Notes under the pieces: generated by a model
Told to the model about the DNA's origin: nothing
Database searches by the model: none
What the model saw: the letters and a program-made list of their open reading frames with translations, nothing else
Origin: Caenorhabditis remanei
Taxonomy: Eukaryota; Nematoda; Chromadorea; Rhabditida; Rhabditidae
NCBI RefSeq assembly: GCF_010183535.1
Contig: NC_071331.1
Location: forward strand, 620,001-684,000
DNA length: 64,000 bases
Direction of reading: 5' to 3'
Shown: positions 1 through 64,000 of the stretch, piece by piece
How the letters are laid out: each line of letters opens with the position of its first letter
Position numbering within the stretch: the first letter of the stretch is position 1
Translations under genes and position numbers: made by a program

Positions 1-312
1 ACACAGGGATGAAGAATTGGTGGATCAAAGAGTATTTGGGGTCTAGTTATATTCTGAGAGACTGTTACAGAACAGGTTTACAAGCTATGTGTAATTTGAA
101 AAACTGCTCATTCGAAAACTTTACAGAATGCTGCGAACATATTAAATGAGATTGATGGATTTGTCTGAAGCAGAGTTGCTGTTACAGTAACTTTTGGCTA
201 TTCACAGTCTATGTACATACGCGGATATACAGGGGCTCGTCATAATTTTAACTTTCTTTTCAAAAAGTAAAACTTCATTCTTGTGAAAAAATGGTAAACT
301 GCAAAAATGAAA

Positions 313-537
313 AAAATATACCAAAATGTAGATCTCGACGAGTTCTATGCCCATGACATACTACGGGCCGGATGTCTATTCGTTAATATGTCGCGGGCCG
401 ATCTAGAATGGCTTTTTTGGCCATTTTCGCGTTCTTTGGCACCTTTTCCCGGTCCGCGGCACATTAACGAATAGTAATCCGCCCGTTGTATGCCACGGAC
501 ATGGACACCGTCGAGATCTACATTTTGGTATATTTTT
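313..537. mobile_element. Palindromic element, family of CGGGCCG hairpins
   Basis: Arms 313-405 and 443-537 pair; both begin with AATATACCAAAATGTAGATC and hold CTATTCGTTAAT. A related damaged copy lies at 20292-20530 and a faint one near 42950-43070. Confidence 0.75.
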
Positions 538-1403
538 CAGATCATAATATTCATTTTGACGCGAGTTACGAGCCGGCCCGTGTCGGCCCGTTTCGGCCCG
601 GTTGACAAGTATGGCTTAGTTGATACGAAATTCCCGAAACAAATAGTATCGGCATATCGAATTTTCCTACTGTAAAGTTGCTGTTGCAGTAACTCTACAA
701 AGAATACTGGATTGCAAAAAATTTACTGAATTTAGTTTATTAAACAGTATGCAGACTTTACCGTTTCAAAATCACTATGATTTCTTTAATTGATTTCATG
801 GAAACATTATTTGATTTCATGGAAACTAGAATGGTGTGGTCAATTTTCAAAATATTCTGAACACAGAAATTAAAAGGTTAAATCTGGAATTCCACAATGC
901 TTCAAGTGAAAGAAACAAAAAGCGATACTTTTTCTTTCTCCGGTACAGTAAGTGTTCAAATTACTAACTTCCCTAAACGAAGTGTTTTAAATAACATTGT
1001 TTTATCAGTGATTTTTTTCGTAAAACAATATCTGTTTCCCGAGTTCTCTAAAAGTTTTATAAATCTTTCTTCTTTAATAAGAATGAGAGATTATTTCAAG
1101 TTCACAATAACAAAGCTACATTTCAACTCAAAATTTGTTCAGCGAACTTCTTTTTATTCAAGAAAAACTCACAAAGCACTAAGAAGGTATGTTCTCAAAA
1201 AAGAGAGAGTGCCAGATGTCTAGGGCATAAAACTAGAGGTTCATATATAAAATGTCGGTTGGCTGGGCGGTGGAGGGACCAGAAATGGGAAACAATAAAA
1301 AAGGAGAGAGAGAAGGTCGATGACCAAATTTAATAACTTTTTTCATACTACGGGAGTATGAGATCAAATATCAAAATGTTCAGTTTTAGTAGTGAGACAG
1401 AAT

Positions 1404-1470
1404 GAGCTTTCTTTAAACACAGTAGCAAGGCACTGCAGAAAATGTTATAGTTCTGAAAGTATTGAAACAG
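1404..1470 (-). ncRNA. Candidate 21U-RNA locus
   Basis: Core 1463-1470; TGCT with its T at 1424 (39 nt); RNA 1424-1404. Confidence 0.65.
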
Positions 1471-2452
1471 AAACTTGTTAAATTTACTCTCAGAGTTTTT
1501 AGGGTATTTGAACCTTTACTTGACGATGAGATTGTGTCCCAAAAAGATATAAATTAGTAGGTTTCATGAGGATGAAATATTATTATGAATAATTTGAAAC
1601 TATACAAACAAGCTAAACTATAGAAACACGTTTTTCTATCAAGTATGTATGTAATGTCTGAAATCTGGGAGAACGAGATGTGAGAAGCAATTGTAGATAG
1701 CGCTCGAAATGGGGTTGACTCGCATCCCCGTCCGGCCCGTCCCGGATTGTCATACAACGGTTAAAAATGAATCTAAATTCTTGAAACACTGGAAATCGTG
1801 TCCCCAGCTATGTCTTCAGGCTCTGTGAAAGTTTGACTACTCTCCAACAAAAATGGACTGTTTCTCAGCATGGAAAAAAATGAAACTTCGAGAGCTAATT
1901 ATTAAGAATACTGAAACGATCAAATTGAGAATATGAAAAGCTGAGATTGACAAAACTATAAAATGACGTTCTGTTTTAACGGCGGGTGATCTCCTGAGAA
2001 CAAGGAATCGGTTAGTTAGTATACATATTTCACAATTAATTATGTTCTCTGAAATGCTACCCGGGAGGGAAATGGCGGTTTGTTAGTGAAGTCTGTTCTC
2101 AGGTTCTAAAAAGTTAAACAACTATCATTTTTACAATCTTTCTAGTCGTGGATGCCAAAATTTCAAGTTGTAAACTTCTGGATTAAAAAATAGACTGTAA
2201 TATAGTTGCTGAAAAAGAAAGATGTTTCTAGAACGTTAGAAACAGTCACTGATTTTTCTCATCTTAGTTTGAACGTGGTTTCTGGAAAAAAAATTGGGAA
2301 CGCCAGATCTAGAACCACTAAAACATTATTGATTGAGATGAATCTTCAAAAAGAAAAAAAGTGGTAACAATCAGGAAGAAATACATAAGCCTGAGGAGAA
2401 ATTTACCATCTCACACTATGAAATAATAATTGCTTTTTTTTATCTGATTGTT

Positions 2453-2519
2453 CTGTTTCAGTAAATGATCTTCAAAAAAGGAACAGTTTGTTAAGCAATG
2501 AGAGTCTGATTAAAAAAAA
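2453..2519 (+). ncRNA. Candidate 21U-RNA locus
   Basis: CTGTTTCA at 2453-2460, preceded by a T-rich run; CAAT with its T at 2499 (39 nt); RNA 2499-2519. Confidence 0.7.
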
Positions 2520-3160
2520 ACGGCACAATGCAAATTTTCAGTCACAATACCATAATCTCTCACAATTTTCAAAGTTTCAAACATTTTTGAAAAATAGAAT
2601 ACAGAAGTCACAAATCGGTATAGTGGTAGAATTCTGAAATACACTGTTTTAGGAGCTCGAGACCGTTTGGTAATCATGTAATTCTTCTTGAATCATAGTT
2701 CGACAGTATGAAAAGAATTCAAATCTGTTGCAGTTTAGGATCTGAAGACATTTGTCTTAGTATAATTGGGAAATGTAGAGACAATACACAGTACAATTTT
2801 TGGTCATTATTTCAGGAATGATGACAGAAATGAAAATGGGAAAAGATTGGGGCAAAATACAACAAATGCAGTTTCAATGGTATGTTATGAAAATGTGAAA
2901 TTGGTTCTGACTTGATAGGTACGTGTAACGGGTAGCAATTTATTGGAAGTTTGGAGTACTATTCTTTCTTCAGACCATAAAGATGATGTTTTCGCACGAA
3001 AGGTTGTTAGACAGAGATTAGGAAAAATCGCTTACACCAGGGCAGAAACATAATCTTTATGGACTGTTGAAGGAGTAGTACTCCATACTTCCAATGAATT
3101 TATCAACGAAACGCACAAACAACCAAGGATTCGATGATTGAAAAACGTAAAATCTATCCA

Positions 3161-3228
3161 CTGTTTCAAGGGCTCGAGAAACATATATTCACATAAGATT
3201 TCAGTAATGATTTCAAAGTTCAAGGCGA
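3161..3228 (+). ncRNA. Candidate 21U-RNA locus
   Basis: Core 3161-3168; TAAT, T at 3208 (40 nt); RNA 3208-3228. Confidence 0.65.
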
Positions 3229-3314
3229 AAATTCAGGATCGAAAGAGATATAAAGTTCATGAGAAAGTGTATTGAAACATGTTATGAGGAAGTTATCTTC
3301 CAAGAAAAACAGTA

Positions 3315-3380
3315 AGAGAGACAAAAATAGTTCGAGTAAAATACGAATTCATGAATGCGCAAAACCGTACCATTGAAACA
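3315..3380 (-). ncRNA. Candidate 21U-RNA locus
   Basis: Core 3373-3380; TACT, T at 3335 (38 nt); RNA 3335-3315. It converges on the 3161 locus. Confidence 0.65.
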
Positions 3381-3534
3381 GGATCTTAGGTGAAAAATGA
3401 AAATATGTGAAAAGTGTTTTTTTAAATATAATAGGATCGCAATTAAAAACTACTGATTTAAAGATCACACAAAAGGGGGCATCCCAGATTTTTCCGGTCA
3501 TTTCGTAAATACTCTAATTTTTGTCTACGCGCAG

Positions 3535-3995
3535 GGAACACGGAATTCAAGAATTAAATTTTATTTCACAGCTAGTAATTTTTTAAATAACTTGAAACGA
3601 AATGTATTTGGAATATCGAAGCTTCTAAAAATCATCCAGTTTCAGAGAGAAATTTAGAAATCTGACTGGAATTTAATAGTATTAAATTGGAAGAATTGTG
3701 GGCTAATACCAACGTCGCCGAGAATTCGTATTTCTGATAAAATATAAGATTACCCATTCGCAGGTGGCTGACTAGTCGCTCAAAGTTTGACCCAGGAATC
3801 GCACAATACATTCTCCAAAAACAGAAAACCTATGGTATTTTAGTTTGTCATGGCATTTTTTGATACATTTTTTGAGGCTCGAGAATTAAAACTTATTTCA
3901 CAACTAGTAGATTTTCTCGAAACGGAATGTATTTGGAATATCGAAGCTTCTAAAAATCATCCTGTTTCAGAGAGAAATTTAGAAGGTCAGTGGGG
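3535..3995 (+). repeat. Tandem duplication of about 125 bp, two copies
   Basis: 3535-3660 and 3870-3995 share ATGTATTTGGAATATCGAAG and CTTCTAAAAATCATCC. Copy 2 has the piRNA core CTGTTTCA (3962); copy 1 has CAGTTTCA at the same place. Confidence 0.75.
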
Positions 3996-4028
3996 ATTTT
4001 GTTGTATTAGATCGGGGAAATGTATAAC
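3962..4028 (+). ncRNA. Candidate 21U-RNA locus in a duplicated segment
   Basis: Core 3962-3969; TATT, T at 4008 (39 nt); RNA 4008-4028. The upstream duplicate has lost the core. Confidence 0.65.
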
Positions 4029-5398
4029 TTCGTGGACTAATTCCAAGAATTCATAATTCTGATAAAATCTGAGAAAGGCTACTCGTATATTCTAGGTAAA
4101 TCTCAGAATTCTCACAATAATCATCGGGGTTCCCTAAAAAGTAGAGACCTCCCTTTCATCCCTTACTTGTCACTCTCTCCTCCAGTCTTACATCATCCTA
4201 TTCACTACTATAACAAGTGAGGCGTCAAAAAACCCGGGTGGATCTCTAAAAACGTGTGTGAGTGAGGGAGCGCGTGGAAAATAAAGGATAAATAGGAAGA
4301 GATGAGAGGGAGTAACTCAATTTTGCTCTTTTTAGAATAGGCGACGAAGAGGAGGAGGGGGGAGCCGGTTTAATGAAGTGTGCCAAAAGCTGGGCATACT
4401 CCAATTTCCGGATGCAAACTTTGTCACATTTGGGGAAGTGTGGAAAAAGTTCAGAAAAAGAAGAATCTGGGGGCACCAGTGATAGAATGTTGCGAATTAA
4501 ATAAAAAAGAGATTTTGCTATTCAACAAAATGTTTTTTCCAAAAACGAAATCTTCGGACGGAGCACTGTCGAAATTAATTTTTTCTTTAAAAAACACTTA
4601 TAAGAAACAGGAATAATTGTAAATTGCGACTAGAATTCAGTCAGCAATAGCAGATTTGTCAAAAATCGTGCCGCCCTGATTGAAAAGTGGGTACTGTAAT
4701 TTGAAAAAAAGTTTCAAAATGCTTTAAAATTTCAGAGTAAAAGTAATTAAATTACCTTGCTATGTTACTACACTTTTAGTTAAAACTAGACTTTTTCCAA
4801 AGAAACTGAAACTGAAACTTTTCAAAAGAAATATTTTGGACCGTAACAGCTCTAAAAAATAGAAAAAAAATCCATTGAGAGGTGAAGATCTGCAAAAGAA
4901 CAGTTAATAGAAATGATAAAATCTTATGACATATAGTTGAAACACAGAAATTAAAAGCTAAATTGAAATAGAAATTACTAATTTGAAACAGTCTGGAGCA
5001 GCAAAAATCAGAAACATAAGTTTAAATTCTCAAGTTAACCTTATGGCGCCATACGCTAAGATGCTTCCAGCAAAATGGTTTTTCACAAACAATAAAAACA
5101 TTCAGATTGGAACCGTAAGAAAATATTTCTTCAAGATAATGTGAGAGCTCCACGAAATCTTCCAATGAAATTGAATAAAATCCAACAATTTTGAATTCAA
5201 ACTGAGATTATATGGGAATTTTCTAGCAGGAATTATAAAATGGTAGTGAGCGAACATGATCTACACATCTTAGAAACTTAAAATCACATTATGAAGCAGA
5301 AGAAAATGTTGTGGAATCTGGGTTTTAAAAAATTGCAGCATTATTGAAAAAGTCATTTTTGTTTGAAATTAACCGTGAGCTAGAAACAGAAGAAATAG

Positions 5399-5465
5399 TA
5401 AAAGGTAATTGATTTGTTATCGGTGTAGATTTAGAAACCAGAGAAATATCTTCTAGCTGAAACAG
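5399..5465 (-). ncRNA. Candidate 21U-RNA locus, divergent pair with 5494
   Basis: Core 5458-5465; CGAT, T at 5419 (39 nt); RNA 5419-5399. Its core is 28 bp from the oppositely directed core at 5494. Confidence 0.65.
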
Positions 5466-5493
5466 AACATCTAAATATACACATAGCATTCAA

Positions 5494-5563
5494 CTGTTTC
5501 ACGATAGTCAGATAGATAGTATCATTTTTTAAATTAGATCATTTTTTCCCACTTGGAAGCCAT
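5494..5563 (+). ncRNA. Candidate 21U-RNA locus, long spacing
   Basis: Core 5494-5501; the nearest YRNT is CATT with T at 5543 (42 nt), at the long end of the range. Confidence 0.5.
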
Positions 5564-6647
5564 TCATCTTATCAGATATCTAATCTGAAATCAGTTACTC
5601 TAGGTTTTTCGAGAATGATAAGGAACAAAATCACCATCACCATTTTTAACAGCGACGCATAAAATTACATCTTCAAACAGAAAAAAACTCAAAAATCTGA
5701 AATCCTGACAAAAAAGTGAGCTCTCTCATCTCCACTTTTCTAGAAAAACGAGTACATCATGACTCAAAAAGCTCGCCGAGCCGAGAGAGGGAATCAAATC
5801 GAGTTAGGTCTTCTTCTTCGTCTCATCTTTCATACGAAATTTGTCTCTTCTCACTTTTTTTTCAAACCTAAAACCGCTGAGAAAGATTCGTCATGACCTC
5901 CTAAAATTGGACTCAAAAAAGGGGGGAAAGAAATGTGGTGGAACCGAAAAGAGAGGGGGGGGGGAAGTATCAGTTTCTGCATGAATCTTATACATAAATG
6001 ATCGGATTACGTGACAAGAAAAACGGATTGGATGGGGATTTGGTAACTTTTTTCTGAAACGCTTTTGGGGAAGTAAATGGGAATAGTATCTGAAAATCAT
6101 TGCAACACATTTTTCGTTAATACTTATTGGTGCTTTGAAACATAGATTTTTATTATTGAGATATTCTTTATTGTTGAGATTTTGATGCCTGTTACTACTG
6201 GATGAACAGTTTGAAAAATATTAATGTCTGAATTTCAGTTTTGATATTCCAGGCAGAGATTCTGGCCAGTAAGTTCCACGTGATACATTTTTTAAATTGA
6301 ACGTTTGCAAATGTATTACTAAAAAAATGTTAGTGGATCCATTAATATGAGATTTAGGAGCGTCGTTAAATTATTTTTCTGATACAGGTTCATTTTTTAT
6401 TTTGTTGATAAGAAACTTTGAAATTAGATTGAAATAATCCTTGAAATCTAAAACGCGAGTCATGGCCATCCGAAATGTAAAAAAAACTCGGAAAAATTTG
6501 AGCGATGAGCGAGCTAACAAGTAAGACTGAAGAAGTTTTCTTTGGAGTATTTTTAACATTACCAGTCCTACAGAAACACATTCAAATTTCTAATAACGTC
6601 AAAACGGAACATTTTTGACTTTCCGACTGTCAAGTATATTGTCGCGA

Positions 6648-6760
6648 CAAAAAAGTTCCGACATATTTTACCGACGCCTGTCTGCGGACTTAGTGCTAAA
6701 TTATAAAATTTTGCACTGAGTCCGCAAACACGCGTCGGTAAAAAATGTCGGAACTTTTTT
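6648..6760. repeat. Short hairpin element
   Basis: Arms of about 50 bp: AAAAAAGTTCCGACAT...TGCGGACTTAGTGC pairs with GCACTGAGTCCGCA...ATGTCGGAACTTTTTT. No target duplication seen. Confidence 0.75.
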
Positions 6761-7107
6761 ATTTCTATAATCGGATTGTGACATTTCTCAATTGTTGAAT
6801 TTATTTGTGTCAACAAATTTAAACAATCAAGAAACGTGAAAGAGTTGTGTAGATTCCAAGATCACCTAATGGCACAGAATATATGTTTTTCTGAATATCA
6901 ATTCGATGCAACAGGACAAAAATGCAGTTATTTCCTTTAATTTCTGACAGTATCACACCCACACATTCGAATAATGTTCCTCAACTGGCAAAACCAAAAC
7001 AGTTATTTAGAATACGACTGTTTTAAAACTCTGTGATTATCTAAATAAAACCCAGTGGTACAGTAATATTTGGTTAAATGACTGCTCGAGACGGTAAACA
7101 ACTATTT

Positions 7108-7173
7108 CTGTTTCAGAACATTAATTTAACCAGAAAACTGAAAAATGACCACTTGTTGTTTCTTAGGCCCATT
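7108..7173 (+). ncRNA. Candidate 21U-RNA locus
   Basis: Core 7108-7115; CACT, T at 7153 (38 nt); RNA 7153-7173. The core and next 13 nt resemble the 34945 locus. Confidence 0.65.
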
Positions 7174-8007
7174 TTTTAATGTCTCCAATTGGACTGTGCG
7201 TGGAATATACAGTTACTTTAAAACATAATTCGAAAAACCTACATGTTTCACATCTCTTCATAAGAATGAGTCCGCAAAAAGTGAACCAAGAGAAACCGAA
7301 AAAAAAACATTCAGGAAATGAGAAAAAAAGTATGGAGGTAAAGCGTTGAGGTAAATCTTGTGAGTAATTCATGAGAAGTGTTTCGTGCTTCCAATTTTTT
7401 GAGGTTTGGTTGCAATAGACGTATTAGAAAAAAATCCGTTTCGTAAACTCAAGATAGCTTGGTGGAACAGGAAAATTTCAGTGTAATCTGGGTAATTTAA
7501 ATAAAACTTGATCAGACGTTACCTAAAAATAGTTCGTTTACGCTAAACGCTACTTTTAAAAATAAAATTCAAACTTTGACGGGTTCCTTCCAAAACAAAA
7601 AACTTTCGCCCATTTCCCTAAACATGCATGCATTTTTGACACCTTCTCAAAGTTCTTTTTTCTCCCTTCACATAAACACATAAAGAGAAGTAGAGAGACG
7701 GGAAATATGGGTTACACGGCTCACGGCAGAAGAATTATGTGACAATGGGCGGGGTCTTTTTTGGGAAAAAACTGAAGCTGAAGAAGTAAAGAGAATGAAT
7801 GTGCTCTCTATTTATGGAAATGGGGAAACAGACAAGTGAAAAAGATGTTAGCTGAAAGTGAATAATTGGAGTCCGGATTTTAAGACAGTAAGAGATTAAG
7901 GACAAAATTGAGGATTTTGAGTTTGACTAGTCTTTTTTTTCATGATTAGAAATCTGTATGGAGCCTGGAGGAAAATGGGAGGAAAACTTTCAAAAACTTA
8001 GAGAATT

Positions 8008-8590
8008 ATGAGCATTTGTGCGTGAAATCTCGATTTTTGAAATGTGTCTCTAGTGTTGACATTGACCTCGAATTCAATTTTTGGTCTGATAGTTTAGAGG
8101 CAGCTTGTGGCATCTAGCGGATTCAACGAATATTGGTTTTTGTTCTACTTTCCAATTAACATGGGTGAACGAAACAGTATAGAGATTATTTTGAGAACAC
8201 CGTTTCACAATGTAATCAAATTTTATCAAGAACAGTCGACAGCGTTTTTATGAGGTAATTATCTGGTAATTAGGAATCCAATTTGGGATTCTGAAACGAT
8301 AGGACTTCTCCATCGTATGAAAAAGTTTATGGAAAATTAAGAGCGTTTGTGCGTGAAATCTCGATTTTTGAAATGTGCCTCTAGTGTTGACATTGACCTC
8401 AAATTCAATTTTTGGTCTGACATTTTGATCAGGCATATTGAATTCAAATAAGGTGGCAGCTAACAAAAACAAGTTCTAGTTAAAAAGTAACATGGGTTGG
8501 CGGAACAGTGAAATTGTTTTAAGAATACCGTTTTACAGTGTAATCAAATTTTATCAAGAACGGTTGACAGTGTTTTTATTGAACGAGACT
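8008..8590 (+). repeat. Tandem duplication of about 250 bp
   Basis: 8008-8255 and 8341-8590 share GTGCGTGAAATCTCGATTTT, TCTAGTGTTGACATTGACCT and GTAATCAAATTTTATCAAGA. The open frame at 8492-8695 falls in it and is not conserved in the first copy, so it is not called as a gene. Confidence 0.75.
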
Positions 8591-9517
8591 GATGTTATTC
8601 ACTTTAGACTGAAAACACACGGGTCTTCGGAAATGCTTTCGATCTGGTGTGCTCCATTGATAAATACGACCGTTAGGATTACGGTAGGCTTTTAGCACAG
8701 TGTCAAAGCAAATTCTCAGGCTCTAACGGGCTAAATTTATGTAACATTTTTCTCTACATTGAGATACCAGTCAAAAAATCCGCTTAACAGAGATATCTAT
8801 GGAACACGCGACGCAACCGCAGCGCCATCTCAAAAACCTGGGAAAAACAAATTCGCCACGTGAAAGCATAATGCAAACTCATAAAAATAATGGAGAATAT
8901 GAAATTGTCCCGAAAAATTAACAGCATTGTACAACAAATAGTGAAATGTCAAATGGCTAGAATTTAATTCAGATGTGAAACCGATAAAAAAGGAAAATAA
9001 AAATAAAAACAGGTGAAAACCTGGCACCGGGAAACTGAGAGCTAACAAGTTGGAAGAACGAGAAAAAAAATAGAAAAATAAACGAATTCATTCAACTATC
9101 AAAGTGTTTTTCTTCTTTTATTTCTCTTTTTATGCTCTTGAAAAAAGGAAGGAACAATTAATAAACAAAAAATAGCTCCCGTTTCTGATCGTTGATTTAT
9201 GAGTTGCTCCTTGTTATATTCAGTTCAATCATAATAGCAATTTTGATTTTTTGTACTTTGAATCAAGATCAGAACATGACAAACCATAAAAGAAAGTGAA
9301 ACATGAAAATCCCGAAGAAAAATTTCTAATTCCAATTATAATCCCTCTATTAATCCTTTTCACCTTTTCTTCATTTAAGAATGATGCAGAAAAGGGGCGG
9401 AGTCTAATTGGGAATAATTCAAGAGGCTTACAGAAAAGGGATGGATATGTATGTATGTATTGGGGGTGTGCAAGAGGATAAGGTTACCCAAAAAACCAGA
9501 AATAAATATATAAAGAC

Positions 9518-9600
9518 CAGTCGGTTAACGCAGCCTAACGGCTGCTCAACCTCCTTCTCTACACCACCCTTCTGGGTGTTACAGCGCCTGCGGCGCTTCT
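9518..9600 (+). repeat. Dispersed repeat, head module
   Basis: ACCAGTCGGTTAACGCAGCC then CTAACGGCTGCTCAACCTC, shared almost exactly with 26381-26440; the two copies then diverge after ACACCACCC. Confidence 0.7.
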
Positions 9601-10454
9601 TAAATGGTTCAAACTATCGAAGTCTCAGAATTTTCTCCTTCTCCTGGATCGTATTAATTTTCTTCACTTGTCGGTAGTTTTTGTTAGCTAAACAGCCCGT
9701 TCCGGTAGAGAACAATTAAAATTTCTCTGCTTTTCTGATACGATTTCGACAAATTTACTCGGTGACTTTTCTATCCTGAGGAAAAAAGGATTTCAATATG
9801 AGCAGTTTTCAATTCACTAATCGAAACTGTATTCATTTTTTCTAATTTATCTAACATACTATTTCAAAAGAACAGGAACTTTTAACTCTCCTTTCTCCCT
9901 TCTCGAGAGTTGAGTCATCTTTCAAATATTAATGTCAAACTTCGGCGACAATGCTGCCTCCCTTCTCTGAATACGGCAGACTGAGACCATGTTTTAACAA
10001 ATCCTCATCCTAGAAATTATTACCTTTTGAAGGTAACTGATCAACGACAAAGTTACTTATTCACAAATCACTTTTTTTGAATTCAGACTGAGAAAGCCTT
10101 ACCAACTCTTTTACTGAAGCTTAGAAATTTGAAAATGTTCCTATTCACATCTTTAAAAAATTAACCTAAAGTACTACTTTTAAGTTTTTGACTGATCGGC
10201 AGCGATGCCGATTCCCTCCCCAAAATCTTTCAAGATTGTTTCTCATATACACGGAAATCTTCTCATCAGTTTGGTTTGATCTGAACTGTTCTGCTTTCTG
10301 ATTTTTTTTCTCTAAAATACTTCAAAGCTATTCTACATATTTCTAAGTGTGAAAGTTAGACAGCCGGTAAAGGAGTACAGTAATGGCCATAAATCGAACA
10401 ACTTTGACCGTTTTTCAGTTAAAAATGTCCAACTTTGAAAGGGTGTCAATAAAG

Positions 10455-11040
10455 AGATTCTATTCCAGTTTAGATGTCCTTTGAAAACTCGAACGTCCCT
10501 TAAAACACTTAAACTTTCTTTGGGGTCCCGAAAATGCTCAGAAATGTTTAGACGTCCCAAAACCGTTCAGATGTCCCTTGAAATTCCAAAATGTTATTTA
10601 ACCAATTAATCGTTCAAAAAATAATTGGACGTCCCTTAAACTTTCAAAACCAAGAGCTTGCTGTGACACCTGGAAATAGTGATTGCCTAAAAACAAAAAC
10701 GTCCTTGAATCTTGACATGATAATGGCTCAGCACCCTGGAAGTAGTGGATTCTCTAACACAGAGACATCCAGCATCTAGCTTAAAGTTATGGAAAAAAGT
10801 GCAAGCAAGCATCAGTGTGTCTATGTTTTAAGGAAACCACGTCTAAACATTTTATGGAACTTTTAAACGTTTTTTGGAACGACTGAATGTTTTTTGGGAC
10901 GTTTGAACACTTGAAAGGACGTCTTAACTTTTGGAAAAAATTTAGGGCATGACAGGGCGTTTAAGTGTTTTAAGGGACGTCTTAGTGTTTCATGGAACGT
11001 TCGAGTTTTTAAAGGATATCTAACCTTGAATAGAGCCGAA
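10455..11040. repeat. Inverted array of degenerate GACGTCCC units
   Basis: The left part (10455-10650) repeats words such as GACGTCCCTTAAA every 20-25 nt. The right part (10830-11035) carries the same units on the other strand (AAGGGACGTC). Across the centre, TTTAGATGTCCTTTGAAAACTCGAACGT-type sequence pairs with its diverged complement. No coding potential. Confidence 0.65.
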
Positions 11041-11069
11041 AAAATTGTTTTAAACCCACGCATTTTTCC

Positions 11070-11375
11070 TGACAATTTAAAGAAATGAATTTATTCGAAG
11101 AATGAAATGTTTCCATAACTATTTTTCCCGTGAACTTCTATTTACCTATTTCGAAAATTAAAGGCAATGAAAGGCTTGAAAACCACATTTTTTCACGTAG
11201 TGACCTGGTTTCGAACTATTCTAACTAAAAAAAAATGACGGGCATCATCCGGGGAAAATTTCCAAGCGATCTGTGTAAGTTTCATTAAAAACGGTTCAGT
11301 ACAGAGGGCGCTAGAGTCGGCGACAGACGGACAGACAAACGGATCTGCTGAATATTATTAGTAAAGATTGAGGTA
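11070..11375 (+). repeat. Dispersed repeat, tail module only
   Basis: About 300 bp matching 26445-26735 and ending ATTATTAGTAAAGATT. The head is absent here but present 1.5 kb upstream (9518). Confidence 0.65.
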
Positions 11376-12199
11376 GGAGTAGGAACGATTTGTGCGAGTA
11401 ATAGGGAACTCAGTTTCAAATCTCTTATTTGAATCTGTAATAGTTTACAGTAACATTGCGATACGGTTTTAAAGCAAACTTCCATTCAAACTATTCCATC
11501 CCAACTCTTCAATCTATGAATTTTCGAAAAACAAACTAAGAAATATGGAAAAAGGAAGAAGAAGAAGAGGAAAAAAGCAATTAAATTAGAGAACCTTCTC
11601 TTCCTTCCTCTTCTATTTCAAAAGGGTACAAGAGGAGGATTCGTTTTGAATAAACTCTAACATCAGATTGCACACACAATGTTTGAACTTGTGGACTGAG
11701 TTGGAGGGATACGAGACAACAGAAGTTACTGTTTGAAAATTTGTGAAAAACAGAAGTCTCAATTATGCAGAGTTGGCGAGATGTATGAACTGAATACTAT
11801 TTTAAAATCATAATTAACAAAATTTTAATCATGTTTCAATTGGGACGTTTAAGAAGTTTTGTCATGAAAAGTTCAATAATCTCGCCCATTTTATTGATTA
11901 TTTATTTGAAGGACTCAAACCAACAATGAGGGACACATGACACACATAAATACATTTTTATTGACTATTTTGTTTTGAATAAAGGAGGTTTTGAAAATCC
12001 AATCCCTCGAAATTCATTGTTACGTTTTTGAGAATTATTGGAAACCGTGAAAAGGAGAAAGTGCTCCAATCGTAACAGCATTTTATGGTTCTCTACTGAA
12101 CAGGAACCTTTTGAAATCAGACGTTTGAAAACCGAGATATTTGGCAATTTTTCCATTTTGAAACCAGACATTTCGGTACCATGACACTCCGATACTAGA

Positions 12200-12267
12200 A
12201 GTGAAACTCCAAGGGCCGAATCAGGGACCCCTCGCAAATTAGGTAAGATATTGATAGCTTGAAACAG
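12200..12267 (-). ncRNA. Candidate 21U-RNA locus
   Basis: Core 12260-12267; TGAT, T at 12220 (40 nt); RNA 12220-12200. Confidence 0.65.
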
Positions 12268-12652
12268 AGAATAATAGTCTATAGATAAGACATACAGTAC
12301 CTCTCAAAATTCTATTAAGTTTTGGCTTTTTGACCATAACTTACTTTCAATCGATCCGATTGACCTGAAACTTTGGAGTTTTAGAGTTTTTATTAATGAT
12401 ATTTACAAGAAATTTGGTTGAAAAATCATGTTCCAAAAATTTTCTGCACAATTTTCGAAAATCTTGAAAATACGAAAAATGAATACATAATACGAAATCG
12501 TTTTTTTTTCATCGGTTTTTCATCTGCTGTTCCTTGAGAATATTATAAACTCTATCATTTTCTGAATAATTCGATCGTCGATGTTCTTCGAACGGAATTT
12601 CAGCAATTAAAAAATTCTACTGGGTTTTTCCTAGTTCTCGTGTCAAAATAAC

Positions 12653-12718
12653 ATAAATGATGAGGATCATTAACTGATAAAGTTTGCCATTATCTGTTTC
12701 CAGCTATTGATGAAACAG
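12653..12718 (-). ncRNA. Candidate 21U-RNA locus, duplicate of 13210
   Basis: Core 12711-12718; CAGT, T at 12673 (38 nt); RNA 12673-12653. The predicted RNA differs from its duplicate at 6 of 21 positions. Confidence 0.7.
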
Positions 12719-13151
12719 ATTTCTGGATGATAAGATAATTTTTGGTTGAAAAAGAAGCTAGAACTTTCCTTAAATAAAGCAACAAAAAAAATAAATGACT
12801 CGTGAGATGAAGGAATCTAAAATATTCAAAAAGTTTGGTTAAAATTGGTACCTTTTCTTCCACCCGGGCCGAAATTTGAGAGGTTTGGTTATTTCATACT
12901 TGGGGGTCGAACAATGAGAATCTCTAGCAAAGAAGATAATAAATTGACAGCGTAAAACAGAAAAAAAAATTTTTAAAGATGATTATTACATATAATTTAT
13001 AAAATTTTTCTTTGCTGTTTCTTTGAAAATGTTATAAATGCTCTCACTTTTTGGATAATTCGATGAAAAGTAAACACTTCATTCTTCGAATAGAATTTCA
13101 GCACTGTTTTTTAGATTTTACTGGTTTTTTCGACATAGTTTCTCATGTAAT

Positions 13152-13217
13152 ATCAAAAATGAAAATCATTTACTGATAAAGTTTGAAATTCTCTGTTTCC
13201 AGCTATTGATGAAACAG
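13152..13217 (-). ncRNA. Candidate 21U-RNA locus, duplicate of 12711
   Basis: Core 13210-13217; CAGT, T at 13172 (38 nt); RNA 13172-13152. Confidence 0.7.
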
Positions 13218-13689
13218 ATTTCGGGATGATAGGATAGTTCTTGGTTTAAAAGTCTAAAATTTTCCTCAAAACCGCAACAAAAAAGAAGCAACTCGTGAGA
13301 GGAGAAGGGGATCTAAATTGAGTTGATGTTTCAAAGTTGAGACCTCCTTCTTCTCTTCTCTCCGAGGTTATCTCGAACCGCCCATCTTTTTGGTCAGTTA
13401 CTTATTTAGTTAGGACGGAGTCTAGAGCCGCCCTGACGTAAACAATTTCAGTTTTAGACATAGGGAGGAGAGGAGGGGAAACAAGAAAGAAGGTTCAGGA
13501 ATTTTTACATAGGTAGAGGGAAGGATAAACAAAAAAACGTTGTTATGGCATATTGGGGGATTAGTTGGAAGGGTAAGGGGATTCTGGGAAGATTGCTATG
13601 AATGGAAATGACACGAACGAGGGTAGTCTAGCAGGATTCATCTGGTGACGGACGACGGAACATTTTACACTCACAAAATTCGAAATTTG

Positions 13690-14705
13690 AGCACAATTTG
13701 AAATAGATTTTTTTTGCTGGAACATTATCAGCTGAGCAATAGTTTATAAAGTTCTCCTATTCATTATCGAAGTTCAGTGGAACATATAAAAATTCACCTC
13801 GTTTGCATACAGAATGCACAATTTCAACCAACTGTCTTATATTTTGGCAGAATAAGACTATGTTGATGAGAAAATCAGATTTGTATGTTTCAATTATACT
13901 GAAAAAAAATATTTTCAGAAAAAAATCTTTTAGCAAACCAAACCTTTGACCTACTTATGAAAGCCCAAATAACAATGTTCCTCAACAAGAGAACAAAAGA
14001 ACACAGAAGTTGTCATTCATTCTTTATTATGATTGTTTGATCCTCTAATGAATGAAAAAACATTTTCCACACACACAATTCAAAATTCTAGCAAATTTTG
14101 AACAAGTTTTTTCTTCTGATAGTTATCAAAGTAAAACCACTATCAAGTTCAAATAGATTCAGTGAAACAGATAAAAACAGAACACATTCTCAGAATTTAT
14201 ATGAATTCAAATTATTTTACCGCGAAACCGAAAGTTTAGTAAAGGGCGCACCGCTTAGCAGACTGCCGAGTCGCCGCTCAGCCAAATCGCGTTTTTATAA
14301 CGTGGACATACAATAGGGAGTTAATTTTTTGAATACTGAATTCATTAAAAAAGGAAAAACATACATATTTTCAGCACATGAAAAATTTCGGATACATTTT
14401 TGAATTTCGCGCTTATTTTTCTGGAGCGCATTTGCTTCATATGGACTATCTATGACACTGTGCGCATTCAAAATAAAATACATGAAACTTTGACGGTTTC
14501 AAGCAGTTGTCTTATTTTTTGTCTGAGCAAGACTATACTGGTAACCTTTTTTGTTTCGCTTCATGAATTATAACAATTTCAATTGCAAAGCTTCAGAAAA
14601 TAAAATCAAACATTTGACCTACTTATAAAAGACCAAAATAACAATGTTCCTCAACTAGAGAACAAAAGAACACGGAAGCTGTCACTCATTTGTTATTATG
14701 ATTGT
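13690..14705 (+). repeat. Tandem duplication with an insert in copy 2
   Basis: 13690-14042 and 14075-14705 share AACAATGTTCCTCAAC, AGAGAACAAAAGAACAC and TGTCTTAT. Copy 2 has an extra block of about 230 bp (14226-14460) that starts GC-rich. Confidence 0.65.
14105..14170 (-). ncRNA. Candidate 21U-RNA locus
   Basis: Core 14163-14170; TGAT, T at 14125 (38 nt); RNA 14125-14105. The aligned place in the upstream duplicate reads TGGAACAT. Confidence 0.65.
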
Positions 14706-15088
14706 TGCATTCCAAAAAACATTCTCTCTCTCGGAAAACAGAGAGTTCCCATGAACTCAAGACATTGGGAAAGCTCAAAACACGAAGGCTACAGATGCTT
14801 CGTGCAAGAGGAATCTGAGCTCACGGAGAGCATCTATTTCTGAATGAATATCGATGGAAAAGGTTTGGAAAAGAGAGGAGACGAATGAAATTGGAAATTT
14901 CTCACTCTTTGCTTTTACATCTCTTTCTTTTGAAGAGCAAAACAAGAGGGATGGAATATATTTATTGGATTGGAGGGTTCAGAAAAATAAAAAATTTTCA
15001 GAGCGAAGCTTTATTGTTACAAGCTAGGAATCTGCAACAGAATTTCTGGAATAATCTTTTTTAAAAAGGAATAAAAAATGTTCATCTA

Positions 15089-16493
15089 CAGTGCGCGTCA
15101 TAAATATGTGCCACCCCCCAAAAATGGGTGTCCCGTGGAAACGAAAGATTTTCGGAAAAAATGATTTTTATAATCAAATTCAGCATGCAAAAAAACCTAT
15201 GTTTAGAAGTTTTTACGAAAATCTGCCAAAAAATAAGGCCAAGCCACAAAAAAATCGAAAAAACGACCGCGTCATAAATATGTGCCACGTCGCAAAAATT
15301 GAAAATGTGTTTAACTTTTCGGATTTTTTTCGAAGTTTTCGAAACTTTTCTGGTATTTAATTGATTGTTTACTTTAAAAAAATTAATATTACCACATTTT
15401 TCATTTGATATTCATTTATTCACAAAAAAATTTAAGCGATAATAGCAAAATTCATCCTGGATGAGCTAGTGCCAGATTTTTAAAGTGTTCACACTCTTGC
15501 ATGTCACTTGTAGATATTTTACAGACAACTGAATGACATTCGACGGATTCTTGAGTCTGTCGAGGATCCTGAGTAGCTCCTGAATCCCAGTAAATAGTGT
15601 ACAAGGTTAGAGGAATTGAGCTTTTGAAGTTTAGGACACAAAATGACTTCCGGCTCAGAATTCTGGCAACCGAATGTGGAAGTATTGTTTAAAAATTTCC
15701 AAATATATATTTTTGTTGACAAATATGTACAAAATAAAGTCCTGTCGACAACAGATATCAAAATACGTGGTTTCTCACAGTTCCTGGGATTCAGGAGCTA
15801 CTCAGGATAATCGACAGACTCAGGAATCAGTCGAATGTCATTCAGTTGTCTGTAAAATATCTAGAAATGACATGCAAGAGTGTGAACACTTTAAAAATCT
15901 GGTACTAGCTCATCCAGGATGACAATTTGACTGCCCAATCTCACTTGGGCATTCAGAAGGTATCTCATACGAGATTCAACATGCCTGAACGAACGGGTTA
16001 GGAGTCTGTAAACGTAATATTTTTTGTCATAGAGTTAGTGACATTCTATATCAATATTTTCAGGCCCTGATATATTCAATATTTTGGGGTTTTGCACTTT
16101 CTTATCTCAATAACCCTAAAAATACGACAATTTTGCTATTATCGCTTAAATTTTTTTTGTGAATAAATGAATATCAAATGAAAAATGTGGTAACATTAAT
16201 TGTTTTAAAGTAAACAATCAATTAAATACCAGAAAAGTTTCGAAAACTTCGAAAAAAATCCGAAAAGTTGAACACATCTTCAATTTTTGCGAGGTGGCAC
16301 ATATTTATGACGCGGTCGTTTTTTCGATTTTTTTGTGGCTTGGCCTTATTTTTCGGCAGATTTTCGTAAAAACTTCTAAACATAGGTTTTTTTGCATGCT
16401 GAATTTGATTATAACAATCATTTTTTCCGAAAATCTTTCGTTTCCACGGGACACCCATTTTTGGGGGGTGGCACATATTTATGACGCGCACTG
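15089..16493. mobile_element. 1.4-kb palindromic Tc1-like non-autonomous element
   Basis: Starts CAGTGCGCGTCATAAATATG and ends with its complement, flanked by TA on both sides (15087-15088, 16494-16495); CAGTG ends and TA targets are Tc1-like. Outer arms 15089-15450 and about 16120-16493 pair, as do inner arms about 15450-15600 and 15762-15922. Each outer arm holds the end motif CGTCATAAATATGTGCCAC twice. The right arm has about 200 bp (15923-16120) with no partner on the left. Open frames in the arms are mirror images and not genes. Confidence 0.88.
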
Positions 16494-16852
16494 TATGTAG
16501 GTTATGTCGTTTTTTATGTAATTCAAGGTTACCCAATAGCTCTCCAAGTGAAAATCATATGTTGATTCAAATTTCTGAAAAATGTGAAACACCATTTTGT
16601 CCATGTTTTAAAATCTAGCAACAATCCGCTTGCCTGCGTTAACTTATGTTTATCCTATTGATGAAGCTGTACATTTTTTTAAATCCCCGGTTTAGGAATT
16701 CAAAGTTACGAAACATCCATACATGAACAATTGATGAACCTATTACAATTTTTCTCAGTCTTACCTCGGTAGCTAAATATCGAAGGCGAAAGGAACATAT
16801 TAATACAAGAAAATCATTTTCTGTTGAACTTCTATCAAGTTTATAGCACCAT

Positions 16853-17033
16853 TAGGGATGTTACTTGTGGCAATATATACTGAAAATGAATGAAAATGAT
16901 AAAAACCGGCGTTAAACGCCGGTTTTAAAATTTGTATTTGCCGCAATCGCCGTTTTCATTTCCGGCGTGGGCGACAATCGCCGGAAATGAAACCGGCGAT
17001 TGCCGCCGTAAAACGCCTGTTGTAACAGCCCTA
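16853..17033. mobile_element. hAT-type MITE, 181 bp, rich in CCGGCG
   Basis: Terminal repeats TAGGGATGTTAC / GTAACAGCCCTA, flanked by a perfect 8-bp duplication AGCACCAT (16845-16852 and 17034-17041). The interior is CCGGCG-rich and folds on itself. A decayed relative lies near 61630-61675. Confidence 0.9.
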
Positions 17034-17405
17034 AGCACCATTGAGTTACTAATAAATTTCCACACTTTGAAAAAAAAGAGGCTAGAATAAAACTATTACA
17101 AGAAAAGTCTCACAGGCTTTCCAACGTTTCTAACTCAGTGACTTTATAATCCCATTTGTACCGTATCAATTAAAAACATCCAAATATCATCGATATTCGA
17201 AACAGTACCAATTTTCGACATTTGATACGTGTAAAACTCGTTCAATCAAAAATTGATTGCACTTTCTGAGCCAGATGGTGTCTGAAAAATGAACATCTTG
17301 AAACGGGAGAAGTTTTCATTTGTATGTAGACTTCTTTGAATATAATGAAACATCATGAGAATGAAACAACAAACGACGTGAACCATGACTATTGGTTCTC
17401 ATATA

Positions 17406-18330
17406 CAGGGTGGCTAATAAGTATACAACGCCACTAATTCTTGGATATTCGGCGGGAAAACGCGTGAATCAACAAAAAAACGTTATGAATAGTTGGAATG
17501 TTCAAAATAGATTTAGTATACAAAAGGAATTCGAAGTTGGATACTTTTGCTTTGATACAGACCATCAGACGTAAGACGCCAAAATCGCCTGTGCGCCGCA
17601 GGTAGTCGACGTCGACTTCGTCCCATATCTTCTGAAGGACGGTCTTGAGAACAACGGCCATGTTGTAGGAGATTCCTGAGAACTTGCTCTTCAAATATTC
17701 CCATACGATGAAATCCATCGGACTCAGATCCGCCGACGAGGAAGGCCTAAAGTCGTTATTCCAGAAGCCAGGGACATGAGAGAGATGATGAATTTTGTTG
17801 ATTTGGAACTGTGGTAAGTAGCCCAATCTTGTTGAAAAATGAAAAAGCGTCCAGTAGATTTTTGAGCTGTACAGAGGAACAAAACATCCTTCAAAACCAA
17901 GTTTTGGAAGACCCCGAGTTGATTTTCGCATTTTTTACAATGAAAACTAACGAAGTTCTACCGTAAGATTTCACCGCGGCCCATGCCAACACAGTTTGAG
18001 AAAAAAGGTGGTCATAGGCCTGGTGACGTTAAGGGGACCTACTATCACCTTTTGATAACAAAAGTTTCTGCTTTTGACGGTTGGAAAAAGGTTCAATAAT
18101 AAAATGTTTATCATAAGTCCAGATCACGCCCGATACGCGGCGCACAGGCGATTTTGGCGTCTTACGTCTGATGGTCTGTATCAAAGGCAAAGTATCCAAC
18201 TTCGAATTCCTTTTGTATACTAAATCTATTTTGAACATTCCAACTATTCATAACGTTTTTTTGTTGATTCACGCGTTTTCCCGCCGAATATCCAAGAATT
18301 AGTGGCGTTGTATACTTATTAGCCACCCTG
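17406..18330 (-). mobile_element. Mariner-like element, internally deleted, with 194-bp terminal inverted repeats
   Basis: Ends CAGGGTGG... and ...CCACCCTG are flanked by TA on both sides (17404-17405, 18331-18332), the mariner target duplication. The arms 17406-17599 and 18137-18330 are near-perfect inverted copies. Only about 540 bp lie between them, with the wreck of a transposase C-terminal half on the - strand. At 925 bp it is shorter than a full mariner, so it is a non-autonomous deletion derivative. Confidence 0.92.
17434..17990 (-). pseudogene. Mariner transposase remnant
   Basis: Three frames must be stitched together. Near 17980 one reads WAAVKSYGRTSLVFIVKNAK (catalytic-core strand). 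Near 17835 another reads IFQQDWATYHSS, holding the second catalytic Asp. From about 17780 the open frame reads VPGFWNNDF...SADLSPMDFIVWEYLKSK, holding the third Asp of a D,D34D enzyme. The N-terminal DNA-binding half is missing and the frame runs on into the terminal repeat, so it is inactive. Confidence 0.85.
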
Positions 18331-18363
18331 TAAATACCTCATGAAAACAGGAGTGATCCAGTA

Positions 18364-18565
18364 TAGAGTGTCGCCTCGCGAGTCACCGTGTCCCGCGAGT
18401 AGCGAGAGTTCATGCGAGTCTCGCGAGAATTCGGTCTCGGTTCGTCCCGTTTCGTCTCGTACTCTGTCTCGGTTCGGTTCGGTGTCACGCGACAGAGTGC
18501 GAGACGAATCGGGACAAACCGAGTCGAGCCAAAATCGTGAATTTGAGTGTTTCGTCGACACTCTA
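18364..18565. mobile_element. GC-rich hAT-like MITE, 202 bp
   Basis: Ends TAGAGTGTCG / CGACACTCTA with flanks ATCCAGTA (18356-18363) and GTCCAGTA (18566-18573), 7 of 8 identical. The interior is built from TCGCGAG and GTCTCG words, including the inverted pair GTCTCGTACTCTGTCTCG / CGACAGAGTGCGAGACGA. It stands out as a GC island in AT-rich DNA. Confidence 0.75.
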
Positions 18566-18611
18566 GTCCAGTATTGTATTATTGTTACTGGACCTCTGTG
18601 AGTTTTTAGAT

Positions 18612-18735
18612 ATCATTGTGCTCTCTCGATACGATCGGTTAACCAATAACGCGATACCCTAGATTGGCTCTGTGCAATAGTGTTTAAGCTAATATAGATC
18701 TAGAGAAAAGAGAACGGTGTTGATACCGTAAGAGT
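18612..18735 (+). repeat. Direct repeat, copy 1
   Basis: Shares CTCTCGATACGATCGGTTA and AATATAGATCTAGAGAAAAG with 21539-21660, about 90% identical over 120 bp, 2.9 kb apart. Confidence 0.75.
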
Positions 18736-18790
18736 CAAAATCGTAGCACTAAAACAGTCAGCTGTCTGAAAAATCATCTAGTTGAAACAG
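18725..18790 (-). ncRNA. Candidate 21U-RNA locus
   Basis: Core 18783-18790; TGCT, T at 18745 (38 nt); RNA 18745-18725. First locus after the transposon block. Confidence 0.65.
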
Positions 18791-20291
18791 AAAATGTGAT
18801 TATGAACAAATAGTGATCTCAAGTTGAATCTTGATAAAATGTTATGTTTCAGAATTATTTTATAAACTTGTTTAGCCCCGACATCATGTTCGGTTTGCTG
18901 ATTCCTCAATTATTTTAATTTGTTTTATTATAAAGTTCAAAATTCCAACAAAGAAAATCAAAACGTAGAATGAACAGGCTGGATAGAAGTGGTATTCCTG
19001 GTGACTGTCGTTGTTCGAACTATCACCATTTCTCCAGGTGATGGGGGTTCTGAAAAAGGTTGTGATGATATTTTTTCTTGACGACTCCTACTGATTTCAC
19101 AGTTTCATCTCAAAAATATAAGCCCAAAATGAAACGGGATATTCGTTCATAGTCATTGACAACTAAAAAAAACTCACGAATCTGATAATAAGTGGGCGCC
19201 TGACTTTCACTCGACGACATCGGTGAATGAGAGTTGTAATCGGATTCAGGGTATCCTGATTGAACAAGATAGGATGGGGTAGGGGACGTGACCTGGAAAA
19301 GTGATTACTTAGAGATTGGGACCAGGACTGTGTGAAAAAAAAAACAATTTTCGAAAATGTTTGAGCGAAAAAAAAACCAAGAACTCGATTAAAAAATTCA
19401 AGAAAACGGTCTGAAAAATTCGGTATTCGGAGGCAAAAATCTTGAAATTGTATAAAAACTGTAAGCATTTCGTGGACAGACCCCCAAAAACCTGATTTTG
19501 AGTATAGAATTAGAAGAAATTGTAGAAATTACCAAAGTATTTAAAGGTTCTTTCGAAAACTATCCGGAACTTTTTTGCCTTGGTATTTCTGAAATATTTT
19601 ATCATATTTTTTGAAAAATTGTTATCTTATCGTATTGCTGAAACTCAAAACATTTTTTGCTCCACATTTTTTTATTATTGGTGGGTGTTTTTTCTGTTGA
19701 TACTATCAATAAGGGATTCTTACTTGTAAAAATTAAAACTCACAATATATCTCGGACTCAAATAATTGTTCCCATACATCCCAAAATATGGCGCTTCCTT
19801 TTCCAAATTCATTTTTTATCTGAAATCTATCTCTTCGATAAAAAATAACTGGAAAATTCAAAAAAATTTTACATAAAAGTTATGAAACACGAAAAAGTTC
19901 ATCGAAACGAAAGGTAAAATGAGGGGAAAGGAGAAAAAAGGAGTGAAAATGGTTTGTGTGATACTGAAAAGAGGGTGAAAAGGAGTCTGTGTAAATAAAG
20001 AAAAAAGAGAAAAAGTAAACATAGAGGGAGGAGGAAAAAACTGAAATGTAAATAGAAATACATCATAACACTGAAGTATAAAGGAAGAGGGAGAAATAGA
20101 GGTGTTTTCAAAAACAACTTTTGCGTCCAAGGCGCGCCAGGTTGATTTGGAGTCATTACCTAAATAATATTCAGCCAATTTCCATTTTCATTGAAATGGA
20201 TAAGTCTTCTCTGCATCTATAGGGATATTGAAACGGAAGTTCAGAAAAATATTTAGTTTTTGAAGATTATCAATTTTCGATAAGTCAATAT
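18791..20291. other. Intergenic DNA, no gene
   Basis: AT-rich background with pyrimidine-rich tracts on the - strand near 19890-20100. A 106-codon frame there is low complexity (Phe/Leu-rich) and not called. Confidence 0.5.
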
Positions 20292-20530
20292 TATGGGCGT
20301 GTCGCGGGCCGCGCTAGAATCACTTTTTTCCCTTTTCGCGTTTTTTGTCACTTTTTCTCAACCTGTGGCACATTAACGAGTAGCCATCCGGCCCGTAGTA
20401 GGTTACGGACATAGATTTTTAGCCATCCGGCCCGTAGTAGGTTACGGACATAGATCTCGTCGAGATCTACATTTTGGTATATTTTTCAGCTCATAAAACT
20501 CAGTTTGAGGAGCATTACACGCCGGCGCGG
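20292..20530. mobile_element. Damaged copy of the CGGGCCG hairpin family
   Basis: It shares TGTCGCGGGCCG, CACATTAACGA and the terminal GATCTACATTTTGGTATATT with 313-537. A 36-bp piece (20381-20416) is repeated in tandem at 20420-20455; the left arm is mostly lost. Confidence 0.7.
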
Positions 20531-21220
20531 TTTGCAAGTATTGTTTGACGCTATCCTTTATCGTCCCTTAATCAACTTTATAGATAAAGCGGATAAATTT
20601 TATGGAAATTTGGAACAGAAACTTTTATAAGACATTTCCAGGTGTTTTTGGATGAGGGGAAAAAAGGGGCGGAGTATTGAAGAGCGGGCTGGGCGGGTAA
20701 GATAAAAAAAAGGGTCGGTAGAAAGGATGTGGTGTCTGAACGTTAAGAGTATTTATGACATATTTTAGGTTTTGGATAATGACGACAGTTCAGTTTTCAA
20801 ACTACGAACGAATTCTATAATTTTGCGGGTTTCAAATACAAAAACACAATTTTTGTTCATCAAACACAATTGACTCGTTTTAATAATGAAAACGTTCAAA
20901 TATGCAACTGACTGTACTTCATATCGGGTTGGGTCCATTTTTGGTCTCAATAAACAATCACAGTTTCTTCAGATACAGATATGCTGTGAATGCATTTCAA
21001 TTGCAATTATTTAATTCATGACTTTTCTTAGTTTTACACATTTTATTAAAAAAAGAATCAGCGACTTACAGACAGATTTGAAACTGAAACTAAACAAGAG
21101 CTGTCTCACAGTCGACTCCAGGTTCTTCCTTTTATGGTACCTGCAAACTCAAAATTAAATGACGGCCCATCTACTCTGGCTGTGGTTGGTTGAATTCACC
21201 TTTGAAAACACGAGTCATCA

Positions 21221-21288
21221 CTGTTTCATTAGTATCATAAATGCCTACTAATCAATTTTTGAATTAATAGTGAGAGCAATATTACTGT
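21221..21288 (+). ncRNA. Candidate 21U-RNA locus
   Basis: Core 21221-21228; TAAT, T at 21268 (40 nt); RNA 21268-21288. A near-core CTGTTTCT follows at about 21285. Confidence 0.65.
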
Positions 21289-21538
21289 TTCTTTTAATTC
21301 GAATACGTACTGGCAATGCCATTCCATGTTCACTTTTATTGTGAGCATACTTCGTTGTTATCTACGACTTTGTGTTTGGCTTCACGGCCTTTTTTCGAAG
21401 CATTAAGCGGAGCCATTCTATGGCACCGTGACTCTCCTCGAAGACAGTGTCAAGCGGGGAGTTTGACAGGCAATCCCATTTGTACTGTACCAATTTAAAA
21501 AATCCAGAAATTATAGGTAATCGAAACAGTACTAGTTT

Positions 21539-21660
21539 TTAGAGATCATTGTGTTCTCTCGATACGATCGGTTAGACTATAACACGATCCCCTAGATTGG
21601 ATCTGTGCAATAGTGCTAGGCTAATATAGATCTAGAGAAAAGAGAACGGTGTTGATACCT
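21539..21660 (+). repeat. Direct repeat, copy 2
   Basis: Partner of 18612-18735. It lies between the two halves of the 20.9/21.7-kb duplication. Confidence 0.75.
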
Positions 21661-22839
21661 TCGATGAATGAACACGGTTTCTTCAGATACAGATATGCTG
21701 TGAATGAATTTTAATTGCAATTTAGTGATTCATGACGCGACCCACTTTCTATAAAAAAATTTGGCTCGTCATCAATTTTCGGGAAATTTCCAAAGCTTTA
21801 TGGGGAGATAAGCATAACACCTTAATTAGCATAATCAACGCGTGCTAGTGGCATGTTTTTGTTCCTGCAAAGAGTTGGAAATTTCCGAAAATCGGTGGCG
21901 ACGACCGAAGGTTCTTCCTTAAAGGTACTTGCCGACTTCAAATTAAATGGCAGCGCACCACGAACCTGGGATTTTCTGGGCACCTGAATTCATTTTTGAA
22001 AACATGACGAGGATTTTTATTTTGTTGTAAATTCCAAATATTAATTTTTGTAAGTTAATCGTAAGTGTTGACTGTTTTCTCCAATTCAAATAAGTACTGG
22101 TAATGTCATTCCTCGTTTTTCGTGGTTCTCTACGACTTTGTGTTTATTCTGCGGGGAACCAGAAATAACTGTCTCAGTGTTCCATTATTAGAGACTTTGT
22201 CATTGGCGAATTATTCTTCTGTGTTGAAAGTGAAATATTGTTCCAATTAGAGCGCTAATTAGAATGTAATTTTTCCATCAAATTTTGATTACTTTTTCTG
22301 TGAATTATCATTCTAAAACGCAATATTCACAATATTTACATGCATTTTACATGAATAAAGTTTCCAGTTTTAAGAATTGCAGATCTTAGTAAGCACACTT
22401 GAGCATGACTGGGATATCAGTTAGCTCCTGATAACCAAAATTGAATCAAACCGACAAAAAAACCGAGAGAAGCCGATTTTATTCGTGTTAAAGCATTGAA
22501 AGATTCTAAAAAAAAGGGGCGGAGCATAGATGTAAAAACATAATTGGTAATGAATTTTCAGTTTCAATTAATTGTCAAATGTTGCTTTTTCAATTTTGAA
22601 GCAATTGTTTAGGGTGAAGATGAAGAAAGAGGTCATAAAACATTTCTTCCCGGTCCCTATCCCTCATTTTTCTCTTTCTCTCTGCACCCTCTTCTCTCTC
22701 ATTCCATTGCACTTTCAATCCAAACTAGAGAATACAGGAGGTGAAGAGACGCAGACAGTTTGAGAGAGAAATGGCCAGCTGTCCCTTTAGAAAAAGGACC
22801 CCGGCAACTTTCGTTTTGACTTTTTTTTTTTACTTTTTT

Positions 22840-24760
22840 ACACCTTTTTTGAAAATATTTTTCTGTTTTGTGAGGGTTCTTTGGGAAGGAATATTTTTAA
22901 AAATCTATAATATTATGTTTGGTTTGAACAACTTTGGAAAACAAAAGAAAAATGGAATTTTGCCGAAGGGGTTTCTTTAGAAATCTAGTTTTTTCTGAGT
23001 AATTTCAGTAGGTTTTTCAATTGATGTGGTAAACATCAGAGTTGCATGGAATTCCGACTTCCGACTTCCGGATAAGAAATTTTCTTTTTTGGTACCCAAA
23101 ATCAAGCTTGTAATCACGTTTTTCTTAATTTCGAGATGCCATTATTTTGTGTTCAAAATTTCCGATTCGCTTAAAATGAAGTCCAAAAAAGCGGAGTAGA
23201 GCGCAAAATAGAATTTTGATTCAAGAACGGCTGAAAATTGCAATTTTGGATTTTCTGACTGGTTAGTTATCCTTTTCCAAGATAATTCATTCGAGTTTTT
23301 TGAAAAAATCGGACTGTTGCACTCAAATGATTTGGATTGAGTTTGCTTTTTGCTGATTTATTTACTGAAATTTCCATTAGGCTTTGAATTATACTCAAAA
23401 CAGTTGTATCTCCATGGTGGATGTTAATCTTCGTTTATCCCCAAAGAGGTTTTTATTGATTTCAGGAGTTTTATGTTGAATTTTTTACTTGTAAAGTGTA
23501 CACGTCGGCGAATGCAGATTATTTTAGAACGGAACTCGCTATTGACAATTTGGTCAAAAGGTTTTATTGAAACACTAGTAAGTAAATGTTAAAGATCTTA
23601 CTGTTCCTCTCCTGTTAAAAATATCAAGACGGTTCAGATTGAATTTATTTAGTTTTGAGCACTATGGAACAAAATTATTATAGAAAAACAAAATTACGAA
23701 AAACTTGCAAGCTTATCAAACCAATATTTTCAGTTGAGCCAATTTGATGTTGTATGATTCAAATAAAAAATTTATTGGTTACAACAATTTTACATAAACT
23801 TGTAACAACTACGTTCACAACCTACAATTTGCTGGAGACACTAGTTTTTCTTCCATTCTGTTTCCTAGAAACCGTGGAGGATGCACAATTAACAACATAT
23901 CATACATGTTGTACCTTTTTTGAAAATATTTTGCTGTTTTGTGAAGGATTCTTTGGGAAAGAATGTTAAAAAAGAGTATAGTGTAGAGTTTTTGCCAAGG
24001 GGTTTCTTCAGAAATCTAGTTAAAAAAAAAATTCAGTAGGTTTTTCAATTGACATCCTAGTTTAGGAAACCCAACATTAAGCATATAATCATGTTTTGTT
24101 TATTTTGATAAGGTTTTATGTTTCAATAATTCTAGAAGAGAAGGCTACATACTAGTGGATGTTCAGTTTGGTCTAACTCCTCTTACAACCAAACTAGCGA
24201 TTTTTTCCCGATTTTAAGAAAGCTTTCTGATGCATTTCACTAAAGTTACTTGTAAAGTATACATGTCGATGTATGTAAGAAAGATCTTGATCCAACTAAA
24301 CTCGTTATTGAAAATTCGGTCAAAAAGTCCCATTTAGAAATATCTGGATGGTTCCGATTGAATTTACTAAGTATTGTCTATCAATTTCCAAACACAGTGA
24401 ACACCTTTGGGCAAAAATAAGCATATAAATCCGATACTTGCAGTTTTTCAATAAAAGTTTGCTTCAATTGAGTCAGTTTAAAGTTGTACAAATTCAAATA
24501 AAAATTCACAGGTTACACCAATTTACATCTGCATATCCCACTAGAGCAGACAAATGAATAGCTTTTCTTCTTTTTTTAAATTTTTTAATGAAGATTTTGA
24601 AACATGTTGAGATTACTTGAGGAAGTTTCTATGTCTAGTCTCCAATTTTTTTCTGCCGGGGACACCAATTTTCTTCCATTCCGTTCCCTAGGAACCTTTG
24701 GTGATGCACCAATAGCAACAGGGCACATACATTCAATAAAACGTGCACTGCTCAATAATT
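22840..24760 (+). repeat. Segmental tandem duplication of about 1 kb
   Basis: 22840-23930 and 23915-24760 share TTTGAAAATATTTT, GGGGTTTCTT, CAGTAGGTTTTTCAATTGA, GGTCAAAA, CAAATAAAAA and TTCTTCCATTC in the same order. Non-coding; no exact piRNA core in either copy. Confidence 0.65.
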
Positions 24761-24941
24761 CTTGCCATTTTTAACAATTCTTCTTTTCTTTTTCCTTTTT
24801 TTTCTCCTTTTCATTTTGTGGAACAAGTTAATCCACGTTTTCCTTAGCAGGGATTATATTGGGAAGAGATGGGTCAAAAAATCATTCATTGAAGGACCCC
24901 AAGTTGTCAGAATGTAAAAGAAATGACGAAACTATTCAGTT

Positions 24942-25006
24942 CTGTTTCAGCCATTGTGTATCAATGAGTTATTTTTCAATCGTAGTTACTCTGTTTGCCA
25001 ATATTT
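24942..25006 (+). ncRNA. Candidate 21U-RNA locus, spacing uncertain
   Basis: Core 24942-24949; TAGT with T at 24986 (37 nt) or TACT with T at 24990 (41 nt). Confidence 0.5.
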
Positions 25007-25438
25007 TTTTGAGTTGCTGTTCCATAATTGAGCTGTGAAATGGAGCAACTACTCATGTACTGTACATTCAGCCCAGAATAGGGTTGAGCGGAACTCCTCC
25101 TTCTGCTCTCCATTGAAAGTTTTAAATTCCGGTTTCCGCCTCCCGCCTTCCGCCGTTTCAAAAACAGCATTCCGTTTAGCATCTCACTCATCTCACGTAG
25201 CTCACTTGAAAATTGCTCTAACAATTCGTGTTTCAATATAATTATTTGTGTTGGATAATTCTGGTACACATCTTGTGAAGCACGTTTTGTTATCAGAACT
25301 TCAACTTTCTTTTTATCGTAAATCTTTTTATAACTATTTCCACAGGATCTTTAGGAGTTTTATCTTTTCAGTGAAATAGGTTTGGTTAAAATGCCTCAAA
25401 ATCAGATGTTAAAACAAGTACTGAAAATTGTTATTCTA

Positions 25439-25504
25439 CTGTTTCATGCTCTTTATTTCATGTAATAATTATTTCAAAATTAGTAACATCTTTTTATAAA
25501 GAAG
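25439..25504 (+). ncRNA. Candidate 21U-RNA locus
   Basis: Core 25439-25446; TAGT, T at 25484 (38 nt); RNA 25484-25504. Confidence 0.65.
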
Positions 25505-25952
25505 TGGAGAAGTAATCGAAACGTTTCGAGTTTTTATATGAATCGATTCTAAATTTTAGAGAAAAGAAGAATTCCTCTAGGTAATTGGGCTGAAAATCGG
25601 TATGAAACAAGTTATGGCCTTTCAAAGTCCCAAAAAACACCCTCGTGTATCCAGTCATTAAGATTGGAAATCTCTTCATAGACTGACACAAAAAACTGTA
25701 AAACATTTTTTACAGTTTCTTGAAACTGATTTTTTTTTATTTCACAATGACAGTATGTTAGTAAGATCAAATAACAGGTTTCCTACTATTTTGAATGTTT
25801 CAGTTATTTGAAGAGTTTTTTGGTAAGTGGTTGCAGTTCAACATTACGGTATTAAAAAAGGAAAGGCTCAATTTCACTGAATGCATGTCAGAGGGATTCC
25901 TCTTGTTCTAGAGTATGTGAAACGGAATTCGAATTTTTTAGAAGTGCTCAAT

Positions 25953-26019
25953 ATCCCGAGGTGTTTTCGTCAAACGGCACCGTTTCACCCTAAAAATAGA
26001 TAAAAACTACTTGAAACAG
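25953..26019 (-). ncRNA. Candidate 21U-RNA locus
   Basis: Core 26012-26019; CGTT, T at 25973 (39 nt); RNA 25973-25953. Confidence 0.65.
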
Positions 26020-26380
26020 CACTTTTTCACATTTCATCTATTTTTAATAGAAAAATAAAAAGGAAGCACTTCGTCAAAAGTTCAAAAACCTCTCGCTTCA
26101 ACCATTCCCACTAAAACTCTCTTTTCCCCCTTCTCATTTTTGTTTACAACTGGAACAAATCTTCAAAAAAGAAAAAAAAGAGAGAGGAATTTGTTTTTCA
26201 AAAGATGCAATACATATACTTTTTCTTCTTCTCTTTTCTATCTTGTTGAGAGTTTGAAGAATACAAAGAGACCTTTCTCCTCTTTTTTCTTCTCCGTGTC
26301 TTATCTTATTTTCCAATCTGGAAATAAAGTTTTGTCGAGGTTTTTTGTTCACTTTTTTTGGAAATTTGGGAAATAATATG

Positions 26381-26735
26381 AAACCAGTCGGTTAACGCAG
26401 CCTAACGGCTGCTCAACCTCTTTTTTTACACCACCCGTGTTGAAAATTTGAAGAAATGAATTCATTTGAAGAATGAAAATGTTCTATAATTATTTCCCCC
26501 GTGAACTCCTATTTCCCTATTTCGGAAACAAAAGCCACTGAAAGGCTTGAAAACCACGTTTTTTTACCTAGTGACCTAGTCGAGACCTATACTAACTAAA
26601 AAAATAGACGGGCATCATTAAGAGAAAATTTTTGATCTTTTGGTCCAAATTTGAAGAAAATCGGTTCAGTAGGAAGGGCGGTAGGATCGGCGACAGACAC
26701 ACAAACATACAGCCGTTTGCGTTTGTTAATAGTAA
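26381..26735 (+). repeat. Dispersed repeat, head plus tail modules
   Basis: The head (26381-26440) matches 9518-9600. The tail (26445-26735) matches 11070-11375 through TGAAAGGCTTGAAAACCAC, GACGGGCATCAT, GGCGACAGAC and AATAGTAAAGATT. This composite copy shows the two halves belong to one element. Confidence 0.7.
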
Positions 26736-26913
26736 AGATTTGTTTGATCGGAAGACTATCGTTTGTTTGCAATACTCCCAATTTGAAAATTCTTAGGAAC
26801 AGTGAATTTAGAAAGTGTCCAATTTTTATAATATTATGTAAATGCAGTCAAGTTTCTATACTTACTTACTGAAACCGTAAACACAGTCAGAGTTTTTGAT
26901 TCTATCTTTTTTT

Positions 26914-26979
26914 CTGTTTCAAAGTTTACATATTATGACTTCATCAATGTTTCATTAATAACGAAGCTTTAGTTATATC
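26914..26979 (+). ncRNA. Candidate 21U-RNA locus
   Basis: Core 26914-26921 after a T run; TAAT, T at 26959 (38 nt); RNA 26959-26979. Confidence 0.7.
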
Positions 26980-27116
26980 AGAATTCTGTTCAGTCTAAAT
27001 ATTCGATAAGACACAACGTGTTCCAGAATTTAGAATGCACTGGTACTTTGAAAAAAATTGCAACACGTCACGACTGAAAAACTTCCTTTCTAAAAATGCA
27101 ACATATTGCTATTATA

Positions 27117-27313
27117 AATTCACAGTCTGCCGCCGGGGGTGTTAAAGGCGCATGGAATTTGTTCGGATGGGTCTCGTAGTTGAAATAACTGAAGAACGGT
27201 ACTCTACTACGGCTTTAAACATTTTTAGTACGGTTTTCACCCATTTCAACTACGAGACCCATCCAAACAAATTCCATGCGCCTTTAACACCCCCCGGCGG
27301 CAGACTGTGAATT
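27117..27313. mobile_element. MITE with AATTCACAG ends, copy 1
   Basis: Ends AATTCACAGTCTGCCGCCGG and its complement, flanked by TA at 27115-27116 and 27314-27315. The arms include ATGCGCCTTTAACACC and are nearly identical. Confidence 0.85.
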
Positions 27314-27683
27314 TACTATCTCATTTCCGAGAATGACTGTTTTTCCCAATTTTTACTGTTACAGATAAGTATTATGTAACAGTAATTTTTTGAAGATTGT
27401 TTTGGAAATGTGAAGTGTATTGTAGAAGAAGATTGTATTTCAATATTTCTTTGAATAATAAACTGTTACCAATGGACCTAATGTTACGGTAATACTTTTT
27501 GAATTTGTTTGTTGAAAGTTCGATTCAGAAAGGCTATTATGAAAACAATAGTTAGTCACTCTCTTAGTCAGTTTTGTTAAAACATCATCTTTATTTTTCA
27601 CGGATAAACTTTTTTTACGGATAAACATATTTATTTCTCATCGATCAACACTCAGTGTCTTGACCTAATTTTTCATTTCTCTC

Positions 27684-27827
27684 AGTATATTATCACGGCA
27701 CAATTTTACAAATGCGCTCTACCGAGGCCGAAGTAAATTGTGTGCGAAATTGATAGACTCAGAGAAAAAGAGACATTTTTCAAGGGCATTTCGGTGGAGC
27801 GCAATTGTACGATGCTGAGCTAATACT
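27684..27827. mobile_element. Small MITE with AGTATTA-type ends, copy 1
   Basis: Ends AGTATATTATCACGGC / GCTGAGCTAATACT, with GCGCTCTACCGA and TCGGTGGAGCGC inside each end. Related copies lie at 34.3 and 46.3 kb. Confidence 0.65.
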
Positions 27828-28321
27828 CATTGACAACTTTTTTGTTGCTATTTCTCCTTCAATCCCAAATATGTCGATCATCATCTCCATTCTCTTCTTC
27901 CCCTTCTCATCATCAACTATTCATACTTCCACATCATTGAGCTCATATCCATCCATTTCTATCTTCCGTTATGTGTGTGTCTTTTTTTTTTGAAAGACAA
28001 AGAGGTCTCTGTCAGTTTTGCCTCGTTTTTGGGTTTTTTCGGCAGAAATTGAGGTGCCGCCTGGAATTTTGAAATATCAAGGCGCGGTTTTCAGTTTTTC
28101 CGGGGAATTTCAGAATCGAACTGACCTTTTCCATGTTTATGGTGAATATGTACACGAACAAGAATCAAATTATTTCAGAAACTTTTAGTAGAACTTAGGA
28201 AACTAGTGAAACTGAAAAAAAAACACGCCAGTTTCAGATATTCTATTTAGTTGACGATATTATTAGGATGGTAATAGGTCGATTCCCCACTTTGTTACCT
28301 GTAGTTTCCCGTACTATTATA

Positions 28322-28520
28322 AATTCAGAACACTCCGCCGCATGTGTGAAAAGCGCATCTAATTTATTGGAAATTTCGCGGAATGGTTTCGTAGTTGAAA
28401 AAGATTAAATACCGTATTTTTGAGCTTTGCAGGTCTAAAAATAAATGCAAATAATGTTTTTCGCTTCGAGACCATTTCGAACATGCGGCTTTAACACCCT
28501 GCGGCAGAGTGTTGTGAATT
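28322..28520. mobile_element. MITE with AATTCA ends, copy 2 (older)
   Basis: Same length and TA flanks (28320-28321, 28521-28522) as the 27.1-kb copy, with diverged arms: CTCCGCCGCA left, CTGCGGCAGAGTG right. Confidence 0.75.
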
Positions 28521-29177
28521 TAAAATAAATAGCATTATTAAATACTGTCTACCTTTTTTTAATCAAGCCTGATTTTACTAGTAATCAATTCTTGTATCAA
28601 GGCTTTATAGGTAATTCTGAAAATTTAGACTGTCTTGAAAATTGAATTTTCACGAATCTTCATTAAGCTAAGGCACTATGAAGAAACTGATATAATTTTT
28701 ATATGATTATGTTTCCGGAGCATGACTATAATCCATTTGTCTGAAAAACTTAACTTTCCCAAAAAAGTCACTTTTCATTGACTACTCGTTTCTTGGTAAC
28801 TATCATTTGAGAACAACTGTTTTCCATGTTTTACAAATATTACAGTTATTACTGTAGCATTTTTTGACCGTAATCAATGTCCAGAGTTCGTCGCTCGAGG
28901 TTTAAACTATCAATTCTTTCTACTATATTTTGAGATTCTGTAAACGAATTTATTATTTTAAACCTGTAGACAATATCATGATATTGAAACTGATTACTTT
29001 TTTTGGAAAATGTAACCTTTCAGAATATATTTTTTTCTGCCTGTGAGCGAAGTAAAAACTCATTAGAGGCTTTATTCTTTTTTTACTATTTTATATGTTT
29101 CAAGAATTTCGTTCTCTATTTTTCATTCGCTGGTTATTTTGTTTATCGCATAACTTATCTCTAAGTGTATTGGTTCC

Positions 29178-29243
29178 CTGTTTCAATGAAACCTGAAATT
29201 TGTTTGGAACATTTCTCGATACTTTTTTATACTGAAGTTAATT
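29178..29243 (+). ncRNA. Candidate 21U-RNA locus
   Basis: Core 29178-29185; TACT, T at 29223 (38 nt); RNA 29223-29243. The surrounding 106-codon open frame is chance. Confidence 0.65.
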
Positions 29244-29286
29244 TCTTCTATTCGATTTTCGCTTTACACATGTATCCTGAAAAATG

Positions 29287-29354
29287 CTGTTTCAAAGTTG
29301 CCTTATTAATAGCTTTTATCATTTTCGCAATACTCGTATTTTGCAGTTTACAAA
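29287..29354 (+). ncRNA. Candidate 21U-RNA locus
   Basis: Core 29287-29294; TACT, T at 29334 (40 nt), or CAAT, T at 29331 (37 nt). Only 109 bp from the previous core, same strand. Confidence 0.6.
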
Positions 29355-29910
29355 TGTATTGTTACTTTAGTTATTATAATATAGTAGTTAATTCTCAAAA
29401 ACCCATTGCAATTTCAACACTTGCTTGTTTGTATGTTCGGTTCGTTATATCCATTATTTCGGGATTCGAATCTTCGTTTTCATGAATCATTCTTCTTAAT
29501 TTTTTTCTGAATTCCTTCTCTGAAAATTACTGTTCCCAGTATTCATTTTTTTCAGAAACCATGCTAAATTTTTGATTGGAGACATTTAGTAATTCCAAAA
29601 ACTGGTCTTAGCTGATTGTTCAGAAAAGTTAAAGACTATAAAAATCATACCGTTACAAGTTTTTGGGATAGGAATATGTTTTTAAAAATGTCTCATTTGT
29701 TGTCAACTATTTCCCCGAAGACAAATTCGTCGACAACTTAAAGGCTGAATGATGGCCCTCATGTGGTTTTCCCCGCAAAACTAGGACCATCATCGCCTTA
29801 ATAATCTCTTTTTCCAATCTGTTTATCCACCTTATTATTTATCTCTTTAAATCTCCTTTTATCCGGAATATTCAATTAATTATAATTTGAATTACCGCCC
29901 TAAAACCCAT

Positions 29911-30293
29911 TGTGTCAGTAAACGCGCTCCACTCAGCCGCGAGCGGCCGCGTAGCGGCCGCCGCGCGTCCTCATTGCTCAGCCTTCCCGGCCGAGTAGTG
30001 GTTGCCTCTTCCGGTCGTCCGGTAACGTGACGAGTGTGAAAGTCTTGGTAAAATAGATCCTATCATTTTTCCGGACTATTTTAGCCTATTTCAAGCGCTA
30101 CTGACGCATTGGGAGAGTGAATAACCGCCCTTTTTAGGCCCTTTAGGCCAGTTTCTCTATCCGCTGTTTGAGTGCGCCCAAACGTCCAACTTCCGTGCCG
30201 CCGCTCCTTCAGTTGGACTTATATAAATTATACTAACTAAATCTTTCGTAAATAAATGGGTCATTGTCTTTAAACTGTGTTCTGTTCGTTACA
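29911..30293. mobile_element. Possible solo LTR or other GC-rich mobile fragment
   Basis: A 383-bp GC-rich block beginning TGTGTCAG and ending GTTACA, with a TATATAA box near 30219 and AATAAA near 30250. It looks like an LTR in either orientation (TGTAACG... on the - strand). No 5-bp target duplication is visible and no retroelement genes lie nearby. GC-rich DNA continues to about 30540. Confidence 0.3.
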
Positions 30294-30859
30294 CCGCTTA
30301 TCTCACACTTTAGCCGTCATTTTATACACTTTGATTGGGAAGATTTTTCCGGAGCGGGGTTGTCTCCGACCGCATTAAAGCCCCGCCTCCACATCATTCT
30401 CTGATAATCTGGAACAGGTGAAAGATACGACAAACACATGCTAAACTTGAACTTGTCACTTCGCCAAGTCTGTTTTTGGCACCGTGCCAACCGCTGTGAG
30501 ACGGAGCGCGTTTACGTGACCTTGCGTTTTGCACCCCTGTGTCGCCACAACATATTAAGTTACCGTTTTCATGGAGAATTTTTCCGTCTTTTGGAGAATT
30601 ATTGTGAAAACTCCTATATACAAGTTGAAGATATTTTATGAATTATCACTTTTTGGAATTACATGTTAGTGGTTTTTATCTACCACTTCCAAAGTCACAT
30701 TGTAAAAACGGGAAAAGTATAATGTTTCGAAGCTTCTTCACGGCAGGAAATTTGAAACATGTGCTTTTAAGTTGAATGTATTGTTAAATCAAAAAAAACT
30801 GTTCTAACCATTCATAATACATAATTTACCAAATTTATAAGGTGTTCACTGCTTCGAAA

Positions 30860-31126
30860 CAGACTTGCAACGGCCGGGACAAAATCAAAATTTCTCCGGC
30901 CCGGCCCGGAATTTCAGTACTGAAAAAATTCAATTTTTTTCGAAAATTTTCCAATTTTTTTTTCCTAAAAAAGTTCAAAAATTTTTTGTAGATTTCAAAG
31001 GTTTTTGAGAAATATCCTTGAGAAAAAATATGGAAAATTTGTAGAAAAAATATTTTTGCAAAAAAAATGTGGTGAAAAAGGTTAAAATATTCAAATCCGG
31101 GCCGGGCCGGGCCGGAATCTTGCATG
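30860..31126. mobile_element. GGCC-rich MITE with damaged right end
   Basis: The left end CAGACTTGCAA and inner GGCCCGG runs on both sides match the family, but the right end reads TTGCATGAT and no target duplication is visible. Confidence 0.7.
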
Positions 31127-31230
31127 ATATAATAAATCATAATAATTCCGTATTAATTTCTTTTTATTTTTCCTGATATTTCAAAAATTCCGACACGAAA
31201 TAAGCGATCAACCACCACACCGTTCTCTAA

Positions 31231-31490
31231 CATACTTGCAAAATATCGGCCCGGCCCGGAGTCAAAAAATGAGCACAATTTTTTCACAAAATTTTTCGAA
31301 ATTTTTTGAAATTTTCATCAAAAATAGTCAAAAATTCTATGTACACTTGAGTTTTGTCGATATGTAAAAACATAGTCGAAAATTCGACTTTTTTGCGAAA
31401 AAATAAAAAAAAATCAAAAAAATTCAAAAAATTCAAATTTTTGTACTGTGACCCGGGCCGACCGGGCCGGGCCGGGCCGTTGCAAGTATG
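31231..31490. mobile_element. GGCC-rich hAT-like MITE, copy A
   Basis: Ends CATACTTGCAA / TTGCAAGTATG, flanked by a perfect 8-bp duplication TTCTCTAA (31223-31230, 31491-31498). GGCCCGG runs sit just inside each end and the centre is AT-rich. The interior matches the 53.9-kb copy in reverse orientation. Confidence 0.92.
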
Positions 31491-31499
31491 TTCTCTAAT

Positions 31500-33213
31500 G
31501 TTCCAGATCCCCTTCTGGACTGGTCGAAATCTCCGCAATCTCCCCACTATCTCTCTAGCTCCTACCCTACAGTCACTGGTAAGCGGCCCTTTGATTAGGT
31601 TGATTCACAACTTTGAGTTTACTATTTGTTCTGTTCAACTAGTTTATGATATCTCAAGAGTATGTGGTCAGAAACTGATAGGTCCATTTTAGACTATCTA
31701 TCTCCAAAAGTTGTGGTTTGAGGTTAATTTTTTTATTTGAATTGCCATTAATGAGATCATTAAATTCGTGACTCTCCAAAAAACTAGAAGTTATGAAGCA
31801 GAATATAAATTAAAATTTTTACTTTTCACGATTTCAGTGAGCTAACAGAAAATATAATTAAGAATAGTCACAAATTCTTATTCTTCGTGGTGTTAGAAAT
31901 GGAATTTGGACAGTACTAGACAGTTTAATAATCGGTTTGAAAAATTAACGGTTTCATTTGTGTTAGGTTAGTCTTGTCATCGAGATCACTTATTCAAAAA
32001 ATAATTTTGTTTCTATATTTTCAAATAGCTCCTTAGGATTTTCTTAATCTTCAGTTGTTTCCTTTAATGTTTGACAAATAGTCGATTGAATGGTAACTAC
32101 AACGATATTGTCTTTTGTATGAATTCACAGTTTTCGCGGTTTCATTCACTTCATTAAAAAGTTGTTATTCTAATTTTCTATTGCGCAGGCTGAAATGGGG
32201 GCTTAAACTAAATTTTTTAACAGTGTAGTGAAACTGTCAAAACACTGATGGGTTTCTAACACTAGACAAAAATGCCGAGTGATTCGTGCTGAGGTTAGTT
32301 GTATTGCATAATACTACTGATGCTATTTTGAAAATGCTACTATATTTCTTAAGGTTTACATTGGTTCTAAAAAATTCGAAACCTTCAATACAGCAGTTCG
32401 GTCAGTGCTATATAAATCAGAAGAAGATCTTTATTTTTGTAATTGACAACTTTTTTCTATGAATGCTCTTTTGAGATTTTTGAGCTGTCCACCTTAAAGC
32501 GATTATAACTCTCCAGGGAGTGTCCATACAAAAAAAGTTGTCAACTACAAAAATGGAACCCTACTGTTGATATGTATACCCCATCAATTTTGGAATAATG
32601 GGGTAGTTTGGGACACCGTGACGCGGTTTCAAAAATTAGTTGAAGTCAGCGGACATATTCAAATTTCGGTAAATTCCATCTAGATTTCTCTCAACATTTT
32701 CAAAAAAACTGTTCTAGTTCTCATTAGACCTCCGTCGAATCAAAAAATCGGCAATATTTATTTTCCTACTCAATTACAATTCCCCATCTATTTATCTTTC
32801 CCCCTCATAAGATCTGTCTAGTAGACACAAATCAAAAAAGTACACACATAATACCCATGTTCTTCCTCCCCCTCTACTTTTCTTCTCCCCCATTTTCTTT
32901 TTCAATTTATAGTGGTTGTCCATCGGAAAAAAGACAAACATGCTTTCCCTCTCTCTAACCACTCTCTCACTTCTCCATACTCTCTCGTCAGGTCTCAATG
33001 TCTGTGACCTCTTCAAACATTCATCGTTTCTCTTCGCATTTTGCTTTTATTTTATTTATCAGTGTTGCCTATTTTGCAATTCATTTCTGATTTTTCTGAT
33101 TTTTGAAATCCAACTCCTTTTTTTTAATTGCAAACTATTCGGAAAAGAGTGGAAACAGTGGTTTTTTACATCGGCATTTTGGAATTTCGCAGTTTTTTTG
33201 GTGTTTGAAACGT
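31500..33213. other. Intergenic DNA, no gene
   Basis: Nothing beyond AT-rich background and a C/T-rich tract (about 32790-32960). No exact piRNA core between 29.3 and 33.8 kb apart from eroded forms. Confidence 0.5.
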
Positions 33214-33745
33214 AAAAAATAGTAGAAAAGTAAGACAGATTACTGTTTTTCATAGTTTACATGAAATCGCACATTTTTATCCTGATTTAATATCTAGTTC
33301 GATAGATAACGTGGTTAACTATTTTTCGAAAAGTTTGAAAATTGGATAATTTTTTGTGTACCAGCTTTAGCATTTATTTAAACGTTTTGTTGAGTTTTGC
33401 TTTATATAGAAATTGCTTCTTTTCTGTAGGAATAACCCATTTTCCTAATTCTGTTGTTTGAAAAGTAAAAATTGTGTAAAAGTGAGAAAAGTTACTGTTT
33501 TTCATAGTTTACATACGAAACGTACATTTTAATCCTAATTCAATGCTTGGTTAGATACATAAAATGGTAAACGACTAAAAATTTTTGAAAATCTTCAATT
33601 CGGATAACTTTTTGTGTTCCAGCTTTAGCATTTTTTTAAACGTTCTGTTGAATTTTGTTCAATACACCAGTTTCCTGGAATAAAAAAATGCTTTAAATAT
33701 GAAAATTGCTTTCTTTCTGCATGAAAATTACTCATTTTCGGTGAA
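33214..33745 (+). repeat. Tandem duplication of about 250 bp
   Basis: 33214-33440 and 33465-33745 share TTACTGTTTTTCATAGTTTA and CCAGCTTTAGCATTT. Non-coding. Confidence 0.7.
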
Positions 33746-33863
33746 TTTTCGTGTTTCAGTGGGCTTGCATTGCATTTTTTTAGGTGGTTAACTTCATTTT
33801 GATCTCATCTTTATCGGTTGTCTACAAACATACGATATCTTGCATCTATGTTTCACATTGCTT

Positions 33864-33931
33864 CTGTTTCAATATATTTATTTGTCACCTTAGGGATATA
33901 ACTTTATTAATTTGTTTTGATCTCTCGAAAG
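33864..33931 (+). ncRNA. Candidate 21U-RNA locus
   Basis: Core 33864-33871; TAAT, T at 33911 (40 nt); RNA 33911-33931. Confidence 0.65.
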
Positions 33932-34298
33932 TAGAAAACTAGAAGAAAACTAGAGTCAGGTGGAAGAGAACGACTAATTCTCACGAGCTAACCAACTATG
34001 TGTACTTCCACCTCCTTTTCTGAAGTTTTGATTGGAAAATGCGAAGTTTTTCTCTAATTTTCAATATAATTTCTGCTTCAATACTGACGTAACACCAAAT
34101 CATTCCCATTTCGATTGTTTCTACAACAAAGTGTTTCAATTTGTCCCAAACTTTACCTCTGATTTCATTATTGGAGTGCATTTCCAAATTCATTTTTTTC
34201 AACTAACACCTCCGTTTCAACGATACCTGATAATTTAAGCGTTATTTAAATGCTTATTCGTCTCTTTTTACATTAAACCATATCATTTTGTTCTATCT

Positions 34299-34433
34299 AG
34301 TTCTTACAACTGCGCTCCTTCGAAATGCCCTTGAAAAAATGTCTATTTTTCTCTGAGTCCCTCAATTTCACACGCAATTTTGTTTTGGTTTCGGCAGAGC
34401 GCGGTTATAAAAAAACCGGCTGTGCTAATACCT
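34299..34433. mobile_element. Small MITE, copy 2, reverse orientation
   Basis: It carries GAAATGCCCTTGAAAAA and TTTCTCTGAGTC, which match the complement of the 27.7-kb copy, and ends ...GGCTGTGCTAATACC. Confidence 0.6.
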
Positions 34434-34839
34434 AACCTGACCAACTCTTCATTTTTCGATCAGCTTCATGTTTTTCATTTATTGTTCAAGTTGCAATATT
34501 TGCTTGACGCAATTAACGTTCTTATTTTAATTAAGGGAACCTTATAATAACTCGTAGAATAATTGTTCCGTTTCAATATAGTTCCAAGTGCTTTACTCTG
34601 AAACCCATTTTCACTCCTTTTCGGTGTTTCGTAAAATTTTTCCGTTTCTGGAAACTATCATTTTGTGGTGCTCATAGAAAAAACCTACTACTGTGGTCGC
34701 TAGTTTATCAATAATGTCACATTTTCAGTCTCATGTCTAGACTATCTGTTACCTCGATATAGTGAGACTCGGTCAATCCATTATGAAACTGAACGGTTTT
34801 TTGCCGTTACCAGAAATCGTCAAAAGTTTCGCAAATTTT

Positions 34840-35480
34840 GAAAACGGGGATTATAAACGCATTAGATTGAAGTCATTTCCAACAACCTTGTTCGTTGTAT
34901 GTGTTGGTTTTTTATTACCATAATCTTTTACTATTAGATAACTGCTGTTTCAGAACATTAATTTCTCACGTGTCGTGTAGATAAACTTGATCAGTATTGT
35001 GGACCCTGTGGAAGTTCTCATGAAAGTAAAAATTGCGTTGAAAATGTGGAAAGCCTATTTTTATACTGGATGTGTAGTCGCAATCAACAAGACTTCAAGT
35101 GGCACAGGTAAAATACTTGGATAAGAAACGAAAAAAGTCTCATAATTCTACGATTCAGATTGCTTTTGAATCCAAATGTTCTTTTTTCATCTCATATACT
35201 CATTTTCTATTGGTTCGGTCTTGATATCAGCCGCACTCCTCATTTTCTGATGAATTTCTTGGTAACAAATTACAATCAGTAGTTTTGTAATCTTCACTAT
35301 GCCGCTTTTATTGATTTTAACGGGACCTTGTGTTCACCATCAAATAACTTCTGTTTTAAAACATTTATCTTGCATGTATCGAGTTGATAAACTTGATCGA
35401 TTAGATAAAATTTTGTAATTCCGCAATTCAGATTGATTTTGAATTCAAATGTTCTTACTTCTCTCAAAAATTCATTTAAA
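34840..35480 (+). repeat. Tandem duplication with one live and one decayed piRNA core
   Basis: 34840-35200 and 35280-35480 share GATAAACTTGATC and CAAATGTTCTT. The first has CTGTTTCA (34945), the second CTGTTTTA (about 35350). Confidence 0.6.
34945..35011 (+). ncRNA. Candidate 21U-RNA locus
   Basis: Core 34945-34952; TGAT, T at 34991 (39 nt); RNA 34991-35011. Confidence 0.65.
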
Positions 35481-36198
35481 AACTGGAACGTACTCGGAAC
35501 TCTTTATTTCTACAACTAACACTTCCGTTTCACTGATACCTGATATTTCAAATTCATATTCGTATTCATTCAGTGTATTTTATTAAAAATTTCTGATATT
35601 CCACGTCATTTCCTCCTTCTTCCCTCTCTCCCTCTTATTTTTTTACCTAACCTGACCATTGACCATTCTTCCCAGTCTCTCCCCCTTTCTACCCATATCG
35701 TTTTCAATGTCATTTCCCATTTTCGTCTTCTTTTTTTCTCCATCTGCGTCTCTCCTTCTCTTTTTCTCTCATTTCGTAGGTTGTACGTTCAGTAATTTGA
35801 TACGCATTTTCCCTTACAAAACTTTTTTTTTCTTTTTTCTTTTGTTTTCTGAATATGAGTCATAGATTTATATAAGTACGTCTTCAGTATTTGTTTTAAT
35901 GTTTTTTGTTTCAACTTTAACATAATATGAATTCATTTTTAGATTTCTGTTAGATACAGAGTTTTCACAAAGTTTGACTCATTTTTATTTATTGCCTTGG
36001 AATTCGAATTAGAGTATACAGTTGAGACTAGGTGGAGCCTCTCACAAGGCACATTCCTGGTTGGGAAGGGATTTCATAGTAACTGATTCACTGTTTCTCC
36101 TAGACGTCAAATAGTCTTCACTTCTTGCCAAATTAATGCGTCGTCGTATTCGTCGTATTGATTCTTCAAATTTATATAATCTTTAACCAAGAAAAAAC

Positions 36199-36494
36199 CA
36201 GACTTGTCAAAAACCGGGCCGGGCCATTGCGAACTTTCTCTTGGCCCGAGTCTGCCCGGATTCGAAAGTGGGTGCTCATTTTTTAACTCAATTTTTTGAA
36301 AATTTTCGAAAATTCGGATTAAAAGTGCCTAAATTATCATGACTATTCACCTTTCGATTTAATTTCAAACTACTAGTCGGAAACTACACTTTTTTCAAAA
36401 AAAAATGCAAAAAATTCAAAATTTCAAAATTTTCTCAGAACATGTTTCAAAACGGGCCGAGAATATTTTTGATTTCCGGCCTGTGACAAGTGTG
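36199..36494. mobile_element. GGCC-rich hAT-like MITE, diverged copy
   Basis: Ends CAGACTTGTCA / TGACAAGTGTG with perfect 8-bp flanks GAAAAAAC (36191-36198, 36495-36502). The interior is less GC-rich than in the other copies. Confidence 0.88.
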
Positions 36495-36862
36495 GAAAAA
36501 ACCAATGTCACGGTTTCTCAACATTATCAAATTTTTGAAGCGTGTACACAATTCCAGTGGGATCTTACTTATTGGGAGCTCTTCCTCGGTTTTAAACTCT
36601 GATAGGAGAAATATACCATGAACGGGACAATAAAATATAAATAATGCAGTTTCATTTTGCCTTCTTCCATTCTTTTTTAATTATTCTCTAATAGGAACAA
36701 TTTTCTGAAATTAATTATATAAATGAGGGGAGAATCTAGAGTTTTTGAGATATGTTCTCCTACTTAGTAAGATAATAGAACTTCTAAAATCGTGGCATCA
36801 AGTGAATTCTATTCAGATTATGACAAAATAACGTTGTTTGATCATAACGCTGATCCTTTTTC

Positions 36863-36928
36863 CTGTTTCAACTTCACCATATCATAAAACATACTTGTTG
36901 AATACATTCCTTCAACAAGCCCCACTTT
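36863..36928 (+). ncRNA. Candidate 21U-RNA locus
   Basis: Core 36863-36870; CATT, T at 36908 (38 nt); RNA 36908-36928. Confidence 0.65.
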
Positions 36929-36929
36929 T

Positions 36930-38290
36930 TAAATATGTTTTTAAGAAAATTGGGAAGCTAACATCCTCTAGAATCTAGACCATCTATAAACTTTCTGTTT
37001 CTTATCACTTTGAAACTGTGCAAATTGGTTTCACTTCTAGTTTTTTTATCTTTCCCATTCGTGCGCTCAAAAATTAAGTTGAATCAAAATATTATGTTTA
37101 GTTTACAAATAATTTCAAAGATTCTCTTTTTCTCATTATTTTCATGCAAGAACATTTTTCAATATTTTCAGTTTGCTGTATTTGGTGCTAGATAGCTACT
37201 TTAAGAAGTATTCCAACATTTTTTCCAGCTTCAGTTCTGTAACAAGTAGTTCAACTTATTTATCCATGGTTGTTCCCGTATTAACTGCAGATAACATATT
37301 AATTAAATTTTTTGCTCTGAACGCTGAAAATCTTATTCTGGAAGATTTGTTGCTTCATATGCAGTTCCTGTCGAGCATCTCGAGCAAATAAATTCGCCTA
37401 AACTTGCCTGAATATGACACCGGAAATGCGAATTCGATGCTGCATTTCCATGAGAACTAGACATCAAAGACTACTGAGGGGCACACTTTTTGACATTTTT
37501 TGATTTATATGAAACGAGTTTTACCGAGACCCATGAACAGAGAATGGATTAGTTGTGAAAAATTATCTTCTGTTTTACGGTAAATTTGAAACATTTTTAT
37601 AAAACTACAGAACTACTGCTTCCATGAAAAACTATTGCCTGCGCCATGCATGTGAAATTATCAGTGTTCTTGAAATTTTCTAATTATCAATCTACAAATC
37701 ACAGTTTCATAATCTCTATGAACTAATCTTCTTTTTTTTTCAACTAATCAATTACTTCATTAGCTTGAATCCTCTCCCCCAATCATTTCACCATCTCACT
37801 TTTCCATAATTTGACCGCTCAAACTATACCATTTCTCTTTTTGTCTCTTTTTGATATATTTCCTTGTTTGACCAGCACAAAGAATAAATGAACAAGCCTA
37901 ATTTATCAATTTCCTCTTATCAATTCATAAGAAGTCACGGGTGTAGACTCTGACAATGCATATAGACATGTGTACATATGTACGTAAAAGTGTTTTGAAC
38001 TTTACTGTTTCAAAATTTGGGTTTGAATAGTGGGAAAACTTAGGATGGGTTGGGGAGTCGTAATAAGGTGATTGACAACTGAGTTTTCCGAAAATGGAAA
38101 AGCGTAACGGTTTTTTCTGTTTTCAAAAATCCACCAAGACCCAAAAACTTTATTTATCATTGCTCCAATTTTGCAAACACTATTAATTTTTAATCCTAAA
38201 CTCACTATTTCGGTTCTGTTCCGTCCCCCTTTTCCTATCCCCTCTTTGTCCCGCTCTCAAAAGTGTCTCTCTTAAATTTCTTCAAAATCC
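36930..38290. other. Upstream region of the cnnm gene
   Basis: Contains an orphan core at 38005-38012 with no YRNT at 35-45 nt, and CT-rich sequence from about 38220 leading to the trans-splice acceptor. No TATA box stands out. Confidence 0.4.
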
Positions 38291-38300
38291 ATTTTTCCAG
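38291..38300 (+). promoter_or_regulatory. Possible SL trans-splice acceptor for the cnnm gene
   Basis: ATTTTTCCAG lies 50 nt before the start codon at 38351, with no plausible donor just upstream. That is the usual outron arrangement for SL1 addition in worms. A 5' UTR intron is the alternative. Confidence 0.5.
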
Positions 38301-38350
38301 ACCCCACCCCCTACCTTCCCATCCACTTCTTCTAGAAGGTTCGCCAGTGA

Positions 38351-41300
38351 ATGTCTGCACCATGTCTGCGTCTCCTCACAAGTATACTATTCTTTATCAT
38401 CTGCCACGTGGCAAACGCTCAAAATGGGGTGAATGATGACGTCACTACAGTAGCCGCTATTCTGGATTCAGCGACGACGGGGGTGGCGGATAATTCGACG
38501 GTTCCAGTGAGTATTATTTTCTTACAAGGAAAGTCTTTGGAGGCGCGGCTTTCAAACGATCTATAAATTTGGGCATAGGTACTTTCGACTACGGAGAGCC
38601 CATTTCTACAGTCAAAACCTGCTAAATATCCTTACGAGCCGAGTTATGAGCTCCCAAACGTTTCATATGGTTAAGCTTTTTCACATGGAATTCAGAGTCG
38701 GCAAAGCATACGCAAGATGTTTTCATTTTTGCAACATGCGAGCACAGGTAAACCGCTCGGGAACGTATATAGAACCGCGCGCTGGCGATTTGGAACTCCA
38801 CGTGAGAAAGTTTAACCATATGAGAAGTTTGAGAGCTCATAACTCGGCTCGCAGAGACATTTAGCAGGGTTTGACTGCAGAAACGGACTCCACGTAGTCG
38901 AAAGTACTTATAACCAGATTTATAGATCGTTTGAAAGCTGCGTCTCTAAAGACTTCCCTTGTTAGACCTGTATATTTTTCTACCACCGAATCTGAATAAG
39001 TTTCTAGATTGATCTCAATAAAAAAAAAAGATTCTGAAACAGATTTTTTTCAGCCAGCCTCCACAAATAACAACAATACAAATCAAGGACTCAAGACCCC
39101 AACTATCTTCGGAATGCGTGTAGAGCTCCCTGCTGATGATCCATTTGGTTATGAGTGAGTGATAATCTTATTGCCAATTTCTAATCCACTAGTTTCCAGC
39201 AAACACGGTGTCTGCTCCGTCGCTCCTGAAGAGGAATTCAAAGTAGTCATTTATGGAAACCATCTCGACAAAATCCACCAAATCATCTGGACCTTTACCA
39301 ATAACTGCTCGGAGCCAGCCTATGTGATCGATGCATTGAACCATTTCAAGACACATTTCAACCACAAGGCAACATTCCACCTGACTCTGAAACTGCTGCC
39401 AGAGATGGTGCACGCTTATAAGATGTGTGTAAAGCCAAAAGTTGCTCTAGGAGCACCACCAGTTGGGGAGATTTATCCGGTGAGTTTTGTAGTATGATTT
39501 TACATTTCAATTAGATTTTTTCAGATCGATGACATTTCCACGTGGCTTACTACAGAGCGTCCACCAAAAGAATATTTCCTTCCACTTCCTCTTCAAATTG
39601 CTTGTATTGGATTCCTTCTTGTTCTCTCCGCCCTTTTCTCCGGATTGACACTCGGATTGATGTCTTTGACTCCCCAGGAATTGGAGCTTGTCATTAAGTC
39701 AGGAGCAGTAAAAGAGCAAAAATGTGCCAAAAAGATTTTACCGATTCGAAAAAAGGGAAATCTCCTCTTGTGCTCTTTATTGCTGGGAAATGTCATTGTA
39801 AACTCGGCAATTTCTATTCTGATGGGAGAGTTGACAACAGGAATCTATGCTTTGATTGGGTCTACGCTGGGAATCGTTATTTTTGGAGAGATTCTACCGC
39901 AGAGTATTTGTGTTAAGTGAGTAGTCAAAACATGCAGCTAGGACTAGGGAGAACATGTTGCGCATCTTTTGGAAAGTTTTTGAAACAGCAAAAACTGATA
40001 AAATAGGAACGTGTATTTAAAATTGCACCCCGCGCAGATTAAATACAAAATTTCTAGAGAGAATTCACAATATCATCGAAACAGTAAAACATAGTTAGGG
40101 ACCGCAATGAACGTGGGCTGAACTATTCATTTCTTTTTCCTGGGGCGTTATGGGGTTGTTATTGCAATCTTTGGCGGTCTGTCACAATGAGAGCCCAGAG
40201 CGTTAAAAAAGAAAGACAACTTTTTACTTGTATGTAATGGAGTACGTAGAATTCGATAAACACACCTTTGCTTTACCTAAATGTTTAGTTTTTTTTGAGA
40301 AAACTGAAAATAACTGAGAAACGTTGTTTGGCAGTTTTTTTATAGTTCTGGACATAATTAAAAGCATCATGAAGAAAAAATCCGTTTTCGTATTGTGGAA
40401 TTTTTTGAGAGAGACACCTGAACTATCAGCAATCACATCAAAAAAATTTTCTGTGGTACCCTGTCTATTTTCTGGCATATTATTTTTTAGACATCTCTTC
40501 AGGTAGGTCAAAATTTGTAAGCTTATTGGTTCGTAAAATGTGATTTTCGGAGTCGCAAAACGGTTAATGCAGGTCGATCGGGCATCGTTCGAATTAGATC
40601 CATATGGAAGCAAAAAATTTCGTATTGTGAAACTTTAGACATTTGATATTTTACCTCAAAATATGCTGAAAATCACTCAAAAAATTCCGTTGAGTTAAAA
40701 AACGTCACCTCAAAGATATGTCTTCCCATTATCAGCGTCACATTTGTGTTTATTTAGTTTACTGGATAACACGCTACGCTGGGTTTTTAACCAAAGAGTT
40801 TCTGATTCGAACTGTATCAAATTTTGCAAAATTTTGCAAAAATTTGACGTATTGAACGTGAAAACAGAAATTATTTCTAGCATGATCATAAAATCGACAT
40901 ATGAAGAAAAGGAAGTTAGGAGACTGAAATCTGCATGTCTTGTAGGGTCCTTGAAACATAAAAACCTTGATAAAATACTTAGAAACAGATATTTTCTACG
41001 CATACAGTCACCAAATTGAATACAATATTTCTGGGCAGCATTTACAATCCCATCGAAACCGTAATAAATATAACCCAAATTTGCATTTTTTAGAAAAGGT
41101 CTCGAAGTGGGAGCTCACACCATCTCCATTACTCAGCTCTTCATTATGCTCACTTTTCCAATTGCTTGGCCAGTATCGAAACTTTTGGATTGCTTGTTGG
41201 GAGATGAATACGTGAGTGTTACACAAATTATAGAGTTTTCACTGTTTCAGTTTTATGATATTTTTGAAACAGAAAGAACACTGAGTTGCCTTCATGACTT

Positions 41301-44300
41301 TAATTTCGTACTTCCAGCAAGCATACGACCGCAAGCGTCTTATGGAGCTCATCAAGATGTCTATCACAGACAACGGACAAGTTTCGAATGAACTGAAAAT
41401 CGCTGTGGGAGCCATGGAAATCGCTGATAAAGTTGTGAGGAATGTGATGACAAAGATAGAAGACGTGTTCATGCTTCCCGATACCACTATTCTCAACGCC
41501 AAGACAGTCATGGAGATTGTGAAGATGGGATACACTCGGATTCCAGTCTATCAATACGGAGATAAGAACAATGTGACCGATATGTTGTTCGTGAAAGATC
41601 TGGCTCTCCTGGATCCAGATGACAACTTCACAGTGAAGACAGTCTGTGGATATCACAAACATCCCGTGAAATTTGTGATGAACGACACGCCACTTCCAAA
41701 TCTATTAGAGGCATTCAAGAAGGGAGAGGGACACTTGGCGATGGTGAAGAAATTGATAGATACGGATGACGGACACGATCCGAGTTATGAGTTGGTGGGA
41801 GTCGTCACTCTGGAGGATATTGTCGAGGAGATCTTACAAGTAAGTTTGGCGAGAAAGTTGTAGGAAGAAGTTGTATGGGATATTATGAATCTGCATATAA
41901 GTTTTGTTATTTTTTCTGAAAAAAAGGTGCCAAGAAACAAAAGTAGACATCGTTATGTTCCGAGAAGAGAGGAGCCCATTGTGAGTTTACACAGCACCAG
42001 ATTTTAGTTTTTTTGGGTCTTTTTGGCATATAACGCTTTTTTTGAAACCCCAGAGCCTTGATTAAGTTAATAAGCTTTTAACTTTGAGGGCAATTGGTAT
42101 CAAGACTAACATTTATCAACGAAATTATCACAGATTGGTGGAACTGTATACATTTAAATTCTTTTAGGCCGAGATCAACGATGAGTTCGATATTGTGACT
42201 GACAACGTGAACAAGGTGAAGATAAAGAAGGATCAGAATAGAGATGCAACGAAGTACTTTGGGGATCACGAAGCTCCACAAACTATGATTTCAATGCAGG
42301 TGAGGACTAGAAAATATAGGTCAACCAATATTTCTGAGATAAGATTTGACTCAAATTATTTATGTGAAACGCTGATTCTTCTGAAATTAAATTTGCTCAT
42401 TTTCACAACTGCATACCGTAAAAACTGTATTGTACCGGAACATGTAATAGGACGACAGGGTGTTTTTATTGGTTCTGATTAGAAGCAGAGTGATTAGTAG
42501 TTCCTAGATAGACGAGTAGAACGTCTGAAAAATTGTTCCGTTTAACTTTATTGAGTTTCTGAAACCAAAATTTCTCTGGGACGCAGTTGAAAAACATAAT
42601 GGCATGTCGCTATAATACAGTTTTCATGGTGTTTGTCAGCTGGGTCAATTATTGTCGGTCCGTGTCAATGCGGGCTAGGGCGGGCCGGAACGCAATTTAC
42701 TTTATTTCATGTAATAATTTTGGTAATATGAAACCTCGTTCAATATTTAGAAAATGAAGTTTGACTGAAATGTTTTATGTGAAACACTGATTCTTCTGAA
42801 ATATCCTATTTTCAGCCATTTTTGGGCCGGAACGTAATTTGCTTCATAATGAATACTACGAGTCTAGAGAAAAATTGAACTCAAGGATTCTGTCAAAATA
42901 CCAGCAGGCTCATTATTTATTGATATATCGAGTACCAATCTAAAGTCCCATTTTGACGATATCAGCTATTTAGGCACTACAACCCGGTCCACAAGGTAAT
43001 AATAAACCATAAGGCGGTCCAGAGACATAGAGCACGCTGAGATCTACATTTTGACATATTTTTGAACATGTAGTTTCCATTCTGAAGTATGGTAAGAAGG
43101 ATAATTGGAAAAGAGCTTATCAATAATTCGAAAACAAAAGTTGACTAAAATGTCTCTTGTGAAACACTGATTCTTTTCAAATTCCCTTTTTCAGCTCCAA
43201 ATGGTTGCTCTCCAATGGCTAGTCTCCAACGAACGCGCATTCCGCCAAGAGTTCCTCGATACCAACGTCCTCGAACGTCTCATCCGAAGCAGTGCCCGTC
43301 GCGTCGACGTCTCCGCTCTCATGGCGATGGGCGACGACGCAATCAACGTTCCCCGCCTTGCAAAAGTCTACCAGAAAGATGAGCCAAGTGACAAGTACAT
43401 TCTGATCCTCGAGGGCCGTATTCAAGTAACAATCGGTGCGAGTGGAATGATGTTTGAAGCAGGTCCATGGCATCATTTCGGAGGGGAGATTATGGCAAAA
43501 ATGGTGGAGGGAGCAGCGACACTCGGAAGGAGCATGAGTATTGTAGGGACGTCGGATTTGTCGGCGAGACGGCCTGATCTGATGTTCAGACCTGATTACT
43601 CGGCTGTCGTCAAGGAGGATTGTACTTACTTGGAGATATCAGTGTCTGCTTTTATCAATGCCTACAAGGCTTCGTTGATGCAAAGGGAGAGACCGTTGTG
43701 AGTTTTTATTTCTTCAAGTTTGCAGCTTTCCCCAGGTCCATACATTTCTACACGGCGGGCGGTTCGCACTTGCGCAACACGTGGGCAAGAGAGCAGGGGG
43801 CAAGACACGCAGAGAAACGAGAGAAAACCTTTTACGGCCCAGAAAAAATTATTCCGTTTTCTAGTGTTGCAAGCCGTATTGTGGGCATTATTGTGCACAT
43901 TTTGAATATAAAAAACCTGCGTCGGTTGCCACCAATTTTTCCATTTACTACTGAAAAATACAGAAATAGCTAGTTTTCTTTTGAAAACATATTTTCTAGA
44001 AAATGGAGTATCAGTGAAACTAGATAAATAGGCACAATTATTGCCGATATTTAAATCACAAAATTGTCTAATAATACTCAAAACGAATGGATAAACTTTT
44101 CCAGAAACGACCTCTCCGACGTGTCGCACAACTCATCCGCCCATGGATCCCAAATCTCATTGGCCGAAAAAGCGGGACCAATAACTGATCCATCCGCCAT
44201 GCTTGTACCCGAAAATGTCAGAAAGCCATCGATAGTTTCTGTGGACACAACTCCGCGGATTCTGAATCTGATTGGACAGCATCCAGCACCGGTGGCCGAG

Positions 44301-44381
44301 GAGGTTAGTTGGTGGCATTATAGGTTTTGTATAGAAAAAAGTTATTTACAGGAAGAAATGTCACTGCTGGACAAAGCCTAA
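38351..44381 (+). CDS. cnnm-1: CNNM-family magnesium transporter (cyclin M / ancient conserved domain protein), ten exons
   Basis: Exons by GT-AG and frame: 38351-38506, 39054-39154, 39200-39479, 39525-39916, 41094-41211, 41318-41839, 42168-42299, 43195-43697, 44105-44303, 44352-44381 (stop TAA). All phases agree and give about 810 aa, the usual CNNM size. Residues 1-24 look like a signal peptide. An extracellular domain follows, with [15 protein letters not shown] near its start. The DUF21 membrane domain has segments near 200-224, 258-280, 285-308 and 316-340 and the family motif GEILPQS. A CBS pair (about 390-530) has [15 protein letters not shown] cNMP-binding-like domain (about 569-720) has [15 protein letters not shown] proteins export Mg2+ across basolateral membranes; in C. 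elegans CNNM-1 acts in the intestine. The symbol rests on family plus the flp-17 neighbour; another cnnm paralogue is possible. Introns 1, 4 and 5 carry 21U-RNA loci, and intron 1 a hairpin MITE. Confidence 0.95.
38520..38966. mobile_element. Long hairpin MITE in cnnm intron 1
   Basis: About 447 bp whose two halves are near-perfect inverted copies. Both arms carry TTTCAAACGATCTATAAA, the phrase CTGCTAAAT and GAGCCGAGTTATGAGCTC, and the ends pair as CTTACAAGG / CCTTGTTAG. It lies between the exon 1 donor and exon 2 and would fold back on itself in the pre-mRNA. The superfamily is unclear, and open frames inside it on either strand are by-products of the palindrome. Confidence 0.8.
38975..39042 (-). 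ncRNA. Candidate 21U-RNA locus, antisense in cnnm intron 1
   Basis: Core 39035-39042; TATT, T at 38995 (40 nt); RNA 38995-38975, just outside the hairpin MITE. Confidence 0.65.
39923..39988 (-). ncRNA. Candidate 21U-RNA locus, antisense in cnnm intron 4
   Basis: Core 39981-39988; TAGT, T at 39943 (38 nt); RNA 39943-39923, ending 7 bp from the exon 4 donor. Confidence 0.65.
41207..41272 (-). ncRNA. Candidate 21U-RNA locus, antisense in cnnm intron 5
   Basis: Core 41265-41272; TAAT, T at 41227 (38 nt); RNA 41227-41207, whose last 5 nt overlap the end of exon 5. A facing + core at 41242-41249 has no usable YRNT. Confidence 0.6.
41927..41980 (+). other. Possible in-frame 18-codon cassette exon of the cnnm gene
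   Basis: These 54 nt are open in the gene frame, end at a clean GTGAGT donor (41981) and encode a strongly basic peptide ([18 protein letters not shown]). If included, it would sit exactly between EEILQ and AEINDEFD at the end of the CBS module. The acceptor is poor: a T-rich tract followed by GAAAAAAAG instead of TTTCAG. Skipping it leaves a normal CNNM protein, so it would be an alternative exon if real. Confidence 0.35.
42300..43194 (+). other. cnnm intron 7 (895 bp)
   Basis: Largest intron after 1 and 4. The phrase GTGAAACACTGATTCTT recurs three times (about 42365, 42780, 43160), so the intron grew by internal duplication. It also carries eroded GGCC/GGTCC hairpin-family fragments (42640-42690, 42975-43070). 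Confidence 0.6.
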
Positions 44382-44695
44382 ACCAATATAGGAAGTATTA
44401 TATTTTTTTCTATTTTTTTTTGAAAATAATTTCATTATCGGTATCCTCTCCAAGTGCTCAAAACCCCCCTATTCCTCACTTTATATATTATTTTGTACCT
44501 AAATTCCCCTATTAGATCCCAGATCTCTCTCTTTTCCCCTTTTCCACTCCATGAGTTGGTCTTCCTGTGCCTTTCTTCAAACCATTGCTTGTATTCCACT
44601 GTTCCTGCATTTTCAGTTTTTCTCAAAACGTCGTTTACGCATTTTTGGTGTTTTTATTGGGTCTTATGGTTTAGTTATTCTTGTTATTCTTATGA

Positions 44696-44701
44696 AATAA
44701 A
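44696..44701 (+). terminator. Poly(A) signal of the cnnm gene
   Basis: AATAAA about 315 nt after the stop codon at 44381, the first perfect hexamer I see downstream on this strand. Confidence 0.5.
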
Positions 44702-44838
44702 TTATAATGTTTTTTCAGAATACTGCAAGAAACCAGAAACGGTTTCCACTCATATATGTTGACAGACTCAAAACTGCTCCAAATCACACAAATTAAATTA
44801 ATCGGATTCAAGTGTCACAATAAACCCTACCTTTTGAG

Positions 44839-45101
44839 CAGACTTGTCACGGGCCGGGCCAAACTCAAGAAAAATCTCGGCCCGGCCCGGCCCGGCTCGG
44901 CTCTTTTGAAACATTTTGAGTTTTTGATTTTTTTGGAAATTTTTTGAAATTTTAGGAAAAATGTGAATATGTATGATAATTTAAGCATTTTTACTCTATT
45001 TTTTCGAAAAATTTCAGATAAAATTTGGTAAAAACGGGTTTTCCATTTTTTGAAAACAGGAAAAATTTTGGCCCGGCCCGGCCCGATTTCTGACAAGTCT
45101 G
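44839..45101. mobile_element. GGCC-rich hAT-like MITE, subfamily with CAGACTTGTCA ends
   Basis: Ends CAGACTTGTCA / TGACAAGTCTG with perfect 8-bp flanks CTTTTGAG (44831-44838, 45102-45109). It sits 138 bp after the cnnm poly(A) signal. Confidence 0.92.
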
Positions 45102-45183
45102 CTTTTGAGTAATTCTATCTACAACTCCTCATCACAAAATGAGTTCTAGAAACAGTTATGTATTTGGTGTTTTCGAAAAACTT

Positions 45184-45249
45184 CTGTTTCAACGCCGTAA
45201 CTTGTAAAAAGAATATGAGGAGTATTACTGTGAATATTTATAAGAACTC
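45184..45249 (+). ncRNA. Candidate 21U-RNA locus
   Basis: Core 45184-45191; TACT, T at 45229 (38 nt); RNA 45229-45249, 83 bp past the MITE end. Confidence 0.65.
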
Positions 45250-46164
45250 ACAGAGTTCTTTATTTCTAAATGATCTCCGCGCCGCCAAAGAGACGAATCT
45301 CAACGACGGAACTAATTAAAGTCCAAACAAATGGTATGAGAGAGAGGAGCTTGATAAGAACTGACCTGTTTTCACGAGATCTTTTTTCTTCCTATCCACT
45401 TCATTCGTTTCCATTTTGAACACAATCCTTCTGCATTGCCCTCTGGTCCGTCTGGTCGTTGGTTGGGTGGAGAGTTTTATTTCCGATTTGGGTTGTACAA
45501 CAACTTCAACTGAATAATTGTTAGCTTTATTTTGAAAAACAACACATATGAAAGACGGAACACCCCGTTTCAAGGAAATCATAAAAACTCGAACTAAAGT
45601 TTTTTTTGTTGATAAATACTCATAATTCAAAGTTTCTCATTTACTTCTGTTGTAAACATTTTCCAATTTAACGCGGACCGCTTGTATTTTTTTGTAAGTG
45701 TTGCTGATGGTTGGTTTTCTAGTGTTCGTTATGTAAAATGTTGTTCAATGTTTTTCAAATTTGGAAAAATCGAAAGAAATAAGCTTTCTTCAAATTTCAA
45801 ACACTTGTGGTGTTTCTGAAACACTGAAAATTAAATATAGAAAGTAGGGATAACCTAACGTTTTTTTTCAAAATACCAATAACATCAAATTTCGGATCTT
45901 GACATTTTTTGACAGACCACAGAAACACTAACCATGTCTTGTGAGTTTGATGAACTCGTTGTGTTCATTTATGGAAAAATTTCTTTTTCAGACATCAATT
46001 AACTAGAATTTTTGAAACCATTCTATAATAATTTCTTCAACTGACCCAGATAGTTTCTTTTTCATTGAAAAGACAACGTTTAAAGGATTAATGAGAGAAT
46101 TCAATAAACAACAATTTTCTAAAAGAGAAAACTCTCAAACCAATATTGCAGATATCTTTTCCCA

Positions 46165-46232
46165 CTGTTTCAAAAATTTGAGAATTATTTTGAATGGAAT
46201 TCCTATTCTAATCGATTTCCATTTGGTGATTT
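46165..46232 (+). ncRNA. Candidate 21U-RNA locus
   Basis: Core 46165-46172; TAAT, T at 46212 (40 nt); RNA 46212-46232. Confidence 0.65.
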
Positions 46233-46284
46233 GGTTGATAGTTCGAGGATCTTCATTTACCAAAAGTTAGTCCACTATTATTTT

Positions 46285-46413
46285 CACGACACGCGTCTTA
46301 CCACCTCGCTCTACCGAATGAGAAATTTCTCATTTCCTCTGAATCTCTCAATTTCTCACGCAATTTTCTTTGGTTACGGTAGAGGGCGGCTGTAAGAAGC
46401 GAGTCGTGCTAAT
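46285..46413. mobile_element. Small MITE, copy 3
   Basis: CTCGCTCTACCGA at the left and TACGGTAGAGGGCGG at the right, with the same CTCTCAATTTC core as the other two copies. Confidence 0.6.
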
Positions 46414-48689
46414 AATTATGAATCAAAAAATTGGACTTTTTTGACGTTAAAAGAATTTAAAAAATTTGATTAAAAAATCGGCATCCTCCTGACTGACCGG
46501 AAATTTTCGAAAATAAGGTTTAGCCGAAATTGACAAATTTGAGTTTATATATATTTTTGATTATACGTACAAACAGGAATCGACACTCGTAGACGATTTA
46601 ACAACTCTTAGCTTCTATCATATTTGAAACAGCCGTCTTGTGTATATTTGTGAGTTTTTTTTCTTGTTTCATCGTTATGATTAATAAGATTATTCATATA
46701 AACCCAATTTTCTTACAAAGTAGCAGAACTATGACAGTAGTGGCGTGTCCTGAACGTTTGATTTCTCTGAAAAGCATATAGTTTTATTACAATTGGAAAT
46801 CGACAAGGCCTTTTAAACTTGGGATAGAACTTCAGAAATCATGTTTTATTATCACCAGATGTAATACACCTCTGAGAATCAAATAATTACAATTCCGCAA
46901 AATTGACAGTTTTAAAAGTATCATAAAATATACTTGGAAAACTACAATTCGATATTTTCTGTTAATAATTCGATTGACGTTTTCAATTCAAGTGGGATAG
47001 AACTGATTCGAGTGACTCAATAATGCTGGAAATGTTTCTTCTTTTGATTTCTCACAAAGTTATTTTCAGTCAATTTAATCAACATCACAGCTGACCAGTA
47101 AGATGTCAACATGGTCCATTACAAAATCTTCACAAAGAAACAGCAATTATAAGTTTTCTGTTATAATTCCTCTTTTTACTTTTCAAAACTTGTAATCAGA
47201 ATTCGAAATTCCCTTTTCATTCAAATTTTTGCACATTCCTTATTCTCTTTTCTTTTGTAAACATTTTTCAATTTTACGCTGTGCACACCAGTGTTCCCTA
47301 TTCAGGTTTTTTGGAAAGTTGTTTTCTGATTACTTTTTGAAAAACTTCAGAATTTATGGATTTTCTCCTTTTTTGAAATTTTTATTCTTAAGAAAATTAC
47401 CGTTTCTAAAGTTTGTAATCAGAAATAACAAATTTAACAAATCGATGTCCTGCGGGCACAAGTAAAAACTCTATTCCATATATCCAGGTGTAAAAGAGGA
47501 AGTAAAATGTAGTCAAGTATTGTGTCCACAAATTTGTAACTTTATATTTCTGATGGCGTCGTAGGTCACTTTGTGTCAAGCCCTATTACTACTACAACTC
47601 ATTTTTTTGACTTGGTTTGATGTTTGTATAGCTTGAAAGCTGGGTTTTCCAATAAAATTTAGAAATAATTTATTTTAATAAAACACCGAAACCATTCTCT
47701 ACGATAGTTGTGTTGAAAACCTTCCATTCATGTTAATATCAGAAACAGAATTTCACGTATTCTTTTCTAGAAAAACAATTATTTCAATGTTTTTAGATAT
47801 ATCCCCGAATTTAAATCTTTTCACTGCTTCGTTCGGAATTAAGTTTCACAAATAATACCTTTCCAGAAAAATACCTTTTTCCTCTCCCAATTTCCCTCTC
47901 CAATACTCCAAAATATAAGAAAATGCGGGAGCAAATTCGACGCATCCGATTCCAATTTCCCTTCCGAAAACGCTCCGAGTAAGAGGAAAAAGATTGGGAA
48001 ATAAATCAGGTGACTTCTATTTTTTACGGAAAAAAGAGAAGAACGCTTGATGGATGGATGACCCTTTAAGTTTGGTGGCATTCTCAAAATTTCCTGGCGG
48101 AAACGGGAAGAAGTTTTTTTCTGGAATCGAAGAGGAAATTGAATACGTTTTTCGTCTGAAATATGGGGCAAAGCAGGAGAGAAGTTCAGCAAGAATCTTC
48201 TTCCTATCAGAGTTGTGTGCAGTTTTGAAGCAATTTATGTATTATTTGTATGTTTTTTAAGGAAAACCTAATTAAATTACCTAAAAGTAACAAATTATCT
48301 TTTGAAACCTGTTATTGATATTCCATTTAGTTTTCTGTTTCGTAATTTTGATTAAAAGTGAGAAATATCAGCTCAGTGATAGAGTCTTAGAGAAGGAACG
48401 GATTGTTTCATAGAAATACAAAAACGTTTGTGCTGCTAGTAAAGGAGTACAGTTAGAGTAGTTAATTGATTTAGTTTTATATTAAAAAAAATGTAAACAG
48501 CAGTCTGAAAAATCAAGCATCTTTAAGAAATTTTTGGTAAAAACAACTGGGACGAAATATAAAACTGTTGCTTGTTTCATCTTTGAAACCTCTCACTTAT
48601 GGTTTATTCCAACTTTTTTCTTGTTTCATCATTACAATTAAGAGAAATATGACAACAGTTGACAGTGGGAAAGCTTTTTTCATATGTGC

Positions 48690-48832
48690 CTACGCCCGGC
48701 TCTTTCGTAATCTTTCAAAATTTCTTCTTATTCAAAAAAATTCAAAAAATCTGAAAATTTTGAATTTTGAATTTTGGCGCCGACGTCCGGGCCTGAATTT
48801 TTCTGACAAGGCCCGGCCCAGGCCTTGACGAT
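48690..48832. mobile_element. Relic of the GGCC-rich MITE family
   Basis: CGCCCGGC and GGCCCGGCCC runs flank an AT-rich centre; the ends are too eroded to place. Confidence 0.4.
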
Positions 48833-49722
48833 TGTGGGTTTTTCGGATATAAAAAAGGCAATAGATATTGCCTGATTTGTTTTCCAATATCCTTAATTGA
48901 CAACCTTTGAAGCACGATGTATAATTGGTCTTGACGTTTCCTAACTCTTTTACAGCTTTTGGTTTGAATTTATTTGAAATAGTTTGCTGAAGCCATCAAA
49001 AAATTCGCATCTACACTTTTTAAATATTATTATTGAAACTGAATTCGAATTCAACAAGTACTTTATTTTCCTTTTCCAAAACTACTTTGATTACAAATCA
49101 GGATTCAAAACAGTTTTTTAATTCAAGTTTTTGCATCTTTTTGTAAACATTTTCCAATTTCACGGTTGGCGTACCACTGTTCTCTGTTCTGATTGCTTTC
49201 TTAAAAATTTTCGTTTTCGGTTTCAGAAAAAAATATGTTTCTTTTTCCTTTCTTGAGTTTCTGATCTCTTTAAATGTTAGTTGTTCGTAGGTTAGGATAT
49301 CTGAAATAATGAATAACGGAATAGGCACTCCTTGCGTAATGTCTGATCTTCAAACTATCACTCCTGAAAGTTACTTATAAGATAAAACCCTTAAAAGAAC
49401 GAAAGGAAGTATGTAGCCAAGTATTGTGCCTACAAATTTTGTAACTTTATACTTTTGATGGCGTCGTAGGTCACTTTGTGTCAAGCCCTATTACTACTAC
49501 AACTTTTTTTTTTGACTTGGTTTGATGTTTGTATAGCTTGAAAAATGGGTTTCCTATCAAAATTTAGAATTTAGTTATTTGAAATTCCGGAAGATGGATT
49601 ATATTGAAAATGCGTTTTTTTCAAATATTCATCGTAAATGGTGTTTTCAATATCTTTGCTGAAAACCTTCTTTCTTATTGATATCGGAAACAGAACTCAA
49701 CATTTTCTTTTCTTGGATAAAT

Positions 49723-49790
49723 ACTGTTTCATAGTTTTCAGATGAATCCCCCCATTTCATAACTTTCACTGGATTCCTGATATTATCATA
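49723..49790 (+). ncRNA. Candidate 21U-RNA locus in a duplicated segment
   Basis: Core 49723-49730; CACT, T at 49770 (40 nt); RNA 49770-49790. The matching place in the 47.8-kb copy has ATTATTTCA. Confidence 0.65.
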
Positions 49791-50075
49791 GTCACCGTAC
49801 ATTTTCATTCGAATATATCCCAGTTCATAAATAATACCTTACCAGAAAAATACCTTTTTCCTCTTCCAATTTCCCCTTCCAATACTCCAAAATACAAGAA
49901 AATACGGGAGCAAATTCGACGCATCCGATTCCAATTTCCCTTCCGAAAACACTCCGAGTAAGGGGAAAAAGATTGGGAAATAAATCAGGTGACTCCTATT
50001 TTTTACGGGAAAAAGAGAAGAACGCTTGATGGATGGATGACCCTTTAAGTTCGGGCTCCTCCATCAGAATTTTCT

Positions 50076-50142
50076 GGCGGAAATGGGGAATCGGGAATGA
50101 AGTTTTCGTGGAGGAAATTGAGTAGGTCTTTTTCTGAAACAG
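50076..50142 (-). ncRNA. Candidate 21U-RNA locus
   Basis: Core 50135-50142; CATT, T at 50096 (39 nt); RNA 50096-50076, just past island B. Confidence 0.65.
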
Positions 50143-50375
50143 ACAAAACGAAAAGTGAAGAGAAATTCAGCCAAATCTTATTTTTGACTAAATTTTCACT
50201 GTTTCTAAAGCTAGAAGAAAGCTATGATCTGGATTTTGATATGATAGGCTAGCAAAATTAAAAAGTGGACGGTGATGCCATAAACCTTTCTTAAACAGAC
50301 AAAACGAAAACGAAAAGTGGAGAGAAATTCAGCCAGAATTTTGTTTGTGACTAAATTTTCACTGTTTCTAAACTT
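50130..50375 (+). repeat. Tandem duplication of about 85 bp
   Basis: 50130-50215 and 50285-50375 share CAGACAAAACGAAAA, GAGAAATTCAGCCA and GACTAAATTTTCACTG. The piRNA core survives only in the first (second: TTAAACAG). Confidence 0.7.
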
Positions 50376-50772
50376 TTAAAAAATCGATCTGAGATTTGAA
50401 TCATTTGATACGATTTGTAGCTGACCGTGACTGTTAAAAAGAAGTGAACACGGTGAAATCAATGAACCAGAGAAAAATGAGAATTGGGGTAATTTCTTTC
50501 ATGTTTGGAACAGTTCTAATGATAAAAATTAAATTCTGTTTCTTAATTTATGGTTCATGCAATGGAATTGCAAGTGACAGTTTTATTTTCCATCTTGCAT
50601 TTTCTAATAAATAACTTTAAAATTAGATGTTCAATATATCAAACCAAACTGACTGAGTTTTCAGTTCTTTTAAACCATGGTTAATAAAGTAACCCCGTAA
50701 TATTATTTTTTTTTACTGTTTAAAAACTGATTGAAACTGGAAAAATGGAAATATTTATTTCACAAATAACTA

Positions 50773-50840
50773 CATGGTTCAAAATTGGCATTACCAAATT
50801 TTACAGTCCTTATCACATTGATTTCAGTTGGCTGAAACAG
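50773..50840 (-). ncRNA. Candidate 21U-RNA locus
   Basis: Core 50833-50840; TGGT, T at 50793 (40 nt); RNA 50793-50773. Confidence 0.65.
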
Positions 50841-51235
50841 AAATGTTTCATTAAATTTTTTATTGGGTTCTATATTTTTATGTTTAAAAAATCGCTGAGC
50901 TTTATCGATTATAGTAGTTTAAATGCATTTTTATTAACATTTTGATTAAAAGCCAAGTAATTTTCAAAAAATTCAAAATTCCTTGAAAACAATGTTTTCC
51001 TCGTGAAGTACACGCGCGGGTTTTTCTAGGCTACTAGGCCACGGCCGTCTAACCGCTTGGTTTTTTTTCAAAACGTGTCGGAAACCGAAAAGTCGGAATG
51101 AAACAATTTCCAGACATTTTTTTCGGTTTTGAAATTAAATAAAAGTCATGTCGGTTTTTCGGAAGTAATAGTCAAAATGTTTGGTTTTCATGACATGCGG
51201 AACAAAAGCTTTCGATTTCCGTGACAAAATGTTAC

Positions 51236-51302
51236 TCTCGTTGCAGAAAAGAGTCAGTGTTCCCATCTGTGATCCTCTCAATATAAGATCTTTTTGAAAC
51301 AG
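51236..51302 (-). ncRNA. Candidate 21U-RNA locus
   Basis: Core 51295-51302; CACT, T at 51256 (39 nt); RNA 51256-51236. Confidence 0.65.
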
Positions 51303-52815
51303 ACCTTAGTCCTCAGAACATAAGAGTTACCCCAGACAATGATCCTTGCACCTCCTTTCATTTCCCCTCCATTTAGGTATTTGTCTCAATGATCACCAAT
51401 AAGAGCCCATTCCAAAATTGCCGGAAACAGTGTGTGCTGTGCTCCGATGCTCCCAAAAGTACAGCATCGGAAATACGTCACCCCGATTTTGTGAACGTTT
51501 CATAATCCATCATTCACTTTTGTGCAGATCCGTATATTCGGAGATTCAGAAGCAATATGAATATGGGCGGAGCCTAGCGGAGAAGTGGTCCCATTCTATG
51601 TACATATAAAGGGGTAGTTTTGCAGGAATTTTTGAGAGATTTTCTTGGTTTTTATTGGGAACAAGGTCATGTTCTAGATGGTAGGATTTAGGAAGAGCCT
51701 TATGAGTTTTGAGTTTTTATTTGATTGTTTCAATAGTTTCAGGTTGTTTCATTAAAATTTAAAATGTTCTGAAAACACTGATAACTTTCAACGCTTCTCA
51801 TTGTAGCCTCATACTACGAACTAACTGAAAAAAAACCGTAGTTACAAACTTTACTAATCGAAACAGTCATTTTAGGAATACATTTCTGACAGTTTTGATT
51901 TCTGTATGCAATTTTCGTGCTGTTCCAAGTTGTGTATAGCTGGAAAATAAAATATTGAGACTAGTTACTGGATACTTTGACCTAATTATGGTAGTGTGTT
52001 TATTAGGCGTCAGTAAACCTGTCCAAAAATATCGTTAGCTGAAAAAAGAATGCTTCTCTTTCAAAAAAAAATTGTTACAATCATTGCTGTTTCTATACTC
52101 CACTAAATATTACTACTTTTTGAAACTAAATAATTACATCAAAGAATATTTTGATTCATTTTTTTGTGATAATTTACTTTTTAAAGCCGAGCCAATAAGT
52201 TAATTCTGAATGTTGTAAGCTTTTTAAAATCATGTGTTCTTTTTTATGAACCTTTTCTTACTCATCATTCATTTTTGTACAAGTTCCAACGTTTGGAAGT
52301 GAGTTTTTGCTTTTTTGTGTTTGGCCGATGATGGGGATCTGAACTTTGGTTTTCGATTAAGTCGCAGGAAATCAGTTCTGAATTACGCGACAGTTTTAGC
52401 GCAAGAACAATGCATTTGCACTTGAAATGTGTTTTTGAAACTATGGAATTTAGTTCTAAATTAGAATTTTTTGTGGAGTAGTGTACATATATTATGAATT
52501 TTGAAACTTTTGATAAACCTATGTTGGCTTAAATGGAGCTATTAATGATCAGTTATCAGATGCACAACATTGTTCCAACAAAACAAACTTACCTATATAT
52601 CTCAATTCTGGGACATGAACTTATTTTTAGTTGATGATTTTTATCTGTTTCTATCAGTTCAGATTATGAATTTCTTTGGAATCAAGTCAATTGGTCGCGG
52701 AAATGTTTTTTTTGACTGTTTCTCATTTTTGTGCAATAGCCCACAATTGGAGATTTGGGAAAGAGAAAAAAGACGGAGCCAAGAACCAAGGAAAAGTGGA
52801 CCGTGTTTTATAAGT
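51303..52815. other. Intergenic DNA with a duplicated promoter-like fragment
   Basis: 51480-51615 and 52680-52815 share CATTCACTTTTGTGC / TCATTTTTGTGCAA, GGAGAT, GGAGCC and AAGTGG. The first ends in ATATGGGCGGAGCCTAG and ACATATAAAGGGG (TATA-like). No gene follows either. Confidence 0.35.
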
Positions 52816-53294
52816 AGCTGCATGAATTTGCATCCGGATGTTCTTGATTTTGTTTCTGACTGGCGAGAAGGTTGGCTCTCGGGGAAAACAATAACCTACA
52901 GTTTCTCAATTTTGTTGTTAGAAGAGATCATTTTACTTACTTAATCAGCTTATATTTTATAATTAATTGCTACCACGACAAAAAACCACTCTACAAATAC
53001 GTTTTGGTATCACTTCGAAGATTAGTTGAATCGAATTCCAAATATGCTGAGCAACGGGTCGAAACAGTTAGACTTTTGCCAATTTTAGTTGTTTTATTGA
53101 TTAAAATCGGTTTCAGACTGATTGAAGGAATGCAAGCATGCTTTATCATATTGGGTTTGAAATGTTGAGTATAACCCTTGATAAATTTTGATAAACGTTT
53201 AAAAACCTATCTGAAACCGCTTTTCATTTGAGTTATTTGAAATTCCATAAATCTCAATGAAACCCTGTCTCCATTGACAAAATTTTGAATTTTT

Positions 53295-53361
53295 CTGTTT
53301 CAACAAAGACTTGTTTCTTTAATTTGTGGCGTAGAGATAATCTGTATTGAGGTTGGACATT
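53295..53361 (+). ncRNA. Candidate 21U-RNA locus
   Basis: Core 53295-53302 after TTTT; TAAT, T at 53341 (39 nt); RNA 53341-53361. Confidence 0.7.
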
Positions 53362-53927
53362 TTTTGAAACAATGCGATCTGTATTTGCATTTTGAATATC
53401 TTTTGAGTATCTGTTTCCTGAATCACAAGAATATAATTTTTTGAAAATCAAGCCAATTGGGTTTTCTCTGAAATCGGATCAAAAATAATTAGTTCGGTTT
53501 CAATATGTTGTCTTTTCTTCTTTCATTCTAAATGATTGATTGGACTCCCATGAGATAAGGCCAGACGTTAGGTAGAATAGACTATATGAAAGATTTATGA
53601 GCTAATCTCTTTTCTGAATTAGCGTACAATTTTTTTTAAATTTAAATTTATTTATTTCATCGAAAGGTGAATACCACATACACGTGAAAATTAATTGTTT
53701 TAGGAGTTACATGAAGGAGATGGTTAATAAATAGGAAAAGAAATAGATAACCGGGAATGGGAGCAAACGGAGAGTAGAACAGAAAGATAAAGAGGGGTAA
53801 AATAGTTAGAGTTATGAGCCTATTGACAAGGTTGCAAATAACTATTTTGTGAATATATATAAAAATATTTTTCTGCATTTTCTCCTACCCAATTGGAACC
53901 ATAAAAACAAATTTGGTAATTCAATTC

Positions 53928-54223
53928 CATATTTGCAACGGGCCGGGCCGATTTGAGACCCTGGTCACAGTACAAAAATTTGAAAATTTGAATTTTTTTG
54001 AAAATTTTTTGATTTTTTTTTTTTTTTTTAAAGTCGAATTTTCGACTATGTTTTTACATATCGATAAAACTCAAGTTTACATAGGATTTTTGACTATTTT
54101 TGATAAAAATTTCAAAAATTTCGAAAAATTTTGTGAAAAAATTGTGCTCATTTTTTGACTCCGGGCCGGGCCGGCAACTTTCTCTACCGGCCCGGGCCGA
54201 CGGGCCGATATTTTGCAAGTATG
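53928..54223. mobile_element. GGCC-rich hAT-like MITE, copy B
   Basis: Ends CATATTTGCAA / TTTGCAAGTATG with perfect 8-bp flanks TTCAATTC (53920-53927, 54224-54231). It shares the phrase CGACTATGTTTTTACATATC with copy A, read in reverse. Confidence 0.92.
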
Positions 54224-54395
54224 TTCAATTCTGATCCGTCGCTTTGTATGCCATTAAAACATTTTTGGTAGACATCAGAAATATTTTTTATCCCAGCACT
54301 GAACAAAAAGTGACTTCACTCAAAATAAAATGCTTTAGAGACCAAAAAGTCAGTTTCAAAATAAATTAATCATTTTCAAAATAATCATTGGAGCT

Positions 54396-54463
54396 ACTGA
54401 AGTTTACATTAACACATCATATTTTTTTATAAAACAAAAGTTCAAGATTTTGTCATGAAACAG
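54396..54463 (-). ncRNA. Candidate 21U-RNA locus
   Basis: Core 54456-54463; TGAT, T at 54416 (40 nt); RNA 54416-54396. Confidence 0.65.
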
Positions 54464-55168
54464 CCATACATTTTTTGGGAGAATCCTGAATTTTTTTTAG
54501 TTTGGCTTTGGGCAAGGTAAACTGTTTCTCAATAGAGCACACTTTTTAGACTTGAGAATGGTTCATACAAACAACTTGAACATAGAAGTGATAATGCTTC
54601 AAAAAATTTATGATATCAACAACTACTGCTTCAAATATTTATTTTTTTCACCATTCTTTGAAACATCCATTACTAGAGCCATAACTGTTGTTTTCTCAAT
54701 TACAAGAAAAAATATATCACATAACTTGAGGCGTGCTAAGTCACTGTACTAGTAAATTTAAGAATCCTGAAAAATTACAACGCGTCAAAGGCACGCCAGA
54801 CAGATCTTTACACTTTACGTAGGCTCCTGTCTATTACTTAAAATTTCAGTTTCAGAAATGTTTGAATAATCTTTACAATTTGATTTGTTAATGCTTGAAT
54901 GGAAAACCATGCTTTTATGGAATCAGTAATCAACTTTTACAAAATAATTCCCGGAGCATCAAATAAATTATTTTCGCATGTGCTCCTCCTCCATCCTTCT
55001 GAAAATCTCACGTTTTCGACGAGGCGTGATCATTCGAATACGGTAGCCAATTTCTCTAATCCTCTCTCTTCCACATGCTCTCTCGGATAATCGATCAGGA
55101 AATGGGTGATGTGAGAATTTTCTTGGTTTTCTGCGATTTTTTCGACTCAGAATCATCACAGATTCAAT

Positions 55169-55227
55169 CGGAAGTGAGAGATTAGACATCGGAAATGCAT
55201 TAGGCTTATCAATGAGCCATATAAAAA
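55169..55227 (+). promoter_or_regulatory. Candidate flp-17 core promoter: ETS-like site and TATA box
   Basis: CGGAAGT at 55169-55175 fits an ETS-factor core, and TATAAAAA at 55220-55227 fits a TATA box about 93 nt before the start codon. ETS-5 is a known regulator of BAG neuron identity and flp-17 in C. elegans. That it uses this site is inference; a 7-mer match alone is weak. Confidence 0.4.
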
Positions 55228-55310
55228 GGGGCCTCGTGGGCAAGGTTTTTCATTCAGAATCCTATTTGTCCTTTTCTTTTTTTTTCTCCTCTTGTTTTTC
55301 AATATTAACC

Positions 55311-55320
55311 TTTTTTCCAG
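55311..55320 (+). promoter_or_regulatory. Splice acceptor abutting the flp-17 start codon
   Basis: TTTTTTCCAG ends at the base before ATG 55321, as at many worm SL1 trans-splice sites. It favours this ATG as the true start. Confidence 0.6.
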
Positions 55321-57009
55321 ATGCTCCCCAAACTCGTGTTCATCACTTTTCTGCTGTTCACCAGCTCCTTTGGAGCATCAATGGAGGAGATTCAGTCAGA
55401 GAAGTTCTGTGAGAAGTTCCCAACACTTCACATGTGTCGGTTGAAGGAGGAGTTGACTGGAAGCCTCGTCGAGTTGCAGTACCTTCTTCAAGATGGTGAG
55501 TTGGGAGGGAATTTGGGTTTTTAAGATAAATCGACAAACAGTTATTGATTTAGATCCGTTTCAAAGTTTTTTCATGGAGATGATGAAACCGAGTTTTGTG
55601 AGGAAATCTTAGGATCGATATTGCTAGAGATCAGAATTTAACATTTCACAGCTCTTTTTTTATTACTTTAAAGCAAATGATTAACTGATCGGTGTCCATA
55701 TAATTTTCTATTTATTTCTGCTGTTTCTGAAACGTTTGAATTTTGTACTGAACATCATTGTTTGATTTGTTCTCATTTTTCTATCCTGAAAATATTAAAC
55801 GTAATATAGAAAAAAACTGAGACAACGGAGAACTCAAATATATATTCAGTTTTCCCCTCTGAGACCCGATATTCGAGAAAAAACTAGGCCGGTAAGTCAC
55901 CTCACTACATACCTGTATGATAATGACTTGACAGCAGTCAAAACTTTGACCTCGTTTCTCTTGAATACCATTTTTCAAAGCTAAAAACTGAAAAACTTAA
56001 ATTGAGTTTTAAGAATTTGTTGATGGCATTGATTCAAATAGTATTCAAAGTTTTTTCATGGAGGTGATGAAACAGAGTTTTATTAGGAAACCTCACAGAC
56101 GATATTGTAAGATTTGAAATAGAATCAGAATTAAGCATTTCAAAGCATTTTTGAAAAGCTCCAGTGCAAAAGGATGACCGAAACGGTGTCAATATCATTT
56201 TCTATGTATTTCTTCTGTTTCTGAAACGTTAGAATTTTGTTGTGAAAATCGTGATTTCATTTCGTCTCATTTGAAAATGTTTATGGTGACTCTTATCATT
56301 GAAAAGCTGAGAGAACGCTAATTCCAAAAGTGTGTTTAGTTTTTCACCTCGACACAAAAAAGGTACCTATTTTTTAACCAAGTTTGGAAATTCTCGTCAT
56401 GGCCCGGCCCGTTGCAAGTATGTCTTTCTCAAGTTTTACCGTTTCATTGCTTTCATCAAGCCGATAAATTTTTACGAAACAAGTTTTTCTTAACTACCGA
56501 ATTTCATTCTCTCAGAATTTATTGAAATCCATTCACCTTATCAATTTGCCTTTCCAGGAATCAATGTCGGAGGCCAACAACAACAAGTCGGAGCTCAAGA
56601 GGTTCAGAAGAGGAAGAGTGCCTTCGTCAGATTCGGAAAACGATCGGCGCCAGAAGAGGAGGGAATGGTGAGGAGTCTGGGGATATGGGGCATGCTGATT
56701 GGAGATGGGAAACAACGAAATGATTTTAAAGTCAATCAGTTTCAGGACGGTCTGAAATAGTATGACTTTTTTTTAAACATTAATAAACGAAAAAACCTTT
56801 TCCAATTCTTTGAATTTAAAACGAATTCCGAGAACCAGTAGTGTCATTTTTGTGTTCTGCAAAATATGAATAACCAGAAACTGAAAAATTACAAATTTCA
56901 GGAAATGGAAAAACGCAAGTCCGCCTTCGTCCGTTTCGGAAGATCCTTTGGAATGGAGCCACAGCTGACTGAGAAGAGAAAGAGCCAATACATCAGATTC
57001 GGAAAATAA
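55321..57009 (+). CDS. flp-17: FMRFamide-like neuropeptide precursor FLP-17
   Basis: Exons 55321-55495, 56558-56667 and 56902-57009 (stop TAA), 130 aa. Residues 1-19 are a signal peptide (hydrophobic core VFITFLLFTSSFG). The spacer has Cys30 and Cys39 and a QQQQ run. Three peptides are flanked by dibasic KR sites: KSAFVRFG at 78-85 followed by KR, KSAFVRFG at 101-108 followed by RS, and KSQYIRFG at 122-129 followed by a terminal K. The final Gly of each is the amide donor. Two KSAFVRFamide and one KSQYIRFamide are the diagnostic set for flp-17; in C. elegans it is made by the BAG sensory neurons and acts through the receptor EGL-6 to inhibit egg laying. The start ATG directly follows TTTTTTCCAG, so a leader exon or trans-splicing supplies the 5' end. 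Intron 1 is enlarged by an internal tandem duplication and holds an antisense 21U-RNA locus. Confidence 0.96.
55545..56300 (+). repeat. Tandem duplication inside flp-17 intron 1
   Basis: 55555-55800 and 56040-56300 share CAAAGTTTTTTCATGGAG, GATGATGAAAC / GGTGATGAAAC, TATTTCT and CTGTTTCTGAAACGTT. It explains the 1.06-kb size of this intron. The - strand core is perfect in copy 2 (56068) and TGAAACCG in copy 1. Confidence 0.75.
56008..56075 (-). ncRNA. Candidate 21U-RNA locus, antisense in flp-17 intron 1
   Basis: Core 56068-56075; CAAT, T at 56028 (40 nt); RNA 56028-56008. Confidence 0.65.
56396..56422. mobile_element. Solo end of the GGCC-rich MITE in flp-17 intron 1
   Basis: GGCCCGGCCCGTTGCAAGTATG is one complete family terminus with no partner nearby. 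Confidence 0.6.
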
Positions 57010-57367
57010 TAATTTGATCGACTTTTCACTGCTTCTTCTTTCTTTTCTTTTTTTCTTTTTTCCCCCTAACAACATCAATGAGCAACTCTAAATACTACTC
57101 TCTTGGGTACCCCTCTCCTTCTCAAAATTTTTGATTTTCCATTCTGAGACCACCCCCTTGTTAATTCTCCTCTTCTCTCTTCTGGTGTTCAGTCTGAAAT
57201 CAAAATATTCTAGATTTTCTGAAAATATTCCTTTTCGTGGGCGCTTCTTCTTCTTCTTCTTTTGATGTGGAAAATCTCCGTTTTGTCGTCCGAATGTGTT
57301 TGTCAATTGGTGTGTGGGCAAGATGATACCACTCCTCCGAACAGTCTGAAATTTATTGAGATTTTAT

Positions 57368-57373
57368 AATAAA
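57368..57373 (+). terminator. Poly(A) signal of flp-17
   Basis: AATAAA 359 nt after the stop codon; the 3' UTR in between is T- and C-rich. Confidence 0.4.
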
Positions 57374-58255
57374 ACAAATCTTGTGTTAATCAGTAAAAAA
57401 CATGATGGAAAAAATGCAGATATTTTTGTTTGTTTCGATCTCCGCGGAAAATTATAAGGAAATTCAATACGATTATCGTTTTAAAAAGCTAGCATAGATT
57501 ACAATTTTCAGTTTTGTCAATGAGTTAATGAAAGCAACAATAACTACATAGAATCTCATAAAACTAATAGTCATACCATTTTCAAATTTAGGCTACGTGA
57601 TTGAAAGTTTGTGGAGAATATATATTCAAATATATTTTTTTGTAGAAAGACTGTCAAAAACTGATTTTCAATTAAAAAAACTGCTTTTGCGTCTAAGACA
57701 TTAATTTGCGTTTACCACAATTAAAAATCTGGATCTTCTGAAACTGGAATTCGTTTCAAAATCTGTCGAAAAAATGTGCTATAAAGCAAAATTTAACCGA
57801 TTTTCTGTCGACAGGGTGTCACAAAGGAACCTAGTCTGAAAATCAATCTAAATGAGAAATGACTTGTTATTTTCTTGAATTTTTCAAAATTTTACATGTT
57901 TCGGAACATTTGTATTTATGAGTAAAATATGATAAAGTTTGCTTGATTCATATTGTTTCTAGTATTGAGGCTATGTTGTGAAGAAAATCGTTCAAAGGAT
58001 ACCGAACATTTTGTTATTAAGGAAGATTCACAGTGCCCAGGTCAACTATTCAATTTGTTTCATGATGGTTTTGTAACAGAACATTGTTGCAAACCAATTA
58101 TCATTTTTTAATCGAATTGTTTTAATATTAGAGTTCACTGATTTATATAAACATGGTTTTTTGGAATTTAAAAACCTCACTTGAGCATTATTGGGATAGT
58201 GACTGATTCAGACGTCAATAGAAAAATCCAATATTCATTTATATGTATTAAAAAT
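57374..58255. other. Intergenic DNA downstream of flp-17
   Basis: AT-rich; I see no gene, repeat or exact piRNA core here. Confidence 0.5.
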
Positions 58256-58321
58256 CTGTTTCACGTTGTTCAAAAAACTATCTTTACCTTATTCCGACAA
58301 TATATGAAGCATGTGTGTGTT
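58256..58321 (+). ncRNA. Candidate 21U-RNA locus
   Basis: Core 58256-58263; CAAT, T at 58301 (38 nt); RNA 58301-58321. Confidence 0.65.
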
Positions 58322-58547
58322 TTTAAAGCATAGTCTTGTTGTTACATACGTTCTTTATGGTCTTTTGGAACCGTGGTGTACTTACGGAACCAAAAATGAA
58401 TAGTAAGGATCCAAATTGATCATATCGCATTTGATATTCACACAAGTTTAAATGGAGAGGACTAAAAGTGAATATTTACTAAAACTAGTTATTTCCGATC
58501 TGAAACTACAATATTTTCCTCAAGTAAAGATTGTGACAGTTTTTCTA

Positions 58548-58614
58548 CTGTTTCACGTGTTTATCTTATGGTATACATCTTTTATTGCAATGTTAGTTCC
58601 GATTTTGTAATTTT
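58548..58614 (+). ncRNA. Candidate 21U-RNA locus
   Basis: Core 58548-58555; TGTT, T at 58594 (39 nt); RNA 58594-58614. Confidence 0.65.
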
Positions 58615-59042
58615 TTGTAAATTTTGATATTCAACTCGAACAAAAAATAATAATTTTTTAAGCTTTCTTCACGTGAACTATGTATTTTAACGAGAATAAA
58701 ATGTTTTTGCTTGAAAGTCTATCAACTTTCTCATAAAGTTTTGAAGATTCAAAAAAAAACATTTATAGAATTGGTGAAAATTATTATTCAGCATGAATTA
58801 TTGATGCTACAGATGTCTTTCCCGTTTCAAGACAAACCTAACATGTCTGATTTAAAAAATTTTCTCATGTGATCTACGTATATGAAACCAAAATAATTTT
58901 TTATATTTTCGGTTTCACTTTTTTCTTAATTTATCTCTCAATGAGCTTGAGGCAATCAAAGGGTATCATATCTTCTCAAAGAAGGGTCCACAGAAGAAAT
59001 GATATATGAGTCGTGATCAGTTTCCGTTCCATGACCAACATA

Positions 59043-59783
59043 TCAAAGAATGTTTAATAGAAAAAAAAACAAATGTAGATCTGATAAATCATCTTCATCC
59101 ATCATTCCTATTGTTGGGCATTTATTGGAATTGGACTTCAGAAATTCTCCAAGCTTTCTTCTAGATGATCCATTTCCAGAATTCCATACATCAGGACAAG
59201 AGCAGTTGGCCAAGCATTCATTCCATTCAATTTTCAGGTTTTCTATTGAATTCTGGACGTCCGAGGGTTTAGGATCCAAGTTCATCAAGTATCGCCGAAT
59301 CTTCCTTTTTAAAAAGCCAATAGCCTTTGAAATTTGATTTTTCCTCCTTTGACATTTGATTTTCTTCTCTACTTCAGCACTAAGTATTTTGAATACGAGA
59401 TTCATAGTGGCCAGTCTAAGAGCACTGCCATGTCTCGGAATATCCACCAACGCCTTCGCATTAAATCCACAATGCTCATCTCCAGTTCTCAGGCTGCAGT
59501 AAGAAACACGAGATTTCAAGTGTTCACACCCTCGTTTCCATTTATGGTCATCTGAATTTCCAGATTTCCTGTGTACCCATTGCTCGATAAGTCTCTTGTC
59601 GCGATCCGCACATTGCCATCGGATAGGAAACGTTTTTAGATTATTCGACAAGCGAAACATGGGGTCTGATGATGTCTCAGTGGTCTTCAGTGCTGATTGT
59701 TTCTGGCTTAGCTCACAGAAGACACAAACTTCTAGTTGTTCGGTATATGAAGCACAGTTCAGACAGAACGTTAGCATAGACAT
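59043..59783 (-). CDS. Hypothetical cysteine- and lysine-rich protein, about 246 aa
   Basis: A single long open frame of normal coding appearance in otherwise non-coding DNA. The start is placed at 59783 because TTCCAG immediately precedes that ATG on the - strand (59789-59784), and a GTGAGT donor about 43 nt further upstream (near 59832) would give a non-coding leader exon. An in-frame ATG at 59804 would add 7 residues inside that putative intron. The N-terminus has CLNCASY then CVFCEL, a possible zinc ribbon. The middle is basic (KKIKCQRRKNQ) and the tail has DEDDLSDLHLFFFLLNIL. I do not recognise a family. No piRNA core falls inside it. Confidence 0.5.
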   Translation of the reverse strand: MSMLTFCLNCASYTEQLEVCVFCELSQKQSALKTTETSSDPMFRLSNNLKTFPIRWQCADRDKRLIEQWVHRKSGNSDDHKWKRGCEHLKSRVSYCSLRTGDEHCGFNAKALVDIPRHGSALRLATMNLVFKILSAEVEKKIKCQRRKNQISKAIGFLKRKIRRYLMNLDPKPSDVQNSIENLKIEWNECLANCSCPDVWNSGNGSSRRKLGEFLKSNSNKCPTIGMMDEDDLSDLHLFFFLLNIL

Positions 59784-60126
59784 CTGGAATTTGAAAACTT
59801 TCATAAAACTTTGAAGCAGTATAAACTCACTTCAGCTTCTCACCAATTCTGAGGCAGTTCAAGACAATTTTCCTTGTGATGGCAAATGTTTATATGTAAC
59901 CAGTTTAAAACAGTGACGACCGAAGAAAAAATATACAAAACGCAATAGGACTGAAAATTATCTGAAAAGATTGTACCTGTTTTGAGTCAATATCACATAC
60001 TGCACTAGAAAAACTGAATTGTTGTCAAAGTTTTTAAATCTATTTGTTTGATGCGTCTCAAGCAGAATCAATTTTTTCAAAATCAGAGCATCAGTAATAA
60101 TTGAATGTTCTCGTTGATATTTATCT

Positions 60127-60193
60127 CCTCTTTAAAAAATAAATATACCAAATTTCCGTTCAACAATTTCAACTTACGGAAAACGTGAAACAG
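60127..60193 (-). ncRNA. Candidate 21U-RNA locus, divergent pair with 60237
   Basis: Core 60186-60193; TGGT, T at 60147 (39 nt); RNA 60147-60127. Confidence 0.7.
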
Positions 60194-60236
60194 TATTCAA
60201 ATAACTAGATTCTCCGTTTTCTAGTCTTAAATATAT

Positions 60237-60303
60237 CTGTTTCACCAACCGGAATTCTATATTTCTCACTCCATGAAATTAGTGACTGATTGCGAGCAGA
60301 TTT
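60237..60303 (+). ncRNA. Candidate 21U-RNA locus, divergent pair with 60186
   Basis: Core 60237-60244; TAGT, T at 60283 (39 nt); RNA 60283-60303. The two cores are 43 bp apart. Confidence 0.7.
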
Positions 60304-60530
60304 TCATCCCCGTTTACCTCAATCTCACAGTTCTCCATATATCCCGATCGGCCAAAATTTTACGGCAAGGCGGAGAGATGAAGAGTATGAAAACTAGGCA
60401 AACTGAATCAGGAGCAGAGATTCTATAGTTTACTTCATACATATACCTTTTGTTTCTCCGACATTTCCCTGACAAACCTCAGAAAAAGTTTCTAGACTAT
60501 GTTATGCTCCAAAAATGTCGCCATGAAATT

Positions 60531-60596
60531 CTGTTTCAAATATCAGATGTTGTTGATGTGCTTTTCCGCATATATTCAGTAATTTCCTTGACGTTC
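60531..60596 (+). ncRNA. Candidate 21U-RNA locus
   Basis: Core 60531-60538; TATT, T at 60576 (38 nt); RNA 60576-60596. Confidence 0.65.
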
Positions 60597-60674
60597 CTCA
60601 AAACACGAAGGTTTTTTAGATGCGTCTTCAAATCATATTAACTGTTTTTAAGGTTAACATGCTGCGAAGTTAGA

Positions 60675-61320
60675 TTGGTAATTCACTGTTACCAAGATGT
60701 TTTCTCTGTCCAGAAAACTATTTTTGATATTCACCTTCTTCATTTTCTCCGTGTTCCCTCTTCGGTGAAGAACAAACTTCCGATAACATCTCCGATTCTC
60801 GTGAATTTCAAAAAATATGTCAGTGCGTCTCTACTTCGTTATCTTCCATCATCCATTCAAACCAACAGAGGAAAATATTTGTGGAAATTGATGTTGACTA
60901 GATATTTTGATACAAGAATGGGCTTTGGAACTTACAGTTCAATTTAGAAACCTGGAAATAGCAAACGTAATTTTCTACTGATGTGAAGTATGGAAACTGA
61001 AACTGGAGAAAATCCCACAAACTAGAAAAAAGCTATGAGAGAAGAAATTCTTTCTGTTTCAGACAAATATTAACAATAATAGTTATAACTTGGTTAATGA
61101 TAAGTATTGTCCAACCGTCAATTTTCATTTCAATGTGTCGCCATTCTTCCAATTGACTGATGACTTTCCACTGAATACAATCTCCGATTTCAATCAGCAA
61201 GAGTACTTCTCATCAATTAGAAAAATGAGACACGAGGAATTGAAAAAAGTGAATGCAACGTTTAATTCGATAAGTGTAAATGAATATACAGGGTGTCTTT
61301 CTAAAAAATATCAATTTTAA
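60675..61320 (+). pseudogene. Possible degenerate gene fragment
   Basis: 60675-60947 and 61063-61320 are open in two frames and protein-like in composition, with 61063 directly after TTTCTGTTTCAG. The second part has NDKYCPTVNFHFNVSPFF and SSIRKMRHEELKKVNA. Joining needs a frame change, and no start or donor is convincing; 60968 GTAATT is the best donor. The apparent acceptor is also a perfect 21U-RNA core (61054-61061), so the splice reading may be false. No family recognised. Confidence 0.25.
61054..61121 (+). ncRNA. Candidate 21U-RNA locus
   Basis: Core 61054-61061; TGAT, T at 61101 (40 nt); RNA 61101-61121. The core doubles as the supposed splice acceptor of the 61.1-kb open frame. Confidence 0.6.
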
Positions 61321-61560
61321 AAAATTGAAATCTTTCAATTTCATTTACTAGTTATTTTCAAATACCTACATTAAGTGGCATTTGGTGAATCGGTTTGAGC
61401 TAAATAAAACGAAACAAAATAAATTACTTTAAAATGTTGGAGAATAAAAAAGACTGACAGCTTCGTTTAGGTATTTAATTATGAAAAAACCACAACAAAA
61501 AAAACTAACAATAAAATGTATCACATTTTACAGCAAACATTTTTGTATACTGTTATCTTT

Positions 61561-61629
61561 CTGTTTCAATATAAAATGAACTCCTTGTGAGAATAAGTAA
61601 CAAATTAATTGAGTAAGTTTATTTTAAAA
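61561..61629 (+). ncRNA. Candidate 21U-RNA locus, spacing slightly long
   Basis: Core 61561-61568; TAAT, T at 61609 (41 nt). Confidence 0.55.
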
Positions 61630-61712
61630 ATCGTCGGTTTTCATTTCCAAACCGGCGACCAACACCGTTTTTACAGAGAAAAATAACAAATGTGAGAAAA
61701 TTATTGAAAATT

Positions 61713-61779
61713 CATAACTTTAGGTCATGATAAGTGAACTATCAATTTATAGATAAGTTTTGTGTGCCACCTGAAACAG
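61713..61779 (-). ncRNA. Candidate 21U-RNA locus, divergent pair with 61795
   Basis: Core 61772-61779; CACT, T at 61733 (39 nt); RNA 61733-61713. Confidence 0.7.
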
Positions 61780-61794
61780 ACTTACTGTGAATCA

Positions 61795-61860
61795 CTGTTT
61801 CAACTCTTTCAAAATTAACCTTTGCGTTTTGTAGGGTGCTTGTTCGCAAAAAAACCGAAT
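61795..61860 (+). ncRNA. Candidate 21U-RNA locus, divergent pair with 61772
   Basis: Core 61795-61802; TGCT, T at 61840 (38 nt); RNA 61840-61860. The two cores are separated by 15 bp. Confidence 0.7.
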
Positions 61861-62194
61861 TCCAGTTATTCTGATTGATGCGTTGAAATCTCGTTGCCGT
61901 CTTTTATGAGTAAGAAAAATAGCCATGATTTGATTTAGCCACTACAAATAAGTGTTATTCGTTTAAAAAAAAATTGTTGCGTTGAATAGGGTTACCCACG
62001 GCCTCCAGCGAAGGCCCTCTCAATTCAAAAAATAAACCGCGAAAACAGCCTTGTTCAGTGGAGCACGTTTGCGTTACAAGCCTGTTGCAGCGGCAACATT
62101 GCATTTTTTTTCTTCATTTGAGCAATGAAATAATTTATTTTTTATAATTTATTCTCGTTTATGTTTATTAAATATCCGTCGTCTGCAATAATTC

Positions 62195-62338
62195 ATGATT
62201 TTTTTCACTCGTTCTGCTGTAAATATTGGGAAATTTATCGATTTACGGCCCGGAAACAACGAAATGTTACAGAAACGTCTACAAATAACACCTGGACAAC
62301 GAATGGCAATACGATGGCGACAAAGGCGGAGAAAGTGA
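62195..62338 (+). CDS. Short unidentified open frame, possible exon
   Basis: 47 codons from ATG to TGA, encoding NIGKFIDLRPGN then LQITPGQRMAIRWRQRRRK, which looks like the end of a small helical (SAM-like) domain with a basic tail. A GTGAGG donor overlaps the stop (62335), and a later TTTTTCAG at about 62520 precedes RDEHLSQMRKKKNKW in another phase. It faces the - strand zinc-finger gene tail to tail. Could be a fragment of a related element gene; unproven. Confidence 0.25.
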   Translation: MIFFTRSAVNIGKFIDLRPGNNEMLQKRLQITPGQRMAIRWRQRRRK

Positions 62339-62607
62339 GGAAGAAAAAAGGAATGCTGTTCTAAATTAATGATTTTCAGTGCAGAATTTGTGGATCGAGA
62401 GAAAGAAGAGAGGCAGGCATTAGGCTGAAATTCGAATAGTGAACAATTGATTTTCAGGTCATTTTTGTATTCACAATTCCAATAGTTCATATTTCCCCGT
62501 AGGGTAGTACAATTTTTCAGCGTGATGAGCACCTCTCGCAGATGCGAAAAAAGAAGAATAAGTGGAAAAAGAAGACCAAAGAGGGGAACATGAAGAAAGA
62601 AGATATT

Positions 62608-64000
62608 TTAAGACACGTCGAACACATGGTTATTGATCAAGCATCTCTTGAAACATTGTTGAGCCTTCAGGACTTCATTTCGATTCGTGCGATAACGAAG
62701 CTTCGCTGTATTGTATGCGGCGTGGAATGCTTCGATCGGCTGCTCACTAGTTTTTGCCCAGGTACGGTGAGATCGAACAAAAGGCATGAGGTGCTCAAGA
62801 ACTGCATGGAGTTTGGGCGTGACATTGTCATCAGCCGCAAACTCCCTGAGACTAGCCCACATGGTGTCCTAAATTTGGATTATTTTTAAAATTTCGAAAA
62901 CTATGAAATTACAATGGCGTTTTCCATGTAGTCCATCTCAGCTGGGCTCAGCAGTCTTGGCACACATAGCCTCTGAAGTTTTCCTAGAGATTTGAGGAAT
63001 CTTTTCATGCTTTCGAAGTGCTTATGATCTTTAAAAATTGACATATACTCGTCAATTGCTTCTTCTCTCAAGATGTTGTAGATGTGGTTTCCACAAAAAG
63101 TTTTACGCCACACACTCATGTCTGCGCCCCACTTTTTCCAAATTCTCTCTAATTCCTGGCGGTACTTTTTCTTGCCTCGTAATGCTTCTTGCATTGAATC
63201 AAACCGAACTTGTTCTTTGCTGTAATGGAAACAAATTTTGTGTCAGAAATGTGCATAAATTAATTACTTCAACTCGTCAATTTTCATCTTCAATTCGTTT
63301 TTCAGAAATTCCACTTCATTCGTAACCAACTGATCGATTCCTACTCCTGTCACATTGGAACAAAGAAGACACTGAAATGGGATCGTGCTGTCGTTGGTGA
63401 GTTTCCATTCTTTCACATTCCACACTCCACAGCAAGCCGCGTGAATTGTTTCTTCACAACTTGCACATTTAACATGTCTATCATCAAAAAGTGGAGCTTT
63501 TTCAATCAGTCTATCTCTCATAAAACAAATTTCAGATGAGCATGCTGATTCCTCTCTTTCATCAGTACCGTCGATTGTGGAATTCTGGAAGTTTTGGAGA
63601 ATGTTTTGAAGTACCACCATGGAACGAAGCTCTGTATCAAGGTTGCTGACAACTTCTTGGAACTGAAGAATGTTCGATTTTTGCACTCGTCCTTGCTTGA
63701 TGTCGGCTTTGTTGAGTACGATTGTCTCATCGTCACAATCCAATACGGTTGCCCAAAGTAAGAGATTGTCAAATCCGTAACCCTGGGCAATTCCCATAAT
63801 ACTATGGAGACTTGGAATCAAAACATTCTCAAGACGAACGCCTTTGAACACGAACGAAGATTGCGCCTTTACACTTTCCACTGTCACCTTTTTGTTGCCT
63901 TGTGCGCTTGCTGCTGCATAACTCTCCTCCGTGCGCATTGATACAATTTCGCCTCTTTTGTAGTCTCGAATTTTGATTCTGCCACGGTTGACGCAATACA
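62608..64000 (-). CDS. 3' part of a gene with a PHD-like zinc finger; resembles transposon-derived proteins
   Basis: Three exons in transcription order: 64000-63268 (open to the window edge, so the start is missing), 63219-62913 and 62868-62608 (stop TAA). Introns are 48 and 44 nt, GT-AG and in phase; the visible part is about 448 aa. The first exon contains CASCEE...HAACCGVW...FQCLLC (about 63335-63480), a PHD/RING-like Cys-His pattern. Exon 2 has KWGADMSVWRKTFCGNHIY. Exon 3 has TPKLHAVLEHLMPF and TSEQPIEAFHAAYN. The TPKLH ... EQ.IE..H pattern recalls multicopy, transposon-associated proteins seen in several animal genomes, but I cannot name the family or a reaction. It is intact as far as visible, so it may be a live element gene or a domesticated copy. 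Confidence 0.75.

What the first reader, a model, noticed from the sequence alone, without database searches (positions are those of the whole stretch)
1404..61860. The window is a dense 21U-RNA (type I piRNA) cluster
Seen directly: about 48 exact CTGTTTCA cores (27 +, 21 -) in 64 kb, against about 2.5 expected at roughly 35% GC. As an independent test, 41 of the 48 have a YRNT with its T 38-40 nt past the core, whereas chance gives about 22% for three positions. Known: this core plus YRNT, about 40 nt apart, defines the autonomous 21U-RNA genes of Caenorhabditis, transcribed with SNPC-4/PRDE-1-type factors and loaded on PRG-1. Inference: the non-coding DNA here is mainly a field of piRNA mini-genes. 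The 21-nt sequences themselves evolve fast, so most would be undescribed.
Basis: partly seen in the sequence, partly recalled or inferred. Interest (0 to 1): 0.93.

Follow-up and report, generated by a model that had tools for sequence, protein, structure and literature searches.

The report
Worm piRNA mini-gene cluster, chromosome IV
This stretch of a roundworm's chromosome IV is packed with roughly one to two hundred predicted tiny genes for germline-guarding small RNAs, the same kind already known from its close relatives, so it is real but expected.

Summary
The window holds 48 exact CTGTTTCA cores (27 +, 21 -), and in 41 of 48 a YRNT places its T 38-40 nt past the core, against 20% by chance. 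The window is Caenorhabditis remanei PX506, chromosome IV 620,001-684,000. The best reading is a slice of that species' type I 21U-RNA (piRNA) territory. The core is about 5-fold denser here than genome-wide. Longer patterns put 77 of 95 and 87 of 102 places on IV, mainly near 0.5-13, 18-20.4 and 23.1-24.2 Mb. Relaxed cores: 122 of 185 have the YRNT here against 41 at shifted spacings; in one 10-kb stretch from each other chromosome, 5 of 28 against 5.2. "Mainly a field of mini-genes" overstates, since units fill roughly 10-25% of the DNA. The genome encodes a PIWI-clade Argonaute exon. Expression was not testable. 21U-RNAs of C. remanei and conserved Caenorhabditis clusters on IV are in print, so novelty is low. 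My searches found no chromosome-scale map for this species.

The parts
1404..1470 (-). predicted 21U unit (core to 21U end; core CTGTTTCA, predicted T at 1424)
2453..2519 (+). predicted 21U unit, T 2499
3161..3228 (+). predicted 21U unit, T 3208
3315..3381 (-). predicted 21U unit, T 3335
3962..4028 (+). predicted 21U unit, T 4008 (tandem copy of the unit at 3637, core CAGTTTCA)
5399..5465 (-). predicted 21U unit, T 5419
7108..7173 (+). predicted 21U unit, T 7153
12200..12267 (-). predicted 21U unit, T 12220
12653..12718 (-). predicted 21U unit, T 12673 (tandem copy of 13217); model score 9.7, so not among the 166
13152..13217 (-). predicted 21U unit by core and YRNT, T 13172; not in the model's list even at 8.75
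14105..14170 (-). predicted 21U unit, T 14125
18725..18790 (-). predicted 21U unit, T 18745
21221..21288 (+). predicted 21U unit, T 21268
25439..25504 (+). predicted 21U unit, T 25484
25953..26019 (-). predicted 21U unit, T 25973
26914..26979 (+). predicted 21U unit, T 26959
29178..29243 (+). predicted 21U unit, T 29223
29287..29354 (+). predicted 21U unit, T 29334
33864..33931 (+). predicted 21U unit, T 33911
34945..35011 (+). predicted 21U unit, T 34991
36863..36928 (+). predicted 21U unit, T 36908
38975..39042 (-). predicted 21U unit, T 38995
39923..39988 (-). predicted 21U unit, T 39943, antisense within the CNNM gene span, just past the first CNNM open frame (ends 39920)
41207..41272 (-). 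predicted 21U unit, T 41227; its core faces the + core at 41242 (which lacks the YRNT); its 21-mer seems to reach a few bases into a CNNM exon read by eye
45184..45249 (+). predicted 21U unit, T 45229
46165..46232 (+). predicted 21U unit, T 46212
49724..49790 (+). predicted 21U unit, T 49770
50076..50142 (-). predicted 21U unit, T 50096
50773..50840 (-). predicted 21U unit, T 50793
51236..51302 (-). predicted 21U unit, T 51256
53295..53361 (+). predicted 21U unit, T 53341 (highest model score, 19.8)
54396..54463 (-). predicted 21U unit, T 54416; model score 9.4, so not among the 166
56008..56075 (-). predicted 21U unit, T 56028 (tandem copy of 55591)
58256..58321 (+). predicted 21U unit, T 58301
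58548..58614 (+). predicted 21U unit, T 58594
60127..60193 (-). predicted 21U unit, T 60147
60237..60303 (+). predicted 21U unit, T 60283
60531..60596 (+). predicted 21U unit, T 60576
61054..61121 (+). predicted 21U unit, T 61101
61713..61779 (-). predicted 21U unit, T 61733
61795..61860 (+). predicted 21U unit, T 61840
1..64000. all predicted units, degenerate cores included: 166 at model score 10.75 (94 +, 72 -), 230 at 8.75; listed one by one

Best explanation
The window is a slice of the type I (Ruby-motif) piRNA territory of C. remanei chromosome IV. Each unit is an autonomous mini-gene: a CTGTTTCA-like upstream element, an A/T-rich spacer, a YR initiator 38-40 nt past the core, and a 21-nt body starting with T. 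By analogy with C. elegans, the upstream element is bound by the SNPC-4/PRDE-1/TOFU-4/TOFU-5 complex. RNA polymerase II then starts two bases before the T and makes a capped precursor of about 25-29 nt, which stops near a low-melting stretch. The precursor is trimmed to a 21-nt 5'-U RNA loaded on PRG-1, which scans germline transcripts. Shown here: motif, spacing, density, chromosome distribution, a modest GC step, and a PIWI-clade exon in the genome. Inferred: binding, transcription, processing, loading, targets.
For: 48 cores and 41 of 48 with YRNT at 38-40. A model trained only on twelve other 10-kb stretches of IV finds 166 units in the window and 6 in the reversed window at score 10.75. 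Relaxed cores: 122 of 185 have the YRNT against a mean of 41 (30-49) at 14 shifted spacings; the twelve training stretches give 112 of 188 against 45; five stretches, one each on I, II, III, V, X, give 5 of 28 against 5.2. Genome: 19,000 cores against 6,781 for the reversed word. Longer patterns: 77 of 95 and 87 of 102 places on IV. GC step after the start: 0.386 at +1..+9 (z 3.1), 0.287 at +20..+24 (z -3.2) against random YRNT positions, among eight intervals tried. PIWI-clade exon on chromosome I: Piwi-like protein 1 at 1.7e-34 against argonaute-2 at 1.6e-15. Published: C. remanei makes 21U-RNAs, 2-3 times as many as C. elegans and C. briggsae (review PMC6468775, passages).
Against: No small RNA data could be examined. 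SNPC-4, PRDE-1 and the TOFU proteins were not searched. Sampled stretches vary a lot: the ten around the window have 0 to 9 exact cores per 10 kb. The stretch at IV 20.0 Mb, inside a block, has no exact core, and the three IV stretches at 15, 20 and 25 Mb together show no offset signal (5 of 41 against 4.2). At lower model scores the eight control stretches also give a forward excess (87 against 39 reversed at 8.75), so some degenerate calls are chance or splice acceptors. Constraint on the core is not established: within the window it differs less than its flanks between duplicated copies, but on the larger set where permuted control words were run, the real ratio (0.81) lies inside their scatter (mean 1.07, sd 0.40).
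Confidence: 0.95

Rival explanations
1. The words are mainly 3' splice acceptors and T-rich intron ends that happen to read CTGTTTCAG.
For: 12 of 48 cores are followed by G. The + core at 41242 lies in the CNNM gene span and lacks the YRNT at 38-40.
Against: 36 of 48 are not followed by G, and 31 of these 36 have the YRNT; so do 10 of the 12 followed by G. Acceptors predict no YRNT at a fixed 38-40 nt. The longer words are concentrated on IV, while acceptors lie on all chromosomes. Relaxed cores in the five stretches from other chromosomes show no offset signal.
Confidence: 0.02
2. The word was spread by a repeat or transposon that carries it, so the count reflects copies and not promoters.
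For: 6 of 9 short-range tandem duplications in the window carry predicted units in both copies (3547-4074, 8001-8579, 12516-13317, 33196-33657, 50131-50372, 55544-56272). An array at IV 9.34 Mb repeats one extended core.
Against: Only 25 of 166 predicted units (15%) lie in DNA with another copy in the searched set, against 17% expected by shifting. The predicted 21-mers are nearly all unrelated: one pair among 166 within 6 ungapped mismatches.
Confidence: 0.02
3. The elements are promoters of snRNA-type genes (SNAPc sites), whose motif is related to the piRNA motif.
For: The Ruby motif is reported to derive from the SNAPc motif of snRNA promoters (PMC6436959, abstract and passages).
Against: No Rfam family reaches its cut-off in the window and no tRNA is found. 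More than 100 units in 64 kb fit no snRNA locus.
Confidence: 0.01
4. A field of mostly dead piRNA promoters, relics of expansion, with few units expressed.
For: Many cores are degenerate. Expression was not testable. Core retention in duplicates does not stand out from permuted control words on the larger set. In C. elegans, cluster piRNAs come almost only from H3K27me3 domains (PMC6436959, passages), so part of the territory could be silent.
Against: Within the window the core differs at 7 of 112 sites and the flanks at 221 of 1031 between duplicated copies, and a pausing-type GC step is present.
Confidence: 0.12

Closest known systems
C. elegans type I 21U-RNA clusters on chromosome IV (Ruby motif; SNPC-4, PRDE-1, TOFU-4, TOFU-5; PRG-1)
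   Same: CTGTTTCA core with conserved GTTTC, A/T-rich spacer of about 35-42 nt (PMC3597512, passages), YR initiator before a T, both strands, chromosome IV, megabase scale.
   Different: Here three blocks spanning about 16 Mb of a 25.8-Mb chromosome instead of two regions of about 3 Mb. The 21-mers were not compared. A first core base other than C, reported for many female 21U-RNAs of C. elegans, is a minority here (19 of 166 predicted units), but the model was seeded on CTGTTTCA and favours C.
C. briggsae piRNA clusters (IV 0.02-7.1 and 13-15 Mb, I 9.8-12 Mb; PMC9683057, section read)
   Same: Same motif, same initiator, a cluster reaching nearly to the left end of IV.
   Different: C. remanei shows no comparable block on chromosome I in the thinned maps (3 of 95 and 2 of 102 places on I).
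Pristionchus-type piRNAs
   Same: Ruby-motif relatives with a pausing signature (PMC6436959).
   Different: Dispersed over the autosomes and mainly in introns of active genes (PMC6436959, passages); here clustered on IV.

Membership tests
type I 21U-RNA (piRNA) genes of Caenorhabditis | CTGTTTCA upstream core, GTTTC most conserved | tested here: met
   48 exact cores; learned weights 0.92-0.96 at the GTTTC positions; 136 of 166 units carry GTTTC (the model was seeded on exact cores)
type I 21U-RNA (piRNA) genes of Caenorhabditis | YRNT at a fixed distance of about 40 nt | tested here: met
   41 of 48 against 20% by chance; 122 of 185 against 41 at shifted spacings
type I 21U-RNA (piRNA) genes of Caenorhabditis | A/T-rich spacer | tested here: met
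   5-nt GC bins from -40 to -1 run 0.23-0.36, 0.229 at -30..-26 with z -6.6; window mean 0.35 (from the counts); modest
type I 21U-RNA (piRNA) genes of Caenorhabditis | clustering on chromosome IV and near absence elsewhere | tested here: met
   77 of 95 and 87 of 102 thinned places on IV, which is 20% of the genome; relaxed cores in five stretches off IV: 5 of 28 with YRNT, as in the control
type I 21U-RNA (piRNA) genes of Caenorhabditis | units on both strands without prominent strand bias | tested here: met
   94 + and 72 - in the window, runs test p 0.21; on the whole of IV thinned places do run together on one strand (p 0.0005), which I put down to local duplication
type I 21U-RNA (piRNA) genes of Caenorhabditis | pausing signature (higher then lower melting after the start) | tested here: met
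   GC step z +3.1 and -3.2 against random YRNT positions, eight intervals tried; GC only, no melting profile computed; modest
type I 21U-RNA (piRNA) genes of Caenorhabditis | PIWI-clade Argonaute (PRG-1) in the genome | tested here: met
   chromosome I 628,061-628,363, a 101-aa exon whose closest solved chains are Piwi proteins; orthology to PRG-1 not shown by a tree
type I 21U-RNA (piRNA) genes of Caenorhabditis | SNPC-4, PRDE-1, TOFU-4, TOFU-5 present | not tested
   no query sequence at hand
type I 21U-RNA (piRNA) genes of Caenorhabditis | 21-nt 5'-U RNAs, PRG-1 dependent | not testable with these tools
   no small RNA reads held; C. remanei 21U-RNAs reported in print (PMC6468775, passages)
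type I 21U-RNA (piRNA) genes of Caenorhabditis | H3K27me3 chromatin | not testable with these tools
   no ChIP data
Pristionchus-type dispersed piRNAs | even spread over the autosomes | tested here: not met

The most novel reading that the evidence does not exclude
In C. remanei the type I piRNA territory has grown to about 16 Mb in three blocks of chromosome IV (about 0.5-13, 18-20.4, 23.1-24.2 Mb), holding of the order of 30,000 units. This growth helps explain both the reported 2-3-fold excess of 21U-RNAs over C. elegans and the unusually low recombination published for the left arm of IV (1.45 cM/Mb, the lowest of the autosomal arms).
Probability: 0.25. Interest if true: 0.5.

Novelty: already known. 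Interest (0 to 1): 0.3.

Why it matters
It places about 100-200 predicted piRNA genes at base resolution in a chromosome-level C. remanei assembly, from sequence alone. The three-block map makes one question testable: whether the excess of 21U-RNAs reported in outcrossing species comes from a larger territory on IV rather than a denser one. The kind itself is well described.

Tried and rejected
Regional strand bias: long same-strand runs in the thinned maps (12 in a row and) looked like orientation domains, and the pooled runs test over 293 places on IV gives p 0.0005. Against it: between different patterns strand agreement is near half beyond 2 kb (24 of 53, 28 of 66, 126 of 274, 363 of 756) and high only within 2 kb (17 of 23). 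Within one pattern it is high within 2 kb (14 of 21) and at 10-30 kb (60 of 84) but not at 2-10 kb (41 of 78). The window runs tests give p 0.49 for exact cores and 0.21 for model units. I put the excess down to local duplication; that is inference, since I could not read the flanks of those places.

Accelerated divergence of the 21-mer: in paralogous pairs the 21-mer differed more than the flanks (20 pairs, 72 of 85 pairs kept after identity, coverage and end filters: 0.309 against 0.231 for pooled flanks). With global alignment the DNA downstream is about as divergent (0.297), and all six decoy spacings show the same direction, so the claim is dropped. Many pairs come from the single array L043, so they are not independent. 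The 'core conserved' figures share cores with their decoys; one search is the fairer test.

Constraint on the core: one search gives core against flank differences of 7 of 112 against 221 of 1031 in the window (14 pairs, YRNT required), 17 of 144 against 291 of 1320 without the YRNT rule, 60 of 412 against 740 of 3816 with the twelve other stretches (0.75 as a ratio; 0.81 without the YRNT rule). The permuted words were run on that last set without the YRNT rule: mean ratio 1.07, sd 0.40, over 112 of 120 words with five or more pairs, many of them from high-copy repeats. The matched real value, 0.81, is not outside that scatter. I therefore do not count constraint as shown.

Units enriched in duplicated DNA: no, 25 of 166 against 17%. 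Convergent or divergent core pairs within 60 bp: 8 and 10 against 6.4 and 6.3 by chance, not significant. Rfam, tRNA: nothing. Of the 67 Piwi-domain places I compared four exons with solved chains: L034, L040, L041 are closer to argonaute, L042 to Piwi. One search read L034 on the wrong strand and matched nothing; one search failed on stop codons for the same reason; one search was a script error, mended. Literature on a C. remanei piRNA map: PX506 and piRNA: one paper, on a retrotransposon; none.


Full report
IDENTITY. The window is G000 contig C4, 620,001-684,000. The six contigs C1-C6 have 17,247,545, 19,935,723, 17,877,849, 25,790,997, 22,502,457 and 21,501,900 bases. These equal the chromosome sizes of C. 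remanei PX506 I to X in Table 1 of PMC10461856 (section read). So the window lies near the left end of chromosome IV.

OBSERVATION. There are 48 exact CTGTTTCA, 27 + and 21 -, and 41 of 48 have a YRNT with its T at 38, 39 or 40. Random positions give 0.201; the binomial p is 4e-22. Other three-position offsets give 9-15 of 48. CTGTTTCA is the commonest of the 840 words made of its letters (mean 2.7). A third-order Markov model expects 8.0. By that model's score several C/G-rich words (CCGGCCCG and shifts) are even more over-represented; they belong to a dispersed repeat and are listed in passing. Twelve of 48 cores are followed by G, as a splice acceptor would be; 10 of these 12 and 31 of the other 36 have the YRNT.

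MORE UNITS THAN COUNTED. Several one-mismatch cores carry the same offset signal. With GTTTC fixed and at least two of the three other core letters, 122 of 185 cores have the YRNT at 38-40, against a mean of 41.0 (30-49) at 14 shifted spacings. That implies about 104 real units (my arithmetic: 81 excess divided by 1 - 41/185). A weight model with spacing was seeded on 29 sites and refined on twelve 10-kb stretches of chromosome IV outside the window. It finds 166 units in the window and 6 in the reversed window at score 10.75, and 230 against 15 at 8.75. Eight other 10-kb stretches (five on I, II, III, V, X; three on IV at 15, 20, 25 Mb, of which the 20-Mb one lies inside a block) give 45 forward and 8 reversed per 80 kb at 10.75. 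The forward excess there shows that reversal is a lenient control. I therefore give 100-200 units. At about 67 nt from core to 21U end, these cover roughly 10-25% of the window.

ANATOMY. The learned model shows A/T letters before the core, C at position 1 (0.83), a loose second letter, GTTTC at 0.92-0.96, A at position 8 (0.78), spacing 38-40 dominant, Y and R before the T. Of eight GC intervals compared with random YRNT positions, three matter: 0.229 at -30..-26 (z -6.6; almost wholly outside the scored columns), 0.386 at +1..+9 (z +3.1; +1 to +3 are scored columns of little weight) and 0.287 at +20..+24 (z -3.2). The last two fit the published pausing signature (PMC6436959, first of two parts of the section read) but are modest; I computed GC, not melting temperature.

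GENOME DISTRIBUTION. The core occurs 19,000 times genome-wide and its reversed word 6,781 times, that is 0.146 per kb against 0.75 per kb in the window. Ten 10-kb stretches around the window (0.50-0.81 Mb) hold 30 cores, from 0 to 9 each; those at IV 5.0 and 10.0 Mb hold 9 and 3; five on other chromosomes hold 6, one with YRNT; those at IV 15, 20, 25 Mb hold 1, 0, 0. ATTTCTGTTTCAAA: 77 of 95 places on IV (3 on I, 2 on II, 1 on III, 4 on V, 8 on X; complete list). TTTGCTGTTTCAA: 87 of 102 on IV (first 100 listed; 2 on I, 6 on II, 2 on III, 3 listed on V), although its reversed control is high at 38. Two more lists were cut at 100 places and show the same trend (90 of the first 100 of 165; 87 of the first 100 of 286). 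Places on IV fall at about 0.5-13.0, 18.0-20.4 and 23.1-24.2 Mb with few between (the third block rests). The window is thus a slice of the left block. How dense the territory is elsewhere is uncertain. The genome excess of about 12,200 cores over some 16 Mb would give near 0.7 per kb, like the window. The twelve stretches sampled inside the left block hold 42 per 120 kb, 0.35 per kb. So the window is between average and about twice average.

SELECTION. In duplicated copies within the window, cores of units with a YRNT differ at 7 of 112 sites and their flanks at 221 of 1031 (14 pairs, p 3e-5, sites not independent). With the twelve other stretches added it is 60 of 412 against 740 of 3816 (p 0.017); with the array L043 also added 67 of 682 against 1296 of 6207. 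The permuted control words, run on the set without L043 and without the YRNT rule, give a mean ratio of 1.07 with sd 0.40; the matched real ratio is 0.81 (96 of 626 against 1091 of 5788) and is not set apart. Constraint on the core is suggested in the window but not established. A faster-evolving 21-mer is not supported (see Tried and rejected).

MACHINERY AND GENES. The Piwi family model hits 67 places in the genome. Of four exons compared with solved chains, one on chromosome I, 628,061-628,363, matches Piwi-like protein 1 at 1.7e-34 and argonaute-2 only at 1.6e-15; the other three are argonaute-like. I read this as a PRG-1 candidate; no tree was made. The window encodes a CNNM metal-transporter gene on + (CNNM 39498-39917, CBS 41285-41860, CNBH 43171-43698). 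Eight predicted units (score 10.75) lie in its span, six on the opposite strand. Checked against three exon frames, only the doubtful 41242 core touches one. That check left out a further likely exon ending near 41,210, read by eye, into which the 21-mer at 41227 (-) seems to reach by a few bases. No Rfam family or tRNA is present. I recall that a C. elegans CNNM gene lies near the right end of IV, which would fit the right-hand cluster there; no call tested this.

COMPARISON WITH PRINT. C. elegans: two clusters on IV, core CTGTTTCA, A/T-rich spacer of about 35-42 nt, autonomous units, GTTTC at 4.0 per kb inside against 0.2-0.4 outside (PMC3597512, passages). Here GTTTC is 6.0 per kb in the window and 3.5 per kb in the eight control stretches, so that shorter word discriminates less in this genome. 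C. briggsae: 25,883 piRNA loci, clusters on IV and I (PMC9683057, passages and one section). Two large blocks map to C. [quoted passage not shown] the name remanei does not occur in its main text). C. remanei expresses 21U-RNAs, 2-3 times as many as C. elegans and C. briggsae (review PMC6468775, passages; the primary paper was not seen). My rough figure, 12,200 excess exact cores times 104/39, is about 32,500 and agrees with that, but it extrapolates one window.

VERDICT. Expression and processing are inference.

Noticed in passing
window 312-580, 1746-1789, 20381-20529 and others: A dispersed C/G-rich repeat around CCGGCCCG (25 occurrences over both strands, 0.5 expected) is the most over-represented word of the window by the third-order model.
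   Followed up: no
window 15087-16495 and 17401-18335: Two elements with long, 98% complementary inverted arms (347 and 199 nt), like non-autonomous DNA transposons. The frame 17437-17934 (-) looks mariner-like by eye, but Pfam gives no hit.
   Followed up: partly
window 39498-43698 (+): CNNM metal-transporter gene with transmembrane, CBS and CNBH domains; eight predicted piRNA units lie in its span, six on the opposite strand.
   Followed up: partly
G000 C4 18,940,176-18,957,398: Three pairs of motif places exactly 12,345 bases apart: a tandem segmental duplication or an assembly duplicate inside the 18-20.4 Mb block.
   Followed up: no
G000 C4 9,337,243-9,346,545 (L043 holds 9,336,501-9,346,500): Local array in which one extended core, ATTACTGTTTCAA, occurs 9 times in 9.3 kb on both strands, 8 of them inside L043; many diverged copies of one unit family.
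   Followed up: partly
chromosome IV, left arm (0-8.64 Mb): The published recombination rate of this arm, 1.447 cM/Mb, is the lowest of the autosomal arms (the right arm of X is lower, 1.339), and it coincides with the left piRNA block.
   Followed up: no
window 3547-4074, 8001-8579, 12516-13317, 33196-33657, 50131-50372, 55544-56272: Short-range tandem duplications with offsets of about 150-500 bp; these 6 of the 9 found have predicted units in both copies.
   Followed up: yes
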